This document shows, piece by piece, positions 1-64,000 of a stretch of DNA of 64,000 bases. Position numbers and translations under genes: made by a program. The DNA is taken from positions 248,001 through 312,000 of the forward strand of contig NZ_SDHW01000004.1 in assembly GCF_004118265.1 (NCBI RefSeq). Reading direction: 5' to 3'. The stretch comes from Lacibacter luteus (GTDB taxonomy: Bacteria > Bacteroidota > Bacteroidia > Chitinophagales > Chitinophagaceae). Within the stretch, counting starts at the first letter, position 1; every line of letters starts with the position of its first letter. Below the pieces are notes generated by a model. The model searched no databases. It saw only the letters and a list, made by a program, of their open reading frames with translations, and had not been told where the DNA came from.

Positions 1-928
1 CTCCTGCCATCTTCGCTGCCTCTACGCTGTTTTCTGCTACCGCCTGTCTTGCTCCAAACCAAACAAGTAACCCTAATGAAACAGCCAGAATAATTTCAAC
101 CACAGGAAAGAAAATGGAATACGCAAAAATGGCATTGATGTTGGCGTTGCGATGTTCTTTATTGATTTTGCTAAACTTGTTGAATTCCTTTTTTTCTACG
201 GCAAATGCCTGTACCACCTGCATGCCCTGAATGTGTTCCTGTACAAATGCATTTAATGCTGCAATAGCATTGCGTACACGATGAAAACTTTTGTTTACAC
301 TTTCTTTGAAGTAGTAGGTTGCAAGAATCAAAAACGGAAAGGGAATTAAACACACCAATGTTAACTGCCAGTTGATGTAAAACATGGTGAACAGTACAGC
401 AATGATGGTAAGAAAATCGGCGAGGATAGGAATAAAGCCCTCTGCAAAAATATCGCTGATGGTTTCAATATCGTTGATGCTTCTTGTTGTGAGTGTACCG
501 ATCGGTGTTTTATCGAACTGGCGAAGGTTAAGACCGATGATCTTCTTAAATACATTCACCCGGAGATCACGCACCACTGTTTGTCCAAGCCATGAAGTGT
601 AATAAGAAAAGAAAAAGCGGAGAACAGTTTCAATGATGATGAACAATACCTGGATGGCTGTAATAAGAAAGATCATTTCGCCAACCGTAAACAACAGATC
701 GTTGCCGAACAACCTAAAAGTAAACTTAAGTCCGGGCTCTGTTCCTTTTGCGATGTAATCGTTAACAGTAGTATTGATGAGCCACGGACGCACAGGTCCT
801 AAAACCGCAAGTACGATCGCTAATATAATAGAAGCATTTAACCGGCTCCTGTATGGCGAAGCATAGCTAATAACCCTCTTCAGCAATTTAAAATCGAATA
901 ACTTCTTTTTCCCGGCGTTCTGTTCCAA
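1..928 (-). CDS. ABC exporter half-transporter, membrane domain (partial, runs off window)
   Basis: The frame is open from the window edge back to a TTG at 928, which follows an in-frame TAG (934-932). No ATG occurs before about residue 80, so TTG is the best start. The visible ~309 residues form an exporter-type ABC transmembrane domain: an N-terminal cytoplasmic stretch, a first membrane helix near residues 32-50, a pair near 80-110, another pair near 160-205 and a further helix near 280-300. The segment RQFDKTPIGTLTTR is the intracellular-loop motif usual in MsbA/YheH/MdlB-like half-transporters. The nucleotide-binding domain lies outside the window. Such proteins work as dimers that export lipids or hydrophobic compounds across the inner membrane. 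The substrate cannot be told. It lies 95 bp downstream of the DUF5690 gene on the same strand. Confidence 0.85.
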   Translation of the reverse strand, partial: MEQNAGKKKLFDFKLLKRVISYASPYRSRLNASIILAIVLAVLGPVRPWLINTTVNDYIAKGTEPGLKFTFRLFGNDLLFTVGEMIFLITAIQVLFIIIETVLRFFFSYYTSWLGQTVVRDLRVNVFKKIIGLNLRQFDKTPIGTLTTRSINDIETISDIFAEGFIPILADFLTIIAVLFTMFYINWQLTLVCLIPFPFLILATYYFKESVNKSFHRVRNAIAALNAFVQEHIQGMQVVQAFAVEKKEFNKFSKINKEHRNANINAIFAYSIFFPVVEIILAVSLGLLVWFGARQAVAENSVEAAKMAG

Positions 929-1023
929 TCCCTAAAAAATTTACCGGCAAAGTTAACCGCTTTCAGTTCGTTCGGGAACGCACTAAAACAAAAACAGCTG
1001 CTAAAAAGGATGAGTGGTGCTGA

Positions 1024-2298
1024 TCAGCTCTTTTTATACTTGTTATTAAAATAGCTGAATGAAAAGAAACTGGCTACAATACCAATTACAGCAAAAGCAA
1101 TAACCAGCATCGAATAAAACGAAACCCAGTTTAACTGCAGTTTGAATAATTCTTTCGACAGCATAACCGAAATACTGCCAAGATAACCCCATGCATCGGC
1201 GAGATAGATAAGAAAGCCCACATTGCCTGCAATACTGAATGTTGCCAACAAACGTTCAAAAAACACACTGTTGAACAACACATAAGCAATGTACAAGCCA
1301 AGTCCGGTGAACTGCATCCACAAAGCACCATCCAGCATATCGATCCGGAAAAGTAATGATGCAATACCTGCCAGCAAAAAGCCCAACATAAGCAACCAAT
1401 GAATAATGCGAAAAGCTTTTATGTTTTTGCGCACAAACACCAAAGTTCCTATCAATGCCAGCACAACAAGCGATGTAATGGTTTCAGTTTTTGCAAACAC
1501 GGCTGCATTTTTTGCATAGCCAAGTTCGTTCCACATATTGGCCATGTAATTATCCCGCAGATCCCGCATAATCGTTAAGAGCAAATAAATAATTACAAAT
1601 GCCACTACGCCCAACTTGTATTGCGAAAGAAACAGTTTGCGTTCTTCATTATTCATTGGTTTGCGAACGGTGCGTTCTTTTTCATCGTCTGCATCGGGCG
1701 CCTTTGCTTTTTCCAGAAGGATATAAAATAAGATCAACGGCATTGCAAAAACACTTGCCGTTACAAAAGGCATCCAGTATGCACTTACATTCCAGTCGAG
1801 CATCAACCACTTGCCTACACTTCTTGTAAAACCACCTGCAAAAATGAAACTCACCGCTAATACAACGCCAATAAAATCTGTGGTTCTTCTCCCTTCCACA
1901 TAACTGAATACCACACCCCACATAAAGCCAAGAGTAAAGCCATTCACTAAAAAACAAAGCATACCAAATGGTGCGGGCACAACAGCAAATAATAAAAGAC
2001 TTATCCATGCTGCACCAACTATCTGCACACTTGTACGCCAACGGCCATGCCGTTGCAATTCGGAAATAAAACGAATACCATAAAATTTGCTGAGCATATA
2101 GCCAACAACCTGGCTAATGATTAGTAAGGTTTGATACGATACTCCCCAAAACTGCAAACCATCGAATGTGGCAACGGTAAATGGTTTGCGAAAGGCGAAA
2201 ATGGAAGCGTAGGTACAAAAAACAACAACAGCTAAATAAACTGCTGTTGCAATTTGCTTAGCTGAAAAAGTTGTGGTTCTATTTTGTTGCTGATTCAA
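1024..2298 (-). CDS. DUF5690-family polytopic membrane protein, copy 1 (MFS-like)
   Basis: A 424-residue protein with about twelve hydrophobic segments and a charged central loop near residues 197-225, the 6+6 layout of the major facilitator superfamily. It matches the DUF5690 family of Bacteroidota and is clearly paralogous to the gene at 19502-20797: both share an RKPFTVATF motif after helix 1, GYMLSKF, SFIFAGGFTRSV, and MRDLRDN/IRDLRDN around helix 7. By eye, R37 in helix 1 and R246 in helix 7 fall where organophosphate:phosphate antiporters such as GlpT carry their phosphate-binding arginines. It starts 48 bp after the caspase-like gene, so the two are probably co-transcribed. The function is unknown; a solute permease is the likeliest reading. 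Confidence 0.8.
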   Translation of the reverse strand: MNQQQNRTTTFSAKQIATAVYLAVVVFCTYASIFAFRKPFTVATFDGLQFWGVSYQTLLIISQVVGYMLSKFYGIRFISELQRHGRWRTSVQIVGAAWISLLLFAVVPAPFGMLCFLVNGFTLGFMWGVVFSYVEGRRTTDFIGVVLAVSFIFAGGFTRSVGKWLMLDWNVSAYWMPFVTASVFAMPLILFYILLEKAKAPDADDEKERTVRKPMNNEERKLFLSQYKLGVVAFVIIYLLLTIMRDLRDNYMANMWNELGYAKNAAVFAKTETITSLVVLALIGTLVFVRKNIKAFRIIHWLLMLGFLLAGIASLLFRIDMLDGALWMQFTGLGLYIAYVLFNSVFFERLLATFSIAGNVGFLIYLADAWGYLGSISVMLSKELFKLQLNWVSFYSMLVIAFAVIGIVASFFSFSYFNNKYKKS

Positions 2299-2346
2299 TG
2301 CAACGGGAAGATAACTGTTTTTTTGCCCGGGTTACTAACCCGTCAA

Positions 2347-4539
2347 TTACATTTCTCCAGTTGCTTTGCGATAAGCTTTGATAAAAATTGCGCCGAGGTT
2401 TTTATGCGGTGGTACATAATCTTTCAACAGCTCGCTTGCACGGACATCGCTTTTAACCGAATTGGCGATCTGTTGCCATAATGGAATCCACTCGATATTT
2501 CTTCCGTTACGGATATCATCATTCAATGCACGAAGGATCGGCTCATTCACCGAATAGCTACCTACCTGCTTTGTAGAAATGATATGGGCATCTTCGTTTA
2601 CGTTGAGGATCTTCGCCAGGTTTTGATAACCACCACAGGAACCCAACATTACAATGCGTGATGATGGCAACATCTGCTGCAAAGTATATTTTAAGTGATA
2701 ACTGTGCCCACGGTGTACAACAAACGAAGGATTAATATTGTTTTTATTGAGGTATTCAATTAAATGCGCCTGTGCCTGCGCATCCAGATCCTGTTTATAA
2801 TCCAAAGGCAGGTTGGCATAAATGGTATAAGGTTTACCTTTTGTAGAAGTGATGGTTACCCATTCTTTACCTGTTACCACTTTCCACTCGGGTTTGCCGT
2901 TGAACATGCCCATAAAGTTGCGGAACGATGTAATACCATCTTCATCGCCATAGAAAAAAACATGTTGTACCACACGACCACTATCGTCGGTAATGCTGTT
3001 AAAATCTACTTTATACACAGGTGGAATACCCAACAATGCAGAAAGATTCATAGAGGTATCTGCTGCCGATTTAAATAAGGTGAGCAGAATGTTATAGATC
3101 ACCTCTCCTCTTCTGTCTTTTACCTGCAAACTCTTTTCATAGTTTTCCTTTACCTGGCGTTTTAAGAAATTCTGCAGATCAACATTGGTAATACTGCCAT
3201 AGCTGTCTGCAACATCTACTGCATCTTCCAACGATGATGTTTTTTGTAAACCCTGTACAAACGCATACATCAGCTGATTGCTTCTGATCTCCGGCATCGA
3301 TTTCAAAAAATCGTCGAGCCTGTTATAGTTCGCTGCCATTTTGATGAACTTCTTAAACCTGTCAAAATGTACAGCCATCATCAACGAATCACTTCTGCGA
3401 CCGGGAAAACGGGTCATCATACGATCGTACAGTTTTGTATAGGTACTCGTATAAATCACTTCTTCTGTTGTAACAAGGAGGTAATAAATTTCTTCTGATG
3501 TTAACGGATCACTTACACGCATACGCACCGCATCGGGTGAATCGTGCAAGTCATTCATCACATTCACAAACACATCAGTTGCTTTACGCTCCAGCATCTG
3601 AAACAACACAGGCGCAAGCACCGGCGTGTCGCCTTGTGAAATGCGGTTGTAATATTTGATCTGTGTTTTTACAATCAGTTTGTAATACGCCAGCTCATTT
3701 TCAACCACCGCTTTAATATCATCAATTGCCAGCTGACCACTTAATAACTCATCAAGAAAAGGCAGGTACAAGGTGCCGTTCATAATACTGCTGAGCTTGG
3801 CTATGGTTTGCACTTTCGGATTTTTGTTGCGGCGGATAACCTGTGCGGCCGGTGTTTTAACAGCCTGTGCATAGGTATACACTTCCAACGGAATTTTATT
3901 TGCTGCCACTTCAATTAAACTATCTGCAAAGGGCTGATCGGAAAATGCTGCAATGCCCGATAAAATGTTTGATGGATTGAGTTGTACCTTTTTTAAAAAG
4001 GCCATGTTCTTTATCTGCTGCGCTTCTTTTAACTGTGTAAAAATGCCCGAAAGAATTTCTGTGCCCTGGTATGGCAGTTTTTCAAACACAGATAGTACTG
4101 ACTGACCTGTTGACTGCCTTTTCATCACTTCTTCATAACTCGTAAACAACAATGGAATCATTGGCGGTACTTCTTTTTCTTTAGCACGGCCCGCAATTGC
4201 CTGCAACAATTCTCTTAACGAACGCAGCTGACCGATCTTGAAATTATTATCGCCTTCGCCTCTTTCAATGCGGATCTGCATTTCATCTACTTCCCGCAGA
4301 ATAACATCGGTAATCTGAATATTGAGATCTTCGTTACTGGTAAGCTTTAAAAAATTATCAACCTTACCATCTACCTTATCGGTACGTTTTTGTTCTTTAT
4401 CAATATTCTCATGCCATATCACACGGCTCATCGGAATTTCAACTTTCGAAGTATCGAACGTAATGCGGTTCTGGCTCTGTGCCATCAGCACAGTTCCTGC
4501 ATAAATCTGAAACAGAATAAAAAGGGCGTATTTTCTCAT
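2347..4539 (-). CDS. Secreted protein of unknown function with a C-terminal caspase-like His/Cys dyad
   Basis: The start at 4539 gives a normal signal peptide (MRKYALFILFQIYAGTVLMA, then QSQN). An ATG 24 codons upstream would put an unusual stretch before it. The mature protein of about 710 residues is mostly helical with no family I recognise over residues 25-520. The C-terminal ~200 residues look like an alpha/beta domain: FFYGDEDGITSF, then HRGHSYHL (H609/H612), a hydrophobic strand, and VMLGSCGGY (C635). A His-Gly segment followed about 25 residues later by a strand ending in a Cys is the clan CD (caspase, clostripain, CHAT) catalytic layout, so a peptidase-like fold is proposed. No T9SS sorting domain is visible. 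It is followed by DUF5690 copy 1. Catalysis is inferred only. Confidence 0.7.
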   Translation of the reverse strand: MRKYALFILFQIYAGTVLMAQSQNRITFDTSKVEIPMSRVIWHENIDKEQKRTDKVDGKVDNFLKLTSNEDLNIQITDVILREVDEMQIRIERGEGDNNFKIGQLRSLRELLQAIAGRAKEKEVPPMIPLLFTSYEEVMKRQSTGQSVLSVFEKLPYQGTEILSGIFTQLKEAQQIKNMAFLKKVQLNPSNILSGIAAFSDQPFADSLIEVAANKIPLEVYTYAQAVKTPAAQVIRRNKNPKVQTIAKLSSIMNGTLYLPFLDELLSGQLAIDDIKAVVENELAYYKLIVKTQIKYYNRISQGDTPVLAPVLFQMLERKATDVFVNVMNDLHDSPDAVRMRVSDPLTSEEIYYLLVTTEEVIYTSTYTKLYDRMMTRFPGRRSDSLMMAVHFDRFKKFIKMAANYNRLDDFLKSMPEIRSNQLMYAFVQGLQKTSSLEDAVDVADSYGSITNVDLQNFLKRQVKENYEKSLQVKDRRGEVIYNILLTLFKSAADTSMNLSALLGIPPVYKVDFNSITDDSGRVVQHVFFYGDEDGITSFRNFMGMFNGKPEWKVVTGKEWVTITSTKGKPYTIYANLPLDYKQDLDAQAQAHLIEYLNKNNINPSFVVHRGHSYHLKYTLQQMLPSSRIVMLGSCGGYQNLAKILNVNEDAHIISTKQVGSYSVNEPILRALNDDIRNGRNIEWIPLWQQIANSVKSDVRASELLKDYVPPHKNLGAIFIKAYRKATGEM

Positions 4540-4677
4540 CGTTTGCAAAATTAACCTCAAAAACTCAAACCAATCTAAGCACAGTTTATGCCAAGACGCA
4601 GATTTGCTCAAATAAACCGGTAAAACTCGTTAACAATTATATAATATTGTTCAGGCTTTTGCATGGGTTGAGCCTTC

Positions 4678-4685
4678 TAATTTTG
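4678..4685 (+). promoter_or_regulatory. Candidate -7 element of the phoB-like gene
   Basis: TAATTTTG matches the Bacteroidota -7 consensus TAnnTTTG and lies 10 bp before the ATG at 4696, implying a very short leader. A TTTG at 4658-4661 is somewhat too close to be an ideal -33. A single GTTAAC at 4629-4634 is present, but no 11-bp repeat array. Confidence 0.4.
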
Positions 4686-4695
4686 CAGCACAGTC

Positions 4696-5382
4696 ATGGA
4701 GCCCAAAGGAAAAAAAATTCTCATTGCCGACGACGAACCGGATATTCTCGAAATACTGGAATATAATCTCACCGTAGAAGGTTTTACCGTTATTAAGGCA
4801 AAAGATGGCGATGAAGCAATTCATTTAGCCAAACAACAGCAACCCGATTTAATTATTCTGGATGTAATGATGCCCCGTAAAACAGGCATGGAAGTTTGCC
4901 AGATCCTGCGTTCGCAGGCAGAGTTTGCAAATACACTCATCATTATACTTACTGCATTAAACGACGAAGCCAGTCATCTGAAAGGTTTTGAAATGGGTGC
5001 AGATGATTATGTAAGCAAACCCATCAGTCCTAAGGTACTCATAAGCCGTGTTAACGCCCTGTTCCGCCGCAGTTTCCGCAGCGATGATGCCATTATTAAG
5101 ATCGGTGATCTGCAGATAGATAAAGAACAGTTTTTGGTGAAGTATCATGGACAGGACATTATTCTTGCGAAAAAAGAATTTGAACTGTTAGCATTGCTGG
5201 CATCAAAGCCGGGTCGTGTGTTTCTGCGTCACGAAATTTTAAACCAGGTTTGGGGTGCCGATGTTATTGTGGGCGATCGTACCATTGATGTACACATCCG
5301 CAAGATCCGCCAGAAACTCAACATCGATTGTATTACCACCGTTAAAGGTGTGGGTTATAAATTTGAACTTGGCACAACCTAA
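4696..5382 (+). CDS. PhoB/OmpR-family response regulator
   Basis: A 228-residue two-domain regulator. The receiver domain (residues 6-120) has the acidic pocket D12/D13, phospho-acceptor D56 in LIILDVMMP, T86 in ILTALND and K108 in YVSKPI. An OmpR-type winged helix fills residues about 130-226, with the GRVFLRHEIL and RTIDVHIRKIRQKL segments of the recognition region. The sensor kinase follows after 39 bp. Length and motifs fit PhoB, PhoP and similar regulators. The surrounding phosphate genes and the 11-bp TTAAC repeats at 11068, 12558, 32828 and 39190 suggest that it is the phosphate-starvation regulator, but that assignment rests on context. Confidence 0.9.
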   Translation: MEPKGKKILIADDEPDILEILEYNLTVEGFTVIKAKDGDEAIHLAKQQQPDLIILDVMMPRKTGMEVCQILRSQAEFANTLIIILTALNDEASHLKGFEMGADDYVSKPISPKVLISRVNALFRRSFRSDDAIIKIGDLQIDKEQFLVKYHGQDIILAKKEFELLALLASKPGRVFLRHEILNQVWGADVIVGDRTIDVHIRKIRQKLNIDCITTVKGVGYKFELGTT

Positions 5383-5421
5383 GCTTGTAAATTTGTTTGT
5401 GCCTGCATAAGTACAAACAAC

Positions 5422-6480
5422 ATGATCAATTCCCGACAGCTTACCCCCGTTCAGCTTTCTGCATTTACAGCCTTTACCATTTCGTTATTGGTGGGCCTGG
5501 CAAACTATTTCTTTATCCGCAGCTGGTGGATAGCCTTGCTGAGTTTTGCGGTGCTGTTCCTCATCAGCTACTTGTTGATCCGTTATTTTACCGAACGTTT
5601 TATTTACCGGCATATTAAACTCATCTACAAATTCATTTCGCAAACCAAAGCCACCAAACGGGAAGAGTTTTATACCAAATCGCTGTTACCCGAAAAAAGT
5701 TTGCAGGAAGTAAGCGCCGAAGTGGAAGCATGGGCCGAACAGAAGCGTGAAGAAATTGAATTACTGAAACAGAACGAGCAATACCGCAAAGAGTTTCTGC
5801 AAAACCTGAGTCATGAATTAAAGACACCCATTTTTGCGGTGCAAGGTTACGTTGATACGTTGCTGAGTGGCGCTATGCAAAAAGAAGAGATTGCAAAAAA
5901 ATTCCTGCTCAATACCTCCCGCAATATCGACCGACTGGTAAACCTTGTTGATGACCTTGATGAAATTTCGAAGCTGGAAAGCGGGCAACAACAACTGTAC
6001 AAACAAAATTTCATTATACAGGAATTGGTGCAGGATGTGTACGAAAGCCTTTCATTAAAAGCTGCTGAGAAAAACATTAAGTGTTCGATTAAAAAAAACA
6101 GCGATCTGCCGATTACTGTTTATGCAGATAAAGAAAAGATACGCATGGTATTGATCAACCTTGTAAGCAATGCCATTAAATACGGCAAACAAAATGGCAC
6201 AATTGTTTTTAGTGTATACAAAACACATGGCAACCTGGTGCTTGCAGAAATAAGTGATGATGGTTATGGTATAGCTGAAGAGCACCTCACCCGTATTTTC
6301 GAACGATTTTACCGTACCGATATAGCCCGCAGCCGCAAAGAAGGTGGCAGCGGTTTAGGTCTTTCTATTTGTAAACACATTATTGAAGCTCACGGACAAA
6401 CCATGCATGTACGCAGCAGGATTGATGTGGGCAGCACCTTTGGTTTTACATTAGAAGGCAGAAAAGACAACGCTGCATAA
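5422..6480 (+). CDS. Membrane sensor histidine kinase (PhoR-like)
   Basis: A 352-residue kinase. Two membrane helices (about residues 14-32 and 35-53) are joined by a very short loop, so there is no real periplasmic sensor domain. A linker helix follows, then HisKA with H131 in the motif SHELKTPIF. The HATPase domain has the N box INLVSNAIKYG, G1 DDGYGI and G2 GSGLGLSICK. It is co-transcribed with the regulator at 4696. E. coli PhoR likewise lacks a large periplasmic domain and senses phosphate through its transporter and PhoU, which would suit the DUF47/PiT genes nearby. The kinase assignment is firm; the PhoR role is inferred. Confidence 0.9.
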   Translation: MINSRQLTPVQLSAFTAFTISLLVGLANYFFIRSWWIALLSFAVLFLISYLLIRYFTERFIYRHIKLIYKFISQTKATKREEFYTKSLLPEKSLQEVSAEVEAWAEQKREEIELLKQNEQYRKEFLQNLSHELKTPIFAVQGYVDTLLSGAMQKEEIAKKFLLNTSRNIDRLVNLVDDLDEISKLESGQQQLYKQNFIIQELVQDVYESLSLKAAEKNIKCSIKKNSDLPITVYADKEKIRMVLINLVSNAIKYGKQNGTIVFSVYKTHGNLVLAEISDDGYGIAEEHLTRIFERFYRTDIARSRKEGGSGLGLSICKHIIEAHGQTMHVRSRIDVGSTFGFTLEGRKDNAA

Positions 6481-6501
6481 GCCTTCTTTCCTCCGCTTAA
6501 A

Positions 6502-6532
6502 TAAAAAGACCGCTCTGAAGAATCGGAGCGGT
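6502..6532 (-). terminator. Minus-sense hairpin with U-tract
   Basis: ACCGCTC (6509-6515) pairs with GAGCGGT (6526-6532). On the minus strand the stem is followed by TCTTTTT. It lies beyond the terminator at 6757-6782, so it is either a backup or the end of a separate short transcript. Confidence 0.6.
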
Positions 6533-6671
6533 GAAGTTCCCAGTCAAGTAATGAGAAAATGAACCCTTGATTGCTATAAGACTTTATTGATCTTATCGAT
6601 TGCAATACAAATGTGCTACGCCTGTTTTACCGGAAGATTATTATAGTATGTAGGAATTGTTATTTCGGAAG

Positions 6672-6752
6672 AAGCTGTAAGCTATCAGCCAATCGCCTCA
6701 AACCGATTCATATCTCACAAACTTCTTCTGTCTTGCTTGCAGCTAACAGCTT
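6672..6752. repeat. Inverted repeat AAGCTGTnAGCT
   Basis: AAGCTGTAAGCTA at 6672-6684 is nearly the reverse complement of AGCTAACAGCTT at 6741-6752, with about 56 bases between. It resembles a dispersed REP-like intergenic repeat. No function is assigned. Confidence 0.4.
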
Positions 6753-6756
6753 AAAT

Positions 6757-6782
6757 AAAAAGCCCCCTGAGAACAGGAGGCT
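6757..6782 (-). terminator. Terminator of the lipoprotein gene
   Basis: AGCCCCCT (6761-6768) pairs with AGGAGGCT (6775-6782). On the minus strand it is followed by TTTTTATTTAAG. It sits 58 bp after the stop of the gene at 6840-8216. Confidence 0.7.
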
Positions 6783-6839
6783 GAATAGAGGATACTTGCT
6801 TAAGGAAATCCTTCTTTACTCTTTCGAGTAAGTATTTTA

Positions 6840-8216
6840 TTAGTATACGTTTGTTTGAGGTGTAAAGCTTGCCCAACCCTGCGCCCAGTTTGTTGTACCA
6901 AATGCACCAACAAATGTTCCTGCAGTATTGAAGTAAGCACTCATACCACTGAAGTTTGCACCGGTTAAAGCAGGTGAACCAACTTTTGGTAAGAAATTAG
7001 GAGCACTAAAGTTAAACGGATCGGTTAACTGTGCTGCGTTTCTGTCTGCAAGTAATGTATTGCCTTGACCAAGAACTGCAGTTTGAAAATCAGCATTTGC
7101 AAGTAAGGTTTGGTTATTAGTAGTAAATGCAATTGCAGGAGCTCCTACCGGATAAGCATTGTAAGAAAACACGAGGTTGTTTCTGAAAATGCTTGTACCG
7201 CTTTTATAATCGTTGATCGTATTATCGCTTTCGAGAACAATAGCATTACCTTTTGAACCAAGAATGATTGAGTTACGGAATTCAAAACGGGCAGAACGGC
7301 GCCATCTGTTACCATAACGGTGACGTGAACCATTTGTACCTGTACCAGTTGTATCGTATGGTCCGATGAGTGTAAAGTTGCTGAGGATAGGACGTGTTAC
7401 AGGAGTAGCAGTTGTACCCGATGCATCGTTATCGCACTCAATCTGGTTTGCATCATCATCATCAGAATATTTATCACGCAATGATACTGCATACTGGATC
7501 TGACCATTGTAACCAAAGTCAAAATCAAAATCATCATCACCGCTTGCAAAAGAAATAAGATTCTTAGCGTTTACTGTACCACCAAAGAATTCGAAACCAT
7601 CATCACCACAAAAAGAAGTCTGTACATTTTCAATAATTGTACCTGCACCAACACCGTATAAAGTAAGACCATTCAATTCGCTGTTGTTTTCTGCAGTAAT
7701 ACCTGCAAACTCAATACGCACATAACGGAGAATACCACTGTTGTCGCCGGCATCTGTACCACCGTAAGGACGGTTACTACCACCTTCCGTAATAGGTGCA
7801 GGGGTTAACGGGCGGTTTGTAGGCGCATAACCACAGATTGAAATACCACCCCAATCAAATTCACGACGTGAACCTGCAGCTTTATCACTTGTAAATACAA
7901 TCGGCGCATCAGCTTTACCATCTGCAACCAGCTTACCACCTTGTTCAATAATCAACGCTGTTTTTACAGAGGCATCTGCAAGTACTACCGAACCTGCTGC
8001 GATCTCCAGTGTTGCACCTTTACCTACATATACAAAACCAGACAATTTATATCTTCCTTTAGGCAACGAAAGACTGCGATCGATTCTACCTGTTAATGTA
8101 GAAGGAATAACAGTTGTATCTGTATTACCCGAACCGCCAACAGTTTCGTTAAAGTCAACCTTAATACAAGCGGTAAATGTTAAGGCTGTAATTGCTGCAA
8201 CTAATAGCTTTTTCAT
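6840..8216 (-). CDS. Surface lipoprotein with predicted parallel beta-helix
   Basis: A 458-residue protein with a lipoprotein signal ending at C17 (LTFTAC). The rest is rich in G, N, D and T, with short repeating strands as in right-handed beta-helix proteins (for example GATLEIAAGSVV, GGKLVADGKADAPIVFTSD, GWGGISICG-like turns) and two very acidic stretches (SGDDDFDFDF, YSDDDDANQIECDND) that could bind calcium or cations. It begins 28 bp after the TonB receptor gene and is probably its lipoprotein partner, much as SusD partners SusC, although it is not a SusD homologue. The shared promoter at 11050-11128 carries Pho-box-like repeats, so a role in phosphate or phosphorylated-ligand capture is inferred. 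I know no experimentally defined function for this family. Confidence 0.75.
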   Translation of the reverse strand: MKKLLVAAITALTFTACIKVDFNETVGGSGNTDTTVIPSTLTGRIDRSLSLPKGRYKLSGFVYVGKGATLEIAAGSVVLADASVKTALIIEQGGKLVADGKADAPIVFTSDKAAGSRREFDWGGISICGYAPTNRPLTPAPITEGGSNRPYGGTDAGDNSGILRYVRIEFAGITAENNSELNGLTLYGVGAGTIIENVQTSFCGDDGFEFFGGTVNAKNLISFASGDDDFDFDFGYNGQIQYAVSLRDKYSDDDDANQIECDNDASGTTATPVTRPILSNFTLIGPYDTTGTGTNGSRHRYGNRWRRSARFEFRNSIILGSKGNAIVLESDNTINDYKSGTSIFRNNLVFSYNAYPVGAPAIAFTTNNQTLLANADFQTAVLGQGNTLLADRNAAQLTDPFNFSAPNFLPKVGSPALTGANFSGMSAYFNTAGTFVGAFGTTNWAQGWASFTPQTNVY

Positions 8217-8244
8217 ACTATGTTTCTTTGTGAATTTTTAGTTT

Positions 8245-11031
8245 TTATTTAGTCAAATCGTAAGTAAATCCAATTGTAAATGTTGTACCCGGTGTATAGC
8301 TGTTCCACAAACGATCGGTACCACGGGTAAACTTGTTATTGGTATCAATATTTTCGTAGAAATAGAATGGCTGGTTAAAAATGTCCGATACTGTAAAACG
8401 CAACTCACCTTTATTCTTTAATACTTTGGTTGAAATCTGGAAGTCAACTAAATCTCTTGGACGTTCGTAAATATCATAGATCAACTGATCTTTACCACCA
8501 GCCAATGCAAGACGCTGACCAATTCTGTTGTAGAGTAAGGAAGCGTTTACTTTTCCTTTCTTATCGTTAAACTGTAACCCAACGTTAACGAGGTAAGGCG
8601 ACTGGCCCTGTAACGGACGATCGAACGATTGAGCCTGGCCGTTTGCACCAACACCCGATAACTGAACAGCAGAAGAAAGAACTGTTACGTTTGTGAAGAT
8701 GTTAAACACATCGAGTTTGGGAGCAATAAAACCTAAACCTTTACGCACCTCAACCTCAAAACCATAAGTTTGTGCTTCACCTGCATTCTGGAACTGGTAA
8801 CGGCGTACGCTACCTGCAGCCAATGCTCTTAATTCAATAGGATCGGCAAAGTGTTTATAGAAAACCGCAACAGAAATACCTTCACTTGCTTTCGGATACC
8901 ATTCGTAACGCAAATCCGCATTCCAGATATCGCTTCTGCGTAAAGTAGTATCACCACTTACAGCATAGTTCTGTTCGTAATCGTAGAAAGAGAACGGAGC
9001 AATTTCACGAAATTCAGGACGGGCAACGGTACGGTAACCTGCCAAACGTAACTGATGCTTATCTTTTATGCTATAGCTTAAATTAAGTGAAGGAAGAACA
9101 TCCCATTTGCTGGTATTAACAATAACACGTTTTAAATCGGAACGTACTGTTGTTAAAAACTGTTGGAAATTTTCAACACGTGCTCCCCATACCAAACGAA
9201 GTTTATCGGAAAACTTATTATCGAACATTGCATAACCGTTGTTGATAATGCTTACACCAAAATATTTGTCTTCGTTTTGTGTTTCATCCGCATAAACAAA
9301 CTGTCCGTTGCCGATATACTGTTGCTTAAACACCTCGTTGAAAGGGAGCGTAAGTAAGTTGCTGTTTGTATTATCATCCAAACGGTAACGGAAGTTTCTC
9401 GATTGGAAATCACGGATGCGGATAAGCGTACCACCTCCCGCTTTAAACGTTTGCTTTTCGCCGGCCATTGTAAAAGGCACAGTTAATGCACCACCACCAC
9501 CGTACGAAAAATCTTTAAGGCTGCTGAAGAAACGGCCCGTTTCATCGGTAACCAATGTAAACGGATTATTCGTTCCTGTACTGCGCAAATAAGAAACCGT
9601 ACGCAGATCGGGTTGCGATTTAATATTGTAAGAGAAGTTACCGTTCAACTTCAACTTAATACCTGATTTTGATAATTGCTGTTCTGCTTCAAGTTGAGAA
9701 GAAAGCAATGAACGTTGGTTGAGATAGCTGCTGCGGAAGTTAATATCCTGACCATCTAACAGGTTCTTACCATTTCTTACATAATAGTTATCGTCGTACA
9801 ATTGATTGTAGAGATTTTTGAACGCCACTTTCAGTTTGCGGCTGGTAAACGCAACGTTTGCAACAGCACCAACACTTGTTGAAAAACGGTTCTGGTGATC
9901 GGTATAACTACGCTCAACAGTTCCAACAAAGTCGTTGATGTTTCTGTTTACATCATAAATATTTTGTGCGTTACGGTAAGTAAGTCCGGCAATAAACCCG
10001 AATGAGTTTCCATTATTGAACTTATAGCCTTTACCGTAAGTAAGATTATAGCTTTGAATTGGCGCAGCAGTTATTTTACGTTCGTTATATACATCCGAAC
10101 GGAAAAGTTTCGATTGCTCGCCCTTAGCATCAGCACCAAGTTTTGCATATTGGTTACGGGAAAGAAAGCCGTCGGGTAAATTTCTGCGGCCACCATCAAA
10201 ACCAAACCAATCGCTTGTTTCACGTTGGTTGGTTACAAAGTCTTTAAATGTTGATTGTGAGTTGTAACCAAGATTTACACCAACTGAAAGAATATCTTTT
10301 GTAGGAACATCTTTCGTTTGAATCTGCACCAACCCACCTGCAAACTCACCGGTTAAATCGGGTGTTGCCGTTTTGTTGATGATGATATTATCGATAAGTT
10401 GAGAAGGGATTACATCGAAAGAAAATGCTTTCTTATCAGGTTCAGAAGATGGCAACTGTGCACCATTGATGAGCGCCTGGTTGTAACGATCGCTCAAACC
10501 ACGAACAATTACAAACTTGTTATCCTGGATAGAAGCACCGCTTACACGCTTCAATACTTCACCGGTGTTCTTATCGGGAGTACGTCGGATGAAATCGGCA
10601 GAAAGACCACTTGATAACGATGTATTGTTTCGTTGAAAACTTAATAAGCCCGATGTATTTTCTTTACGTGCTGTAGAACGGATAACAATCTCTGTACCTT
10701 CTTTTGCTGCAACATTGAGTAAAATGGTAATTACGTTTTCGTCAATGTTATTCTTTACTTCAACCTCATCAACCATTTTGGTCTGGTAACCAACAGCAGT
10801 AACAGTAAGTGTGTATTTTTTCCCCTGTTCAAGACTAACTGTAAAACGTCCTTCAATATCAGCAGCAAAAGATTTGCCCAATTCGTTAACCGAAACCGAT
10901 GCACCTGCAACAGGTTCATTTTTCTGATTAAGAACACGGCCGTTTAATTTGGTTGTTTGTGCCGATGTGGAGAAGGCAAAAAGAACAAGTGTAAAAAGGG
11001 TAAGCAGTGATCCTTTAAATTTCCTAAGCAT
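8245..11031 (-). CDS. TonB-dependent receptor, phosphate-block
   Basis: A 928-residue outer-membrane receptor. The start at 11031 gives the signal peptide MLRKFKGSLLTLFTLVLFAFSTSAQ; an ATG seven codons upstream is also in frame. A CarboxypepD_reg-like domain spans about residues 26-110 (LNGRVLNQKNEPVAGASVSV), the plug about 130-250 (SGASIQDNKFVIVRGLSDRY, LVQIQTKD), and the rest is beta-barrel ending FTIGFTYDLTK, with the usual aromatic strands. It imports a ligand across the outer membrane using the proton-motive force through TonB. It leads an operon with the beta-helix lipoprotein. Six 11-bp-spaced TTAAC-like hexamers lie just upstream of its -7 box, so phosphate limitation probably controls it. 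The substrate is not evident from sequence. Confidence 0.9.
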   Translation of the reverse strand: MLRKFKGSLLTLFTLVLFAFSTSAQTTKLNGRVLNQKNEPVAGASVSVNELGKSFAADIEGRFTVSLEQGKKYTLTVTAVGYQTKMVDEVEVKNNIDENVITILLNVAAKEGTEIVIRSTARKENTSGLLSFQRNNTSLSSGLSADFIRRTPDKNTGEVLKRVSGASIQDNKFVIVRGLSDRYNQALINGAQLPSSEPDKKAFSFDVIPSQLIDNIIINKTATPDLTGEFAGGLVQIQTKDVPTKDILSVGVNLGYNSQSTFKDFVTNQRETSDWFGFDGGRRNLPDGFLSRNQYAKLGADAKGEQSKLFRSDVYNERKITAAPIQSYNLTYGKGYKFNNGNSFGFIAGLTYRNAQNIYDVNRNINDFVGTVERSYTDHQNRFSTSVGAVANVAFTSRKLKVAFKNLYNQLYDDNYYVRNGKNLLDGQDINFRSSYLNQRSLLSSQLEAEQQLSKSGIKLKLNGNFSYNIKSQPDLRTVSYLRSTGTNNPFTLVTDETGRFFSSLKDFSYGGGGALTVPFTMAGEKQTFKAGGGTLIRIRDFQSRNFRYRLDDNTNSNLLTLPFNEVFKQQYIGNGQFVYADETQNEDKYFGVSIINNGYAMFDNKFSDKLRLVWGARVENFQQFLTTVRSDLKRVIVNTSKWDVLPSLNLSYSIKDKHQLRLAGYRTVARPEFREIAPFSFYDYEQNYAVSGDTTLRRSDIWNADLRYEWYPKASEGISVAVFYKHFADPIELRALAAGSVRRYQFQNAGEAQTYGFEVEVRKGLGFIAPKLDVFNIFTNVTVLSSAVQLSGVGANGQAQSFDRPLQGQSPYLVNVGLQFNDKKGKVNASLLYNRIGQRLALAGGKDQLIYDIYERPRDLVDFQISTKVLKNKGELRFTVSDIFNQPFYFYENIDTNNKFTRGTDRLWNSYTPGTTFTIGFTYDLTK

Positions 11032-11049
11032 AGTATCAATTTGATGCGG

Positions 11050-11057
11050 CAAAGGAA
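11050..11057 (-). promoter_or_regulatory. -7 element of the TonB receptor/lipoprotein operon
   Basis: Minus strand TTCCTTTG, seven of eight matches to TAnnTTTG, about 18 bp before the start codon. The first Pho-box hexamer starts 10 bp further upstream. That is the spacing at which PhoB-type activators normally replace the upstream promoter element. Confidence 0.55.
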
Positions 11058-11067
11058 CTCCTGCAAT

Positions 11068-11128
11068 GTTATGCCAACGTAAACCCCGTGTTAAGGAACT
11101 ATTACCTGCATATTAAGCCAATGTTAAC
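11068..11128 (-). promoter_or_regulatory. Pho-box-like array, six hexamers at 11-bp spacing
   Basis: Hexamers start at 11068, 11079, 11090, 11101, 11112 and 11123. Read on the minus strand toward the gene they are GTTAAC, CTTAAT, GGTAAT, CTTAAC, GTTTAC, CATAAC, each separated by 5 bp. Direct repeats with an 11-bp period are the signature of PhoB-family binding, and CTTAAC is also the core of the cyanobacterial Pho box. Spacing and sequence are seen directly; binding is inferred. Confidence 0.75.
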
Positions 11129-11136
11129 TGCATGTA

Positions 11137-11174
11137 TAAAAAGCGGCCTGCATCATAGTAGATGCAGGCCGCTT
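11137..11174 (-). terminator. Porin terminator
   Basis: A perfect 14-bp stem, AAGCGGCCTGCATC (11141-11154) with GATGCAGGCCGCTT (11161-11174), followed on the minus strand by TTTTTATAC. It separates the porin gene from the Pho-box promoter of the TonB receptor. Confidence 0.85.
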
Positions 11175-11200
11175 CGTACCTCTGTATTTCTTCTGATAAT

Positions 11201-12508
11201 TTAAAAACGGAACTGCAGGCGACAGGTTAGTACATTATCTTTTATATCGCTCGTATAACCGGTTAACGCTGTTTTTTCATTCTTTACCATTGCATAATAC
11301 AATACCAGTTTTACATTTTCGGTGAGGTAATTAATATAGCCTATGCCCAATGTGTTGTATTGAATATTAGCAGCGGTTAGCGATTTACCGGATGCTCCAA
11401 TTTGAGTTCCTTTCACTTTTGTATTCGGATCATACCATTCATACTTTACAATAAGCTGGTGTTGGGTGCTAAAAAGGTGTTGCAGAAAATAAACATTACC
11501 ACCTCTGAAATTTCGTACATGAAACCCTTCAATACCGGTAAGTAATGCATTGGGAGTTTCGCTACTCGTAGATGTACCTGTTTGCACGCCACCGATATAT
11601 TCGCCACGCAGTTCAGTAAAGCCTTTCCTGTTTTTAAGTTTTAGCTGCAGGTCGGCACCATAATATTTTCGGGGCGATACCGTACCGATATTAGCCACCG
11701 CAGAATCCACTAACAATTTGGTTACCCCGCCACTTTGCCCGGTTGAATATTTATACTTTGTGTTTTGCAGCAATCCGCCGTAGAGTAACGAAGCGCCTGC
11801 CGAAACAGCTAGTTTTTTTGTTACCGGGTAAGGTTTAAGTGCCACACGGCCAATAACGTCTTTGCTGTTATCAAAATCGCCTGTTGCGTTGATGCCCTGT
11901 CCGTTAAACATACCTGCATCCATTTTCAGATAACGCATTTTTGCATCTTTTTTCCGTGGTTCAAATGTAATCATCGCACCAAGGTCTCGCTCACTCTTCA
12001 TGAGTGTTTGATTCATACGTGTACGTTCCGGCGATTCCCTGTCGCTGCTGCTGAGGTTTGTTTCGTAACCAAAAGGACGGGCAAACATACCGGTTGTAAA
12101 GGCAAAGGTTTGCAGTTTGTTTTCAAACACCCTTCCCCATACATCACGTATGGTAAACCCTCTTTCGTTTACATCAAACTGAAAAGCAATTTGTACCCCT
12201 GCTTTGGCTTCTTTTCCAAAATGTACATAATCTATCCGCACACGGCTGCGGCGCAGCATAAAACGATTACTTACGTTTGTGCCAAAATCAGGACCTTCAA
12301 AAGTTTTAATTCCTTTGCTCTCAGCCACCTGAAATTGCGGTTGGATGTAGCCGCTTAAACGCAAATGGTCGAATTTTTTGTAAATACCCAGCATGCCCTT
12401 ACCGGCATCTTTCGTAGTATCGATCATATCCATCAGAAACTGGGCCTTTGCGGCAATGGGCAAAGTACATAACAGGAGCAGAAAAGCCCTGTACATTGGT
12501 TTAGTCAT
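11201..12508 (-). CDS. OprO/OprP-family phosphate-selective porin
   Basis: A 435-residue outer-membrane porin with signal peptide MTKPMYRAFLLLLCTLPIAAKA. The mature N-terminus has a short helix region and then strands beginning HLRLSGYIQPQFQV and RFMLRRSRVRIDY, the characteristic opening of the phosphate-selective porin O and P family. The motif GMFARPFGYE with the following SSSDRESPER fits the family's loop 3 region, and the protein ends in a C-terminal aromatic strand (TCRLQFRF). OprO/P trimers let phosphate or polyphosphate cross the outer membrane; Bacteroidota homologues vary in selectivity. It is divergent from the DUF47-PiT phosphate transporter, and its promoter has an 11-bp repeat array, which supports a phosphate role. 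Confidence 0.88.
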   Translation of the reverse strand: MTKPMYRAFLLLLCTLPIAAKAQFLMDMIDTTKDAGKGMLGIYKKFDHLRLSGYIQPQFQVAESKGIKTFEGPDFGTNVSNRFMLRRSRVRIDYVHFGKEAKAGVQIAFQFDVNERGFTIRDVWGRVFENKLQTFAFTTGMFARPFGYETNLSSSDRESPERTRMNQTLMKSERDLGAMITFEPRKKDAKMRYLKMDAGMFNGQGINATGDFDNSKDVIGRVALKPYPVTKKLAVSAGASLLYGGLLQNTKYKYSTGQSGGVTKLLVDSAVANIGTVSPRKYYGADLQLKLKNRKGFTELRGEYIGGVQTGTSTSSETPNALLTGIEGFHVRNFRGGNVYFLQHLFSTQHQLIVKYEWYDPNTKVKGTQIGASGKSLTAANIQYNTLGIGYINYLTENVKLVLYYAMVKNEKTALTGYTSDIKDNVLTCRLQFRF

Positions 12509-12528
12509 AATAATTTCCTTAAGCGCCG

Positions 12529-12536
12529 CAAAGGTA
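12529..12536 (-). promoter_or_regulatory. -7 element of the porin gene
   Basis: Minus strand TACCTTTG, a full match to TAnnTTTG, about 21 bp before the ATG. The nearest strong Pho hexamer starts 21 bp upstream, in the same 11-bp phase as at the TonB receptor promoter. Confidence 0.6.
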
Positions 12537-12557
12537 TAAAGCCGACATTTTTACCAT

Positions 12558-12596
12558 GTTAAGCTATCGTTACCCCTGTGTTAAGAAATCATTAAC
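12558..12596 (-). promoter_or_regulatory. Pho-box-like array, four hexamers at 11-bp spacing, between porin and DUF47-PiT
   Basis: Hexamers start at 12558, 12569, 12580 and 12591: on the plus strand GTTAAG, GTTACC, GTTAAG, ATTAAC. Toward the porin they read GTTAAT, CTTAAC, GGTAAC, CTTAAC, the same orientation relative to the gene as at 11068. The array is 35 bp from the plus-strand -7 element of the DUF47 gene, so control in both directions is possible but closer to the porin. Confidence 0.72.
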
Positions 12597-12631
12597 AAAG
12601 CCTACAACCCTTCTGAAAAAGCTCAAAAAAC

Positions 12632-12639
12632 TACCTTTG
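12632..12639 (+). promoter_or_regulatory. -7 element of the DUF47-PiT operon
   Basis: TACCTTTG, an exact TAnnTTTG match, 16 bp before the ATG at 12656. Confidence 0.55.
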
Positions 12640-12655
12640 CGGAAATTTTAAAAAC

Positions 12656-13306
12656 ATGTCAGGAATCAATTCTATTCTTAAAATTTTCCTCCCAAAAGAC
12701 CGTGTATTTTACCAGTTGTTTGAAGAAGTAGCAACAACTGTTGTTGAAATGTCGCACTTGCTTAAAAAACTCGTTAAAGAACCTTCGTTTGAAGAGCGTG
12801 AAAAACTGATTGCACAGATTGAAGATCTTGAACACAAAAACGATGATCTTACGCATAAAATTTTTACGGAGTTAAGCCGCAACTTCATTACTCCATTTGA
12901 TCGGGAAGATATTCACTACCTCGCCAATGCAATGGACGATGTTGCTGATTACATTTTTGCATCTGCAAAAAAGATCAACTTCTATCGTGTAGATCCTTTG
13001 CATGAAAGCTTTGCTAAGTTTGCCGATTTAATTGCACAAGGTTCTGAAAATATCAAGACGGCTATTTTTGAACTGAAAGACATGAAGAACATGCGCCAGA
13101 TCACTGATGCATTGGTTCGTGTAAACAGCATCGAAAACCAGGCAGATGATGTTTTTGATATGAGCATTGAGCGTTTATTTGCAACCGAGTCTGATGCAAA
13201 AGAAGTGATCAAGAAAAGAGAGATTTACCAGGTAATGGAAAATGCAACAGATAAATGCGAAGATGCAGCAAACGTTATTGAAAGCATTATTGTAAAATAC
13301 GCATAA
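12656..13306 (+). CDS. DUF47 family PhoU-like phosphate transport regulator
   Basis: A 216-residue all-helical soluble protein. It has the DUF47 (PhoU_div) pattern: conserved E/D clusters of metal-binding helices such as EDLEHKNDDLTHKIF, TPFDREDIHYLANAMDDVADY and a C-terminal MENATDKCEDAANVIESIIVKYA. DUF47 proteins are almost always encoded just before PiT-type phosphate permeases and are thought to regulate or gate them. Here the permease gene follows after 99 bp on the same strand. The length is standard. The protein is cytoplasmic, with no signal or membrane segment. The family call is firm; the exact regulatory action is not established. Confidence 0.92.
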   Translation: MSGINSILKIFLPKDRVFYQLFEEVATTVVEMSHLLKKLVKEPSFEEREKLIAQIEDLEHKNDDLTHKIFTELSRNFITPFDREDIHYLANAMDDVADYIFASAKKINFYRVDPLHESFAKFADLIAQGSENIKTAIFELKDMKNMRQITDALVRVNSIENQADDVFDMSIERLFATESDAKEVIKKREIYQVMENATDKCEDAANVIESIIVKYA

Positions 13307-13307
13307 G

Positions 13308-13400
13308 CAATTTGAAAATTCGCTAATGTATCAATTTGAAAATTTAAAGCCGTAAGAGGCCTGCGTTTTCAAATTCTCAAATTCAATCATTTTCAAATTG
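13308..13400. repeat. CAATTTGAAAAT repeats between DUF47 and PiT genes
   Basis: CAATTTGAAAATT occurs at 13308-13320 and 13332-13344, and its reverse complement ATTTTCAAATTG at 13389-13400, with a partial copy near 13365-13376. The 99-bp spacer can therefore fold into alternative hairpins. It lacks a U-tract and is probably an interspersed intergenic repeat, not a terminator. Confidence 0.6.
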
Positions 13401-13405
13401 TCTCT

Positions 13406-15115
13406 ATGACTCTTCTTATCGTAATTATAGCGCTGGCGCTCATTTTCGATTACATCAATGGCTTTCATGATGCTGCCAACTCTATTGCAACTGTTGTTTC
13501 AACAAAAGTGTTAACGCCTTTTCAGGCGGTATTATGGGCAGCATTCTTTAACGCCGTTGCCTATTTTATTTTTAAAGATCATGCGGTAGCAAACACCGTT
13601 AGCAAAACGGTTATCAAAGAATTTATTACCCTTCCTGTAATTCTTGCAGGTTTAATTGCGGCTATTTTCTGGAACCTGCTTACCTGGTGGTATGGTATTC
13701 CTTCTTCTTCATCGCACACATTAATTGGTGGTTTGGCAGGTTCGGCTATAACGCATGCCATTGTAACCAAAGGCTGGGGCATTGGCTGGGGTAAAGTGGT
13801 TGAATCGGAAGTGATCCTTAATACAGTGCTGTTTATTTTCCTTGCGCCGTTGATTGGTATGGTGATTTCTATTTTTATTACCATCATTACTGTAATGCGA
13901 AATGTTTGGCTGCGCTTAGGAATTATTGCAGTGGTTACTTTTTTAACGGTATTACTTTTCGACAGGTTTGAAACAAACAAAATGGATGAGAACCTGCAGA
14001 AGTTTTTAAAGATCGACAAGTACAAGAAAGAAGTAAAATCAGCACAGGCAAAGCTTAAGCAAAACCCGAACGATTCTTCGGCTATTGCAGCTTACGAAAC
14101 GGCTAAAGGTAAACTTGACAAAGCATTACCAAACTACAATAAGATCAATGTACTTGTACACGATTTTGATAAGCTTGGTGCAAACGGTATTGCGAAAACA
14201 GCAACCGACTCCGGCTGGTTAAAAGATATTGAAGCAAGCCGCCTGAAAGATGATGTACGTAATGCAAATGACTTTCTTATTATGGAAGCAAAATCAACTT
14301 CTGAACCTGCGGTAAAGAAGGAGTATGATATTGCAAAAGAAAAAACCGAACTGTATAAAGATCCGCTTAAGAAATTTTTCAGCAAAGAAGTTACTGCCGA
14401 CAGTGCTATTGCAATGATGAGCGCCATCTACCCCATTAAAGATGCAAACAAGGAAAAAGTAAAGGGTAAAATGGAAAAGTTCAATATCGAAAAAGCCCTG
14501 GCAAAAGATATTGACAAAGCCGATAACAGCAGCATTGTATGGGGTATCATCTTTACCTCAATTTTCTTCTCACTTGTTTATTTATATGTAGAGAAAGTGC
14601 GCACGCCTACAGCTTATAAAGTAGCCAACATGTTTAAGAAACTGCAGCTCTTTAGTTCGGCAGCGTTTAGTGTTGGTCATGGTGGTAACGATGCACAGAA
14701 AGTAATGGGTATTATCGGCGCTGCACTGATTGCAAATGGTACTATTCAAAACTTCTCCGATCTGCCGCATTGGGTACCAATTGCGTGTTACCTTGCCATT
14801 GGTATTGGTACAATGAGTGGCGGTTGGAAGATCGTTAAAACCATGGGTACTAAAATTACCAAGGTTACTCCGCTTGAAGGTGTTGCTGCAGAAACAGCGG
14901 GTGCTTTTACACTTTTCTTTACAGGACAAATGGGTATACCGGTTTCAACTACCCACACTATTACCGGTAGTATTATGGGTGTTGGTGCTACCAAACGTTT
15001 GAGTGCTGTGCGTTGGGGGGTTACCGTTAACCTCCTTTGGGCATGGGTACTCACCATTCCGGTAAGTGCGGTACTGGCAGCTATCTCGTACCTTCTTGTA
15101 AGCTTATTTTTATAA
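13406..15115 (+). CDS. PiT family inorganic phosphate permease
   Basis: A 569-residue membrane protein. It has both PiT signature repeats: N-terminal DYINGFHDAANSIATVVST (residues 15-33) with GIPSSSSHTLIGG, and C-terminal SVGHGGNDAQKVMGI with GIPVSTTHTITGSIMGVG. The two halves are separated by a hydrophilic, lysine-rich, mostly helical insert of about 175 residues (roughly 190-365), which makes it longer than E. coli PitA (499). PiT proteins carry metal-phosphate with protons or sodium across the inner membrane. It is downstream of the DUF47 gene in one operon and ends at a strong terminator. Confidence 0.95.
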   Translation: MTLLIVIIALALIFDYINGFHDAANSIATVVSTKVLTPFQAVLWAAFFNAVAYFIFKDHAVANTVSKTVIKEFITLPVILAGLIAAIFWNLLTWWYGIPSSSSHTLIGGLAGSAITHAIVTKGWGIGWGKVVESEVILNTVLFIFLAPLIGMVISIFITIITVMRNVWLRLGIIAVVTFLTVLLFDRFETNKMDENLQKFLKIDKYKKEVKSAQAKLKQNPNDSSAIAAYETAKGKLDKALPNYNKINVLVHDFDKLGANGIAKTATDSGWLKDIEASRLKDDVRNANDFLIMEAKSTSEPAVKKEYDIAKEKTELYKDPLKKFFSKEVTADSAIAMMSAIYPIKDANKEKVKGKMEKFNIEKALAKDIDKADNSSIVWGIIFTSIFFSLVYLYVEKVRTPTAYKVANMFKKLQLFSSAAFSVGHGGNDAQKVMGIIGAALIANGTIQNFSDLPHWVPIACYLAIGIGTMSGGWKIVKTMGTKITKVTPLEGVAAETAGAFTLFFTGQMGIPVSTTHTITGSIMGVGATKRLSAVRWGVTVNLLWAWVLTIPVSAVLAAISYLLVSLFL

Positions 15116-15137
15116 AATCAATCAACAATAAATGAAA

Positions 15138-15168
15138 GATCCAACCCTCAAGGTTGGATTTTTTATTT
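15138..15168 (+). terminator. Terminator after the PiT gene
   Basis: ATCCAACC (15139-15146) pairs with GGTTGGAT (15152-15159), followed by TTTTTATTT. Confidence 0.85.
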
Positions 15169-15209
15169 CTGACAGGTAGTTGCATCTTTGCGGCTCAATT
15201 AATGAACAT

Positions 15210-16076
15210 ATGAAAGGAATTATTCTTGCCGGCGGTTCCGGTACAAGACTACACCCCATCACCTTTGCCATCAGCAAACAGATTATGCCTATTTACGATA
15301 AGCCAATGATCTACTATCCGCTTTCGGTTTTAATGATGGCAGGTATCCGTGAAATTTTAATTATCTCCACTCCACAAGACTTACCCAATTTCAAACGATT
15401 GCTCGGCGATGGTAAGAATTTAGGCATTAGCTTTACCTACGCTGAGCAAGCTGTACCAAACGGTTTGGCACAGGCTTTTGTAATTGGCGAAGAATTTATT
15501 GGTAACGATGATGTGGCGCTGGTATTGGGCGACAATATTTTTTATGGTGCAGGGTTAGGCAAACTGCTTGCCAACAATACCCAGCCCGATGGTGGTATCA
15601 TCTATGCTTATCATGTAAGTGATCCTGAACGTTATGGTGTGGTTGATTTTGACGAAAACTTTACTGCATTGAGCATTGAAGAAAAACCTGAGCATCCAAA
15701 AAGCAACTATGCAGTTCCCGGCTTATACTTTTACGATAATGCAGTAGTGAAGATTGCGAAAGAGTTGAAGCCAAGCCCACGTGGCGAATACGAAATTACC
15801 GATGTAAACAAAGAATACTTACGCCGTGGAAAGTTGAAGGTGTCTATCCTTGATCGTGGTACTGCCTGGTTAGACACAGGCACATTCGATTCGTTAATGC
15901 AGGCATCGCAGTTTGTGCAGGTAATTGAACAACGCCAGGGTATAAAAATTGCGTGCATTGAAGAAATTGCATGGCGTAAAGGTTTTATTACAACCGAGCA
16001 ATTAAAAGCATTGGCGCAACCGTTGCTTAAAAGCGGTTACGGTCAGTACATCATGAATCTTATTAAAGAAAAATAA
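15210..16076 (+). CDS. rfbA: Glucose-1-phosphate thymidylyltransferase
   Basis: A 288-residue nucleotidyltransferase. The start MKGIILAGG at 15210 is chosen because the family begins exactly there; an ATG ten codons upstream is in frame but overlaps the likely promoter (CATCTTTG at 15183-15190). It has the signature [14 protein letters not shown] (nucleotide-binding loop), [27 protein letters not shown] and [20 protein letters not shown]. RmlA makes dTDP-glucose from dTTP and glucose-1-phosphate, the first step to dTDP-rhamnose for surface polysaccharide. The stop codon is directly followed by the galE start, so the two are one operon. Other rml genes are not in the window. Confidence 0.95.
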
Positions 16077-17132
16077 ATGAAAAAGATACTTGTAACAGGT
16101 GGTTGCGGTTATATTGGCGCCCACACAATTGTAGATCTTGTTGAAAACGGTTACGATGTTGTTTGTGTAGATAACAACTCACGATCAAATCTTCGTTTGC
16201 TTGAAGGAGCGGAAAAGATTCTTGGCAAAAAAATCAAAAACTACACTGTTGATCTTTGCAATTACGACGAAACCTATGCTGTATTGCAGGAGAACCCCGA
16301 TATTAGCGGTGTTATTCACTTTGCTGCCTACAAAGCTGTGGGCGAAAGTGTAGAAAAACCGTTGATGTATTTTGAAAACAACCTGGTTTCATTGATGAAC
16401 CTGTTGAAATGTGTACAGGAGTTTCAGATTCCGCATTTTGTTTTTTCATCAAGCTGTACGGTGTATGGCAACCCCGACAAAGTACCGGTAACGGAAGAAA
16501 CACCACCCAAACCAGCTGAAAGTCCATATGGTTACACCAAGCAAATGGGTGAGCAAATTGTAAGTGAAACCGTAAAAAGTTTTTCTACCAATGCTATTCT
16601 CTTACGTTACTTCAATCCGGTTGGCGCACACCCAAGCATTCTTATTGGCGAACTGCCTTTAGGCAAGCCGCAAAACCTTGTACCAGCTATTACACAAACA
16701 GCAATTGGCAAACTGCCGCAAATGACTGTTTTTGGTAACGATTATGATACAAGAGATGGTTCCTGTGTGCGTGACTTTATTCATGTAAGTGACTTGGCGC
16801 ATGCACATACCCTTGCTATTAATTATCTCGTAGAAGGAAAGAACGGAAGCCGTTGCGAAGTATTTAACCTCGGCACAGGTAATGGTGTAACAGTGTTGGA
16901 AGCAATTAACACATTCGAAAAAGTAAGCGGACAAAAACTGAATTACAAGATCGGGCCACGTCGAGCTGGCGACGTAATAGCTACCTATGCCAACAACGAT
17001 AAAGCAAGAACGAAACTGGGCTGGGAGCCTCAATACAATCTTGATGAAATGATGGATACTGCGTGGAAATGGGAGTTGAGCGTAAAGAAGGACGAAAGCC
17101 TCCACAGCAGCCAAAACAGCATCTTAAATTAA
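16077..17132 (+). CDS. galE: UDP-glucose 4-epimerase
   Basis: A 351-residue extended short-chain dehydrogenase. It has the NAD-binding TGGCGYIGAH at the N-terminus, catalytic SSSCTVYG and the YxxxK motif in SPYGYTKQ, with YFNPVGAHPS, RDFIHVSDLA and the C-terminal GWEPQYNLDEMM helix usual in GalE. It interconverts UDP-glucose and UDP-galactose (possibly also the N-acetyl forms). It starts immediately after the rfbA stop codon, so the pair supplies nucleotide sugars for glycan synthesis. The family assignment is clear; GalNAc/GlcNAc specificity cannot be judged. Confidence 0.93.
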   Translation: MKKILVTGGCGYIGAHTIVDLVENGYDVVCVDNNSRSNLRLLEGAEKILGKKIKNYTVDLCNYDETYAVLQENPDISGVIHFAAYKAVGESVEKPLMYFENNLVSLMNLLKCVQEFQIPHFVFSSSCTVYGNPDKVPVTEETPPKPAESPYGYTKQMGEQIVSETVKSFSTNAILLRYFNPVGAHPSILIGELPLGKPQNLVPAITQTAIGKLPQMTVFGNDYDTRDGSCVRDFIHVSDLAHAHTLAINYLVEGKNGSRCEVFNLGTGNGVTVLEAINTFEKVSGQKLNYKIGPRRAGDVIATYANNDKARTKLGWEPQYNLDEMMDTAWKWELSVKKDESLHSSQNSILN

Positions 17133-17162
17133 GTGCAAAAATTGCATAAAGTTGCAGCAACA

Positions 17163-17200
17163 AAATGGCTGACCGACATTCGTTCGTTCAGCCATTTTTG
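17163..17200 (+). terminator. Terminator after galE
   Basis: AAATGGCTGA (17163-17172) pairs with TCAGCCATTT (17188-17197), followed by further T residues. It isolates the transketolase gene downstream. Confidence 0.75.
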
Positions 17201-17312
17201 TTTGGCTCCAACTCAAAACTTTCCCTTTTCTTTGCAGCGAAATTCAGGCAGAAAGCTTGCGACAGCCTGATGGAATAAAACATAACAAACTTCTTTTTTT
17301 AAACTTCTGCAA

Positions 17313-18272
17313 ATGGCATTACAGGATATCCAGGTAAGCGGCAATAAAGATACCCGTAGCGGTTTTGGCGATGGTATTTTAGAAGCAGCCCGTAAAAACG
17401 AAAACGTAGTAGCATTAACAGCCGACTTAGCCGGCTCTATGAAACTCCAGGCATTTATTAAAGAATTTCCTGAACGTTTTGTACAGGTAGGTATTGCCGA
17501 AGCAAATATGATTGGTATTGCTGCCGGTTTAACCATTGGCGGTAAAATCCCTTTCACCACTACTTTCGCCAACTTCAGTACGGGTCGTGTATACGATCAG
17601 ATCCGTCAATCAGTTGCTTACAGCGATAAGAATGTAAAGATCTGTGCATCGCATGCCGGTTTAACATTGGGCGAAGATGGTGCTACACACCAGATTCTTG
17701 AAGATATTGGTATGATGAAAATGTTGCCTGGTATGACGGTGATCGTTCCCTGCGATTACAACCAAACCAAGCAGGCAACAATGGCTGTGGCCGAACACCA
17801 CGGGCCGGTTTATCTGCGTTTCGGTCGTCCGGTATGGCCAATCTTTACCCCTGCAGAAGGTGATTTTGTAATTGGTAAAGCACAAAAGTTCAGCGATGGA
17901 ACAGATGTAACCATTTTTGCATGCGGACACATGGTTTGGTATGCAATTCAAGCCGGTTTGCAATTACAGGAAAAAGGTATTTCTGTTGAAGTAATCAACA
18001 TCCACACCATTAAGCCATTGGATGAAGAAGCTGTATTGGCTTCAATCAAAAAAACAAAATGTGCTGTTACAGCCGAAGAGCATAACATTATTGGAGGCTT
18101 GGGCGATAGCATTGCACAGGTTGCTGCAAAGCACTTCCCTATTCCTATTGAAATGGTGGGCACTAAAGATACTTTCGGCGAAAGCGGTAAGCCCGTTGAA
18201 CTATTGAAGAAGTATGGTTTGGATGTAGCAGACATTGTTGCTGCTGCAGAAAAAGTGATGAGCAGAAAATAA
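17313..18272 (+). CDS. Transketolase C-terminal subunit (pyrimidine-binding and C-terminal domains)
   Basis: A 319-residue protein corresponding to the second half of a transketolase: the pyrimidine-binding domain with VGIAEANMIGIAAGL (activating Glu), TTFANFSTGRVYDQIRQS and GLTLGEDGATHQ, then the C-terminal domain with NIHTIKPLDEEA and TAEEHNIIGGLGD. In split transketolases an N-terminal TPP-binding subunit is normally encoded next door. Here the upstream neighbour is galE behind a terminator, and no N-terminal subunit gene is in the window. It is a subunit of the pentose phosphate pathway enzyme, or of a transketolase-like enzyme of other specificity. Confidence 0.9.
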   Translation: MALQDIQVSGNKDTRSGFGDGILEAARKNENVVALTADLAGSMKLQAFIKEFPERFVQVGIAEANMIGIAAGLTIGGKIPFTTTFANFSTGRVYDQIRQSVAYSDKNVKICASHAGLTLGEDGATHQILEDIGMMKMLPGMTVIVPCDYNQTKQATMAVAEHHGPVYLRFGRPVWPIFTPAEGDFVIGKAQKFSDGTDVTIFACGHMVWYAIQAGLQLQEKGISVEVINIHTIKPLDEEAVLASIKKTKCAVTAEEHNIIGGLGDSIAQVAAKHFPIPIEMVGTKDTFGESGKPVELLKKYGLDVADIVAAAEKVMSRK

Positions 18273-18293
18273 AAACTACTTGCTTAGAATAAT

Positions 18294-18328
18294 AAACCCC
18301 GAACATAGGTGTCGGGGTTTTGTTTTTT
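18294..18328 (+). terminator. Terminator between transketolase and hpnW-like gene
   Basis: AAACCCCGA (18294-18302) pairs with TCGGGGTTT (18312-18320), followed by TGTTTTTT. It may also serve the convergent minus-strand operon. Confidence 0.8.
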
Positions 18329-18381
18329 GCACCTATATAATGCAAGCGCGACGAATAATTTCTTCAACAATAACTGGTTAT

Positions 18382-19509
18382 TTACAATCCTGCAACCACT
18401 TCCTCTGCCAACCCGAAACTCAACGTCATACCTGCGCCTCCTAAACCATTCAGCACATATACCCCCGCTTCAGGTGAAAAGAGTAGTTCTGTATCACCAT
18501 TGGTGAGCTTGGAATAAATACCATTCCATGTTTGAGTAACGGTATAGTCTTTAAACGTTGCAAACTTGTGCAGATAGTTTTTAATGAGCTGGTTGATGTA
18601 GTCCTTATCAAACGGATCATGCGTTGCACCATACTCATGCGAATCACCAATGGTTAGCTCACCTGCTTCGTTTTGCGAAACCATTACATGAATACCCCAG
18701 TCAATATATTCTTCCATTTCATCACTGTACTTCGCTTTCAACAACGGTAACGATTCTGCAATTTTAAAACTGTTGTAATGAATGAGTGATAAACCGCCAC
18801 ATAAAGCAGGGCCAATACGCCAGTTGCCGGGCTGCGCCTGCATACGCATCATTTGCAGTTTGCACTTGGTAATCGGATAGTTTGCAAAATCTTCGGGATA
18901 CAAAGTTTCAAAATCGGCGCCGCTGCAAATGAAAATAATGTCGGCTTCATAATCTTCTTCATTGCCAATGTAAACAGTATTATCTGCGATATAACTCACG
19001 CATTTGTTCCAGTAAAATTCAACATTGTACACAGATTCGAGATAGCCTGGCAGCGATGCAATGGCTTCTCTCGGATCAACAATTAATTCATCTGCACTAT
19101 ATAAACCGCCAAAGAGATTTGTTTCAACAACAGCTTCCGATCGTTGCATTACTTCAGCGGCAGAAAATAATTGAACAGGCCGATCTGTTTTAAATTCTTC
19201 GTACAGCTCCTGTAATACATTCCACTCAAGTTGATCATGGGCCACATGCAAACTTCCAACAGCATCACTCCAGAATGCACCTGTATCTGCAATTTCTTTC
19301 CAGATGCTTCTGCTGCGCAATGCACGCTCGTACAACTCACCAGTTGGCTGACCGACAGGCCACACCATTCCGAAATTGCGTACAGAAGCGCCTGTAGCAA
19401 AACTGCTGCGTTCAAACACTTTTACTGAGAACTCTTTTTTTGCCAATGCTCTTGTAATTGCAAGGCCAACTATGCCTGCTCCTATAACAATTGCCTTTCG
19501 GTTAGCCAT
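18382..19509 (-). CDS. FAD-dependent aminophosphonate oxidoreductase, TIGR03364 (HpnW/PbfD-like)
   Basis: A 375-residue DAO-fold oxidoreductase. It has the Rossmann motif VIGAGIVGLAITRAL at residues 8-22, the substrate-domain signature VRNFGMVWPVGQPTGELYERALRSR (42 onward) peculiar to TIGR03364, and the C-terminal FAD motif LNGLGGAGMTLSFGLAE. This clade clusters with phosphonatase-like hydrolases. Characterised relatives oxidise N-methyl-2-aminoethylphosphonate, some also plain 2-aminoethylphosphonate, to phosphonoacetaldehyde, replacing the transaminase PhnW. The start overlaps the end of the DUF5690 gene by 8 bp, and it is the last gene of the minus-strand operon. The cytoplasmic product would feed the hydrolase at 20794. 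Family and context are firm; the exact substrate is inferred. Confidence 0.88.
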   Translation of the reverse strand: MANRKAIVIGAGIVGLAITRALAKKEFSVKVFERSSFATGASVRNFGMVWPVGQPTGELYERALRSRSIWKEIADTGAFWSDAVGSLHVAHDQLEWNVLQELYEEFKTDRPVQLFSAAEVMQRSEAVVETNLFGGLYSADELIVDPREAIASLPGYLESVYNVEFYWNKCVSYIADNTVYIGNEEDYEADIIFICSGADFETLYPEDFANYPITKCKLQMMRMQAQPGNWRIGPALCGGLSLIHYNSFKIAESLPLLKAKYSDEMEEYIDWGIHVMVSQNEAGELTIGDSHEYGATHDPFDKDYINQLIKNYLHKFATFKDYTVTQTWNGIYSKLTNGDTELLFSPEAGVYVLNGLGGAGMTLSFGLAEEVVAGL

Positions 19510-20797
19510 AAAATGAAGTCTTGCTTAAAAAATATTTACGGTTAAAATAAGCGAGTGAAAATAATACCCCTGCAATACCAGCCATTGCACAAAAAAGTGC
19601 GGCACGTGCATAAAACGAAGGCCAGTCGGCTTCCACAATAAACAATTCTTTTGCCAGCATCACCAACATGGTACCTGCATAGCCAAACGAATCGGCGATG
19701 TACATTAAAAATCCGGCATTGCCCTGCAGTTTAAATGCAGCGATCATGCGTTCAAAAAAAATACAATTAAACGGAATGTAGGCCATGTACAAACCCAAGC
19801 CAACTAACTGCATCCATGCAGCACCATTCATTAATCCAATGATGAACAAATACGATGAAAGCCCAGCCATTACAAAGCCTGCAAAAATGAGCAGGTGTAT
19901 TAAACGAAATGCCTGCATATTTTTTTTTACCAATACCAGGAGGCTTACCATAATAAGGATGATAACAGAAGTGATCGTTTCTGTTCTTGTAAAAATGCCA
20001 TAATCGCCGGCGTAGCCAAGATCCGTCCATATCTGCGACATGAAATTATCACGCAAATCTCTTATCACTGTAAGAAACACATATGTGCCCGTTATAATTG
20101 CAAGCCCTGCGCCAAACATGCCGAGTATTTGTTTTCTATCTGCTGCCGTCATCTTTATCCGTTCAGTACGTTGTTCAATGTCAGCGGTATCGGGTGAAGG
20201 AATCCGTTCCAGTAAATAAATGAAGAGCAGTAAGGGTAAAATAAAAATCAACCCCGTTACAAACGGCATCCATTGCTCTGCTACATTCCATTGCAGTAAT
20301 AACCATTTTGCAACACTGCGTGTAAACCCGCCTGCAAAAATGAAACTGATGGCCATAACCGATCCAATAAAATCAGTTGCTTTTCTTCCTTCCACATAAC
20401 TAAACACTATGCCCCACATAAAGCCTAATGCAAATCCATTGATGAGTAAACAAAACAAACCCGGCAAAGGTGGCAACAATGCAAAAAGAAAAAGTGAAAG
20501 CCATGCAATGCCAATCAACGTTAATGCTGTTTTCCAACGGCCGATCCTTTTCAGCTCCGACATAAAACGAATGCCGAAAAATTTACTGAGCATATAGCCT
20601 GTTCCCTGGAAAATGATCAGCAATGTTTGGTAACGGATACCGAAATAAGAAAGCTCATCAAAAGTTGCAACAGTAAATGGCTTACGGTATGCATAAACAG
20701 ATGCATAGGTAAGAAACGCAACCAGCGCTGCAAATACAGACACTTTCCATTGATCCCTATCTGTTTTGCTGCGTGTATTTTTTTTCAGCAACATCAT
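19502..20797 (-). CDS. DUF5690-family membrane protein, copy 2; candidate phosphonate permease
   Basis: A 431-residue protein with about twelve membrane helices, about as close to copy 1 (1024-2298) as typical paralogs. Shared motifs are RKPFTVATFDEL (R38, helix 1), GYMLSKFFGIRFMSEL, NGFALGFMWGIVFSYVEGR, SFIFAGGFTRSVAKW and VIRDLRDNFM (helix 7). It is translationally coupled on both sides: its ATG overlaps the hydrolase stop by 4 bp and its 3' end overlaps the oxidoreductase start by 8 bp. The helix 1 arginine and helix 7 arginine match the positions of the two phosphate-binding arginines of GlpT-type antiporters by eye. Inferred role: inner-membrane entry of an aminophosphonate or related organophosphate. 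No experimental function is known to me. Confidence 0.82.
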   Translation of the reverse strand: MMLLKKNTRSKTDRDQWKVSVFAALVAFLTYASVYAYRKPFTVATFDELSYFGIRYQTLLIIFQGTGYMLSKFFGIRFMSELKRIGRWKTALTLIGIAWLSLFLFALLPPLPGLFCLLINGFALGFMWGIVFSYVEGRKATDFIGSVMAISFIFAGGFTRSVAKWLLLQWNVAEQWMPFVTGLIFILPLLLFIYLLERIPSPDTADIEQRTERIKMTAADRKQILGMFGAGLAIITGTYVFLTVIRDLRDNFMSQIWTDLGYAGDYGIFTRTETITSVIILIMVSLLVLVKKNMQAFRLIHLLIFAGFVMAGLSSYLFIIGLMNGAAWMQLVGLGLYMAYIPFNCIFFERMIAAFKLQGNAGFLMYIADSFGYAGTMLVMLAKELFIVEADWPSFYARAALFCAMAGIAGVLFSLAYFNRKYFLSKTSFYG

Positions 20798-21480
20798 GCA
20801 ATGAGCAAAGGCAGTTCGTTGAGTGAATCAATGATATGATCGGGCTTATAATTTTGCAGTTGCTCTTTTGTGTACGCACCGGTAGTTACGCTTACAACAA
20901 GTCCGCAATTTGCATTGCGTCCTTCAAGTACATCCACTTCTGTATCGCCTACTTTTACAACATCAGCCGCATTAACAACACCTGCATGTTGCATCAATTG
21001 TTCAATCATAAACGGATAAGGCCTTCCATCAGTTACTTCATCACTTGCAATTACAAAATCAACAAGCTGCTCATCATTCCAACCCAGTTTTTGTAAAATA
21101 ACATCGGCAATACGACGTGTAAACCCGGTATTAAGCGCCACTTTAATATTCTTTTTCTTTAACCATGCAAACAGCTCTTCTGCATCCTGCATTGGTTTAA
21201 GCTCTTCATCACGCTCGTAAAATGTAACCATGTTATCTATAAACACATCATGAATCTGATCGACAAGTACATCGTTGATCTTTTCTTTTTCGGGATGATA
21301 TTTTGACAGCAATAAAACAATGGCATCTTTCTTCCGCCATCCCATTACCTTGTTTACTTCCGGCTCCGGCACTTCAATACCAAATTGCTGTAACGAGCGG
21401 ATAAATGCATCTGCAACATCGCCTTTATCGTACACCGTTGTTCCGGCCATATCAAAAACCACTAAAGAATAATTAGACAT
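20794..21480 (-). CDS. Phosphonatase-like HAD hydrolase, TIGR03351 (HpnX-like)
   Basis: A 228-residue HAD hydrolase. The nucleophile motif is FDMAGTTVYD (D10, with the DxAGT form of phosphonatases in place of DxDGT). Motif 2 is NTGFTRR, an arginine stands in DGRPYPFM where most HADs have lysine, and the acidic motif is VGDTEVDVLEGRNA. In the cap, MGWRKKDAI aligns with the MGLLKIDH segment of PhnX, placing K50 at the Schiff-base lysine. This suggests hydrolysis of phosphonoacetaldehyde, or a close aldehyde, to acetaldehyde and phosphate. It is translationally coupled to the DUF5690 gene. The family call is strong, the substrate inferred from the FAD oxidoreductase two genes downstream. Confidence 0.88.
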   Translation of the reverse strand: MSNYSLVVFDMAGTTVYDKGDVADAFIRSLQQFGIEVPEPEVNKVMGWRKKDAIVLLLSKYHPEKEKINDVLVDQIHDVFIDNMVTFYERDEELKPMQDAEELFAWLKKKNIKVALNTGFTRRIADVILQKLGWNDEQLVDFVIASDEVTDGRPYPFMIEQLMQHAGVVNAADVVKVGDTEVDVLEGRNANCGLVVSVTTGAYTKEQLQNYKPDHIIDSLNELPLLIA

Positions 21481-21521
21481 ATCGTATTTGTTGATGAGAA
21501 AATTTGTTAAGATGCTTTTAC

Positions 21522-22115
21522 TTAATAATACACTGTTGCAACAGAGCGTTGCTCAAGATGCTGAACAATCATGGCGTGGTACTTATCAATTGTACCCGGC
21601 TGTTTGCTTTCGTCTTTTGCCGCTTCATCGATCTTGCGCATCTGGATCATTTCTGCAAACAGCGGATCTGTTTCAAAAACAAGTGCTTCATCATGACTCA
21701 TTTTGCCACCCTGGTACACAAGTGTTTGCTTACTTGCTTCTGAAAGCTCGTTGTAGTAATTATGATCTTTTAGTGTGAGATAGCGTTTGGCACTTACATG
21801 CGCCTGCACCAATTGAATAAGGCGATCGGAAAATTTCCGGTTGCGCAGAAATGCAGCTCCGATCTTTTCATGATTCATTACACCGTAATTCTCCATTACG
21901 GTTACATTATGACCTGCTGCACAAATATGTCCCACATCGTGCAGGAATGCAGCCAGTATCATTTCAACATCGCAACCTGCCTGTTGTGCAAGTTCTGCAC
22001 TCTGACAGGCATGTTGCAATTGTGTTACAGCTTCGCCGAAATATTCGTTACCGCCGTATTTATGATACAGTGCAATAATTTCATCTGCAATCTGCATTGC
22101 CCTTATCTTCTCCAT
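21522..22115 (-). CDS. PhnZ-like HD-domain mixed-valence diiron oxygenase (TIGR03276 type)
   Basis: A 197-residue HD-domain protein. Its metal ligands line up with those of PhnZ shifted by one or two: H35, H59/D60, H82, H106 and D163. The PhnZ substrate residues Tyr and Glu are also present (Y25 and E28 in EYFGEAVTQLQH), as is H63. PhnZ cleaves the C-P bond of (R)-1-hydroxy-2-aminoethylphosphonate oxidatively, giving glycine and phosphate. Its usual partner PhnY, a 2-oxoglutarate hydroxylase, is not in the window, so the substrate must arrive already hydroxylated or be a different aminophosphonate. It lies 41 bp upstream of the hydrolase gene in the same orientation. Confidence 0.88.
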   Translation of the reverse strand: MEKIRAMQIADEIIALYHKYGGNEYFGEAVTQLQHACQSAELAQQAGCDVEMILAAFLHDVGHICAAGHNVTVMENYGVMNHEKIGAAFLRNRKFSDRLIQLVQAHVSAKRYLTLKDHNYYNELSEASKQTLVYQGGKMSHDEALVFETDPLFAEMIQMRKIDEAAKDESKQPGTIDKYHAMIVQHLEQRSVATVYY

Positions 22116-22167
22116 GTGTCGTTATATTAATGACACAAAGTAGCCGACGAAGATGAAGCAGATGTTA

Positions 22168-24198
22168 CTATAATGTAAATTGAATATTAAGCCATGCACT
22201 ACGGCCGTATCCATTCATACCACTGCCATGTGTTCTGTAATCTGCATTCAACAGATTTTGCACACTTGCCTGTACCCGGATATTTTTCAATTGCCAGCCT
22301 GCATACAGGTTGTAGATACTAAAACCCGTTGTTCCTCCTTTAGGAATACGGTTATCATCTTTATCGCCTTGCGCCAAACGGTTTTGCTTTGATGCAAACC
22401 AACTCTCTGCTGCAAAAAACCAATGCTGCAAACTGTATGTTGTTCTCACTCTTCCATTCGTTGGAGGAATACGACGCAGTGGTTCGTTACGGGTACTGTT
22501 ATGCCCGTATGCATACGCTATACCTGCCTGTATGTTTAATCCTTTTGTAAGTTCAGCATCTGCATCTATCTCCAGCCCTTTTACAAATGCCTCATCGGTG
22601 TTTTCTTTTACATACACATTGTAACCGTTTATCGTTTCATTAGGCACACGCACACGGGTAATAAGTTGTTGCAGCTGCATATAATAAGCTGCAACGGTAA
22701 CATTCAGTTTTGCCGTACGCAGTTTATAACCAAGTTCGTAATTATGAGAACGTTCGGGCAACAGGTTATAAGCAGGCACTTCGTAACGGAAATCAACAAT
22801 ACCTAATGTGCCCATATCATCTACATTGGGTGCACGATAGCTGTTGCTGAAGGTTGCAAAGAAATGATGTTGCTTTGTTACGGCATATACCACTCCTGCA
22901 TTTGCCACCAATGCCGACGGTTTAATTTGTGTTTTGCCTATGCTTGTATCGGTAATATGAATATCAAATTGATTAAACCGCAACCCTGCATTTACGGTAA
23001 CTTTTTTAAGCTGGTATTGATGAAGTGTAAATACCGAATAGTTACCATAAGTTGCTGCATCGGGGTAAAGGCCACGCAACATTGTTTTGTTTTGTGTAAC
23101 TGTATTTACATCGGTACGTGTACTGTTTACTTTATCAAAGTAAATATCAATGCCCGAACTGGCAGTCCAGTTTTTAGTTATCGCTGAACGGATATCAACA
23201 GTTAAGCCTGCTGTGTTTACTTCGTCTTTTTCTTTACGCAAAACAGTGCTGCCATTTTTTTGACTGTTACGGCCTTCAATCGATTGCTGATGCGAAACTG
23301 TTACATCGATCAGTTGCACAAACGGGTTTGCATTTTTAATTCTGAGTTTTGCGTAATTAAGCATCCGTTGTTGCGGATCCATTTCGTTCAGCAGAAAATT
23401 TTCCAACCTTACTTTATGGTAAACAGGTACATGGCTTTGACGCAACAGTTGTTGAGCAGCTATCAGTTCAACATTCTGTTTCAACAAAAACTTCAGCTTT
23501 ACATCATAGGCCAATTCTCTATAGCCGCTTGGTGTTTGAAAGCCTGTTGTATCGCCACCTAATACATTTCCGAAATTGCGAACAGTAAATCCGGCTGCTG
23601 CTGCAAACCTGTCGCCGCTGTATTTCACTTCTGCCCGACCGGTATGCTCCATGCCTGCTGTCATTAATTTTCCTGCAACAATGCCCGAAACTTTTTTGCT
23701 GCTGTTCACATTCCTGAACTGTGGTTCTTTTGTGAGCACTTGTATTACACCACCCAGTGCATCTGTGCCGTATTGTACAGAGCCGGTTCCTTTCACTACT
23801 TCAATTTGCTGAATGGAATAGGCATCAATGGTATTGAGATATTGATTAGGGCCATAACGGAATGTTGAGTTATTCAACCGTATGCCATCAACCAATATCA
23901 ATGTTTGGTTACCGGTTAACCCACGTAAAAAAGCCGAACCGCCCCCATGATTTGTTTTTTGCACAAACACCCCTGTTACACCCATCAATGCTTCCGGTGT
24001 AGTTCGGGGTTGAAAGCGATTTAACTCATTTCGTTTAATTGTATTTACCGTGTAGGGAATTGCTTTTTCTTTTTGCTCTGTTCTGCTTGCAGTAACAACT
24101 ACTTCTTCAAGCGACTTTGCTGCAGTATCAGTTTGTGCATAGGTTTTACCTGCCGCAACCAACATCACAATTGCAATGAACTTCATTTTATTTCTCAT
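22168..24198 (-). CDS. TonB-dependent receptor of the phosphonate operon
   Basis: A 676-residue outer-membrane receptor of the compact BtuB/siderophore type, without a CarboxypepD_reg domain. Its signal peptide ends TYAQ, followed by the TonB-box-like LEEVVVTASR at about residues 30-39, the plug with GVFVQKTNHGGGSAFLRGL, ILVDGIRLNN and VVKGTGSVQYGTDALGGVIQVLT, then the barrel to a C-terminal aromatic strand ending IQFTL. It lies 20 bp from the upstream phosphoesterase gene and 52 bp from the PhnZ-like gene. By position it should import the phosphonate or a metal cofactor (iron for the oxygenase is an alternative). The substrate is not decided by sequence. Confidence 0.88.
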   Translation of the reverse strand: MRNKMKFIAIVMLVAAGKTYAQTDTAAKSLEEVVVTASRTEQKEKAIPYTVNTIKRNELNRFQPRTTPEALMGVTGVFVQKTNHGGGSAFLRGLTGNQTLILVDGIRLNNSTFRYGPNQYLNTIDAYSIQQIEVVKGTGSVQYGTDALGGVIQVLTKEPQFRNVNSSKKVSGIVAGKLMTAGMEHTGRAEVKYSGDRFAAAAGFTVRNFGNVLGGDTTGFQTPSGYRELAYDVKLKFLLKQNVELIAAQQLLRQSHVPVYHKVRLENFLLNEMDPQQRMLNYAKLRIKNANPFVQLIDVTVSHQQSIEGRNSQKNGSTVLRKEKDEVNTAGLTVDIRSAITKNWTASSGIDIYFDKVNSTRTDVNTVTQNKTMLRGLYPDAATYGNYSVFTLHQYQLKKVTVNAGLRFNQFDIHITDTSIGKTQIKPSALVANAGVVYAVTKQHHFFATFSNSYRAPNVDDMGTLGIVDFRYEVPAYNLLPERSHNYELGYKLRTAKLNVTVAAYYMQLQQLITRVRVPNETINGYNVYVKENTDEAFVKGLEIDADAELTKGLNIQAGIAYAYGHNSTRNEPLRRIPPTNGRVRTTYSLQHWFFAAESWFASKQNRLAQGDKDDNRIPKGGTTGFSIYNLYAGWQLKNIRVQASVQNLLNADYRTHGSGMNGYGRSAWLNIQFTL

Positions 24199-24218
24199 AC
24201 GCTCAACTAACAGTTTAT

Positions 24219-26669
24219 TTATTTCTTTTTACGTTTCGTTTTTCTTTCTTCCTCCTCCTCTTCGTCTTCTTCATTCTCTACCATTTTTACAAATGCACTA
24301 CGTCGTGGTGCAGGCATTACACTTTCTTCACCTTTTACTGCTTTCCAGATCACTTCACTGAATACTAAATCGGGAATACGATCTTCTTTACTAAAGTCGA
24401 AGCTGGCACTCAATCTTGCGCTGGCGGTGTTCTTTGTATTTTTTTCGTTAAGATCAACCAATGCCGGCACCGATTGAAACGGTGTAAGATCGGGAGTTGC
24501 AGAAAAACAACGCCACATTGGTTCTGCTGCTGCATCGTATTGGCTCATTGGCGGCAAACCAAGAATCAATTCTATCGTACGTAACATGGATGAAGTGGAA
24601 TACATGGTATGATCAATAAACTTCCGTTTTACAAATCCACCTGCAACATAAGCAGTGGTGCGATGTGCATCTACATGGTCGGGACCATTCTGTGCATCAT
24701 CTTCAACAATAAAGATCGCTGTCTCCTTCCAGATCGTACTCTTACTCAAATACTCCACAAACAAACCAACAGCCCAATCGTTATCGGCCACATGTGCAAA
24801 TGGTGTTGGCCTGCCAATGTGCTGCCCTTCTGTATGATCGTTGATAAAACGTAAGGAGTTGAATCTTGGCACTGTGTTCGCTGCAAGCAACGAATCGAAC
24901 TCACGCTTCCATTGATAAAAGCGGGTGGTATCTCTCACAGCTTCATCCCAACTGGTGAAGTAAGGACAGAAATGATTTTCGAGTACAGGAATATTTGCTT
25001 TGTAATCATCTGCAAACTCGCCATATGTGCGATAGCTGATACCAGCACGTTTACAATAATCCCAGATAAAACCACGATCAGGATTTGAAATGCCTCTGTT
25101 ACCTTCTGCATCATAACTACCGCCACGACCGCCATAACTTGTAGGCCATGTTTTTTCCAGGTAATCGTTTGCGTTGGCAGCAAGGCTCCAGTTATGACCA
25201 TCAGCACTCACTTCCCCATCCACATAAAAATTATCGAGCAACACAAATTCTTTTACCAGTTTGTGTTGGTTAGGTGTAACACGTTCGCCAAACAATAACA
25301 ACGATGTATCGCCATTACCACCGGGCACATCTGCAAGCACCTGGTCGTATGTTCTGTTTTCTTTGATGATGTAGAATACATATTTAATGGGCGAAGGGTC
25401 ACCAACTTTCATGGGGATAGGATTACCTGCTTCACCCTTTGCATGCAATTCTTTTTCTTTTGTATACGGCGTATTATCATACACCATTTTAGAGTAAGCA
25501 GCAAGTTTCGCATCGTTGGGTAGATCAATAATGCTCATCTCCCCTTTAAATAAACCGGCAATGTATTCAACACGACTTTGCTTGTTTTTATAATCTCCTT
25601 GCTGGTATGTAACCTCCTGGTCTTTCTTTGTTGGGTCTGGGCCTTTTGCATTTGGTTTTGATGTAAAACCTTTACCGTTGCTCACAAATATTTTTTTACC
25701 AATTACTTTCACATTGGTAGGATACCAACCTACAGGAATAAATCCTTTCGATTTGCTAAAGCCCGGTTTGGTTACATCAAACACTGCCAAACAATTATTA
25801 TCGGCGTTGGCAACGTATAATGTTTGCTCATCTTCGCTCAATGCTAATCCATTACTGGCAGAGCCTGTTGGTGCATTTGGATACAATGCTGCGTTGAGCA
25901 CTTCAATTTCTTTACGTTTAACTACATCGATCACAGAAACAGAGTTATCTCCTGCATTGGCGACATAAAGTTGTTTGCCGTTTTTCGACAATAACAATTC
26001 GTTCGGATTTTCTCCAACAGGAATTTCGGCTGTGATCTTCATCAACGCAATGTCATACAGCACTACTTTTTTTGCGCCCCATACGGAGATGTACAATTCT
26101 TTTTTATTTGCTGACAGCAAACATGTATACGCTGCATCATCCAGTTTCAATTGCTGCAGAATGGTTTTATCTGCAAGATTGATAACATACAATGAATTGT
26201 TTTCTTTTGTTACCACATACATCCGCTTTGCTGCATCGTTGATTTCAATACCTGCAGGTGAAATTTTCTCCGGCCATTTATTGCCTAGTTTAATTGAATC
26301 TTTCAGTTGCAGCTTATTATTGCTGATGGCATATTGCAAGATCCAGTTATCGTTACCACCGCTTGCATACAGCATTTTTTCATCGGCCGAAAACTTTAAA
26401 CCATACCATGATTTTGGAACAATGACACGATCAAGTTCTTTTTCTGTTACCGGATTTATCAGTTGAAGGCTTTGCACACTTTGTCCGTTATTAGTAACGG
26501 CCATTAACTTCTTACTCTTACTTACAGCAATATTCAACGGAAGATCGCCTAAAGGCAAATGTCTTCCTGCAGGCGATAAGTACCAGCCGTTCGGCAGTTG
26601 TACTTTTTGCTGAGCAGTTATAGAAAAAGAAAGTGTAAGCAGGCAAAAGAAAAGCAACCAACGTTTCAT
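24219..26669 (-). CDS. Bifunctional YncE-like beta-propeller / phosphoesterase (PLC/acid phosphatase family)
   Basis: An 816-residue secreted protein with signal peptide MKRWLLFFCLLTLSFSITAQ. Residues about 30-380 form a YncE-like beta-propeller (repeats such as GKQLYVANAGDNSVSVIDV and EDEQTLYVANADNNCLAVFDV). Residues about 430-760 are an alkaline-phosphatase-superfamily phosphoesterase (PF04185) with the metal/nucleophile motif FYIIKENRTYDQVLADV, SADGHNWSLAANANDY and FIVEDDAQNGPDHVDAHR. Relatives are non-specific phospholipases C and acid phosphatases. The C-terminus is odd: a run of acidic residues followed by a basic tail (EEDEEEEEER then KTKRKKK), with no T9SS domain. Likely role: release of phosphate or phospho-alcohols from organophosphates in the periplasm or at the surface. 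Confidence 0.87.
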   Translation of the reverse strand: MKRWLLFFCLLTLSFSITAQQKVQLPNGWYLSPAGRHLPLGDLPLNIAVSKSKKLMAVTNNGQSVQSLQLINPVTEKELDRVIVPKSWYGLKFSADEKMLYASGGNDNWILQYAISNNKLQLKDSIKLGNKWPEKISPAGIEINDAAKRMYVVTKENNSLYVINLADKTILQQLKLDDAAYTCLLSANKKELYISVWGAKKVVLYDIALMKITAEIPVGENPNELLLSKNGKQLYVANAGDNSVSVIDVVKRKEIEVLNAALYPNAPTGSASNGLALSEDEQTLYVANADNNCLAVFDVTKPGFSKSKGFIPVGWYPTNVKVIGKKIFVSNGKGFTSKPNAKGPDPTKKDQEVTYQQGDYKNKQSRVEYIAGLFKGEMSIIDLPNDAKLAAYSKMVYDNTPYTKEKELHAKGEAGNPIPMKVGDPSPIKYVFYIIKENRTYDQVLADVPGGNGDTSLLLFGERVTPNQHKLVKEFVLLDNFYVDGEVSADGHNWSLAANANDYLEKTWPTSYGGRGGSYDAEGNRGISNPDRGFIWDYCKRAGISYRTYGEFADDYKANIPVLENHFCPYFTSWDEAVRDTTRFYQWKREFDSLLAANTVPRFNSLRFINDHTEGQHIGRPTPFAHVADNDWAVGLFVEYLSKSTIWKETAIFIVEDDAQNGPDHVDAHRTTAYVAGGFVKRKFIDHTMYSTSSMLRTIELILGLPPMSQYDAAAEPMWRCFSATPDLTPFQSVPALVDLNEKNTKNTASARLSASFDFSKEDRIPDLVFSEVIWKAVKGEESVMPAPRRSAFVKMVENEEDEEEEEERKTKRKKK

Positions 26670-26738
26670 AATAAAGAGTTTATAATAATTACAGGAGCGA
26701 AAGTTAACTATACCGTTTGTAAAAGCTAATTGATTGAG

Positions 26739-27821
26739 CTATCGTTTGCGCAGGATGCTTTCTACCGGCTCCATTACTTCCTGCTTTGGCTTAAACTCAA
26801 AACCAAGCATTGATGCAATGGTTGTTGCCACCTGGCGCTGGTACAATTGCATTGGCTGTTTTATTTCGCCTGTTGCTTCCGTATCGGGACCCATTACTGC
26901 CATCCATATTTCGCTTGCATCGGGCACTTTTGATCCATGATCTTTCCATTGATCTTTATTGGCATCGCCACGGCCATGATCGGTTGTTACGATCAATGTT
27001 GTTTTGTTTTTATAGTACGGATCAACCTGTAACCATCCCCACAAATCAGCAATCAACTGATCGACCATGTAAGCCGATTGCAGATAGAGATCATATTTAC
27101 CACCATGTGCAAAATCATCCGTTTCATCAAAACCAATGTATAACACACGGGGCTTGTAGGTTTTTAAATATTCCTTCGCTATGTAAAAGGTAAGCAAATC
27201 CGGACGTACACCATCGCCTAAAAAACGAGGTGCATGGTCCTGCATTTCATCGAGTAGATTAAAGGTTGGCGAATTGATCTTTGTTTTTTCGAACGCACTG
27301 TTTACATAAATTTTGCTGCGTTCTTCATTCAGGATATATGGAAACACATCCCATGAAGTAAAGGCAGCAACCTTCCCTTCAAATCCTTTTTGTTTGTTAA
27401 TAAACTCCAGCACATTTTCGTTTTTGTTCCAGCGTTTGTTATTTGAGTTTACAGCCGTATCAGGAAAGCCGGTAAAGATTTCGTTATAACCCGGATACGA
27501 AAACCAATACGGGTTGGCATTGTTTACAAAATTGCCAAACGAACGGTTTCCATATAACTGTCCTTGTGTTGCAACGGTATTCCAGAAAAACGGAAGCAGT
27601 TTTTTTCTTCGCTCTGTTGCTGTTGCAGCCCAGAAGCGTTCATTCATTCCTTTGCTGTCTTCGGTGTACCTGTTTCTGTTGATGATGATACTGTCGGCAC
27701 CGTTAAATAATTCCTGCCAACGGAAACCATCGAGTGTTACAACCACTACATGTTCTGTTTTAGACTGACTATAAGTATTGACTGCTATTGAAAGAAGAAC
27801 AAGAAGAAAAATCTTTTTCAT
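26739..27821 (-). CDS. Alkaline-phosphatase-superfamily phosphodiesterase/phosphatase
   Basis: A 360-residue secreted enzyme with signal peptide MKKIFLLVLLSIAVNTYS. Metal ligands are visible as in nucleotide pyrophosphatase/phosphopentomutase-type members: D in VVVTLDGFRW, a likely Ser nucleophile in FSYPGYNEIFTGF (where NPP enzymes have Thr), GFDETDDFAHGG, TTDHGRG and KDHG. It probably hydrolyses phosphomono- or diesters in the periplasm. It is 97 bp downstream of susD (copy 1) across a terminator-like hairpin, and 69 bp upstream of the phosphoesterase gene. The exact substrate is unknown. Confidence 0.85.
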   Translation of the reverse strand: MKKIFLLVLLSIAVNTYSQSKTEHVVVVTLDGFRWQELFNGADSIIINRNRYTEDSKGMNERFWAATATERRKKLLPFFWNTVATQGQLYGNRSFGNFVNNANPYWFSYPGYNEIFTGFPDTAVNSNNKRWNKNENVLEFINKQKGFEGKVAAFTSWDVFPYILNEERSKIYVNSAFEKTKINSPTFNLLDEMQDHAPRFLGDGVRPDLLTFYIAKEYLKTYKPRVLYIGFDETDDFAHGGKYDLYLQSAYMVDQLIADLWGWLQVDPYYKNKTTLIVTTDHGRGDANKDQWKDHGSKVPDASEIWMAVMGPDTEATGEIKQPMQLYQRQVATTIASMLGFEFKPKQEVMEPVESILRKR

Positions 27822-27846
27822 GTCGTTGCTGTTAATGTTGAATTTT

Positions 27847-27877
27847 AAAAAAAGGCGGAACCAGGAATAGTTCCGCC
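27847..27877 (-). terminator. Terminator or attenuator between susD and the phosphatase gene
   Basis: GGCGGAAC (27854-27861) and GTTCCGCC (27870-27877) form a perfect 8-bp stem. On the minus strand it is followed by TTTTTTT. It would end or reduce transcription after the susC-susD pair. The loop and arm resemble the hairpin at 32962-32995. Confidence 0.75.
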
Positions 27878-27918
27878 GTACTGCATGAGAAAACTTGCTA
27901 TAGAATCTTTAATGAAAT

Positions 27919-29499
27919 TTATTTGATGAGCCACATTTCTGCGTTCATATTATCGCTGCCGGCAAACTGTCTGTCAACTGCAGCTTTCCAGTTTGTTGCA
28001 TTACGTTGTTGTTCGTTTGACGGGTATGCCCAACGCTTCGGAATATTACCGTTGTTACCAATACCCACGCCTGTTGAAAATGCAGGTACTCCTGTACGTC
28101 GATAATTGTAATATGCTTCCCAACCGGAGTTCTGGAAGAAGGCAAGATATTTCTGTAACAGGATTTTATTTAAACCTGCTGTACCGGTTTCGTACACAAC
28201 TTTTGATTGGTTATAATAAGTATTGAAGTTGAAAGTAAAGTTGGCACTCGTCCATTCGCCGAGTGTTTTACCAATAGCGAGATAGTTACCGGTATTTGTA
28301 CCATCAACAATTCCATAAAAAGAAATCGAAGCTTGTATCCCTTTTTTGTACCAATCTTCTGCATTACCTGTAACCCATCCCCTGTTAATTGCTTCAGCAA
28401 TATTGAAACACATTTCAGGATAACCGGCAATGGTAAAGTTTTCGCCTGTGTATGTTCTGTAATAACGATAACGATTGATATGACAGATGCTGTAACTATG
28501 TGCTTTGCTTTCCATTACATCCATTGCTTCACCTGTACCTGCAGCTACATAAGCACGGAAATCAGTTGGCGCCCATCCGTTATCGTTCACCAGCTTCCAT
28601 GCAGGCTCGCAGGTAAGTAAAATACGAGGATCATTTGTTTCTGCACTGTTGCGTACATAGGTTGCTGCCATGTTGTAACGGATGGCATCAAAACCAAACG
28701 ATACAGGATTGGTGCTGTAGTTGTTTGTTGGTGTAATGTAAACATACTTGAAATTATCCGCCATGCTTTCAAACACCGGGAATGATGATGCGCTGCTCAA
28801 CACTTCCTGGAAACGTTGCTTAATACGCAGATCAGCATCAGCATCTTTTTTGCTCAAAGAGATCAACACACGAAGCTTGTAACTGTTTGCCAGCTTGCGC
28901 CATTTATCGTAATCGCCATTGTAAAAAATATCGCCTTTTACTGTAAGATTTGTGCTGCTCTTGAGATAAGCAAAATCAGTATTCGCTTCTTCCAGCCATT
29001 TAATGATCTGCAGAAATACTTCTTTCTGTGTATCATATTTCGGTTGCAATACACCGTCCAGTGCTTTAGCAGCTTCACTCATCGGCACATCGCCCATTAA
29101 GGATGTAAGATTGTAGTAGTAATAAGCTTTCAGGAATTTTGCAATAGCATGATAAGGTGTTTTATCGGTACCCGAACTTTTCTGTGCTTCCGTTTCCATT
29201 TGCGTTACGTTCTTTAAAATATCCTGGTACACGCTGAACGGTCCACTGTTCCAGTTATACTGGTTATCGCCATAGTATTCAAAGTTGCGGCAGTAAAACT
29301 GGTTGTAACGTGCAACAGCACCCCAAGGTTCAATACCACCCATGCCGCCTGCAACACCGTTAATTAAACGGTTTAAGATAAGATCGGGCGGAACTGATGT
29401 TGCAATATTTGGATTGCTTTGCAGCTCTTCGAAACGTTTCTGACAGGAAGCCAATGCCAACAAGAGCACAACAACATTTATATAAAGAAGCTTTTTCAT
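27919..29499 (-). CDS. SusD/RagB-family surface lipoprotein, copy 1 (SusD-like_2)
   Basis: A 526-residue lipoprotein with signal peptide and lipobox LASC (C19). The N-terminal sequence FEELQSNPNIATSVPPDLILNRLING and later AIAKFLKAYYYYNLTSLMGDVPMSEA are typical of the SusD-like_2 subfamily, as is the C-terminal GWEAYYNYRRTGVP. SusD proteins lie on the SusC barrel and help bind the ligand. It follows its SusC by 20 bp, downstream of an 11-bp repeat array. Although SusD is best known from glycan uptake, here no glycoside hydrolase is adjacent; phosphatases and phosphonate genes are. Confidence 0.9.
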   Translation of the reverse strand: MKKLLYINVVVLLLALASCQKRFEELQSNPNIATSVPPDLILNRLINGVAGGMGGIEPWGAVARYNQFYCRNFEYYGDNQYNWNSGPFSVYQDILKNVTQMETEAQKSSGTDKTPYHAIAKFLKAYYYYNLTSLMGDVPMSEAAKALDGVLQPKYDTQKEVFLQIIKWLEEANTDFAYLKSSTNLTVKGDIFYNGDYDKWRKLANSYKLRVLISLSKKDADADLRIKQRFQEVLSSASSFPVFESMADNFKYVYITPTNNYSTNPVSFGFDAIRYNMAATYVRNSAETNDPRILLTCEPAWKLVNDNGWAPTDFRAYVAAGTGEAMDVMESKAHSYSICHINRYRYYRTYTGENFTIAGYPEMCFNIAEAINRGWVTGNAEDWYKKGIQASISFYGIVDGTNTGNYLAIGKTLGEWTSANFTFNFNTYYNQSKVVYETGTAGLNKILLQKYLAFFQNSGWEAYYNYRRTGVPAFSTGVGIGNNGNIPKRWAYPSNEQQRNATNWKAAVDRQFAGSDNMNAEMWLIK

Positions 29500-29519
29500 T
29501 TTTTAATTCTTTAATGATT

Positions 29520-32500
29520 TTAGAAAGTAAGATTGATGTTGAAACCGAAACGACGTGTTGTTGGTGTCTGCAAACCTGAACCACCATCCTGTGTGTACTG
29601 ATCCGGATCTACATCTTTATAACGCTTATTGAAGAACAGGTACACGTTGCGGCACACAAGTGATACTTCTGCTTTTTTGATCACCGATTTACCAATGAAT
29701 GAAGCAGGTAACTGGTAGGTTAATGTAACTTCTCTCAGCTTGGCAAATGTTTTATCAATGATGTTCAACTCTTCCAAACCTGCGTAGCGGCTTGAGTAAC
29801 TTTGAATGGTCGTTACTTTTGCATTTGGAACTGCAGTTAAATTTTTATAGTTGAGTATTTCACCCGTGTTCGGATCTAACTGAATAGCACCTCCTGTTAA
29901 TGTAATGCCCGGCGCAACAAATGAACCACCTGTTACATCGTTCGGACGGTGTTGCCCCCACAAGCCTGTTGCTGTTTCGATATGACGACCACCCTGCAAC
30001 ATTTTCTGGCGCACATAATCATGAAACACACCACCTACTACACCATCAAACTGGAAGTTTAAACGGAACCCTTTATAAGTAAATGAATTGATAACGCCCC
30101 AGCTCCAGTCAGGATCAGCATGACCCATGATTCTTCTTGCAGCACCTGCACCTGCATCTCTGAAGCGCATAAGGATGCCATCTGCTCCATGTACCAACTG
30201 ACCATCGGGTGTTTTAATAAATCCTTCCTGGTAAATCAAATCAACACGTGAACCATTCTTGCTCCAGAAGTTTGGATTTGGATGTTCTTTCCATGTACGT
30301 TTAAATGTTGACCAGTTTACATTTACATTCCATTGGAAATCCTTTTTGTTGATTGCAGTACCATTCAACATTACTTCCCAACCCATGTTCTGCACTTTGC
30401 CATAGTTGTCTGTTACGCTGTTATAGCCTGAAGATTGTGAGATGATATCTGAACGTTGTGTCAACAATTCGCTGATCGAACGGAACCACGTAACATCTAC
30501 AGCAATACGATTCTTCAGGAAACGCATATCCAAACCTACTTCAGTTGTTTTTCTGTTATCGGCAACCAGTTCAGGATTCAATAAACCGTTTGCATAGCTT
30601 GCTCCTAATGTATTATTATAAGTACCGGTATTTGCAATGCTGTAACCAATAGAAGTCAATTCATACAAGCCCATGTTCAATGGCGAATAATATTGCTGAC
30701 CATAACCTTGTCCTGTACCAATACCAACCGATGGCTGACCTACAAATGCATTTAAGCCTGCGCTTCTACCTTCAGCATAAGAACCTCTTAACTTCAGAAA
30801 AGAAATTGCTTGTGGCAGATTGTCTACATAATCTGATATTACTGTTGATACACCTGCCGATGGATAGAAATAACTGTTACTGTTTAACGGTAATGTGCTT
30901 TGTTTGTCGTAACGACCTGTAATGTTTACCACCGCATACTTGCTTAAACCCAAATCAAACGATCCATAGCTGCTCAATGTTAAACCTTCGGCTGCAATAG
31001 AAGCAACACGTGGTGCACGCAATGAGTTGGCTAATGTATATAAGCCTGGAATGTTCAGGTAGTCTGTACTTGCAAATGTTCCGTTGTAACGTGCAGTGCG
31101 TACGTTACCACCTACAAAACCATCAACACTTAAAAAGTTGTTGAAGAATTTTGAATTGTATTTTACCTGCAGCTCGTTGTTTGCTTCAAAGAACATACGG
31201 GCATCTTCACGATAGTCGCCCATACGCTCATCACGGCCATACGAACCTGCCGAGTAAGGCATTTTTTCCTGGCGGAAAATATTATAGGTTGAAATGCCGG
31301 GGCGATACATCAACTCAACACCCTTTGCAACTTTCCAGTTCAATGAAAGATAACCATACACATCATTTTTATAATGCGGACGTAACCACTCTTTCACCAT
31401 GAACCATGGATTGTTGTAACGTTGGTATTCGGCATAGATCTGTTGTGTACCGATCTTTCCTTCCTGCCAGTAATTACGCATATCATCTACATTCCAGTCT
31501 GCACCTGCCCAGATCACCATGTTATAGATCATACTGTTTGGGCCATAGTTGATATCAGGAAAGTTAGGAGAATATTGACGGCTGTAATTGATATCAGCAG
31601 TTAATTTTATTTTACTGTTGAAATCGTAACCTGCACTTAAATTAAAGTTGGTTGTATTTAAGCCCATGTTTGGCACAATTGCTTTCTGGTATGTATGACC
31701 AACACCAAAACGCACATTGTATTTATCACCTGTTGCACCAATTGCTACGTGGTTTGTAGTAAGCACACCTGTTTCAAGAAAACGTTTGAAATTATCCTTA
31801 CCTCTTGCTATCCATGGTGTAGGTTTAATGTTGCCGGTAATGCTTGTACCATCAGCAAACGTAGTTGTGTATGTCTGACCAAGCGTACGTTGTCCATCAT
31901 ACTGAGGAATTAACTGACCTGCAAAACGTGGACCCCATACATCGTAATCATTATCATTTAAACCGCCACCAAGTCCGTTTACAAATGCATACTTACCTCT
32001 TGAACCCGGACCGTATTCATCCTGGTATAAAGGAAATGCAAGAAAGCTTTTTTCAAACATAGTGCTTGAGTTAAACTCAATCGAGAAGCCTCTTTTATCT
32101 TTGCTTCCTTTTTTGGTGTTGATGATGATTGCACCATTACGGGCCAATGCACCATATAAGGCCGATGCGGTTTGTCCTTTCAGCATCGTATAACTTTCAA
32201 TATCATCGGGGCTGATGTTCCATGTATCGGTTGTAATAGGTACACCATCCACTACAAATAAAATATTTCCTTCGCCACGGAAGTTAATTGAAGGAGCACG
32301 CAACAGTTCATTGTTTACATTCACATTTAAACCTGCTACTCTTCCTTTTAAACTGTTTACTGCATTTGGCTCACGTGCCTTTACAAGCTCTGTTGTTTTT
32401 ACATCCTGCACAGCATAGGTAATGCGTTTGGTTTCTTTTTTAACACCCAACGCTGTTACAATCACTTCGTTTAACGATTTAGAATTTACATCTAACTCAA

Positions 32501-32783
32501 TTGTAACAGAGGTTTCACCATTAACTGCAAATTCCTTTTCAAGAAAACCCGAAGCGGAAAGCAGTAATACATCGCCGCTTTTTGCAGCAATGGAGAATTG
32601 CCCGTTATTGTCGGTAAAAGTTCCTTTTTTCGATCCTTTAAGCTGAATCGATACCACAGGAACAGGTTGTTGATCTGTGGCAGAAACAACCTTTCCGGTT
32701 ATCGTTTGCGCAAATGCTGCTGATGAAATGACAACAAGCAACAGTGATAAGAGCAGCTGCTTGCAATGTGTTGAACGAAACAT
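29520..32783 (-). CDS. SusC/RagA-family TonB-linked outer-membrane transporter, copy 1
   Basis: A 1087-residue SusC protein with signal peptide MFRSTHCKQLLLSLLLVVIS. A CarboxypepD_reg-like domain follows (about residues 27-105, ITGKVVSATDQQPVPVVSI), then the plug with LNEVIVTALG, KGRVAGLNVNVNN, ILFVVDGVPIT and YTMLKGQTASALYGALARNGAIIINTKKG, then a long beta-barrel. It imports the ligand captured by SusD. The promoter has a CACATTTG -7 element and six in-phase hexamers 10 bp upstream, so PhoB-type activation is inferred. SusCD-like systems induced by phosphate limitation have been reported in Flavobacterium, which gives precedent for a phosphorus substrate. Confidence 0.92.
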   Translation of the reverse strand: MFRSTHCKQLLLSLLLVVISSAAFAQTITGKVVSATDQQPVPVVSIQLKGSKKGTFTDNNGQFSIAAKSGDVLLLSASGFLEKEFAVNGETSVTIELDVNSKSLNEVIVTALGVKKETKRITYAVQDVKTTELVKAREPNAVNSLKGRVAGLNVNVNNELLRAPSINFRGEGNILFVVDGVPITTDTWNISPDDIESYTMLKGQTASALYGALARNGAIIINTKKGSKDKRGFSIEFNSSTMFEKSFLAFPLYQDEYGPGSRGKYAFVNGLGGGLNDNDYDVWGPRFAGQLIPQYDGQRTLGQTYTTTFADGTSITGNIKPTPWIARGKDNFKRFLETGVLTTNHVAIGATGDKYNVRFGVGHTYQKAIVPNMGLNTTNFNLSAGYDFNSKIKLTADINYSRQYSPNFPDINYGPNSMIYNMVIWAGADWNVDDMRNYWQEGKIGTQQIYAEYQRYNNPWFMVKEWLRPHYKNDVYGYLSLNWKVAKGVELMYRPGISTYNIFRQEKMPYSAGSYGRDERMGDYREDARMFFEANNELQVKYNSKFFNNFLSVDGFVGGNVRTARYNGTFASTDYLNIPGLYTLANSLRAPRVASIAAEGLTLSSYGSFDLGLSKYAVVNITGRYDKQSTLPLNSNSYFYPSAGVSTVISDYVDNLPQAISFLKLRGSYAEGRSAGLNAFVGQPSVGIGTGQGYGQQYYSPLNMGLYELTSIGYSIANTGTYNNTLGASYANGLLNPELVADNRKTTEVGLDMRFLKNRIAVDVTWFRSISELLTQRSDIISQSSGYNSVTDNYGKVQNMGWEVMLNGTAINKKDFQWNVNVNWSTFKRTWKEHPNPNFWSKNGSRVDLIYQEGFIKTPDGQLVHGADGILMRFRDAGAGAARRIMGHADPDWSWGVINSFTYKGFRLNFQFDGVVGGVFHDYVRQKMLQGGRHIETATGLWGQHRPNDVTGGSFVAPGITLTGGAIQLDPNTGEILNYKNLTAVPNAKVTTIQSYSSRYAGLEELNIIDKTFAKLREVTLTYQLPASFIGKSVIKKAEVSLVCRNVYLFFNKRYKDVDPDQYTQDGGSGLQTPTTRRFGFNINLTF

Positions 32784-32809
32784 AAAACAGTAAGTTTTTG
32801 ATTGTGCGG

Positions 32810-32817
32810 CAAATGTG
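32810..32817 (-). promoter_or_regulatory. -7 element of susC copy 1
   Basis: Minus strand CACATTTG (TAnnTTTG with T to C at the first base), 26 bp before the start codon. The Pho-like array starts exactly 10 bp upstream, as at 11050-11068. Confidence 0.5.
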
Positions 32818-32827
32818 CCGGTTCAGT

Positions 32828-32888
32828 ATTACCGATTTCTTAATGAACTGTTATGGAAAGATTACCGAACTGTGATGGAATTGTTTCG
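32828..32888 (-). promoter_or_regulatory. Pho-box-like array upstream of susC copy 1
   Basis: Hexamers start at 32828, 32839, 32850, 32861, 32872 and 32883. Toward the gene they read CGAAAC, CATCAC, GGTAAT, CATAAC, ATTAAG, GGTAAT, all with 5-bp spacers. GGTAAT and CATAAC also occur in the array at 11068-11128. The two distal units are weak; the four proximal ones are convincing. Confidence 0.68.
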
Positions 32889-32961
32889 ATGCACAGGTTA
32901 CTAACATTTTAAAAAATAGTAGTTGAATAAAACAACATCGCAGAATGTTTTGCATTTGCTT

Positions 32962-32995
32962 TTAACAGCAGAACCACGAATAGTTCCGCTGTTAA
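32962..32995 (-). terminator. Hairpin downstream of the small gene at 33044
   Basis: TTAACAGCAGAAC (32962-32974) pairs with GTTCCGCTGTTAA (32983-32995) with one mismatch. No U-tract follows on the minus strand, so termination is uncertain. Its core (GAACCACGAATAGTTCCGC) is nearly the same as the hairpin at 27855-27876. Confidence 0.45.
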
Positions 32996-33043
32996 TTTAA
33001 AGTAAACATGGTATGCTAAACTCTTTTTTGAACAAGCAGTTAC

Positions 33044-33343
33044 TTAAAAATCAAACATTGTTTGCTCGCCTTTTGCCGGAGTATGTTTTTTAAAGGGATA
33101 AACAAATGGCTGTAACTCTTCGCTACACTGCACCACAATATTGTACAACCCATCAGCAAGATGTGATAACCGCAACTGAATTACCGCTCCTCTGAATACA
33201 CCTTTACGAATCAACTCTCCATCATTTGTTTGAATAGAATACTGCAGAGACGAATCATTAAATTCCGAATCGTTAATCCGGATAAACATAAAGTCGTACA
33301 CATCCGAAGTAATATGAATCTGCGGGTTTACAACCGATGCCAT
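33044..33343 (-). CDS. Small hypothetical protein (99 aa), beta-rich
   Basis: No family recognised. The protein has no signal peptide or membrane segment. Predicted beta strands with the pattern GELIRKGVFRG, VIQLRLSHLADGLYNIVVQ recall the fold of T9SS C-terminal sorting domains or other small Ig-like sandwiches, but without the secretory precursor. It lies between the susD copy 2 terminator and the promoter of susC copy 1, on the same strand as both. It may be a stand-alone gene. Moderately confident that it is real, from codon composition and placement. Confidence 0.55.
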   Translation of the reverse strand: MASVVNPQIHITSDVYDFMFIRINDSEFNDSSLQYSIQTNDGELIRKGVFRGAVIQLRLSHLADGLYNIVVQCSEELQPFVYPFKKHTPAKGEQTMFDF

Positions 33344-33432
33344 AAGATGATGTTATTAATACACGAAAGATATTCGATTCCGTTTCTTATTATATCAATC
33401 TGCATATTATAAAATCGTAAAGAATCGTGCAT

Positions 33433-33461
33433 AAAAAAGCCGGTGCATGTATGCACCGGCT
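33433..33461 (-). terminator. Terminator of the inositol oxygenase-SusCD operon
   Basis: AGCCGGTGCAT (33438-33448) and ATGCACCGGCT (33451-33461) form a perfect stem. On the minus strand TTTTTTAT follows. It lies 22 bp after the susD copy 2 stop. Confidence 0.85.
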
Positions 33462-33482
33462 CAGTAAAAATTATCTGTTCAA

Positions 33483-35168
33483 TTAATAACCCGGATTCTG
33501 AACTAAATAGCCCGGAATATTTGAAGCACCATTAATTGCATTGATTGGTATCGGGAATAATCGTTTGTTTTTATCGGTATTCGATTTCTCTGTCCATGTA
33601 CCTTCATATTTTCCAAAGCGTATCATATCCGTACGACGCTGGTGTTCCCAATATAATTCAAAACCTCTTTCACGGAAAAGAATATCGAGTGACATTGAAG
33701 CCAATGGCGGAGCAACTATTCTTGCTGTTCTTGCAGCTCGTATAATGTTTACATCTGCAAGTGCGCCAGCCGCATCATTACTTTTTCTGAGTTTTGCTTC
33801 TGCACGCATCAGGTAAACATCAGCAAGACGAAGAATAACGATATCATGCTCGCCACGATTTCTTCCATCGGTTGTGGCGCTGCTGAATTCATATTTCTCA
33901 ACCCTGTAACCAGTGAAATAATCACTACCTGCTACCGTAAAATTGATTGTTTCAGTAAAATCAACAGGAAGAGTTGGTTTACCACGTGTAACATGATAAA
34001 GCTTACCAATTTTATATCGGCCGGTACCGCATGTGGTAAAAGGAATATTTCTTCCACCGATCAATCCGTACTGTTGTCCTCTCAACACACCACGATCAAT
34101 TTTAAAATCTGTACCAAGAATGCAAGAGTCTGCAGGTATAACCAGATTCTTTTTGTAGAAACGGGGATCAGCAGCTGCAGGATCTGTAGCTCCATAAGCA
34201 CTCACCCAGCTTTGATAAAAATCAGGCGTGATCGCAGGACCATCGGTTCCATTCGCATTCGGTACTGATGGTAAAGGAAACTGATCGCCCGATAAAGAAA
34301 AATAAGCCATACGATTATGACCATTCAGATCCTGGCGTTGATCAATTGCAAAGATCAATTCCTTGTTGTTATGATTGTTATTATCGAAAATGGAAAAATA
34401 CTCAGCAGCTAATTGAAACTGGTTTGAAGAAATGATCTTATCCGTGTACTCCATTACTTTATCCATGTCATCAGGTCTGAAAGTAAAAGTAGCTGCATAA
34501 CGATCACGCCATACTGCAGCATTCAAATGCAATTTTGCAAGCAAGCCCCACACACCTGCTTTCGTCATTCTTCCGGGTCCTGTTGTGTTATCAAGCAAAG
34601 GCTCAACAGCAAGCAATTCCGATTTAATGTAATTGATTGCATCATCGCCACGTAATATCACAGATGTTGCATCAGGATTTTCTTTTTTAAAAGATATTCC
34701 GAAAAGATCAAGAGCCAGCATATTATAATAGGCCCTCATTCCTCTTGCTTCAGCTAAAAATGTTTTAGCATTTACAAAATTATTGGTTGATAATGCACTG
34801 ATGGCTGTTACACTTCTCGAAATACTTTGTACAATTTGATTCCATGTGTTGTTGACATTGGGATCAGAACTCAACGTTTCATGCCGGTGAAGTGAAAGGT
34901 AAATGCCGTTATCACCCCAATCGGTACCACCTCTGTAAGGAAGAATGGCTTCATCTGTAGAAATTTCCTGCAATGAAAACAGGTTGGTGTGTTGAAACAA
35001 TGTTGGCAGAAGCGCATATACAGGTGCTATGTTCCCTTCGGCAACCTGCTGTTCTGTAAGTCCCGTAGCAGAAGATTCATCGAGTACCTTCTCTTTTAGC
35101 TTTGTACAGCCATGAATAAGAGAGGTGCCGGTGAAGAGTAACAGGAGATAAACTATTTTCTTTTTCAT
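33483..35168 (-). CDS. SusD/RagB-family surface lipoprotein, copy 2
   Basis: 561 residues from the start at 35168 (MKKKIVYLLLLF), chosen because it opens a lipoprotein signal with lipobox LIHGC (C21); an ATG 13 codons upstream would bury it. It has classic SusD features: SVTAISALS-type helices, EARGMRAYYNMLALDLFG, EILFAIDQR-like central strands and the C-terminal ADVYLMRAEAKLR, LDILFRERGFELYWEHQRRTDMIRFG and KRLFPIPINAIN. It follows SusC copy 2 by 53 bp from the chosen start (the upstream ATG would leave 14 bp). It belongs to the canonical SusD family (RagB), unlike copy 1, so the two SusCD pairs have different ancestry. Confidence 0.92.
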   Translation of the reverse strand: MKKKIVYLLLLFTGTSLIHGCTKLKEKVLDESSATGLTEQQVAEGNIAPVYALLPTLFQHTNLFSLQEISTDEAILPYRGGTDWGDNGIYLSLHRHETLSSDPNVNNTWNQIVQSISRSVTAISALSTNNFVNAKTFLAEARGMRAYYNMLALDLFGISFKKENPDATSVILRGDDAINYIKSELLAVEPLLDNTTGPGRMTKAGVWGLLAKLHLNAAVWRDRYAATFTFRPDDMDKVMEYTDKIISSNQFQLAAEYFSIFDNNNHNNKELIFAIDQRQDLNGHNRMAYFSLSGDQFPLPSVPNANGTDGPAITPDFYQSWVSAYGATDPAAADPRFYKKNLVIPADSCILGTDFKIDRGVLRGQQYGLIGGRNIPFTTCGTGRYKIGKLYHVTRGKPTLPVDFTETINFTVAGSDYFTGYRVEKYEFSSATTDGRNRGEHDIVILRLADVYLMRAEAKLRKSNDAAGALADVNIIRAARTARIVAPPLASMSLDILFRERGFELYWEHQRRTDMIRFGKYEGTWTEKSNTDKNKRLFPIPINAINGASNIPGYLVQNPGY

Positions 35169-35221
35169 TTGAATATTTTTAATGTTTTCGTCAAAGTGAA
35201 ATTTCATTTCGCACTTGTCAT

Positions 35222-38203
35222 TTAAAATGAAAGATTCAATCCAAAAATGAATGACTTAGCTTTTGGGTAACTTAAATAATCAATACCATAGGAAATAACA
35301 CCTCCGGAATTTCTGTCAGTATTTACTTCCGGATCATAACCATTGTAATCTGTTATCACAAACAGGTTTTGACCTGTTACATATACACGCAGATTAGATA
35401 CCCATTTACTTACACCAAGTTTTGACGTATTGACGTTGTAACCAAGTGACATGTTATTCATCCGCAGGAAAGCACCATTCTTAAGATAACGTGTACTAAT
35501 TGGTGCAGCATTGCTGGATGATTCATTCGCTGCAGCAACAGCTTCAGCCGTAACATTCCCACTTCTCGAAAGATTTACCTTGGTGAAAGTTGAATTAGCA
35601 GTGAGATCATAAACTTTATTTCCTGATACGCCATTCATATTGAAATTAAAATCAAACCCTTTAACGTTTACACCACCATAAAAGCTATAAATAATATTCG
35701 GCAATGCGGTACCTGCTGCAATGCGGTCATTATCTGTATAAGTGCTTCCGTTTTTATCTTTATCGAAATAAACACTTTGGCCGTTAGCTCCTATTCCATC
35801 CCATCTGTTCAAATAGAACGTACCAATGGGTTCTCCATTAATATAACCATTCAGTGGTGATGAGGTTAAACCGGCTCCTGCAGCTAAACCCGTAGTAATA
35901 ACTGTGTAAGGCGAGTTTTCAACTTTGTTTTTTATGAACGTAACATTACCACCAACATTATAGCTAACGTTTTTTCCGCTGTGTCTGTAGTCCAATTCTA
36001 ATTCAACACCCTGGTTGATGATGTTCATATCTTCAACGTTTGTCCATACTGTACTTGCCGGTACAATCGGATCGGCAGGTGGCACTGCCAGCAAAATGTT
36101 ATTGGTTACTTTTCTGAAATAATCGATGGTGCCTGATAAACCTGCGTTCCTCAAACTAAAATCCAAACCAACATCAATTTGTGTTGATGTTTCCCATTGA
36201 AGATTGGGATTGGCAAGTCTTACATAAATAGTACCTGCAGGATAAGTTCCCGATGGATACAAAGGATAGCTTTGATTACCGGCAGTGGAAGATGTAAACA
36301 ACGGTTGAGTTTGCTTCTCAGGTAATTCCTGGTTACCTGTTATACCCCAACCTGCTCTCAATTTCAAATTTGAGAAAATTGAATTCCGCATGAAGTCTTC
36401 TTCAGTTATTTTCCATCCTAAAGAAAACGATGGGAAGTATCCATACTTATTATTCTCTCCGAATTTTGTAGATCCATCTGCACGAAAATTAACTGTTGCC
36501 AGATACTTGCTGTTATATTGATAGGTTAATCTTCCAAAGAAAGATTGCAATTCATTAATAACAGCAAAACCGCCGGGGCGATTCGTTGCAAGATCCAATA
36601 GCTGACCTGTTCCGGGATTGTATTGTGGCTCTACCCCACCTGCAGTAAACCTGTTGATACTATAATTTCTTCCCTGTAAGAAAATTCGTTGGTAGGAATG
36701 ACCTGCTAATGCAGATACATTGTGCGGATTCTTCACCCAGTTATAAGTAAGATAATTTTCAATCAACCTGTTGCGGTTGTAATTGTAAAATGTTTCCAAT
36801 CTGCCTTCACGGAAAGGCGTTACACTTGGCTTTGATTGAATATCGTTTGTACCATTTGAATTATCGATACCGAAATTGAGTTTATAAACTAATCCTTTTA
36901 CGATCGTTAAGGAAGGAGAAATACTTCCGATGACACGATTGATGGTACTCATTTCGCCTTCACCGTCGATTGAGAATAACGGGTTGTTTACACCAGCTAC
37001 AAATACAGGATTTCCGTTTGCATCACGTGCAGGATAAGTTGGATTGTTGCTGATGGCCTGGCCGAGTATAGCAGAAAAGAAAGGCCGGTCATTTTTTGTT
37101 TGGTTAACTGCAAGGTTTACATCTATTACCAATCTGTCGTTCCAGAATTTTTGTGATGCATTGAATCTGCCGGAATACCTGTTTAGGTTATTTTTTTTAA
37201 TGATACCTTCTTGCTTTTGCATTCCGAATGAACCAAAGTAAGTCAGCTTTTCAGCTCCACCGCTTAATGATAAATTATAATCCTGTGTTATACCTGTTCT
37301 GAAAATTTCATCCTGCCAATCGGTAGAAGCACCTTTGTCATCAATTGTTGCACCCGTTTTTGGAACTTCGCTGCGGAATTCTGCAGCAGTAAATACCGGC
37401 AGCTTTCTTGCAATTTTAGAAATACCCAGGCTCGATGAAAAACTTAATTGAGATGCACCTGCCTTACCCTTCTTAGTAGTAATAATCACAACACCGTTTG
37501 CACCTCTTGAACCATAAATTGCAGTGGCTGATGCATCTTTCAATACATCCATTGATTCAATATCCTGTGGGTTCAAAAAATTCAATGGATCGCCACGACC
37601 GGTTAAGTTATTATCAAGTGGAATTCCATCCACCACAAACAAAGGCGTGTTACTGGTACGCACACCTCCCGGTCCACGAATGGTGATGCCTTGTTGAACA
37701 CCTGGCTCACCACTTACAGAAGTAACATTCACGCCTGAAACCTTTCCTTGCAAAAGTTGTTGTGGAGATGTGATGATACCTTTGTTAAATGATTCAGCTT
37801 TTAATGATTTTACTGCACCTGTAACATCTTTCTTTCTTTGCGTACCGTAACCCACTACCACCACATCTGTTAATGCAACAGAGGATGATGTAAGTACCAC
37901 ATCATAAGAAGAAGATGCTGTTATTTTTACTTCCGCAGTTTCAAACGAAACGGCACTGAGCACAAGTACATCGCCTGTTTTCGCAGAAATTTTGAATGAT
38001 CCATCTTCGGCGGTTATTGTTGAAGCATTGCCTCCTTTAATAACAACAGATACTGAAGTGACCGCAGCACCTTTTGCATCTTTTACTGTTCCTGCAATTT
38101 GTCTTTGCTGTGCCTGCACAACAATTGACAACATAGAAAAGAAAAAGATGAGGAATACGGGCAACGCACCAAAGAACAATGATCGTTGGTTAAATCTTCG
38201 CAT
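35222..38203 (-). CDS. SusC/RagA-family TonB-linked outer-membrane transporter, copy 2
   Basis: 993 residues from MRRFNQRSLF at 38203; an ATG ten codons upstream is also in frame. It has a signal peptide ending VVQAQ, a CarboxypepD_reg-like domain (IAGTVKDAKGAAVTSVSVVI), the SusC signature LTDVVVVGYGTQRKKDVTGAV, the plug with LLQGKVSGVNVTS, PLFVVDGIPLDNN and SMDVLKDASATAIYGSRGANGVVIITTKKG, then the barrel. It is co-transcribed between the inositol oxygenase and SusD copy 2. Expected to import an inositol-containing or otherwise phosphorylated ligand if the array at 39190 is a true Pho box, but the substrate is not shown by sequence. Confidence 0.92.
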   Translation of the reverse strand: MRRFNQRSLFFGALPVFLIFFFSMLSIVVQAQQRQIAGTVKDAKGAAVTSVSVVIKGGNASTITAEDGSFKISAKTGDVLVLSAVSFETAEVKITASSSYDVVLTSSSVALTDVVVVGYGTQRKKDVTGAVKSLKAESFNKGIITSPQQLLQGKVSGVNVTSVSGEPGVQQGITIRGPGGVRTSNTPLFVVDGIPLDNNLTGRGDPLNFLNPQDIESMDVLKDASATAIYGSRGANGVVIITTKKGKAGASQLSFSSSLGISKIARKLPVFTAAEFRSEVPKTGATIDDKGASTDWQDEIFRTGITQDYNLSLSGGAEKLTYFGSFGMQKQEGIIKKNNLNRYSGRFNASQKFWNDRLVIDVNLAVNQTKNDRPFFSAILGQAISNNPTYPARDANGNPVFVAGVNNPLFSIDGEGEMSTINRVIGSISPSLTIVKGLVYKLNFGIDNSNGTNDIQSKPSVTPFREGRLETFYNYNRNRLIENYLTYNWVKNPHNVSALAGHSYQRIFLQGRNYSINRFTAGGVEPQYNPGTGQLLDLATNRPGGFAVINELQSFFGRLTYQYNSKYLATVNFRADGSTKFGENNKYGYFPSFSLGWKITEEDFMRNSIFSNLKLRAGWGITGNQELPEKQTQPLFTSSTAGNQSYPLYPSGTYPAGTIYVRLANPNLQWETSTQIDVGLDFSLRNAGLSGTIDYFRKVTNNILLAVPPADPIVPASTVWTNVEDMNIINQGVELELDYRHSGKNVSYNVGGNVTFIKNKVENSPYTVITTGLAAGAGLTSSPLNGYINGEPIGTFYLNRWDGIGANGQSVYFDKDKNGSTYTDNDRIAAGTALPNIIYSFYGGVNVKGFDFNFNMNGVSGNKVYDLTANSTFTKVNLSRSGNVTAEAVAAANESSSNAAPISTRYLKNGAFLRMNNMSLGYNVNTSKLGVSKWVSNLRVYVTGQNLFVITDYNGYDPEVNTDRNSGGVISYGIDYLSYPKAKSFIFGLNLSF

Positions 38204-38259
38204 AGCAATTGGTTTTGAATTTGAGTTATACAATAGTTAATGAGCGCTTTGTTTGCAGG

Positions 38260-39135
38260 TTAAAACCTGAGTGTAGCCGGCAGATATTTTGCAACCAGCT
38301 CTTCATAGTAAGGCTTTAGTTTTTTCCAATCAGGAGGTTCAGGATTTTTTGAATAGAGATCATACGGATTAAACAATTGTACCCACTTCAGCATTTCCCT
38401 GTCGTGGTCGTCTAATAAATGCTCATAAGCACCTTCACGATGCCATGCATAAAATGAATGATAGCGGAGCATATACAATCCTGATTCAGGCAGATTATTC
38501 TTCATCATTTGATATACATACTCATCATGCCCCCACGACATGTGTACATTTCTTAAACCGCACCCTTCACTATACACGCCATATTTAGAGCTGTATGTTT
38601 CGTTGTTAAAATCGGGATTGAGTTTAAAAAATTCGGGATAAACAATTTTATCGGAATAAGCACAACCAACGGGGAATGTATCGCCAACAACAGCCCATTG
38701 TGGTTCGCCAAACAAGCAAAGTACTTTTCCCATATCATGCATTAAGCCCACCAGCACCATCCAATCTGGATGACCATCTCTGCGGATTGCTTCGGATGTT
38801 TGTAACAAATGTTGAAACTGGTCAAGATCAGTATCAGGATCAGAATCATCCACTAATTCATTTAAAAAATTAAATGCTTCCCACACAGGCATTTCTCTTT
38901 TTGAAAAAGAAAGAAACTCCTCTCTTTTTTTCATAACGAAATCGTAAGTCTGGTACTGGTGATTCAACCGGTAGAACTCCTTTACGGTATCTCTTTCAGG
39001 ATTATCGTAGTTCCTGTACTCCTCTGTTGTTTTTGCAGTAGCGATCGAATCAGGATCGGGATAACGACGCAGAAGATCTTCTTCCCATTCGTCGAGGTTT
39101 TTAAGTGGGACAGCTTCAAAGTTGTTTGTATGCAT
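38260..39135 (-). CDS. Inositol oxygenase (MIOX family)
   Basis: A 291-residue protein matching myo-inositol oxygenase throughout: QTYDFV, NELVDDSDPDTD, GLMHDMGK, GDTFPVGC, MSWGHDEYVY, LRYHSFYAWH and FNPYDLYSK. All six diiron ligands are present (H109, H133, D134, H203, H226, D259). MIOX opens myo-inositol with O2 to give D-glucuronate in the cytoplasm. It is the first gene of an operon with SusC/SusD copy 2, behind a Pho-box-like array. MIOX and PhnZ are members of one small HD-domain mixed-valence diiron oxygenase group, and both occur in this locus. No glucuronate catabolic genes are seen here. Confidence 0.92.
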   Translation of the reverse strand: MHTNNFEAVPLKNLDEWEEDLLRRYPDPDSIATAKTTEEYRNYDNPERDTVKEFYRLNHQYQTYDFVMKKREEFLSFSKREMPVWEAFNFLNELVDDSDPDTDLDQFQHLLQTSEAIRRDGHPDWMVLVGLMHDMGKVLCLFGEPQWAVVGDTFPVGCAYSDKIVYPEFFKLNPDFNNETYSSKYGVYSEGCGLRNVHMSWGHDEYVYQMMKNNLPESGLYMLRYHSFYAWHREGAYEHLLDDHDREMLKWVQLFNPYDLYSKNPEPPDWKKLKPYYEELVAKYLPATLRF

Positions 39136-39496
39136 AACATTCTGGTTTACTAAAGTAGGTAACCCGGCGTTGCAGCAATCATCAATAGTAATAAGTAACT
39201 ATTATCATTTTATTACCGCCGTGTTAACAAGGAAAAGAATGCAGGAACACAACAAATTGCAGAAGACAATTTGTAGAGATGTAGAAAAGAGATTCGAACA
39301 TTGTTCAGCAAGCATGTTCTTAAGCAATCGTTGGTGTACCTTACTTACTAAAGTGATAATTTTCAACCACAAATAAAACAGCCACGAACCTTTTATTTAC
39401 GAAATCGTTTTCGGTAAAAATGATGAAGTAACAGATGCTGATCAATGCAAGCGATTGCAAAGATCAGCTTGTATTCTTTTCTTAATTTAGAACACT
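39136..39496. other. Divergent promoter region, inositol oxygenase / PI-PLC-like gene
   Basis: About 360 bp with no coding frame. It holds the 11-bp repeat array at 39190-39228 and a possible minus-strand -7 element TACTTTAG (plus 39150-39157) that is in phase with it (33 bp). No clear promoter was found for the plus-strand gene. Confidence 0.55.
39190..39228 (-). promoter_or_regulatory. Pho-box-like array upstream of the inositol oxygenase operon
   Basis: Hexamers start at 39190, 39201, 39212 and 39223. Toward the inositol oxygenase they read GTTAAC, GGTAAT, GATAAT, CTTATT with 5-bp spacers. The orientation is the same as in the other three arrays. It is 55 bp from the start codon, farther than in the other cases. 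Confidence 0.58.
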
Positions 39497-40255
39497 ATGA
39501 GGCTATTCTTAACAACAGTATTTTTTTGCACAGCACTTCTGTTGAGTGCACAACAACCTTTTAAACATTCGCATAACGATTACGAACAGGCAAACCCATT
39601 CTTTACAGCCTATCAACATCAATTTGAATCAATAGAGGCTGATATATTTTTAAAAGATGGCGAATTGTTTGTGGCACACAATCCGGAAGATATTAAAGCC
39701 AACAGAACATTGAGTAAGTTATACCTGCAACCGATTGCTGATGCGCTTGCAGCAACTAAAGGAAACATTTATAATAACGCTGATAAGAAGCTGCAACTAC
39801 TGATCGATATTAAGACAGAAGCTTACGCAACATTGAATGTATTGATCAGCTTGTTAAAAGACTACTCATCCATCACTGCAAATAAGCGTATCATCCTTAC
39901 AATAAGCGGCAACCGGCCTAAAGAAGAAGATTATACCAATTATCCTGATTACATTTTTTTTGATGGAAGACCCGGCATTCATTACAGCGAAGCCGCTTTA
40001 AAAAAAGTTTCCTTGATTAGCATTGGTTTTAGTTCCTTTTCAAAGTGGGATGGAAAACAATCATTGGCTGCAGATGATGAAAACAAATTGAGTAAAGTGA
40101 TTGCAGAAGCAAAACGACTGAATAAGCCATTCCGTTTTTGGGGATGCCCTGACACAGAACTTGCATGGAAAGAATTTATAAAACTGGGTGTTGATTTTAT
40201 TAATACAGATAAGGTTGAAGCGTTGGCAGCATTTTGTAAAAACTTTCCGAAATAA
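39497..40255 (+). CDS. Secreted PI-PLC/GDPD-like phosphodiesterase
   Basis: A 252-residue protein with signal peptide MRLFLTTVFFCTALLLSAQ. It has the TIM-barrel pattern of the phosphatidylinositol-specific phospholipase C / glycerophosphodiester phosphodiesterase superfamily: catalytic HSHNDY at about residue 24, ESIEADIFLKDGELFVAHN with metal-binding E/D and the second His, then LLIDIKTEA and PFRFWGCPDTELAWKEF, and the final VDFINTDKVE. It most resembles the AIM6-like subgroup. Likely to cleave phosphodiesters of lipid head groups or GPI/PI in the periplasm. It is divergent from the inositol oxygenase operon, which would suit release of an inositol compound, but this is inference. Confidence 0.8.
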   Translation: MRLFLTTVFFCTALLLSAQQPFKHSHNDYEQANPFFTAYQHQFESIEADIFLKDGELFVAHNPEDIKANRTLSKLYLQPIADALAATKGNIYNNADKKLQLLIDIKTEAYATLNVLISLLKDYSSITANKRIILTISGNRPKEEDYTNYPDYIFFDGRPGIHYSEAALKKVSLISIGFSSFSKWDGKQSLAADDENKLSKVIAEAKRLNKPFRFWGCPDTELAWKEFIKLGVDFINTDKVEALAAFCKNFPK

Positions 40256-40313
40256 TCAGGCGCAACTGCTATTCTAAACGAAGTGATAAAAAATATCCTG
40301 TAACAAAAACAAA

Positions 40314-40347
40314 CGGGAACGATGTACTAAACAATACATTATTCCCG
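40314..40347. terminator. Hairpin between convergent genes
   Basis: CGGGAA (40314-40319) and TTCCCG (40342-40347), extended by an inner ATGTA/TACAT pairing. It lies between the PI-PLC-like gene and the lysine-rich gene. There is only a weak U-tract either side. Confidence 0.5.
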
Positions 40348-40376
40348 CTTTGTAATTGTAAGTTGCTCGTTGAAAT

Positions 40377-40631
40377 TTATTTCTTTTTAATAGCCGGAAT
40401 TACTTTTTTAGCCGGCTTCGCTGTTTTTTTTATTTTTTCTTTTTTGCTCTTTTGTTTTTTTGCAGGCTGTTTCAGCTTCAGAATAAGTTCAGCCAGATCT
40501 GCACTGTGCTTTTCAATTTTTTTATGAAGCTTTTTACTATCTATACCTTTTGCAAATGCAGTTAACGCCGTTCTGATTGTTGCTTCCAGTTTTTTACCGG
40601 CCTGTTTCTTTTGTTTCTTTTCTTCTGCCAT
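40377..40631 (-). CDS. Lysine-rich small basic protein (84 aa)
   Basis: The sequence begins MAEEKKQKKQAGKKLEATIR and ends in a low-complexity tail of K, A and P (KKTAKPAKKVIPAIKKK). The middle is a short amphipathic helical segment with HKKIEKHSADLAELILKLK. The composition recalls histone H1-like or other nucleic-acid-binding basic proteins of Bacteroidota. No signal peptide. Single gene, convergent with the PI-PLC-like gene. The function cannot be set. Confidence 0.6.
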   Translation of the reverse strand: MAEEKKQKKQAGKKLEATIRTALTAFAKGIDSKKLHKKIEKHSADLAELILKLKQPAKKQKSKKEKIKKTAKPAKKVIPAIKKK

Positions 40632-40796
40632 AGATTGGTAACAATTAATTAATACAAAATTAATGTTGGATACAACAGGCTAATGTTAAGTTTTAATAGC
40701 GCCCCTAAAAACGATAATATCATTTAATTAATGAATTTTCGAATTGCTCTAAATAAACCTAACCGCAACAATGTGATTTCATTTTCTTTAGCAATG

Positions 40797-41591
40797 CTAC
40801 ATACAATACTTCTCCAACTCCTTATCCTCTCCTTTCCACTGTGCAATCTTTGCCAAAGCTGCGATTAATGGTTCCTGGAACCATCCAGGCATTCCCTTTA
40901 AATAAGATTCACTGTAGGCAAGTAACAGGCACATGTGCCAGGGGTTTTCCGTCATGTCATTCTTCAACAAGCCATCATTAATCAGTCCATATGCTACACG
41001 TAATGTTTTTTCTAACCCTGCAGCCGGTGTAACTTTTACCAGCAACATTGATCTTTTGTCCAATGCATTTTTAAAATAGTGCATATCGCTTTTAGCAGCC
41101 GATGTTGTTTCGCCTTTATTCAAAATAATTTCATCGCCATTATTACCAATCTTAACCTGTCCTTCTGCAACCGTAAACTCTTCTACAAAGCTTGTATGAT
41201 AATGCCAATCGTTACCGCCGAGTGGTTCAAGTTCAACCTGCACCAACTCGTAAGCATTGTTTGTTTCCTTTGCTGTTTTTACAAATGTGGCGGAATAGTT
41301 CCCTTCTTTGTTATAAATGGTTCGGTCGCTTCTGTTACCAACCGAACGATCGAGCGGAGGCAGAAAAGCCGCAAATAAAACGATGCTGACATAACCGGCA
41401 ACAAGTAAAAAAAAAGGTAGCGCAACAATAGTGTACAGGAGCTTTACCCATCGTTTTGCATTGCTTCGCCACATGCGAACAACCCCTGCCGGGTAAAAAA
41501 GAAGTAAGAGGATGTTTTTCCATTTTAGTTTTTTAGCAGTTGATGCTGCATTAACATCAATACATACTGCCGTGTTAGCATTGTTTTCCAT
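40797..41591 (-). CDS. Membrane-anchored cupin-domain protein
   Basis: 264 residues from MENNANTAV at 41591 (an ATG eight codons upstream also exists). An N-terminal cytoplasmic part is followed by two hydrophobic segments (about residues 28-42 and 55-77), then a cupin barrel with LEPLGGNDWHYHTSFVEEFTVAEGQVKIG (HxH...E metal-binding pattern) and later SDMHYF, and a C-terminal helical part. It is divergent from the AraC-type regulator 81 bp away, so the two are probably a regulator-target pair. The substrate or ligand is unknown. Confidence 0.75.
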   Translation of the reverse strand: MENNANTAVCIDVNAASTAKKLKWKNILLLLFYPAGVVRMWRSNAKRWVKLLYTIVALPFFLLVAGYVSIVLFAAFLPPLDRSVGNRSDRTIYNKEGNYSATFVKTAKETNNAYELVQVELEPLGGNDWHYHTSFVEEFTVAEGQVKIGNNGDEIILNKGETTSAAKSDMHYFKNALDKRSMLLVKVTPAAGLEKTLRVAYGLINDGLLKNDMTENPWHMCLLLAYSESYLKGMPGWFQEPLIAALAKIAQWKGEDKELEKYCM

Positions 41592-41672
41592 TTTGTTTTT
41601 GTTTTGATGGAACAAAATTGATGCTTAATAGTTGCTAACCTGTTTAGATAAACGGATTAAAACTTTCGAAAA

Positions 41673-42662
41673 ATGGATAAACTTGATATAACGCAGTGGA
41701 ACCAATACTTCGGTTCAACCCAACAAGAGTTCCTTCACCGTAGTGAACGTTACCAGCATTTTACTGCACAATTCAGTGAACAGGGATTGGCGTCGGGTAC
41801 CATCAATGCTATCAATACACCGGGTATGTTGTTTACAGAATTATTTATTGAAGCAGGCAAACCATTTTGTATGGTTGATGCAGAACCGAAGGAATCAACC
41901 GAATCGGTTTTTGTAATACAGGGCAATGTTGAATCAAGGTTCGACAATGTAAAAGCTCCTTTGTTTTTTGGTAAACAGCAACACAACATTCAATACAATA
42001 CCAGTTTTTCAGGCACCCATATTATTCATTCGCCAACGTTTCATGCATGCACCATTACCTATCACAAAGAGTATTTAACCAGTCTTGCAGAGCAAGAGCC
42101 TGTTGCAGCTCTTGCCGGTTTTTGTAAGCACCTGCAAAAGAAAACCAACTTTCTTGCAGCCTCCAATGCCTTTTACTGGCAGCAACGTATTGCAGAGGTC
42201 ATTCAGTTGATACGACAATGCCCGTTTACCGGTGTTACCCGTTATCTTTTTATCGAAAGCAAATTGCTTGAGTTGTTTGTATTGCAAATGGAGCAGGTGC
42301 ATGCAACGCAAATAAGATCTGTTGAAACAACATGGTCTGCAGCCGACAAAGAAAAACTACACGCTGTTAAAGAATATATCAGCAGCAGTTATCTTGATGA
42401 AGTAAGTTTGAAAGCACTCACCTATCGTTTTGGGCTGAACGAATACAAATTGAAGAAAGGATACAAGTATCTTTTTCAAACAACCGTATTTGGTGATATC
42501 CACCGCTTACGAATGCAGGAAGCCAAACAATTGCTTACCGACAGAAGAATGAATGTTACGGATGTTGCCTTTCATATTGGCTACAACAACCTCAGCAGCT
42601 TTTCGTATGCCTTTAAAAAGATGTTTGGGTATAATCCCGGGGGCATTAAGTGGCAGGATTAA
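41673..42662 (+). CDS. AraC-family transcriptional regulator
   Basis: A 329-residue protein. The C-terminal ~100 residues contain two helix-turn-helix motifs typical of AraC/XylS: YISSSYLDEVSLKALTYRFG followed by the second helix pair LLTDRRMNVTDVAFHIGYNNLSSFSYAFKKMFGYNPG, which matches the family signature. The N-terminal part (about 1-220) looks like a PchR-type sensory domain with no known ligand. It is divergent from the membrane cupin gene. Confidence 0.9.
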   Translation: MDKLDITQWNQYFGSTQQEFLHRSERYQHFTAQFSEQGLASGTINAINTPGMLFTELFIEAGKPFCMVDAEPKESTESVFVIQGNVESRFDNVKAPLFFGKQQHNIQYNTSFSGTHIIHSPTFHACTITYHKEYLTSLAEQEPVAALAGFCKHLQKKTNFLAASNAFYWQQRIAEVIQLIRQCPFTGVTRYLFIESKLLELFVLQMEQVHATQIRSVETTWSAADKEKLHAVKEYISSSYLDEVSLKALTYRFGLNEYKLKKGYKYLFQTTVFGDIHRLRMQEAKQLLTDRRMNVTDVAFHIGYNNLSSFSYAFKKMFGYNPGGIKWQD

Positions 42663-42782
42663 GTACCGGCTTTCTTTTTTGATGTCGTCAGAATTCTGTT
42701 TGGTTACTTTCCAATATTAAGTTTTTGTGCATCATTGATTTAAAGTAATGTATAACGTAACTTTTAGTCAAATAAAAACAAC

Positions 42783-42953
42783 ATGAACTGGCCGGTACTT
42801 ATTATTGTTGGCATTGCTGTTATAGCTCTTCTTGTTTTTCTCATTCGCAAAAATCAAAAAGACGAACAAGAGTTTGAACAACAACTCAACAACGACTTTC
42901 ATAAAACAAAAGACGAAGAAGGAGATGTGGAAACCGATAAAAGTTTACGTTAA
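42783..42953 (+). CDS. Small single-pass membrane protein (56 aa)
   Basis: ATG at 42783 and stop TAA at 42951-42953. The N-terminus is one membrane helix (MNWPVLIIVGIAVIALLVFL), followed by a hydrophilic acidic tail with RKNQKDEQEFEQQLNNDF and a final KSLR. It has the composition of conserved small membrane proteins of Bacteroidota. Upstream spacing and codon use look coding. The function is unknown. Confidence 0.65.
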   Translation: MNWPVLIIVGIAVIALLVFLIRKNQKDEQEFEQQLNNDFHKTKDEEGDVETDKSLR

Positions 42954-42969
42954 AACAAAACTGTTCCGG

Positions 42970-44022
42970 TTAATTAGCTACAGGTATTGGTTGTCGTGAA
43001 AGAAACAGATCTAAATTCTTTTCCAACACAGCAGTGGAGAGTGTAAGGTTGCACCCGTTGGGCCCTTCAATAAACCTGTCTGCATCAGGTTTTCCAAACT
43101 GGTAATAATAATCGAGCTGCATCGCATCGGCTAAATGCCAGAAGCATTGGTTTTGATAAATACCATCTCTGCGAAACTCCATAACAGCTGCACCTGGTTG
43201 CATAAAAAATGCATTGGTAAGTCCGGCACCATGTATGGATGCAATGATAGAGGCCGATTGCGAAAGTTGTATTTGCTCTTTAATGGATAATTTTTCGTAC
43301 CGCAGAATGTCAAATCCATAATCGAAAAAAACAGCTTGTACTTCGTGTTCGTTCAGTAACCGGCGATGCGTTGCATTTTCTCTGCTTATATAAATACGTT
43401 TTGTTGCAGTCTGTTCGTGCGCCGGAAACGATTTGTACACTAACTTTTTCAACTGCATCATTAACGGATCGTGTATACGGCCCGATTGCACTGGGCGTTC
43501 AACAATTGACAGATTTTTAATCTTATGCATTGTTCTTGGCAGTATCCATTCAATTGCAGGCGGCAATAAGCCCATCATCTTCAACATTTCAACACCTGTT
43601 GTGCGCACATAAGCAGTATCGGGCAACAGAAATACATGTGTGCCAAACATGTGTTTTGCAGCATATAACCTTGGAAGAAAATCGCAGATCCAGTGGTAGT
43701 GATTACTTGTCCGTCCATCAAAACACAAAGCGTACGCAACATCAGGCATTCTTTTTTTAGGCCGGAAAACGAGCTGCTTGATATTCTTAAACCTGTTGGC
43801 CTGTTTTGCATCAACCTTGGAAACAGGTATAATTTTTAACGAAGAATCGTAAACCAAACCGGCATCGCTTACCAGCACATTGGTATAACTGCTTGCAGTA
43901 ACATAATTGGTTTGATAATAAAATTCGTCTTTGCAAAAATCAAAATCGCCGGTTTTAAAATTCACTGGCATTTTCCGATAAACAGCTTCGGCTCTATGTA
44001 TAATAGGTAAAGAATCCGCCAT
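42970..44022 (-). CDS. Glycosyltransferase family 61 protein
   Basis: A 350-residue protein with the GT61/DUF563 pattern: FDGRTSNHYHWICDFLPRLYAA in the middle, KRIYISREN and RRLLNEHEV, and the C-terminal SASIIASIHGAGLTNAFFMQPGAAVMEFR, whose HGAGLTN motif is diagnostic. Likely transfers a pentose or HexNAc to a surface glycan. No other glycan genes are adjacent. Ends 17 bp from the small membrane protein gene (convergent). Confidence 0.85.
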   Translation of the reverse strand: MADSLPIIHRAEAVYRKMPVNFKTGDFDFCKDEFYYQTNYVTASSYTNVLVSDAGLVYDSSLKIIPVSKVDAKQANRFKNIKQLVFRPKKRMPDVAYALCFDGRTSNHYHWICDFLPRLYAAKHMFGTHVFLLPDTAYVRTTGVEMLKMMGLLPPAIEWILPRTMHKIKNLSIVERPVQSGRIHDPLMMQLKKLVYKSFPAHEQTATKRIYISRENATHRRLLNEHEVQAVFFDYGFDILRYEKLSIKEQIQLSQSASIIASIHGAGLTNAFFMQPGAAVMEFRRDGIYQNQCFWHLADAMQLDYYYQFGKPDADRFIEGPNGCNLTLSTAVLEKNLDLFLSRQPIPVAN

Positions 44023-44296
44023 AGATGAGTTAACAGGTTAAACAGTAAATAAATGTTTTTCAGCTACCTGCAACCAAAATAGGAAGCGAAGACGAATAAC
44101 GTTTCAGATTACATGCAAATCTGAAAATCAATTTAACAGCTGTGCAAATAGTTGCATAACTGTGTTTTTGAAATCTAAACATCACCGGAAAAATTTCTTA
44201 CGGCTTTAAACTTTTATTCATATTCTCTATCTAACCTGCGGATTTTTTACCTTTATACCGGTAGAAAAATCCAAACCAGAAAACCTCTATTCAAAC

Positions 44297-44845
44297 ATGA
44301 CGCAACCCGACGATAAGGAATTATTGCTGCAATTCCACGACCCCTCTACAAAAGAGAGGGCCTATACCCGCATCATCAAAAAATACCAGGAGAAGCTTTA
44401 CTGGCATATCCGCCGCATGGTTGTTGAGCATGAAGATGCCAACGATGTGTTGCAGAACATGTTTATTAAAGTGTGGAACGGCCTGGAAAACTTTCGGGAA
44501 GATGCCCAGCTGTACACCTGGCTCTACCGCATTGCCACCAACGAAAGTCTTACATTTCTTGAGCAGCGGAAGAAACGTTCGGCCGTATCGATGAACGAAG
44601 CAGAGGCCGGCCTGAGCAATACCATTAAAGCCGACAAGCATTTTGATGCCAACCGCCTTGAATGGAAACTGCAACTGGCTATACAGCAACTACCCGAAAA
44701 GCAACGGGCTGTGTTTAACCTGCGGTATTACGATGAAATGCCTTACGAAGAAATGAGCAGAGTGCTGGAAACCAGCGAGGGAGCGCTCAAAGCAAGCTAT
44801 CATCATGCTGTTAAAAAAATCGAGGATTTTATCCTGAACCGTTAA
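44297..44845 (+). CDS. ECF-type RNA polymerase sigma factor
   Basis: A 182-residue sigma-70 family protein with region 2 (HEDANDVLQNMFIKVWNGL, FREDAQLYTWLYRIATNE) and region 4 (LPEKQRAVFNLRYYDEMPYEEMSRVLETSEGALKASYHHA). It is followed 35 bp later by a membrane protein that may be its anti-sigma factor and then by a small periplasmic protein. Bacteroidota use many such ECF systems; the signal is unknown. Confidence 0.92.
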   Translation: MTQPDDKELLLQFHDPSTKERAYTRIIKKYQEKLYWHIRRMVVEHEDANDVLQNMFIKVWNGLENFREDAQLYTWLYRIATNESLTFLEQRKKRSAVSMNEAEAGLSNTIKADKHFDANRLEWKLQLAIQQLPEKQRAVFNLRYYDEMPYEEMSRVLETSEGALKASYHHAVKKIEDFILNR

Positions 44846-44880
44846 ACTATCAGCCCATTCAAACATCTATATAAACGAAT

Positions 44881-45624
44881 ATGACACGTAGTACAGACAT
44901 AGTGAAAGAGTTGGAGGCATTAAGCCCGGTGGTAGCACAGATCAATGCTGTGGTTCCTTACCAGGTGCCCGAAGTGTACTTCGAAACACTCAGTACCGTA
45001 ATTATGGCCCGCATTGCCGCCGGTGGTAACGAAGAAAACTCGCTATTGCAGGTAGCAGGCAAGGAAATGCCGCAAACTACTCCGGCTGGTTATTTTGATT
45101 CGTTGGCCAATACCATTCTTTTAAAAGTTAAGGCTGCAGGAAACAGCATGGCGATAGCCGATGAGTTACAGGAATTGTCGCCTGTATTAGCGGGCATCAG
45201 TAAAACCAATGTTTACCAGGTGCCGGCCGGTTATTTTGATACAGTTGCAACTACAATTACAGCTCAGCTGAAACCCGAAGCCAAAGTTGTAGCTGTTTCC
45301 GGTATGCAAAAATGGATGCGTTATGCGGCCGCTGCTGCTGTACTTACCATGATTGCGTTTGGCATTAATTACAGTCTGCGGAAAGGTACAGATGCAGAAG
45401 TAATAGCTGCAAAAATTAAAACAGAAGCACAGTTTAATAAACAACTTGCAAGTGTAAGCGACCAGGCAATTATTGATTACCTGCAACTTACTGCCGATAC
45501 GAAAGACGCCGAATCGATTAAGCAATTAATTGACGGAACACAACTGCCCGAAGAAGCAGATTATATTGATGAAGAGTTTCTGGAAGCATTTATGAAAGAA
45601 CTGGAAGCAAAGCAAACAAATTAA
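44881..45624 (+). CDS. Putative anti-sigma-like membrane protein with three internal repeats
   Basis: A 247-residue protein. The N-terminal 135 residues contain three copies of a ~22-residue unit with the pattern xPxxYFxxLxxxIxxxI: VPYQVPEVYFETLSTVIMAR, MPQTTPAGYFDSLANTILLK and NVYQVPAGYFDTVATTITAQ. One membrane helix (about residues 143-163) follows, then an acidic helical C-terminal part. The domain order (cytoplasmic N, one helix, outside C) and position after the sigma gene suggest an anti-sigma factor, but it lacks a recognisable ZAS motif. Confidence 0.7.
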   Translation: MTRSTDIVKELEALSPVVAQINAVVPYQVPEVYFETLSTVIMARIAAGGNEENSLLQVAGKEMPQTTPAGYFDSLANTILLKVKAAGNSMAIADELQELSPVLAGISKTNVYQVPAGYFDTVATTITAQLKPEAKVVAVSGMQKWMRYAAAAAVLTMIAFGINYSLRKGTDAEVIAAKIKTEAQFNKQLASVSDQAIIDYLQLTADTKDAESIKQLIDGTQLPEEADYIDEEFLEAFMKELEAKQTN

Positions 45625-45644
45625 AACACCACAAGAAAAGCGTT

Positions 45645-46070
45645 ATGAAAAAGATAGTTACACTTACAATGATTGTTCTGTTTGGCCTAAGCAGTATGCT
45701 GTATGCCCAGGACCAACCCGATACAAAAGAACAGGAAAAAATACGGGCACTGGAAATTGCCTTCATCAGCCGTAAGTTAAACCTTACCGAAAATGAAGCA
45801 CAACGTTTTTGGCCTATTTACAACGAATACAAACGTGATGTACGACAAGTGATGCTTACACAACGCAACAACCCAAAGCGTGATGTAATTGATGATGAGC
45901 AAATGCTTGTTGATGTACGTAAGCGATATAAAGAACGCTTTGTTGGTGTTATAGGACAGCCTAGAATGAATAAATTTTTTGAAGCAGAAAGAGAGTTTCG
46001 TGGTGTGTTATTGAATCAGCTTAAAAACCGCCCCAATAAGCCAGTGTTGCAACGTCGAAACTCAAAATAA
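45645..46070 (+). CDS. Small periplasmic protein, Spy/CpxP-like
   Basis: A 141-residue protein with signal peptide MKKIVTLTMIVLFGLSSMLYA. The mature part is helical and charged, with LNLTENEAQRFWPIYNEYKRDV and RYKERFVGVIGQPRMNKFFEAEREFR, which resembles the LTxxQ/EaQ helices of Spy- or CpxP-like periplasmic sensors. Third gene of the ECF cluster. The role as a sensor or chaperone is inferred. Confidence 0.7.
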   Translation: MKKIVTLTMIVLFGLSSMLYAQDQPDTKEQEKIRALEIAFISRKLNLTENEAQRFWPIYNEYKRDVRQVMLTQRNNPKRDVIDDEQMLVDVRKRYKERFVGVIGQPRMNKFFEAEREFRGVLLNQLKNRPNKPVLQRRNSK

Positions 46071-46132
46071 TTTGGAAAAATTATTTCTTATGCTATAAAT
46101 TTGCGAATAGGTGTTTTTCATAGGTTAGCAAC

Positions 46133-46165
46133 GGCCGACTCTTTTCAGGGTTGGCCTATTTTTTT
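46133..46165 (+). terminator. Terminator of the ECF operon
   Basis: GGCCGAC (46133-46139) pairs with GTTGGCC (46150-46156) with one G-T, followed by TATTTTTTT. Confidence 0.7.
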
Positions 46166-46222
46166 GTTGTTAGTTTAGTTATACAAACATCAGCTTCGTA
46201 TTACTATTTGATTTTTGTAAAT

Positions 46223-46264
46223 AAAAAAAGCATCGATCTTTTTACAATGCAGATCGATGCTTTT
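46223..46264 (-). terminator. Terminator of the MBL-fold gene
   Basis: AAAAGCATCGATCT (46226-46239) pairs with AGATCGATGCTTTT (46251-46264). On the minus strand TTTTTTT follows. Confidence 0.8.
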
Positions 46265-46299
46265 CTGTTTTATGCTGAAGAATGCAATAACTACTTTCG

Positions 46300-47043
46300 C
46301 TAGAAATTAAAGATGGGTGTTTTTAAATCGTGATAGAAAAGAAATTTCCAGTTTTCTTTACGCCCCTGCTCCCACCACTTTACACGTAAGTCTGCAGCAA
46401 GCTTTCCATCAAAATCATATTTGGTTACAAACTTTGTTTTCATTTGAAATAACTGCGGTGCAACATCGCCACCAAAGAAAACGGTTTCGTTGTTTTCTTT
46501 TATCCAGAAAACCTGGTGCCACGGACTATGTCCACCTGTCCATTCATAATAAATGTAATCATCAATCACCCCTTCGCTTTCGATGAGTTGTAATTTATCT
46601 GTTTCTCCAAGAATGCTTACATCATCAATTGCATACGACTTTGAAAGTTTGCTTAACGCAATTTCAAGTTCCTGTTTATTTACAACATAAGTTGCGTTTG
46701 GAAAACTAAGGAAGCGTTGTTTCAATACAGCATCTTCTTTGCTGATGCCGCCTGCATGATCTCTGTGCAAATGACTCATTAATACCTTTGTTACTTCCAT
46801 TGGATTAATGCCTGCCTGCATCAGGTTATGATGGATCTGCAAAGTACCATCGGGCATGGTAAAACCTAACCCTGTATCGAGAAGCAGAATATCTTTTTCA
46901 GTAATCACGACAAAAGGCTGCACTTCAACCAGCAAACTTCCTGCAGGTCGGTCTTTTAAACTGTCTTTTGTTGTATCGAAAGGAACAAACTTCTTGGTGC
47001 CATCAACTGTAAAACTGCCTTCGGAAAGTGGAATTATCTTCAT
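46300..47043 (-). CDS. MBL-fold metallo-hydrolase
   Basis: A 247-residue metallo-beta-lactamase-fold protein with the HxHxDH motif in MSHLHRDHAGGIS, earlier LLDTGLGF, and later GGHSPWHQVFWI and GGDVAPQ for the third and fourth metal ligands. The domain is similar to AttM/lactonase-type hydrolases, but the substrate cannot be set. Single gene with its own terminator. Confidence 0.85.
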   Translation of the reverse strand: MKIIPLSEGSFTVDGTKKFVPFDTTKDSLKDRPAGSLLVEVQPFVVITEKDILLLDTGLGFTMPDGTLQIHHNLMQAGINPMEVTKVLMSHLHRDHAGGISKEDAVLKQRFLSFPNATYVVNKQELEIALSKLSKSYAIDDVSILGETDKLQLIESEGVIDDYIYYEWTGGHSPWHQVFWIKENNETVFFGGDVAPQLFQMKTKFVTKYDFDGKLAADLRVKWWEQGRKENWKFLFYHDLKTPIFNF

Positions 47044-47177
47044 TATGTATATTTAGTTTTATGCTGCAGCTGCAACCCGGATTGTAATTCCGAACCGCTG
47101 TTGTTTGCGCTTTATAAGAACAGAATAAATACTGCAGCAGTGTAAAAGCGCTGCAAAGATACAGGCAGGAAAATAAA

Positions 47178-47471
47178 TCAGTTTAAGACGAGCTTAGGCG
47201 CACCGATCATGGAATCAAAAATAAAAAGCTCATCAATTTCGTAGCTGATGAAAGGACGAATAGGAAACTGCTCAACAATCTCTTTTGCTTCCTCTTCCGA
47301 TTTGGCATTGAGTACTACCCAGCCTTTACTGCGTACTTCGTTTACAGCATAGGTTACGATTGTTTCATCACGCATTAAATCATTGATATACTGACGATGG
47401 GAGGGAATAGTTGACCAAAAATCGTCGACCAGTGAAGCGGGTAAATAAAATGTACAGAGATACTTTTTCAT
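47178..47471 (-). CDS. YCII-like / muconolactone-isomerase-like small protein
   Basis: 97 residues from MKKYLCTFYLP at 47471. An ATG 27 codons upstream overlaps the end of rodA and adds an unlikely N-terminus. It has a ferredoxin-like alpha/beta pattern with SKGWVVLNAKSEEEAKEIVEQFPI and FISYEIDEL, as in YCII-related dimeric proteins. The function is unknown. It follows rodA by 49 bp and may be the last gene of that operon. Confidence 0.65.
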   Translation of the reverse strand: MKKYLCTFYLPASLVDDFWSTIPSHRQYINDLMRDETIVTYAVNEVRSKGWVVLNAKSEEEAKEIVEQFPIRPFISYEIDELFIFDSMIGAPKLVLN

Positions 47472-47520
47472 ACAATACAAATTCACAATTCGGGAACAAC
47501 GAAAAAGAAGCTGTGGCTGT

Positions 47521-48864
47521 TTACCGGAGAACCATACTTCTGTCTGCATCAAGACGGAGCATAATGAAGATAAGAATGGTGAATGTTACCAGCGATGAGC
47601 CTCCATAACTCAGTAAAGGTAGTGTAATACCAATTACAGGCATCAGGCCAATTGTCATGCTGATGTTAATCATGATATGAAAAAGAAGAATACAGGCTAC
47701 ACTGTACGCATAAACACGGGAAAAGGTACTTCGCTGCCGTTCGGCAATTGCGGTTATGCGGTAAAGCAGAAAAAAGTATAAGCCCAACAGCAGAGCACTG
47801 CCCCAAAAGCCAAAACTTTCGGCAATGGCGGTGAAGATAAAGTCGGTGTGCTGTTCCGGTACAAAATCGCCTTGAGTGGTTACGCCTTTCAAAAAGCCTT
47901 TACCGGCAAAGCCACCAGAACCAATGGCGATCTTCGATTGCTTTACGTTATAAGTGTAATCTTTTTTCTTACCACTTGCCTGTTCTTTTTCAAACTGTGC
48001 AATTCGCTCCGGACTTTTTGGTATATATGTTTTACCAAACATGTTTAATACACGTGCAGTTTGGTAAGGCTTTAATATTTTATCAAACACAACATAGTTT
48101 ACAAACCAATGAAAACCGAGTAGTGCGATATAGATAATAATTATACCCAACAGTAAGAACAGGTTCCGTTTAAACTGCCGCCAGAAATAATATATGATAA
48201 TGAATGCGATGATAGCCAGTGCAATTGCGTAAACTAAAAAAGATAATACAATTGAAGAGATAAACAGCACCACAAACGAGAACCCGACAATAAGATAAAT
48301 TGCAGGCAATCCTTCTCTGTACATCACTAAAAAGAAAGAGAAGTACACCAACGCCAAACCTGTTTCTTTCTGTGCAATGGAAAGTACCGCAGGGCCAAGC
48401 GTTAATGCAAATGCGATCAAATGCGATCGCAAGGTTTTAAACTCTGTTTCCGGCCGGCTTAAATATTTCGCAAGCGCCAATGCTGTAAACACTTTACACA
48501 GTTCGGCAGGCTGCAGGTTAAATCCACCACCGAGTGCAATCCATGACTTAGAACCACTGATATCTTTACCAATCACGAACGTAAGCAGCATCAACAGTAT
48601 ACCACCCATGTACAGCAGGTTGGCAATAGCTGTAAAAAATTTGCTGTCGGTTAACAATACAAACACCGCAACAAGCGAACTGATGCCGATGAACAACACC
48701 TGCTTCGAATAGTTTTTCTTCAGCTCGAGCAACGATTGTACAAACGAATCGCCCATGCGAAACTCAACGGAGAAAATAGCAATAAACCCCACCAGCACCA
48801 ATGCATAGTACAGCAGTACCGTTACCGTATCAACACCTTTTCCTATTGTTGCCTGTTTTTCCAT
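47521..48864 (-). CDS. rodA: Rod-shape peptidoglycan polymerase RodA
   Basis: A 447-residue SEDS protein with about ten membrane helices. Signature segments are SGSKSWIALGGGFNLQPAE (the periplasmic Asp/Trp region), AIGSGGFAGKG and VPEQHTDFIFTAIAESFGFWG, and the C-terminal GLMPVIGITLPLLSYGGSS. RodA polymerises glycan strands with its class B PBP partner, encoded directly upstream (overlap 1 bp). It is longer than E. coli RodA (370) because of an extended central loop near residues 265-315. Confidence 0.95.
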   Translation of the reverse strand: MEKQATIGKGVDTVTVLLYYALVLVGFIAIFSVEFRMGDSFVQSLLELKKNYSKQVLFIGISSLVAVFVLLTDSKFFTAIANLLYMGGILLMLLTFVIGKDISGSKSWIALGGGFNLQPAELCKVFTALALAKYLSRPETEFKTLRSHLIAFALTLGPAVLSIAQKETGLALVYFSFFLVMYREGLPAIYLIVGFSFVVLFISSIVLSFLVYAIALAIIAFIIIYYFWRQFKRNLFLLLGIIIIYIALLGFHWFVNYVVFDKILKPYQTARVLNMFGKTYIPKSPERIAQFEKEQASGKKKDYTYNVKQSKIAIGSGGFAGKGFLKGVTTQGDFVPEQHTDFIFTAIAESFGFWGSALLLGLYFFLLYRITAIAERQRSTFSRVYAYSVACILLFHIMINISMTIGLMPVIGITLPLLSYGGSSLVTFTILIFIMLRLDADRSMVLR

Positions 48865-50954
48865 TAAGCTGTTCGTTGCTGTGGTTGAGTGTAATTATAG
48901 ACGTTAAACCTGTCTGCCGGCAATATAGCAAACCAGTTGATGCGTTGCGGCATTTCTCTTGCCGGCTGCTTTACAGGCAATGTTGTTGATGGATGCACAA
49001 AGCCGATTGCCGTTGTATCGAGACGTGTACGTTTTCGTTGCAGCGAATCTTTTGCCTGCCTGATCGAATCACGCTTATGCATTTCGTACTTGATTCTTGC
49101 GGGTGTGATAACAACATTGCTGATGCGCTCAATTTCTGCTTTGCGTCTGTCGCCTGCAATGGAATCGTTCAGGAATTTTTCCATGAGTAACGATGCAATT
49201 GGTGCAGCCCATGTTGAACCAAAGCCTGCGTTTTCAACCACTACACAAATAGCGATCTTCGGATCGTCCTTTGGCGCAAACGCCACAAAGAACGAGTGGT
49301 TCTGTTGTTTCTTATTCTTGAAATAGTTTTCTACTGTACCTGTTTTTGCACAAACGGCATAACCATCAATGGCGGCATTGCGTGCTGTACCGTTGGTTAC
49401 CACCATTTCCATTCCGTCAATTACGGCCTGGTAATAATCGTTGGGGATATGCAGAGGAGATATCTTCTGCCTGTATTTATTCAGAATCGTATCTTCTTTT
49501 GTTTCACCTTCAATATCTTTTACAAAGTGCGGCGTGTAATACCATCCACGGTTTGCAATTAAGCAGATTGCATTTGCCATTTGCAAAGGTGTTGCCTGTA
49601 TTTCGCCCTGGCCAATACCTAATGATGCGATGGTACAGCTGCTCCATCCTCCTTTACGAAATACTTTATTGTAACGGGCTGTATCAGGAATATAACCGGA
49701 ATATTCGCCGGGCAGATCAATACCCAGCCTGTGTCCTAATCCAAAGCCCGACATGTATTCTTTCCACTTCATCAAACCGCCTTCGATGTTGCCGAACTTT
49801 TTATTATCGAGTGCCATACGTAACACATGTGCATAATACGAGTTACAGGAGTTGGCAATGGATAAACTAAGATTTGCTGCGTGCCCGCCTCCACTGTGCG
49901 TACATGCAGGTCGGCCACATGGGCCATAACGGCCGAAACAGGCATAACCAAAATCAGGTGTAATCAACCCTTCATCTAACGCAACCAATGCACCCAATGG
50001 TTTAAAAGTTGAGCCGGGAGGATAAACACCCTGCATACCACGGTTTAATAAAGGTGATGCCGCATCTAAAAACAAGCGACTGAAATTCTTTCGTGATTCT
50101 GTTCCTGTTAATTCGTTCGGATCATAAGTTGGGCCCGATGTCATTGCAATGATACCACCTGTCTTTGGTTCAATAGCAACCACACTACCAACTTTACCAT
50201 GCATTAATTTTTCTGCCAGTTGCTGTACTTCAATGTCGATGTAGGTATTGAGATGACGACCTGCTACTGAAGCTGTATCAAACTCGCCATTTTCATACGG
50301 ACCAATTGGCCGGTTAAAATTATCTCGAAGGATATATTGAATACCCCGTTGTCCCATCAGCACTTTTTCATAATAGCTTTCCAAACCGCTTCGTCCGGCA
50401 AAATCCCCCATCTGGTAAAAAAAGTTTGAGCGTTTCAACATGCCGGAATCTACTTCACCTACATAACCCAATAAGTGTGCTGCTGCTTTAAACGGATAAC
50501 TGCGTATCGGTCGTTCCTGTAAGAAGAACGCCGGTTGAAAGCGGAAAAGGTTTTCGTTTACTTTAGCATATTTGGCAGGCGTAAGTAATGCTTCAAATAC
50601 CGAAGGTCTGTTTCTTGAATTTTTGATGATGGCCGTTAATACCCGTTGCTTAAACTCGGCGGTATCAATTTCAAGAATGCGGCAAAGCGAAAATGTATCA
50701 ACACCCTTTAGCTGAGATGGTGTAACCATCAGATCGTACATAGTAACATTATCAAGAATGGCTTTGCCTTTACGATCGAAAATAATACCACGACTGGGAT
50801 AAACAATTTTACGGAGGATGGCCTGGTCGTTTGCAAGCTTTGCATACTTCGATGTAAACAACTGCAACGTCATTAACCGCACAAGAATAATTGCAAACAC
50901 AATTGCAATGATGAGTCGGATGGTGATTTGTCTTGATTGATTAAATTCGGCCAT
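48864..50954 (-). CDS. mrdA: Penicillin-binding protein 2 (elongation-specific transpeptidase)
   Basis: A 696-residue class B PBP: an N-terminal membrane helix (about 10-30), pedestal domain, and transpeptidase with SxxK in PPGSTFKPLG, SxN in IANSCNSYYAH and KTG in CAKTGTVENYF. The catalytic order is complete. It cross-links lateral-wall peptidoglycan with RodA. Located between mreD and rodA in a standard elongasome operon. Confidence 0.95.
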   Translation of the reverse strand: MAEFNQSRQITIRLIIAIVFAIILVRLMTLQLFTSKYAKLANDQAILRKIVYPSRGIIFDRKGKAILDNVTMYDLMVTPSQLKGVDTFSLCRILEIDTAEFKQRVLTAIIKNSRNRPSVFEALLTPAKYAKVNENLFRFQPAFFLQERPIRSYPFKAAAHLLGYVGEVDSGMLKRSNFFYQMGDFAGRSGLESYYEKVLMGQRGIQYILRDNFNRPIGPYENGEFDTASVAGRHLNTYIDIEVQQLAEKLMHGKVGSVVAIEPKTGGIIAMTSGPTYDPNELTGTESRKNFSRLFLDAASPLLNRGMQGVYPPGSTFKPLGALVALDEGLITPDFGYACFGRYGPCGRPACTHSGGGHAANLSLSIANSCNSYYAHVLRMALDNKKFGNIEGGLMKWKEYMSGFGLGHRLGIDLPGEYSGYIPDTARYNKVFRKGGWSSCTIASLGIGQGEIQATPLQMANAICLIANRGWYYTPHFVKDIEGETKEDTILNKYRQKISPLHIPNDYYQAVIDGMEMVVTNGTARNAAIDGYAVCAKTGTVENYFKNKKQQNHSFFVAFAPKDDPKIAICVVVENAGFGSTWAAPIASLLMEKFLNDSIAGDRRKAEIERISNVVITPARIKYEMHKRDSIRQAKDSLQRKRTRLDTTAIGFVHPSTTLPVKQPAREMPQRINWFAILPADRFNVYNYTQPQQRTA

Positions 50955-50986
50955 GGCCTTTGCTGAGGTTTTTCAAAGATGAACGA

Positions 50987-51517
50987 TCAGGTATTGGTTA
51001 AGAATTTCTGTTTGCGTATAAAAATAATCTCGATGATAACGATTAACAGAAGACTTACAACAGTTGAACCGATTATTTTCAGCAACACATACAACATGTT
51101 ACCCCATTGAAACGATTGAATAAGGAACAACCATGTATGATGAAAGAGTGTAAGCACAGATACATAAGTTGCATACTGCGAAAACCCGAGACTGCTTACT
51201 GATGGTTCTCTGTAGTTAAACTCTACTCCTTGTTGCGGCATTAATAAATTAATAAGGAAAGGACGGATATAACCGAGAAGGACACATGCCGCTGCATGCA
51301 GACCCGGTGTTTTGGTAAAGAAATCAACACAAATACCTGTAACGAACGAAAGCAACAGCAATCCACTTCGGCTGATGCTGAATGGAAGCCACAAAATGAA
51401 AAGGAAATAAATATAAGGGATGATGTATTGATGCAATGGTGGTACTTTGTTGAGGACAAACACCTGCAACAGCACAAACAAAATCAACCGGATAATATTT
51501 CGTAAGAGATTGCTCAT
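50987..51517 (-). CDS. mreD: Rod-shape determining protein MreD
   Basis: A 176-residue membrane protein with about five hydrophobic helices and no catalytic motif, as usual for MreD. Its start overlaps the mreC stop by 4 bp, and mrdA follows after 32 bp. Part of the MreBCD-PBP2-RodA complex of the lateral wall. The call rests on size, topology and position. Confidence 0.88.
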   Translation of the reverse strand: MSNLLRNIIRLILFVLLQVFVLNKVPPLHQYIIPYIYFLFILWLPFSISRSGLLLLSFVTGICVDFFTKTPGLHAAACVLLGYIRPFLINLLMPQQGVEFNYREPSVSSLGFSQYATYVSVLTLFHHTWLFLIQSFQWGNMLYVLLKIIGSTVVSLLLIVIIEIIFIRKQKFLTNT

Positions 51518-52362
51518 TTTTTCTGCTTCACACGTTTTTCAAGTTCCAGTTGTTCGGCACGTTGCAAATTGGCAACTACAAATACATTCTGCAAACGACT
51601 GAAATCGTTTGATGGCTCAACCTGTAACAAATAGTTATTTGTACTCTGTTCGAGAATAATTTTTTGTATCCGACCAATCATAATGCCTGCAGGAAAATCA
51701 GAGTACTGGCTGGTTAATACGGTATCGCCCACCTTGAGTTTTACACTCTTCGGTATATCTCTTAATTGCACTCGTCTTGCATTTACGCCATCCCATTCAA
51801 TACGTCCGCTTTCGCCTGTCTTCTTCAGTCGTGCACTGATGCGGCTTTGCTTGTTGAGCATGCTCATAACAGTGGCAAAGTTTTCACTCACATCCATTAC
51901 TACACCTGCCACACCATTGGATGATATTACCACCATGCCCGGTTCCACCCCTTGCTTACTTCCTCTGTGTACAGTAAAATAATTATTGGGCTGTGTAACC
52001 GAATTGTTCACCACTGCTGCATCCATATACAAATACTTACGCAATGTACCTGTTGTATCAACCGGTATCGAATCAGAAACAATGCGTTGTGTTGTATCGG
52101 GACTTTGAAAATTTTCAGAAAGCTTATTCTGTAATTCGTTTAACCTGCGACGCAGATCCTGGTTTTCTTTTTTCAGGTGAAAGTACCCGTCTACTTTGCT
52201 GTACTGTACTTCCATAGCCCCGGTTATTTCGCCGGCAGTATCCATGTACGCTGCCTGGTGAAATTTGTTGTACCGGAACAACAAAGCAAAGCTTACTGCC
52301 TGTAAAAGCAGAAAGAACATTAAAACGGAAAAACGCCTGATAAAAGCAAAAAGATTCCGCAC
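51514..52362 (-). CDS. mreC: Rod-shape determining protein MreC
   Basis: A 282-residue protein with an N-terminal membrane helix (about 10-30), a coiled-coil near 60-80 (LKKENQDLRRRLNELQNKL) and a beta-rich periplasmic MreC domain with VVISSNGVAGVVMDVSENFATV and KVGDTVLTSQYSDFPAGIMIGRI. MreC couples the cytoplasmic filament to PBP2. It follows mreB by 44 bp. Confidence 0.92.
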   Translation of the reverse strand: MRNLFAFIRRFSVLMFFLLLQAVSFALLFRYNKFHQAAYMDTAGEITGAMEVQYSKVDGYFHLKKENQDLRRRLNELQNKLSENFQSPDTTQRIVSDSIPVDTTGTLRKYLYMDAAVVNNSVTQPNNYFTVHRGSKQGVEPGMVVISSNGVAGVVMDVSENFATVMSMLNKQSRISARLKKTGESGRIEWDGVNARRVQLRDIPKSVKLKVGDTVLTSQYSDFPAGIMIGRIQKIILEQSTNNYLLQVEPSNDFSRLQNVFVVANLQRAEQLELEKRVKQKK

Positions 52363-52406
52363 AATAAGGTGGATTTAATTTGTTCCGTTGTTTGCGTAAG
52401 CCCTTA

Positions 52407-53435
52407 TCAGTTGCGCATTACAAACGGATAGCGATTGTAATTTTTCAATGCAATACCAGTACCTCTTACCACGCTCTTCAACGGATCGTCGGCAATATGA
52501 ACAGGTAATTTAATTTTTTGGTTGAGACGCTTATCCAGGCCACGAAGCAGGGCACCGCCGCCGGTAATATAAATACCTCTGCGGTAAATATCGGCAGCCA
52601 GTTCGGGAGGAGTCATTTCAAGTGCTTTCAGAATCGCTTCTTCAATTTTGAAAATGCTCTTATCGAGTGCTTCCGCAATTTCCTGATAGCTTACCATAAT
52701 TTGTTTGGGAATACCTGTTACAAGGTCACGACCGTTTACAGGAATATCATCCGGTGGGTTATCGAGTTCCTTCATGGCTGCACCAATCTGGATCTTAATC
52801 TGTTCGGCTGTACGTTCACCAATCAACAAGCTGTGGTAACGACGAAGCGCTTCCATAATATCTGCAGTAAACTCATCGCCTGCAATACGTATACTTTGGT
52901 CGCACACAATACCTGCCAGTGCAATAACAGTAATACCGGTAGTTCCACCACCAATATCAACGATCATGTTACCAACAGGCTCTTCCACATCAATACCAAT
53001 ACCCAAGGCAGCTGCCATTGGTTCGTGCAGGAGGTAAACTTCCTGTGCGCCAGCCTGTTCGGCACTGTCTCTTACCGCTCTTTTTTCTACTTCGGTAATG
53101 CTGGAAGGTATGCAGATCATCATTCGCCATTTAGGGGCGAACAATGGTTTTTTTGTAAGAACCAATTTGATGAGTTCACGGATCATGAGCTCGGCCGCAT
53201 TGAAATCGGCAATTACGCCATCTTTTAACGGACGAACAGTGCGGATGCTTTCATGGGTTTTTTCATGCATCATCAACGCCTTTTTACCAACTGCCAGCAC
53301 GTTCTTGGGATTATTACGATCCAGTGCAACAATTGAAGGCTCGTTCACTACAATTTCATCGTTATGTATAATGAGGGTATTAGCAGTACCCAGGTCCATT
53401 GCTATTTCCTGAATAAAAAAATTAAAAAGGCCCAT
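52407..53435 (-). CDS. mreB: Rod-shape determining actin-like protein MreB
   Basis: A 342-residue actin homologue with phosphate 1 MDLGTANTLI, connect 1, phosphate 2 MIVDIGGGTTGITVIAL, and adenosine motif GIYITGGGALLRGLD. First gene of the mreBCD-mrdA-rodA operon. MreB filaments guide cell-wall elongation. Confidence 0.97.
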   Translation of the reverse strand: MGLFNFFIQEIAMDLGTANTLIIHNDEIVVNEPSIVALDRNNPKNVLAVGKKALMMHEKTHESIRTVRPLKDGVIADFNAAELMIRELIKLVLTKKPLFAPKWRMMICIPSSITEVEKRAVRDSAEQAGAQEVYLLHEPMAAALGIGIDVEEPVGNMIVDIGGGTTGITVIALAGIVCDQSIRIAGDEFTADIMEALRRYHSLLIGERTAEQIKIQIGAAMKELDNPPDDIPVNGRDLVTGIPKQIMVSYQEIAEALDKSIFKIEEAILKALEMTPPELAADIYRRGIYITGGGALLRGLDKRLNQKIKLPVHIADDPLKSVVRGTGIALKNYNRYPFVMRN

Positions 53436-53629
53436 ATTGTTAAATGGAAATTATTTGTTCCGGTGATTGCAAATTTGAGAGAAAAATTTGGAATAACAAC
53501 GCTAAAACCGTGCCCGTAAGTGTTTTTTCAGAAAAAAAACCACAGCCCGTTTTTCCCTTTGTTTACAGGCATTTCAGCAAAATTGAAATACCCGTAAAAT
53601 GCGAACAAAAAAATCTTCGTTTATCCGTT

Positions 53630-54934
53630 TCAGTTAGTTTCTGCAAACTCGTAACCGATATCGTTACGGTAATACATTTTCATAAAACGGATGCCCTCGA
53701 GCAAGCCTTTTGATTTTGCTACTGCATCGCTTGCATTATTGCCAAAACTTGTAACCGCAAGTACCCTTCCCCCATTGCTGACAACGGCTTCGTTTTCGGT
53801 TTTTGTACCTGCATGAAAAATGATCGAATCGGTATTTGACTGGTCGAGACCTGTTATTTCGTAGCCCTTAATATAGTCGCCGGGGTAACCGCCGCTTACA
53901 GCCACAACTGTAACTGCAAAACGTGGATCCTGCTCAATGGTAACGGTATCAATCTCTGCCTTGGCAGTTGCAACCATCAGCTCTACCAAGTCGTTTTGCA
54001 GTCGTGGAATAACCACTTCTGTTTCCGGATCGCCCATGCGGCAGTTATATTCAATTACATAAGGTTCGTTATCTACCTTAATTAAGCCAATAAACACGAA
54101 ACCTTTGTATACCATTCCTTCGCTATGGAAACCGTTAATGGTTGGCTTTACAATACGCTCCTCCACTTTCGTCATAAATACATCATCTGCAAAAGGAACG
54201 GGGCTTACAGCACCCATACCACCGGTGTTAAGTCCGGTATCTCCTTCGCCAATGCGTTTGTAATCTTTTGCTTCGGGGAGTATGCAATAGTTTTTACCAT
54301 CAGTAAGAACAAACAGGCTCATTTCAATACCATTTAAAAATTGTTCTATCACCACCCGTTTACCTGCATCGCCAAATTTGTGTTGGTGAATCATCATATC
54401 GAACTCCGCAACCGCTTCGAGGTGATTGTTACAGATGATCACCCCTTTTCCTGCAGCCAGGCCATCGGCTTTGAGTACAACAGGCAAGGCATGATTCATT
54501 AAGTATTCACGGCCTTCATCGAAATTAACATCAGTAAACTCCTTGTAAGAAGCAGTAGGAATATTATGACGCTCCATGAATGCTTTGGCAAACGATTTAC
54601 TGCCTTCGAGCTGTGCTGCATATTTCGATGGGCCGATTACACCCACCCAACCTTCGGCAAAAGGATTTTTTGCATGCGCTTCTTCAAAATAATCGTACAC
54701 GCCTTTTACCAGCGGATCCTCAGGTCCCACAATGATCAATTGCACAGCATGATCTCTGCAGAACTGTTCCATTGCTTCAAAATCGCCATCAATACGCAGG
54801 GGAATATTTACACCGCATTCGCTTGTTCCCGCATTACCGGGAGCGATGTACAGTTTTTCGCATAAAGGACTTTGCTTTAATTTCCAGGACAGCGCATGTT
54901 CACGACCGCCCGATCCGAGTAATAAGATGTTCAT
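53630..54934 (-). CDS. purD: Phosphoribosylamine-glycine ligase
   Basis: 434 residues from MNILLLGSGGREHAL at 54934. An ATG 13 codons upstream gives a non-family N-terminus and covers the promoter-like TTCCTTTG. It has the ATP-grasp pattern with GVIGPSKYAAQLEGSK, ADGLAAGKGVIIC, EGDTGLNTGGMGAVSP and EYNCRMGDPETE. PurD makes GAR from phosphoribosylamine and glycine in purine synthesis. Stand-alone minus-strand gene between mreB and the divergent peptide transporter. Confidence 0.96.
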   Translation of the reverse strand: MNILLLGSGGREHALSWKLKQSPLCEKLYIAPGNAGTSECGVNIPLRIDGDFEAMEQFCRDHAVQLIIVGPEDPLVKGVYDYFEEAHAKNPFAEGWVGVIGPSKYAAQLEGSKSFAKAFMERHNIPTASYKEFTDVNFDEGREYLMNHALPVVLKADGLAAGKGVIICNNHLEAVAEFDMMIHQHKFGDAGKRVVIEQFLNGIEMSLFVLTDGKNYCILPEAKDYKRIGEGDTGLNTGGMGAVSPVPFADDVFMTKVEERIVKPTINGFHSEGMVYKGFVFIGLIKVDNEPYVIEYNCRMGDPETEVVIPRLQNDLVELMVATAKAEIDTVTIEQDPRFAVTVVAVSGGYPGDYIKGYEITGLDQSNTDSIIFHAGTKTENEAVVSNGGRVLAVTSFGNNASDAVAKSKGLLEGIRFMKMYYRNDIGYEFAETN

Positions 54935-55079
54935 TACGATTTTTTTCTCCGGCCCGAAATTAAACCTTCGCAAAGGAACTTCCTAAAACCATTCCTGAAT
55001 CGTCGGTATTTTACCCAAATTTCCGTTTCCATTATTTGCTTATTTTCGGCACTTACTAATGTTAATTTAAACCATCTGT

Positions 55080-56594
55080 ATGACGGAAACAAGCACACAA
55101 AAGGGGCATCCCAAAGGCCTTTGGGTATTATTTGGAACTGAAATGTGGGAACGCTTTAACTACTACGGTATGCGTGCCGTATTGGTTCTTTTTATGACAA
55201 AAGCCCTCTTATTCGACAAAGTTTTTGCCTCTAATTTATATGGAAGCTACACCAGTCTTGTTTATTTAACACCGTTGATTGGTGGTTATATTGCCGACCG
55301 ATACTGGGGTAACCAACGCTCCATTATTGCAGGTGGTTTGGTAATGGCTATTGGCGAATTTATTTTGTTTTTCTGCGGCTCAACTTATGCTTCTTCGCCT
55401 GATCTTTCTACCTTATTTTTCTTCTCCGGACTTGGTTTAATGATTGCAGGTAATGGTTTCTTTAAACCCAATATCTCTTCACTTGTTGGGCAACTTTATC
55501 CTAAAAACGATCAACGTATTGATCCGGCTTACACTATTTTCTACATGGGTATTAATGTGGGCGGGGCCATTGGACCGTTTGTTTGTGGTTTGGTTGGCGA
55601 CACAGGTGATCCTGCAGATTTTAAATGGGCATTTTTAGCCGGCGGTATTGCCATGCTGATCAGTGTTGTTGTACAATTACTGTTTCATAAAAAATATGTG
55701 ACAGGGCCTGACAACAAAGTATTAGGATTAACGCCTGAGAATTCACCTGCTGTTTGGACAAAGCCTATTGCAATGATCCTTGGATTGGCAGCATTTTCGA
55801 GTCTTGCAATTGGCATGTTATACATTGATGCCAAAGTTGTAAGCTATTTAACTTATTTACTTGCAGGTGCTGCCATTTTCATTTTTGCAATGGTAATGAG
55901 TGATAAAACATTAACTAAGTTTGAAAAGCACCGGGTAATTGTATTGTTTGCCGTAGTGTTCTTTGTAATCTTTTTTTGGAGTGCATTTGAACAAGCCGGC
56001 GCCTCACTTACTTTTTTTGCTGAAGAACAAACACAAAGAGACCTTGGCTTTTTTGTAGTCCCTTCAAGCTGGTTTCAATCGCTTAATTCTGTATTTGTGG
56101 TATCCTTTGCGCCGGTTTTTGCATGGCTCTGGTTAAAGCTTGGTAAAAAAGATCCATCAGCTCCTACCAAAATGGCTATCGGTTTATTGCTGCTTGCGGT
56201 CGGTTACCTCTGGATTGCATTTGGGGTAAAAAATGTTGGCGCAGGTATAAAAGTGAGTATGATTTGGTTAACAGGTATGTACGTATTGCACACCTGGGGC
56301 GAACTTTGCTTATCTCCAATTGGCTTATCACTTGCAAATAAACTGGCGCCGTTTAAATATGCTTCATTATTAATGGCTGTATGGTTTTTAGGCAATGCAT
56401 TTGCCAACAAACTGGCAGGTGTACTCAGTGCGCTATATCCTGAAAACGGAAAAACAACCCAGTTCTTAGGCTATCAAATGAACAGCCTCTACGACTTCTT
56501 TATGTTGTTTGTTGCCATGGCAGGCGTAGCCTCTCTCATTTTATTCCTGCTTACCAAAAAACTTCAAACCATGATGCATACCGAAACAAAATAA
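55080..56594 (+). CDS. POT-family proton-coupled oligopeptide transporter
   Basis: A 504-residue membrane protein with about 12-14 helices. It has the POT (PTR2) hallmark EMWERFNYYGMRAVL (ExxERFxYYG, proton coupling), PLIGGYIADRYWG, and GNGFFKPNISSLVGQLY and FYMGINVGGAIGPF in the second signature. It imports di- and tripeptides with protons. Divergent from purD. Confidence 0.93.
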   Translation: MTETSTQKGHPKGLWVLFGTEMWERFNYYGMRAVLVLFMTKALLFDKVFASNLYGSYTSLVYLTPLIGGYIADRYWGNQRSIIAGGLVMAIGEFILFFCGSTYASSPDLSTLFFFSGLGLMIAGNGFFKPNISSLVGQLYPKNDQRIDPAYTIFYMGINVGGAIGPFVCGLVGDTGDPADFKWAFLAGGIAMLISVVVQLLFHKKYVTGPDNKVLGLTPENSPAVWTKPIAMILGLAAFSSLAIGMLYIDAKVVSYLTYLLAGAAIFIFAMVMSDKTLTKFEKHRVIVLFAVVFFVIFFWSAFEQAGASLTFFAEEQTQRDLGFFVVPSSWFQSLNSVFVVSFAPVFAWLWLKLGKKDPSAPTKMAIGLLLLAVGYLWIAFGVKNVGAGIKVSMIWLTGMYVLHTWGELCLSPIGLSLANKLAPFKYASLLMAVWFLGNAFANKLAGVLSALYPENGKTTQFLGYQMNSLYDFFMLFVAMAGVASLILFLLTKKLQTMMHTETK

Positions 56595-56620
56595 ATATCC
56601 GGTTCATCTGAAAAAATAAA

Positions 56621-56651
56621 AAGAGGGCGGTTGCAATGCAACCGCCCTCTT
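56621..56651. terminator. Bidirectional terminator
   Basis: AAGAGGGCGGTTGCA and TGCAACCGCCCTCTT form a nearly perfect palindrome with A-rich and T-rich flanks, serving the convergent genes on both sides. Confidence 0.85.
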
Positions 56652-56673
56652 GATTTATAATAAAAACACCTCG

Positions 56674-57294
56674 TTATAATTTGAACGAATTGAAAATTTT
56701 ATTCGCTGTTGTTTCAAATGCATCACGCTCTCCTTCTTTGCTGATGTAAGTAAGAATATAAGCTTTGCTGCTTGCAACAATAAACAGTTGTTTCACCTGA
56801 ATATCGAATGCCATATCACCATATTTACCTTTATAAACGATTTGGTAAGCTCGTGCGCCATTGCGGTTAAAATACATAGACGACACTTCTTTATAACCCT
56901 TCATCAAATCTTTCACTGCATCCACATTCACTTTCACATACTCTTCAATCGTCATTGCGCTTTTCAGCTCTTCGATCTGCAGGTTCAAACTTTGTTTATA
57001 CTGATCGCTGCTGCCTTCTGAAGGTGAAGTGATTTTTACAATAGCTCCCTGCGATGTGTTATCAAACGTCCAGTCGGTTGGATAACCGATTGTAAACCGG
57101 CCGTTGGGATCGCTGTACTTTTTTAACTCGCCGCTGCCCGTAGTTGTATTGTTGTTGTTTTCTGTTTTTGGTGTTGTGTTGTTCGGCTTTGTGTTGGTAT
57201 TTGTATTAAGATCGTTAACGGGTATACGGGCGGGCTGTGCCCAGGCAGCCAAACCGGTTAACAGGAAAGTGAGGGCTACAACTATTTTTTTCAT
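56674..57294 (-). CDS. Secreted PsbP/DcrB-like (DUF1795-type) protein
   Basis: 206 residues. A signal peptide (MKKIVVALTFLLTGLAAWA) is followed by a low-complexity N/T-rich linker (about 25-55) and then an alpha/beta domain with SDPNGRFTIGYPTDWTFDN and AYQIVYKGKYGDMAFDIQVKQLFIV, the pattern of PsbP-like or DcrB-like domains. No catalytic residues are expected. The function is unknown; the linker suggests attachment at some distance from a partner or the membrane. Confidence 0.7.
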   Translation of the reverse strand: MKKIVVALTFLLTGLAAWAQPARIPVNDLNTNTNTKPNNTTPKTENNNNTTTGSGELKKYSDPNGRFTIGYPTDWTFDNTSQGAIVKITSPSEGSSDQYKQSLNLQIEELKSAMTIEEYVKVNVDAVKDLMKGYKEVSSMYFNRNGARAYQIVYKGKYGDMAFDIQVKQLFIVASSKAYILTYISKEGERDAFETTANKIFNSFKL

Positions 57295-57429
57295 TACTCA
57301 GAGTTATGAATCTAAAAGTACAAACTTGTTTTGCTTTCTCATAATAAAAGGGTCGCCGGCACATAAAATACCGTCTCACACGGATGCAATCCCTTTATCA
57401 CAAAGGCACTGTTACAAAAAGAAAAATTG

Positions 57430-57437
57430 TAGCTTTG
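57430..57437 (+). promoter_or_regulatory. Candidate -7 element of the MATE gene
   Basis: TAGCTTTG, an exact TAnnTTTG match, 124 bp before the ATG at 57562. It would leave a long leader containing a short GTCTTC/GAAGAC hairpin near 57472-57489. Confidence 0.4.
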
Positions 57438-57561
57438 TTGCTCTTACAGATTAGCATATGAAGTTCTAATTCGTCTTCGCTTAAGAAGACAACTCTCCCG
57501 ACAAACTTTTTCAGCTGAAGTTTTCAGCCGTTATTTCTATTTTAACCATTTAACCTGTTTC

Positions 57562-58986
57562 ATGACAACAAACCATCATCAGCCAAAAGGGCTATCCTAT
57601 ATCTATCAAATAATCAAACAATCTCTAAGCGGAGAAGAGCAGGATTACACACAAGGCAGCATTCGCAAAGCCGTGGTATTACTGGCAATACCCATGATTC
57701 TTGAACTGGGGTTTGAGTCTGTTTTTGCAGTGGTAGACATGTATTTTGTAAGCCATTTGCCCAACAGTAAAAACGCCGTTGCAACAGTAGGGCTCACCGA
57801 ATCGGTAATATCACTTGTGTACACCATTGCCATTGGCCTTAGTACAGCAGCCACCGCTGTTGTAGCCAGACGTATAGGCGAAAAGAATGCAGATGCAGCC
57901 ACACACGCAGGAGCACAGGCAATTATTATTTCAATGTTTGTTGCAATAGTGCTGAGTATAACAGGAGTTATTTTTGCAGCCGATATTCTACGGCTTATGG
58001 GTGCTGCTCCGATTGTGGTAGAAGAAGGAACTTCTTTTACACGTATTATGATGGGTGGATCTACCGTTATCATTCTGCTGTTTCTTATTAACGGCATTTT
58101 TCGTGGCGCAGGCGATGCCGCAATGGCCATGCGTAGTTTATGGATTGCCAGCATTTTCAACATCATTCTTTGTCCGCTTTTAATTTACGGTTATGGCCCT
58201 TTTCCCGAACTGGGGTTGAAAGGCGCAGCTATTGCAACAACAATCGGCCGTGGCGCAGGTGTATTGTACCAATGCTATCATTTATTTGGCGGCAGCAGAT
58301 CAATAAAAATGAGATTACCGCATTTTAAATGGGATACTCCTGTTATTAAAACGCTTTTTGAAGTAGCCTGGCCTGCTACCTTGCAGTTTTTTATTCAAAG
58401 CGGAAGCTGGATTGTATTAGCATGGCTGGTATCTGTTACCGGTGGCACCGATGCCAGTGCCGGCTACCAGATAGCCATTCGAAATGTTGTATTCTTTATT
58501 CTTCCTGCCTGGGGACTGAGTAATGCTGCTGCTACATTAGTGGGTCAAAACCTTGGCGCCAAACAGCCGTTACGGGCCGAACAAAGTGTACTGCTAACAA
58601 CAAAGTATAACGCCATCTTTATGTCGGCAGTAATGCTGCTGTTTATCTTTTTTGCAGCGCCGATCATCAGCATTTTTACCAAAGAACCGGAGGTTCATCG
58701 CTTTGGTGTACTGTCGTTACAAATTATCGGCAGCGGTTATGTTTTTTATGGTATTGGTATGATTATGATACAAGCGTTAAATGGCGCCGGCGATACCAAA
58801 ACACCAACATGGATCAATTTTATTTGTTTCTGGCTTTTTCAGATACCACTTGGGTATTTGCTCGCCAAAACATTTAACCTCGGACCCGTTGGCGCATTCC
58901 TCGCCATTCCAATTGCAGAAACACTGATTGCCCTCGTTGCCTGGTATTATTTTAAACGGGGTAAATGGAAATTGGTAGAAGTATAA
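57562..58986 (+). CDS. MATE-family multidrug/metabolite exporter
   Basis: A 474-residue protein with twelve membrane helices in two similar halves; the first half begins with IPMILELGFESVFAVVDMYFVSHL and has the repeat TAATAVVARRIGEKNADAA, the second QIAIRNVVFFILPAWGLSNAAATLVGQNLGAK. It exports cationic drugs or metabolites with sodium or protons. It ends at a strong hairpin terminator. Confidence 0.93.
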   Translation: MTTNHHQPKGLSYIYQIIKQSLSGEEQDYTQGSIRKAVVLLAIPMILELGFESVFAVVDMYFVSHLPNSKNAVATVGLTESVISLVYTIAIGLSTAATAVVARRIGEKNADAATHAGAQAIIISMFVAIVLSITGVIFAADILRLMGAAPIVVEEGTSFTRIMMGGSTVIILLFLINGIFRGAGDAAMAMRSLWIASIFNIILCPLLIYGYGPFPELGLKGAAIATTIGRGAGVLYQCYHLFGGSRSIKMRLPHFKWDTPVIKTLFEVAWPATLQFFIQSGSWIVLAWLVSVTGGTDASAGYQIAIRNVVFFILPAWGLSNAAATLVGQNLGAKQPLRAEQSVLLTTKYNAIFMSAVMLLFIFFAAPIISIFTKEPEVHRFGVLSLQIIGSGYVFYGIGMIMIQALNGAGDTKTPTWINFICFWLFQIPLGYLLAKTFNLGPVGAFLAIPIAETLIALVAWYYFKRGKWKLVEV

Positions 58987-58990
58987 AGAA

Positions 58991-59075
58991 CAAAAGCCAT
59001 CTCAAAGAACCGGACTTCTTTTTCCCGGCAGTGATGCAGGAAAGAAGTTATCAAGCTTTGAGATGGCTTTTTTAT
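58991..59075. terminator. Long-stem terminator after MATE gene
   Basis: AAAAGCCATCTCAAAG (58992-59007) pairs with CTTTGAGATGGCTTTT (59056-59071), with a 48-base loop region that contains smaller stems. It can serve both converging genes. Confidence 0.75.
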
Positions 59076-59084
59076 TTCTTGCTT

Positions 59085-60191
59085 TTACGATTGTTTCAAA
59101 TCGCAAACCTTGTTTACTATTTCATGTAATACCGTTTCGCTTGCAAGTAGCTGTTGCAATAACACCAATTGGTTTCCGGCACGTACGAGATTATGGGTTG
59201 GATAACGGGCTCCGTAATACACATCATCGTTGATGTAATCGGTAAGAAACCGTATTGCCTGCATATAGATCATAAACTTACCTGCATATACAAACAGCTT
59301 CAACTCGTCTGCAGACAGGTCTGTTTTCATCTGCTCAAAATAGCCATGCACAATGGCTTCAAAAATATCGGTACGTATAACAATCTTACTGTAATCGCTC
59401 TCCTCTTCACTTACAGGCGAAAGATAAGTGCGCATCATATCGCCTACATCGCTGATGAAGTAGCCAGGCATTACCGTATCGAGATCAATTACACACAATC
59501 CTTTGCCCTGTTCATCAAACAACACATTGCTGATTTTTGTATCGTGGTGTGTAACCCGCAGTTTACAACCCGGGTTGGAGCGGATGGCTTCGTACTGCTG
59601 CACAACAGAAGCCAGTTGTTTTACCTGTTCTATCTGTTCTTTTGCTTCTTCAATTCGCTCTGTATTGCCTTGCTGCAAGGCTGTTAAAAACTGTTGGTAA
59701 CGCAGCGAAAGATTGTGAAACGAAGGAATGGTAATGTGCAATTGTGCTGCTTCAAAACCGCTGAGCAAATGTGTAAACTGTCCAAACTGTACTGCTGCTT
59801 CGTATGCTTCTGCCGCCGACGCAACAACATCTTTGGTAACCGATCCTTTTACAAACGGAAACATGCGAAAACAACCTGTTCCTTCAATTGTAACAAGAGA
59901 AGTTCCGTTTAATGCCTGCACCGGAGCTGCAAACAGATAGCCCGGGGTATGTTGTTGTAAATAATCTGCTATCTGCCTTATGTTAGCTGCAATATGGTTG
60001 GGTTGTGTAAACACCTGCATATTGAGCCTTTGTAAAATAAATGCTTCGCCTGTTACTGCTGTTACTTTCCAGGTACTGTTTATTAAACCGCTGCCAAATG
60101 GTTCTATTGACAGGGGTACTTGCTGCCAACCAAAAAGTGGCAACACTGTTTCTGCAATAGACGGCCGTTCTGTGTAAATACTGTTCCTCAT
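59085..60191 (-). CDS. NahK-like sugar 1-kinase (aminoglycoside phosphotransferase family)
   Basis: A 368-residue APH/choline-kinase-fold protein. FGSGLINSTWKV near residue 33 is the ATP loop. The catalytic loop is RVTHHDTKISNVLFD and the metal motif is VIDLDTVMPG, and both match N-acetylhexosamine 1-kinases (NahK). It likely phosphorylates a hexosamine at C1. It follows the GH109-like gene on the same strand, across a hairpin, which supports use of a released GalNAc/GlcNAc. A homoserine-kinase-II-like role is less likely. Confidence 0.75.
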   Translation of the reverse strand: MRNSIYTERPSIAETVLPLFGWQQVPLSIEPFGSGLINSTWKVTAVTGEAFILQRLNMQVFTQPNHIAANIRQIADYLQQHTPGYLFAAPVQALNGTSLVTIEGTGCFRMFPFVKGSVTKDVVASAAEAYEAAVQFGQFTHLLSGFEAAQLHITIPSFHNLSLRYQQFLTALQQGNTERIEEAKEQIEQVKQLASVVQQYEAIRSNPGCKLRVTHHDTKISNVLFDEQGKGLCVIDLDTVMPGYFISDVGDMMRTYLSPVSEEESDYSKIVIRTDIFEAIVHGYFEQMKTDLSADELKLFVYAGKFMIYMQAIRFLTDYINDDVYYGARYPTHNLVRAGNQLVLLQQLLASETVLHEIVNKVCDLKQS

Positions 60192-60202
60192 GTGTTATAT
60201 AA

Positions 60203-60245
60203 ATCCGGTTACAACACTGCATTTGTTGTTGTATTATAACCGGAT
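60203..60245 (-). terminator. Hairpin between GH109-like and NahK-like genes
   Basis: ATCCGGTTA (60203-60211) pairs with TAACCGGAT (60237-60245), extended by ACAACA/TGTTGT. There is no clear U-tract. It could be a partial terminator or an RNA-processing stem. Confidence 0.5.
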
Positions 60246-60255
60246 GCTTCGCCTG

Positions 60256-61608
60256 TTAATAATCGTCGTTTAATGCAAAAAAGGGTTTGCGGTACATCCA
60301 TCTTCCTCCGGTAAAGTCGGGGAATTCGATGGTTTCATTTCCTTTTTCAATAGAGAGTTCGCTTAATGGTGTAATAGCACTCCATGCTGCCGCATCGTAA
60401 ACATCCATTGGTGTAGCTGTTTTACGTTTGATGCTTTCAACAAATGAATGGATCACAAAAAAGTCCATACCACCATGCCCGGCACCTTCTGTTTCTTTAC
60501 TCCACCGTGCCCAAAGCGGATGATCATATTTATCGAACCAATCTTTTGCTGCATCCCATTGGTGTGGTTTTGATTTGCCTTCTATGTGTACACCCTTCGC
60601 AACATCCATCCACAAACCATTTGTACCCTGTACACGGAAACCTAATGAATAAGGGCGTGGAAGATTGGTATCGTGTTGCAGCAGAATTGTTTCTCCATTA
60701 GCACAACCGATCGATGTAGTTACAACATCGCCCAGTTTGAAATTAATTTTTGCATTAGGATGCTCAGGTCCGCATTTTTTTACAATGTGATCGTGTAATC
60801 CTCTTGCTTTTGATGAGAAAGAAGAAATATTTACAAACCTGTTACCACGGTTAATGTTGATGTAATGGGCAATGGGTCCGATACCGTGTGTAGGATACAG
60901 ATCGCCGTTACGATATACAGAATGATGTGTGCGCCATCTTGCTTCGCTCCATCCTTTATCGCCAAATTCGCAACCTTTGCCATATGCATCAACACCGTTA
61001 TTAAATTTTACTTCACGCAGATCGTGCTGATAGCCGCCCTGCAAATGCACCAGCTCACCAAACAAACCCTGGCGCACCATGTTCAGTGCAGCCATTACAT
61101 CTCTGCGGTAGCATACATTTTCCAGCATCATTACATGTGCGTTGTACTGCTCAGCTGCTTTTACAACATCCCAATGATCTTCCAATGTAATACCTAGCAT
61201 TACTTCACTACCAACATATTTAATACCTGCGTGCAAAGCACCAATGATCATTTCTTTGTGCCACTCCCAGGGAGTAGCGATGATGATGCCATCAATTCCT
61301 TTCAGCTCAAGCATCTTCTTCCATGCATAAGGATCGCCGGTAAAGATCTGCGGCATTTTCTTTCCGCTCTTGCTAATCATTTCCTTCGAACTTGCAAGCA
61401 TACGATCATCAATATCGCAAATGGCAACAAGCTCAACATCATTACGACGCAACACAAGATCGAGGTGATTTTGTCCACGCAAGCCAACGCCGATCATTAC
61501 CATTTTCACTTTAGCATCTGCAGCATTGGCAAACAATGAACCTGTTGGCAATACCGCAAGTGATGCAGCTGTAAGCCCCGTATTCTTTATAAAATCTTTT
61601 CTATGCAT
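60256..61608 (-). CDS. Gfo/Idh/MocA oxidoreductase, GH109-like, with Tat-type signal
   Basis: A 450-residue protein. The N-terminus MHRKDFIKNTGLTAASLAVL resembles a twin-arginine signal (RK instead of RR). The Rossmann fold VKMVMIGVGLRGQNHLDLVL follows, then the catalytic-domain segment EVMLGITLEDHWDVVKAAEQ, the substrate region SEARWRTHHSVYRNGDLYPTHG and the C-terminal GAGHGGMDFFVIHSFVESI. These fit the GH109 family (alpha-N-acetylgalactosaminidase, NAD-dependent mechanism). The NahK-like kinase is downstream. The family is moderately sure; activity is inferred. Confidence 0.78.
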   Translation of the reverse strand: MHRKDFIKNTGLTAASLAVLPTGSLFANAADAKVKMVMIGVGLRGQNHLDLVLRRNDVELVAICDIDDRMLASSKEMISKSGKKMPQIFTGDPYAWKKMLELKGIDGIIIATPWEWHKEMIIGALHAGIKYVGSEVMLGITLEDHWDVVKAAEQYNAHVMMLENVCYRRDVMAALNMVRQGLFGELVHLQGGYQHDLREVKFNNGVDAYGKGCEFGDKGWSEARWRTHHSVYRNGDLYPTHGIGPIAHYININRGNRFVNISSFSSKARGLHDHIVKKCGPEHPNAKINFKLGDVVTTSIGCANGETILLQHDTNLPRPYSLGFRVQGTNGLWMDVAKGVHIEGKSKPHQWDAAKDWFDKYDHPLWARWSKETEGAGHGGMDFFVIHSFVESIKRKTATPMDVYDAAAWSAITPLSELSIEKGNETIEFPDFTGGRWMYRKPFFALNDDY

Positions 61609-61775
61609 GGTTTCCTTTTTTAAACATTTAATCAGATACTATCTTTTCATGTTTGTGTGAAATTATACGAAATAATCAGCCCAAAGAAGCGCAGCCGTTT
61701 GCACAAAATGTATTGTTTGCAATCGCTTTTGTACCGTAATGACGAACTATTAAAGTACTGCAAATGGTTGACTAT

Positions 61776-63080
61776 TTATTGAAGTACCGAAAGATCTGCT
61801 ACCGGCACATTTTGTTTTACAGTATGTGCAAACTGAGAACGTAATACAGTACGGTTGCCGAAAAAACCACAGTTCTGCAGAAAAAATTTTGCCGCATCAA
61901 CACCACCTGCATAATCAACCCTGTATTGCTTTTGAGCAGTTGCATCGCCAGTAAATGTAGCTTTTGATAATTGCTTCCATTCTCCTCCAACAGTACGCAC
62001 CCATTGATTTTGATACCAGGCTTTACGTGTAATGTATCCCGTAGTTGGATCAAAGTTTTCAAGAAAGGAATGCAAACGTTTGAGATAGGTTGATGTTGCG
62101 GGCCTGTTGAAACTTGCAATCAACAACCACTTCTTTTCAACAGTTGAATAAAACCAGGCTGTATAGTTTGTATAATTATTATCGACCGGTTTGCCACGCA
62201 ACAGAAACCTGCAGGTATCACCAGCTTTCCAGTTATACTTCAAGTAGCTTTGTCCGCCGGAACCTTCGTTACCAAATTCGCCGGTGTATACATTCGTTCC
62301 TTTCTTTAGCATGATGATCTTTTTATCTTCCGGAATTTGTTTGGGATCATCTGTATGAAAAGGACTCCATACTGAAAACAATACTCTTCTTTCTGTTGAT
62401 GAATTAACCTGCATACCAAAATAACCCTCGCCAAAACCATTCGCCATATAGTAGGAACCAATTACATCGCTTCCCGCCGGCACAACAATTTCGTTATAAA
62501 ACCATTCTATATCCTCTTTCACTTCAGTAACATCGTAGCTAAGATGTACAGAAGGTCCTCTTCGTCCCCAATAGAAATAATTGCCTTCGTTATTTTTTAC
62601 AAACAGCGTTTGTGCATCAACAGCCGAGCCTGATAGCTGCAATGCATCCATTGATGCAAATACAGTTCCTGTTTTGCTGATGCCTTGTACATCTATCCGT
62701 ACATAACCACTATCGTTAACAGTAAATTCACCTAATGAATATTTTTTTGCTGTTCCTTCCAGTGCAGTTTGTGCAGACTTACCATTTACTGTACAGTTAA
62801 TAACAGACTTGCCTTCGGGCACTGCAATGGTTGATGCAATGTGCAGACTGCCTTTTTGCTTTACATATACCCATGTGCTGAATATTGCATCTGCATGCTG
62901 CCAGTTAACCCATCCATTATTCGTTACCTTTTCGCTTCCGGCCTTTGAAGTAACCCAGGAGTTACCGCCCAACGGAACAGATACTTCCTGTTGTGCAGTA
63001 ACGGTAACCGGCAACATGAGTATGCTTATTAACCCTAACAATCGACCGATTTCAAATATGTTTCTACGTTCCTGTCTCAT
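61776..63080 (-). CDS. DUF5077/DUF3472-domain secreted protein
   Basis: 434 residues. A hydrophobic signal region lies at about residues 12-30, then a DUF5077-type N-terminal beta domain (VPLGGNSWVTSKAG ... WVNWQHADAIFSTWVYV) and a DUF3472 domain (YFYWGRRGPSVHLSYDV, GFGEGYFGMQVNSSTERRVLFSVWSPF). DUF3472 proteins often go with glycan-degrading or lectin proteins. The gene is 167 bp upstream of the GH109-like gene. Exact role unknown. Confidence 0.78.
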   Translation of the reverse strand: MRQERRNIFEIGRLLGLISILMLPVTVTAQQEVSVPLGGNSWVTSKAGSEKVTNNGWVNWQHADAIFSTWVYVKQKGSLHIASTIAVPEGKSVINCTVNGKSAQTALEGTAKKYSLGEFTVNDSGYVRIDVQGISKTGTVFASMDALQLSGSAVDAQTLFVKNNEGNYFYWGRRGPSVHLSYDVTEVKEDIEWFYNEIVVPAGSDVIGSYYMANGFGEGYFGMQVNSSTERRVLFSVWSPFHTDDPKQIPEDKKIIMLKKGTNVYTGEFGNEGSGGQSYLKYNWKAGDTCRFLLRGKPVDNNYTNYTAWFYSTVEKKWLLIASFNRPATSTYLKRLHSFLENFDPTTGYITRKAWYQNQWVRTVGGEWKQLSKATFTGDATAQKQYRVDYAGGVDAAKFFLQNCGFFGNRTVLRSQFAHTVKQNVPVADLSVLQ

Positions 63081-63350
63081 CTTCGGTTATTTAATAAAGA
63101 CCTGCTTCTGCAGTGCTGCTAATTGCAAACCATCCCCTGCCGACTTTGCTGCCATCTTAATGTAATGGAATGATTTTGCAGTGTTGTTTTGAAAATACAA
63201 TTACCTATTTACATTGTACATACAGACGCTTACTGATGCAAAATTTTCATTGCGCTGTATTATTTCAAGTACCTCTGAACCAGAAAAAACTACATTGTAT
63301 GAAACCAGGTAAATAGCTTTCAATATTAATACTTCGATTTTTGTTTTGTA

Positions 63351-63459
63351 TGCGCAAACGGTGGCGCAAAATCAACAATGTTCACCTGTTCGTTTTCCAT
63401 GAAAACCTTTGTAGTAAAGCATTTCAGCCTGCGCAAACGGTTGCTCATGCAATTTGCGC
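63351..63459. promoter_or_regulatory. Two LacI-like palindromic sites
   Basis: TGCGCAAACGGTGGCGCA (63351-63368) and GCGCAAACGGTTGCTC (63431-63446) share the eleven bases GCGCAAACGGT 79 bp apart. The second is an imperfect palindrome of the CAAACGGTTG type bound by LacI/GalR-family regulators and is followed by TTTGCGC (63453-63459). No regulator gene is in the window. Confidence 0.45.
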
Positions 63460-63490
63460 ATACAGGTGATTCTGCTTACGTTCTACGTAT

Positions 63491-63518
63491 AAAAAAGCCA
63501 GGCTTAGAAAAGCCCGGC
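63491..63518 (-). terminator. Terminator of the discoidin-domain gene
   Basis: GCCAGGCTT (63497-63505) pairs with AAGCCCGGC (63510-63518) with one mismatch; on the minus strand TTTTTTA follows. Confidence 0.75.
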
Positions 63519-63560
63519 GAACTACTATATGATTATGAGAAAACTGTTTTACGATTGCCT

Positions 63561-64000
63561 CTATTTTGCAGTATACACTTCAATTTCTGCAAGGTGTGTT
63601 GAGGTGGTTTTTCCTTCGGTCATCATTACACGTAAATAACGGATGGCATTGCCGGAAAGCACAGCATATCCCTGCGGTGCTTTATTTGCCGGATCAAATA
63701 CAAAATTGCCTCCACCTTTTTTCAGGTTTGTCCATGTGGTAGCATCTGTACTTCCTTCCAGTGTAAACTTTGTCATTCCGTTTGAGTTGTTCTGTCTTGC
63801 AGTTAAATCAATTGAAATGGCTTTCACTGCTGTTTTCATATCAACAATGATCCAATGTGGGTAAGCAGGCGATGCGCCCATCCATTGCGAATGCCAGAAG
63901 GTATTATAATTACCATCGAACAATGCAGTAGTGCGACCATTGGTTGCACCTTCACCAACCAGCTCTTCGCTGCTTGCAGTTGCCGTCCAACCTGTGCGGT
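63561..64000 (-). CDS. Discoidin (F5/8 type C, CBM32-like) domain protein, C-terminal part
   Basis: The frame is open across the window edge; about 145 residues are visible, so the start lies beyond the window. The sequence has the galactose-binding domain pattern of F5/8 type C modules: TGWTATASSEELVGEG, DGNYNTFWHSQW, HWIIVDMKTAVKAISI, IRYLRVMMTEG and the terminal HLAEIEVYTAK. It is a typical C-terminal carbohydrate-binding module of a secreted enzyme; the catalytic part is not in view. Same strand as the DUF3472-GH109-NahK genes. Confidence 0.8.
   Translation of the reverse strand, partial: RTGWTATASSEELVGEGATNGRTTALFDGNYNTFWHSQWMGASPAYPHWIIVDMKTAVKAISIDLTARQNNSNGMTKFTLEGSTDATTWTNLKKGGGNFVFDPANKAPQGYAVLSGNAIRYLRVMMTEGKTTSTHLAEIEVYTAK

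Follow-up and report, generated by a model that had tools for sequence, protein, structure and literature searches.

A probable PhoB-controlled SusCD operon for aminophosphonates in Lacibacter luteus and its relatives

Phosphate uptake, SusCD transport, aminophosphonate catabolism and an inositol branch lie within 36 kb (positions 4696-40255) of this Lacibacter luteus DNA, and the question is whether they form a single phosphate-starvation system, as an earlier note had proposed. The whole stretch analysed, here called the window, is 64 kb long, and profile checks found all the genes named in that note in their places (Table 1). The single 36-kb system was not borne out. RmlA, GalE and half of a transketolase occupy 15180-18272, where there are no phosphorus genes, and the span is therefore not one island; the supposed inositol branch, myo-inositol oxygenase (MIOX) with SusCD2, is a separate unit that shares the promoter code. 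On these grounds the single island was rejected. The conserved unit is 18382-32783, one minus-strand gene row of 14.4 kb comprising susC-susD, a secreted hydrolase of the alkaline-phosphatase (AP) superfamily, a propeller-phosphoesterase, a TonB receptor, a PhnZ-type oxygenase, a PhnX-like gene, DUF5690 and a TIGR03364 oxidase; the phoBR-lipoprotein-TBDT-porin genes at 4696-12508 are a separate cluster. Gene content, conservation, catalytic residues and promoter phase can be read directly from the sequence. On this footing the row is quite probably a PhoB-controlled phosphorus-acquisition operon for aminophosphonates, presumably carried on one transcript.

Table 1. Genes and promoter arrays of the region, in window positions
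Feature	Position	Strand	Remarks
Three-unit array before phoB	4619..4685	+	18/24; spacer 31 to TAATTTTG
phoB-phoR	4696..6480	+	PF00072+PF00486; PF00512+PF02518
Secreted lipoprotein and TonB-dependent transporter (TBDT)	6840..11052	-	PF14905, PF13715, PF07715
11-bp array, TBDT-lipoprotein unit	11050..11138	-	-7 element TTCCTTTG; phase 9
OprO/P-type porin	11201..12508	-	PF07396, marginal (21.0 vs 20.9 bits)
11-bp array, porin	12529..12595	-	-7 element TACCTTTG; phase 9
DUF47 (PhoU-like)	12656..13306	+	PF01865
PiT phosphate transporter	13406..15115	+	PF01384, 317 bits
FAD-dependent aminophosphonate oxidase (by family), TIGR03364/PbfD	18382..19509	-	404 bits, cut-off 285
DUF5690, predicted MFS transporter, OPA type	19502..20797	-	PF18943, 494 bits
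PhnX-like phosphonoacetaldehyde hydrolase	20794..21480	-	TIGR03351-like; D10 and K50
PhnZ-type HD oxygenase, mixed-valence diiron family	21522..22115	-	PhnZ profile E 1.4e-64
TonB-dependent receptor, optional member	22168..24198	-	6/40 loci at >300 bits
Secreted beta-propeller and phosphoesterase, optional member	24219..26669	-	PF04185; 13/40 loci at >230 bits
Secreted AP-superfamily phosphodiesterase (PDE)	26739..27821	-	PF01663
SusD1 surface lipoprotein	27919..29499	-	PF12771/PF12741
SusC1 TonB-dependent transporter	29520..32783	-	TIGR04056, 462 bits
Operon promoter, 11-bp KTAAY array	32810..32876	-	-7 element CACATTTG; phase 9 (mod 11)
SusD2	33483..35207	-	after MIOX
SusC2	35222..38233	-	after MIOX
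Myo-inositol oxygenase (MIOX), second genome copy	38260..39135	-	PF05153, 374 bits
11-bp array, MIOX-SusCD2	39150..39227	-	-7 element TACTTTAG (or TACTATTG); phase 9
Secreted glycerophosphodiester phosphodiesterase (GDPD)	39497..40255	+	GDPD_2

Conservation was followed in 40 loci of relatives from 33 genera, centred on the oxygenase. Matches to susC were present in 34, susD in 35, DUF5690 in 38, the FAD gene in 36, the PhnX-like gene in 30 and the PDE in 27 of these loci, leaving 10 with no PhnX-like and 13 with no PDE match; the corresponding same-strand counts were 34, 35 (susD of the SusD1 kind), 37, 34, 29 and 27. SusCD, DUF5690 and the FAD oxidase occurred together in 32/40. With bit floors of 300 for the TonB receptor, 230 for the propeller-phosphoesterase and 200 for PhoB/PhoR, the first two were optional members and phoRB lay near the operon in 11/40; some of the propeller-phosphoesterase matches are partial only. 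Absence of synteny in related genomes had been named as grounds against the proposal. Synteny is kept, which answers this point, and SusCD with the aminophosphonate enzymes holds up as one conserved unit. The core content is rearranged in Algoriphagus, Cyclobacteriaceae and one Mucilaginibacter MAG, and the SusC and SusD of the Cytophagales loci are distant (about 30% identity). Part of the 20 loci outside the family found through DUF5690 also hold this content: an FAD gene is present in 11, distant (28-30%) in 6 of them, and absent from 9. In the genus itself, only 3 of 10 genomes carry the oxygenase.

The oxidase at the end of the row scores above its family cut-off. PbfD1 and PbfD2 oxidise M1AEP and AEP to phosphonoacetaldehyde (PAA; PMC10590968), and by family the enzyme here would do the same with N-methyl-AEP or AEP. 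No PhnW exceeded its cut-off in the genome (best match 41 against 400.8 bits), which rules out PhnW as the feeder of PhnX here, and PhnJ of C-P lyase is absent from the genome; the FAD enzyme is therefore the only entry to PAA that we see. The PhnX-like protein falls under the cut-offs of both its best NCBIfam match, TIGR03351 (192.5 bits against 218.9), and TIGR01422 (126.3 against 220). Aligned to 2iof, it has D10 where the phosphonatases carry their nucleophile and K50 where they carry the Schiff-base lysine; D10 is kept in 31/31 and K50 in 30/31 aligned sequences. The HD oxygenase is likewise under the cut-off of its best NCBIfam match (TIGR03276, 196.5 bits against 214.6; the TmpB and PhnZ1 models follow), and PhnZ is its best PDB match by sequence (E 1.3e-39) as well as by profile. 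Y25, E28, H35, H59, D60, H82, H106, K110 and D163 are invariant in 34 sequences, and the alignment to PhnZ shows the HD ligands, the Tyr/Glu pair and the Lys of that enzyme in the oxygenase. No dedicated PhnY-type hydroxylase is linked to the operon, the genome's two PhyH genes being on other contigs, and the oxygenase would therefore depend on hydroxylated substrate being supplied from outside.

The profiles of the PDE and DUF5690 matched no PDB sequence (for DUF5690, none at E<=1), and fold searches were therefore used. The AF2 model of the PDE (pLDDT 91.4) belongs to the AP superfamily by Foldseek. LtaS, YejM, sulfatases, PafA, phosphonate monoester hydrolase and NPPs are all similar to it, so that Foldseek cannot place it inside the superfamily. 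D31, S108, D235, H239, D281, H282 and H295 are invariant in 27 sequences, Ser108 being the likely nucleophile. The DUF5690 model (pLDDT 88.8) has an MFS carrier fold with G6PT as the best Foldseek match, other MFS carriers scoring nearly as well. When aligned to GlpT, UhpT and UhpC with hhalign, the invariant R38-K39 of DUF5690 fall on R45-K46 and R246 on R269; R45 and R269 of GlpT are the two phosphate-binding arginines of the OPA-family MFS fold. The DUF5690-GlpT match has an E-value of 8.5e-4 and a probability of only 24%. We propose from the model that DUF5690 is an OPA-like inner-membrane importer of aminophosphonates. A GlpT-related MFS protein, AepP, is a proven 2-AEP permease that keeps the phosphate-binding residues (PMC8316502), which is similar to our proposal, but what links DUF5690 to the GlpT family is its fold and a weak match between profiles.

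The four promoter arrays with matching 11-bp repeats described in the earlier note are real, but the promoters sharing one phase number five, that of phoBR being the weakest. This test of the window covered the first 44.8 kb, in which 27 gene starts with a -7 element of at least 10/12 were examined; two of them gave no row. With the four-unit score set at 29/32 or more, 7 registers were found in the window, grouped in four arrays, against none in 20 first-order Markov simulations; another 20 simulations yielded one hit at >=30. The arrays were not listed by Tandem Repeats Finder, probably because they are too diverged, and our own scoring was therefore used. The porin array also stands before DUF47-PiT, out of phase in that direction.

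In relatives the arrays keep a fixed phase to a -7 element of the Bacteroidota type: of the eleven possible phases, a single one holds 20 of the 21 usable susC promoters, but 5 of the 40 promoters of other genes. These 21 are the ones whose -7 scores at least 11/12 among 31 susC promoters obtained with a different ORF script from the initial count, in which 29 of 40 loci were used (the others having no SusC1 match, start codon or enough upstream sequence) and 20 had such an element; the 40 come from 131 promoters of genes without a match to the window queries. A second set was in phase throughout (16/16). It was drawn from 80 named loci, 47 with a SusC1-like gene. Of these, 20 lacked such a -7, 3 lacked a start and 2 were too short; 6 of the 22 usable were left out because their upstream sequence already occurred in the first set. 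The arrays of L181/L190/L200, of L173/L176 and of L159/L163 are nearly the same and so not independent among the 16. L074 has no susC ahead of its oxygenase gene; there an in-phase array precedes the oxygenase gene itself. Eight of the 20 DUF5690-found loci have a SusC1-like gene, none with a usable -7, and among the phoB promoters of relatives only 3/9 are in phase.

The Pho box of E. coli consists of direct repeats with an 11-bp period next to the promoter core. The arrays have this form, being direct repeats of 11-bp period that adjoin the promoter core. We infer a Bacteroidota Pho box, in which the array ends 9 + 11n bp upstream of TAnnTTTG and PhoB would be the binder; the support for phosphate-starvation control, as claimed earlier, is thus promoter evidence. 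Searched genome-wide with as many as 2 mismatches allowed, the loose pattern hardly exceeded its reversed control (20 against 16 and 12 against 9 hits), and therefore only hits with 0-1 mismatches were used. Outside the window there are two hits with 1 mismatch, one ahead of a choice-of-anchor-I protein and the other ahead of a CarboxypepD-type TBDT; a pf13620 TBDT is among the low-phosphate genes reported for F. johnsoniae (PMC8115612).

Under the proposed mechanism, an aminophosphonate, free or as an ester (a phosphonolipid head group or phosphonoglycan fragment), would be bound and imported by SusD1 and SusC1, the secreted AP-superfamily hydrolase would release the phosphonate in the periplasm, and DUF5690, as an OPA-like MFS carrier, would move it across the inner membrane. 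The PbfD-family oxidase may then turn N-methyl-AEP or AEP into PAA and the PhnX-like enzyme PAA into acetaldehyde and phosphate, while the PhnZ-type oxygenase may convert (R)-1-hydroxy-2-aminoethylphosphonate (1-hydroxy-AEP) to glycine and phosphate. PhoB, bound to the KTAAY direct repeats of 11 bp, would turn on transcription; from the end of the repeats to the -7 element downstream the distance is 9 bp plus a multiple of 11, and the array probably replaces the -33 box. Only tentatively, at somewhat below even chances, do we extend this to a locus for phosphonates analogous to a polysaccharide utilisation locus, with ester import by SusCD1, a dedicated periplasmic AP-superfamily phosphonate-ester hydrolase, DUF5690 as a new OPA-like aminophosphonate carrier family across Bacteroidota and a Pho box defined by phase (9 + 11n bp to TAnnTTTG).

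The SusCD pair, PDE and propeller-phosphoesterase might instead serve ordinary phosphodiesters such as phospholipid head groups or nucleic acid, sharing only a promoter with the aminophosphonate enzymes. The AP-superfamily and PF04185 enzymes are not phosphonate-specific, and the Flavobacterium PUSI is read as a phosphodiester system in the account of PMC8115612. Moreover, 28 of 89 SusD1-like genes lie away from the oxygenase: 18 are in genomes without an oxygenase match and 10 elsewhere in genomes with one, the remaining 61 lying within 15 kb of it and all on its strand (own genome included; rows of at least 400 bits, a cut-off of our choosing, five low-scoring or fragmentary oxygenase rows left out). 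However, SusC1-SusD1 keep company with DUF5690, the FAD gene and the oxygenase in most relatives' loci, and a SusCD pair stays with them in other orders where the content is rearranged; we consider the phosphodiester reading unlikely, at about one chance in four. It is less likely still that another OmpR-type regulator binds the arrays and the genes answer another signal. The assignment to PhoB draws on gene content and on a resemblance in spacing to E. coli Pho boxes, and few phoB promoters of relatives are in phase; yet the arrays precede phosphorus genes (the porin, the phoBR-linked TBDT and the phosphonate operon), and the CarboxypepD-type TBDT among the outside hits recalls the low-phosphate pf13620 TBDT.

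The least probable reading joins all 36 kb, with MIOX-SusCD2 and GDPD, into one system for inositol phosphates or phosphatidylinositol. MIOX (best PDB match inositol oxygenase, E 2.5e-85) does have an in-phase array and GDPD, whose own side has no strong array (the best scores 17/24 and is out of phase), is divergent to it. Against this, MIOX is adjoined by SusC2- and SusD2-like genes in 13/17 loci, an independent and common arrangement; the genome's other MIOX copy, with LacI, an SSF symporter and a metallophosphoesterase, has no in-phase array. No MIOX was seen in the 40 oxygenase loci within 11-20 kb per locus, nor was MIOX-SusCD2 seen linked to the phosphonate operon in any relative. An inositol-phosphate route by way of a BPP phytase was ruled out, the genome having no such enzyme.

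That SusCD directly before C-P cleavage genes had not been described as one system is partly wrong: PusCD by phosphonate enzymes are reported from Flavobacterium (PMC8115612) and phosphonatase-FAD-HD clusters from Achromobacter (PMC11203657). The Flavobacterium PUS, like the locus here, have low-phosphate SusCD pairs by phosphodiesterases, phosphonate enzymes and inner-membrane transporters, and SusCD1 stands beside phosphoesterases and phosphonate enzymes as a PUS does; the passages concerned do not detail the phosphonate genes, the transporter or the promoter code. Also, F. johnsoniae PusD1/2 are given as PF07980+PF14322, whereas SusD1 matches PF12771 best, then PF12741 and weakly PF14322, without PF07980. 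The Achromobacter hpnW-phnX-phnHD cluster similarly has a TIGR03364 oxidase in PhnW's place, a phosphonatase and a TIGR03276 HD oxygenase, but as described with an ABC transporter (phnSTU) and LysR instead of SusCD, PDE, DUF5690 and 11-bp arrays. As in the PbfD/PhnX N-methyl-AEP route, a TIGR03364 FAD oxidase with a PhnX-like neighbour would feed PAA hydrolysis; the main text of PMC10590968 has no Bacteroid- or TonB- words and, as given there, the route has no outer-membrane uptake genes. The HD ligands and further pocket residues of PhnZ and TmpB (4mlm, 6npa) align with the oxygenase, which unlike them has no linked PhnY/TmpA hydroxylase.

New, then, are the detailed system, the promoter rule and the role proposed for DUF5690, which gains a testable function. 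If true, many Chitinophagaceae and other Bacteroidota would have a possible route for aminophosphonate uptake and breakdown, in this genome one without PhnW over cut-off or the C-P lyase subunit PhnJ. The phase rule would serve for reading the Bacteroidota phosphate regulon, whose promoters are not in E. coli form, and further phosphate-starvation genes could be listed with it at once. The separate phoBR-lipoprotein-TBDT-porin cluster has the members of PUSIV of F. johnsoniae as reported (PMC8115612), the lipoprotein matched by position only.

The gene list of the earlier note agrees with our ORF calls and with Pfam and NCBIfam scans of the window, which occupies positions 248001-312000 of contig 23 in a 5.07-Mb genome. 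The 36-kb span that it took for a single island is instead a mixture of separate gene groups, some of them non-phosphorus.

Gene groups within the span and their coordinates in the window
Group	Coordinates	Strand
phoBR, lipoprotein, TonB-dependent transporter and OprO/P porin	4696-12508	
DUF47-PiT	12656-15115	
RmlA, GalE and transketolase half (not phosphorus genes)	15180-18272	
Phosphonate operon gene row	32783-18382	minus
MIOX-susC-susD row, with GDPD divergent from it	39135-33483	minus

Only the C-terminal half of the transketolase (Transket_pyr and Transketolase_C) is encoded at 17313-18272 (+), the N-terminal half being absent alongside in the ORF list. The contig also encodes a PstS-like binding protein (PF12849, 87.8 bits) some 218 kb ahead of the window (C23:29988-30749, locus L292).

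The phosphonate operon is real and conserved, and is most likely under phosphate control. Among the 394 genomes of the family, Chitinophagaceae, its PhnZ-type HD oxygenase is present in 105, representing 45 of 101 genera; in the window's own genus only 3 of 10 genomes have it. Forty oxygenase loci from 33 genera were read, some of them cut by contig ends. Around the oxygenase we found susC in 34, susD in 35, DUF5690 in 38, the FAD oxidase in 36, the PhnX-like hydrolase in 30 and the secreted hydrolase of the alkaline phosphatase (AP) superfamily, termed PDE, in 27 loci; the propeller-phosphoesterase (13), TonB receptor (6) and phoRB (11) are less frequent. SusCD, DUF5690 and the FAD oxidase occur together in 32 of the 40 loci and the full set including the PhnX-like gene and PDE in 20. 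Where susC, susD or PDE is present, a copy lies on the oxygenase strand. A 754-aa secreted-looking protein without Pfam match, adjoining phoB at 2347-4611 (-), has a homologue near phoRB in 8 of the 40 loci, and in all 8 the oxygenase strand carries a copy. In a protein search with our own genome counted, 61 of the 89 SusD1-like genes scoring at least 400 bits lie within 15 kb of an oxygenase gene, all on its strand, while 18 belong to genomes that lack an oxygenase match and 10 are placed elsewhere in oxygenase-bearing genomes. A SusC1-like gene is present in 47 of 80 named loci.

Loci of Algoriphagus, Cyclobacteriaceae, a Spirosoma-labelled MAG and a Mucilaginibacter MAG retain the FAD oxidase, DUF5690, PhnX-like, PDE and SusCD genes, with differing orders and strands and not all genes in each; SusC and SusD of Cytophagales show only about 30% identity. 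The Thermoflexibacter locus and three Chitinophaga-labelled MAG loci contain, of the operon genes, only the oxygenase, apart from a TonB receptor match in Thermoflexibacter. All five Pseudomonas loci have the oxygenase and four a weak FAD oxidase match, and SusCD is found in none. DUF5690 is present at E<=1e-30 in 42 of 395 phylum genomes. Among 20 DUF5690 loci outside the family, the FAD gene is absent in 9 and present in 11 (6 of these distant, 28-30%). A PhnX-like gene accompanies it in 10 of the 11, and a SusC1/SusD1-like pair occurs in 7.

Promoter arrays were scored as five-base KTAAY units stepped by 11 bp. At a score of at least 29/32, the window contains seven registers in four arrays as compared to none in 20 Markov simulations; a separate 20 simulations gave one match at 30 or above. 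The four arrays precede the TBDT-lipoprotein unit, the porin, the phosphonate operon and MIOX-SusCD2. For 27 gene starts in the window we then asked whether an array stands in register with the -7 element of Bacteroidota type, TAnnTTTG. Arrays of at least 20/24 are present at five starts: the same four, all at phase 9 (distance to the -7 element, mod 11), and DUF47, where the porin's array is read in the opposite direction and out of phase. The phoBR start has phase 9, a perfect -7 element and an array of 18/24, a score that the strongest chance arrays, those of PiT, tkt, AraC and sigma, also reach; the AraC and SusD2 starts are likewise at phase 9, by chance. Since its array is no stronger than these and only 3 of 9 phoB promoters in relatives show the phase, putative phoBR autoregulation is our weakest claim.

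Across relatives the phase rule is sharp. The 40 loci yielded 29 usable susC upstream stretches, 20 with a clear -7 element, and the best array stands at phase 9 in 19 of these. A second ORF-calling script gave phase 9 in 20 of 21 susC promoters, each of the 20 having an array that scores 20/24 or better, whereas among 40 other promoters of the same loci phase 9 occurs in 5 and such arrays in 3. A second set from named genomes, several near copies of one another, gave 16 of 16, with strong arrays in 15. Locus L074 has no susC ahead of the oxygenase, and there an in-phase array precedes the oxygenase gene.

In the whole genome, two one-mismatch matches were found outside the window, both in phase and on contig C11. 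One precedes a choice-of-anchor-I protein (L136, 1175-2710), a candidate further phosphate-starvation gene; a gene upstream of it weakly matches PhoR. The other precedes a CarboxypepD-type TonB-dependent receptor (L137, 7308-10475); a pf13620 TBDT is among the listed low-phosphate genes of F. johnsoniae (PMC8115612). Looser genome-wide patterns gave counts close to those of the control (20 vs 16; 12 vs 9 in another search). A weak array (28/32) at 22147-22190 (-), which overlaps the 3' part of the TonB receptor gene and precedes the oxygenase gene, is perhaps an internal promoter, or chance.

The FAD oxidase matches TIGR03364 with 404 bits. PbfD members oxidize N-methyl-AEP and AEP (2-aminoethylphosphonate) to phosphonoacetaldehyde (PMC10590968). 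Neither a PhnW above the cut-off nor a PhnJ was found in the genome. The PhnX-like hydrolase scores below the TIGR03351 cut-off; its D10 (31 of 31 sequences) and K50 (30 of 31) align with two catalytic residues of solved phosphonatase, the nucleophile and the Schiff-base Lys. The closest solved relative of the HD oxygenase is PhnZ, and its HD ligands, K110 and the Y25/E28 pair are invariant in 34 sequences. No hydroxylase is linked to it, the two PhyH genes being on other contigs, and its substrate is therefore taken to be environmental 1-hydroxy-AEP. PDE has a hydrophobic N-terminus that by eye resembles a signal peptide, and its AP-superfamily residues and Ser108 are invariant; fold matches of its model (pLDDT 91.4) spread over the superfamily, none of them specific.

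MIOX-SusCD2 is read as a separate unit, with a possible role in recovering inositol from inositol-phosphate substrates; the genome yielded no BPP phytase. MIOX (myo-inositol oxygenase) is present in 110 of 394 family genomes, with two copies in our own, and SusC2-/SusD2-like genes adjoin it in 13 of the 17 loci read. The copy on contig C27 (L135, 8320-19255) lies with LacI, SusCD, a metallophosphoesterase and an SSF symporter, has no in-phase array, and probably marks a locus for inositol utilisation that has a SusCD of its own. The window MIOX is nearest to those of genomes G264, G347 and G297 (92, 92 and 90%); the G347 array is in phase (21/24), that of G264 is out of phase (19/24, phase 6) and the G297 locus is truncated at a contig end. 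This pattern of arrays suggests that the phosphate regulon has come to include a second MIOX-SusCD unit.

The new parts of this analysis are the sharp promoter rule and the prediction of DUF5690 as a transporter. The earlier note's claim that the pairing of SusCD with C-P cleavage is undescribed does not hold: PusCD next to phosphonate enzymes is on record for Flavobacterium (PMC8115612), and hpnW-phnX-phnHD clusters are reported in Achromobacter (PMC11203657). In the literature searched, with most subscription journals and supplements outside its scope, we met neither a description of a SusCD-DUF5690-PbfD-PhnX-PhnZ system nor a Bacteroidota Pho-box consensus; B. fragilis PhoB binds the pstC promoter, and the text of that paper has no word beginning 'consensus' (PMC3547664). 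The search likewise found no paper naming DUF5690 or PF18943.

The AF2 model of DUF5690 is helical and MFS-like (pLDDT 88.8). Its best Foldseek match is to the organophosphate carrier G6PT (SLC37A4), which accounts for 6 of the top 9 matches (TM-scores 0.62-0.66), with other MFS carriers nearly as high. Alignment with E. coli GlpT/UhpT/UhpC by hhalign (E 8.5e-4, probability 24%) places invariant R38-K39 on R45-K46 and invariant R246 on R269, R45 and R269 being the phosphate arginines of GlpT. The proven AEP permease AepP is GlpT-related (PMC8316502). A second DUF5690 copy (1024-2298, minus strand), 54% identical to the operon copy, lies beside the 754-aa protein near phoBR.
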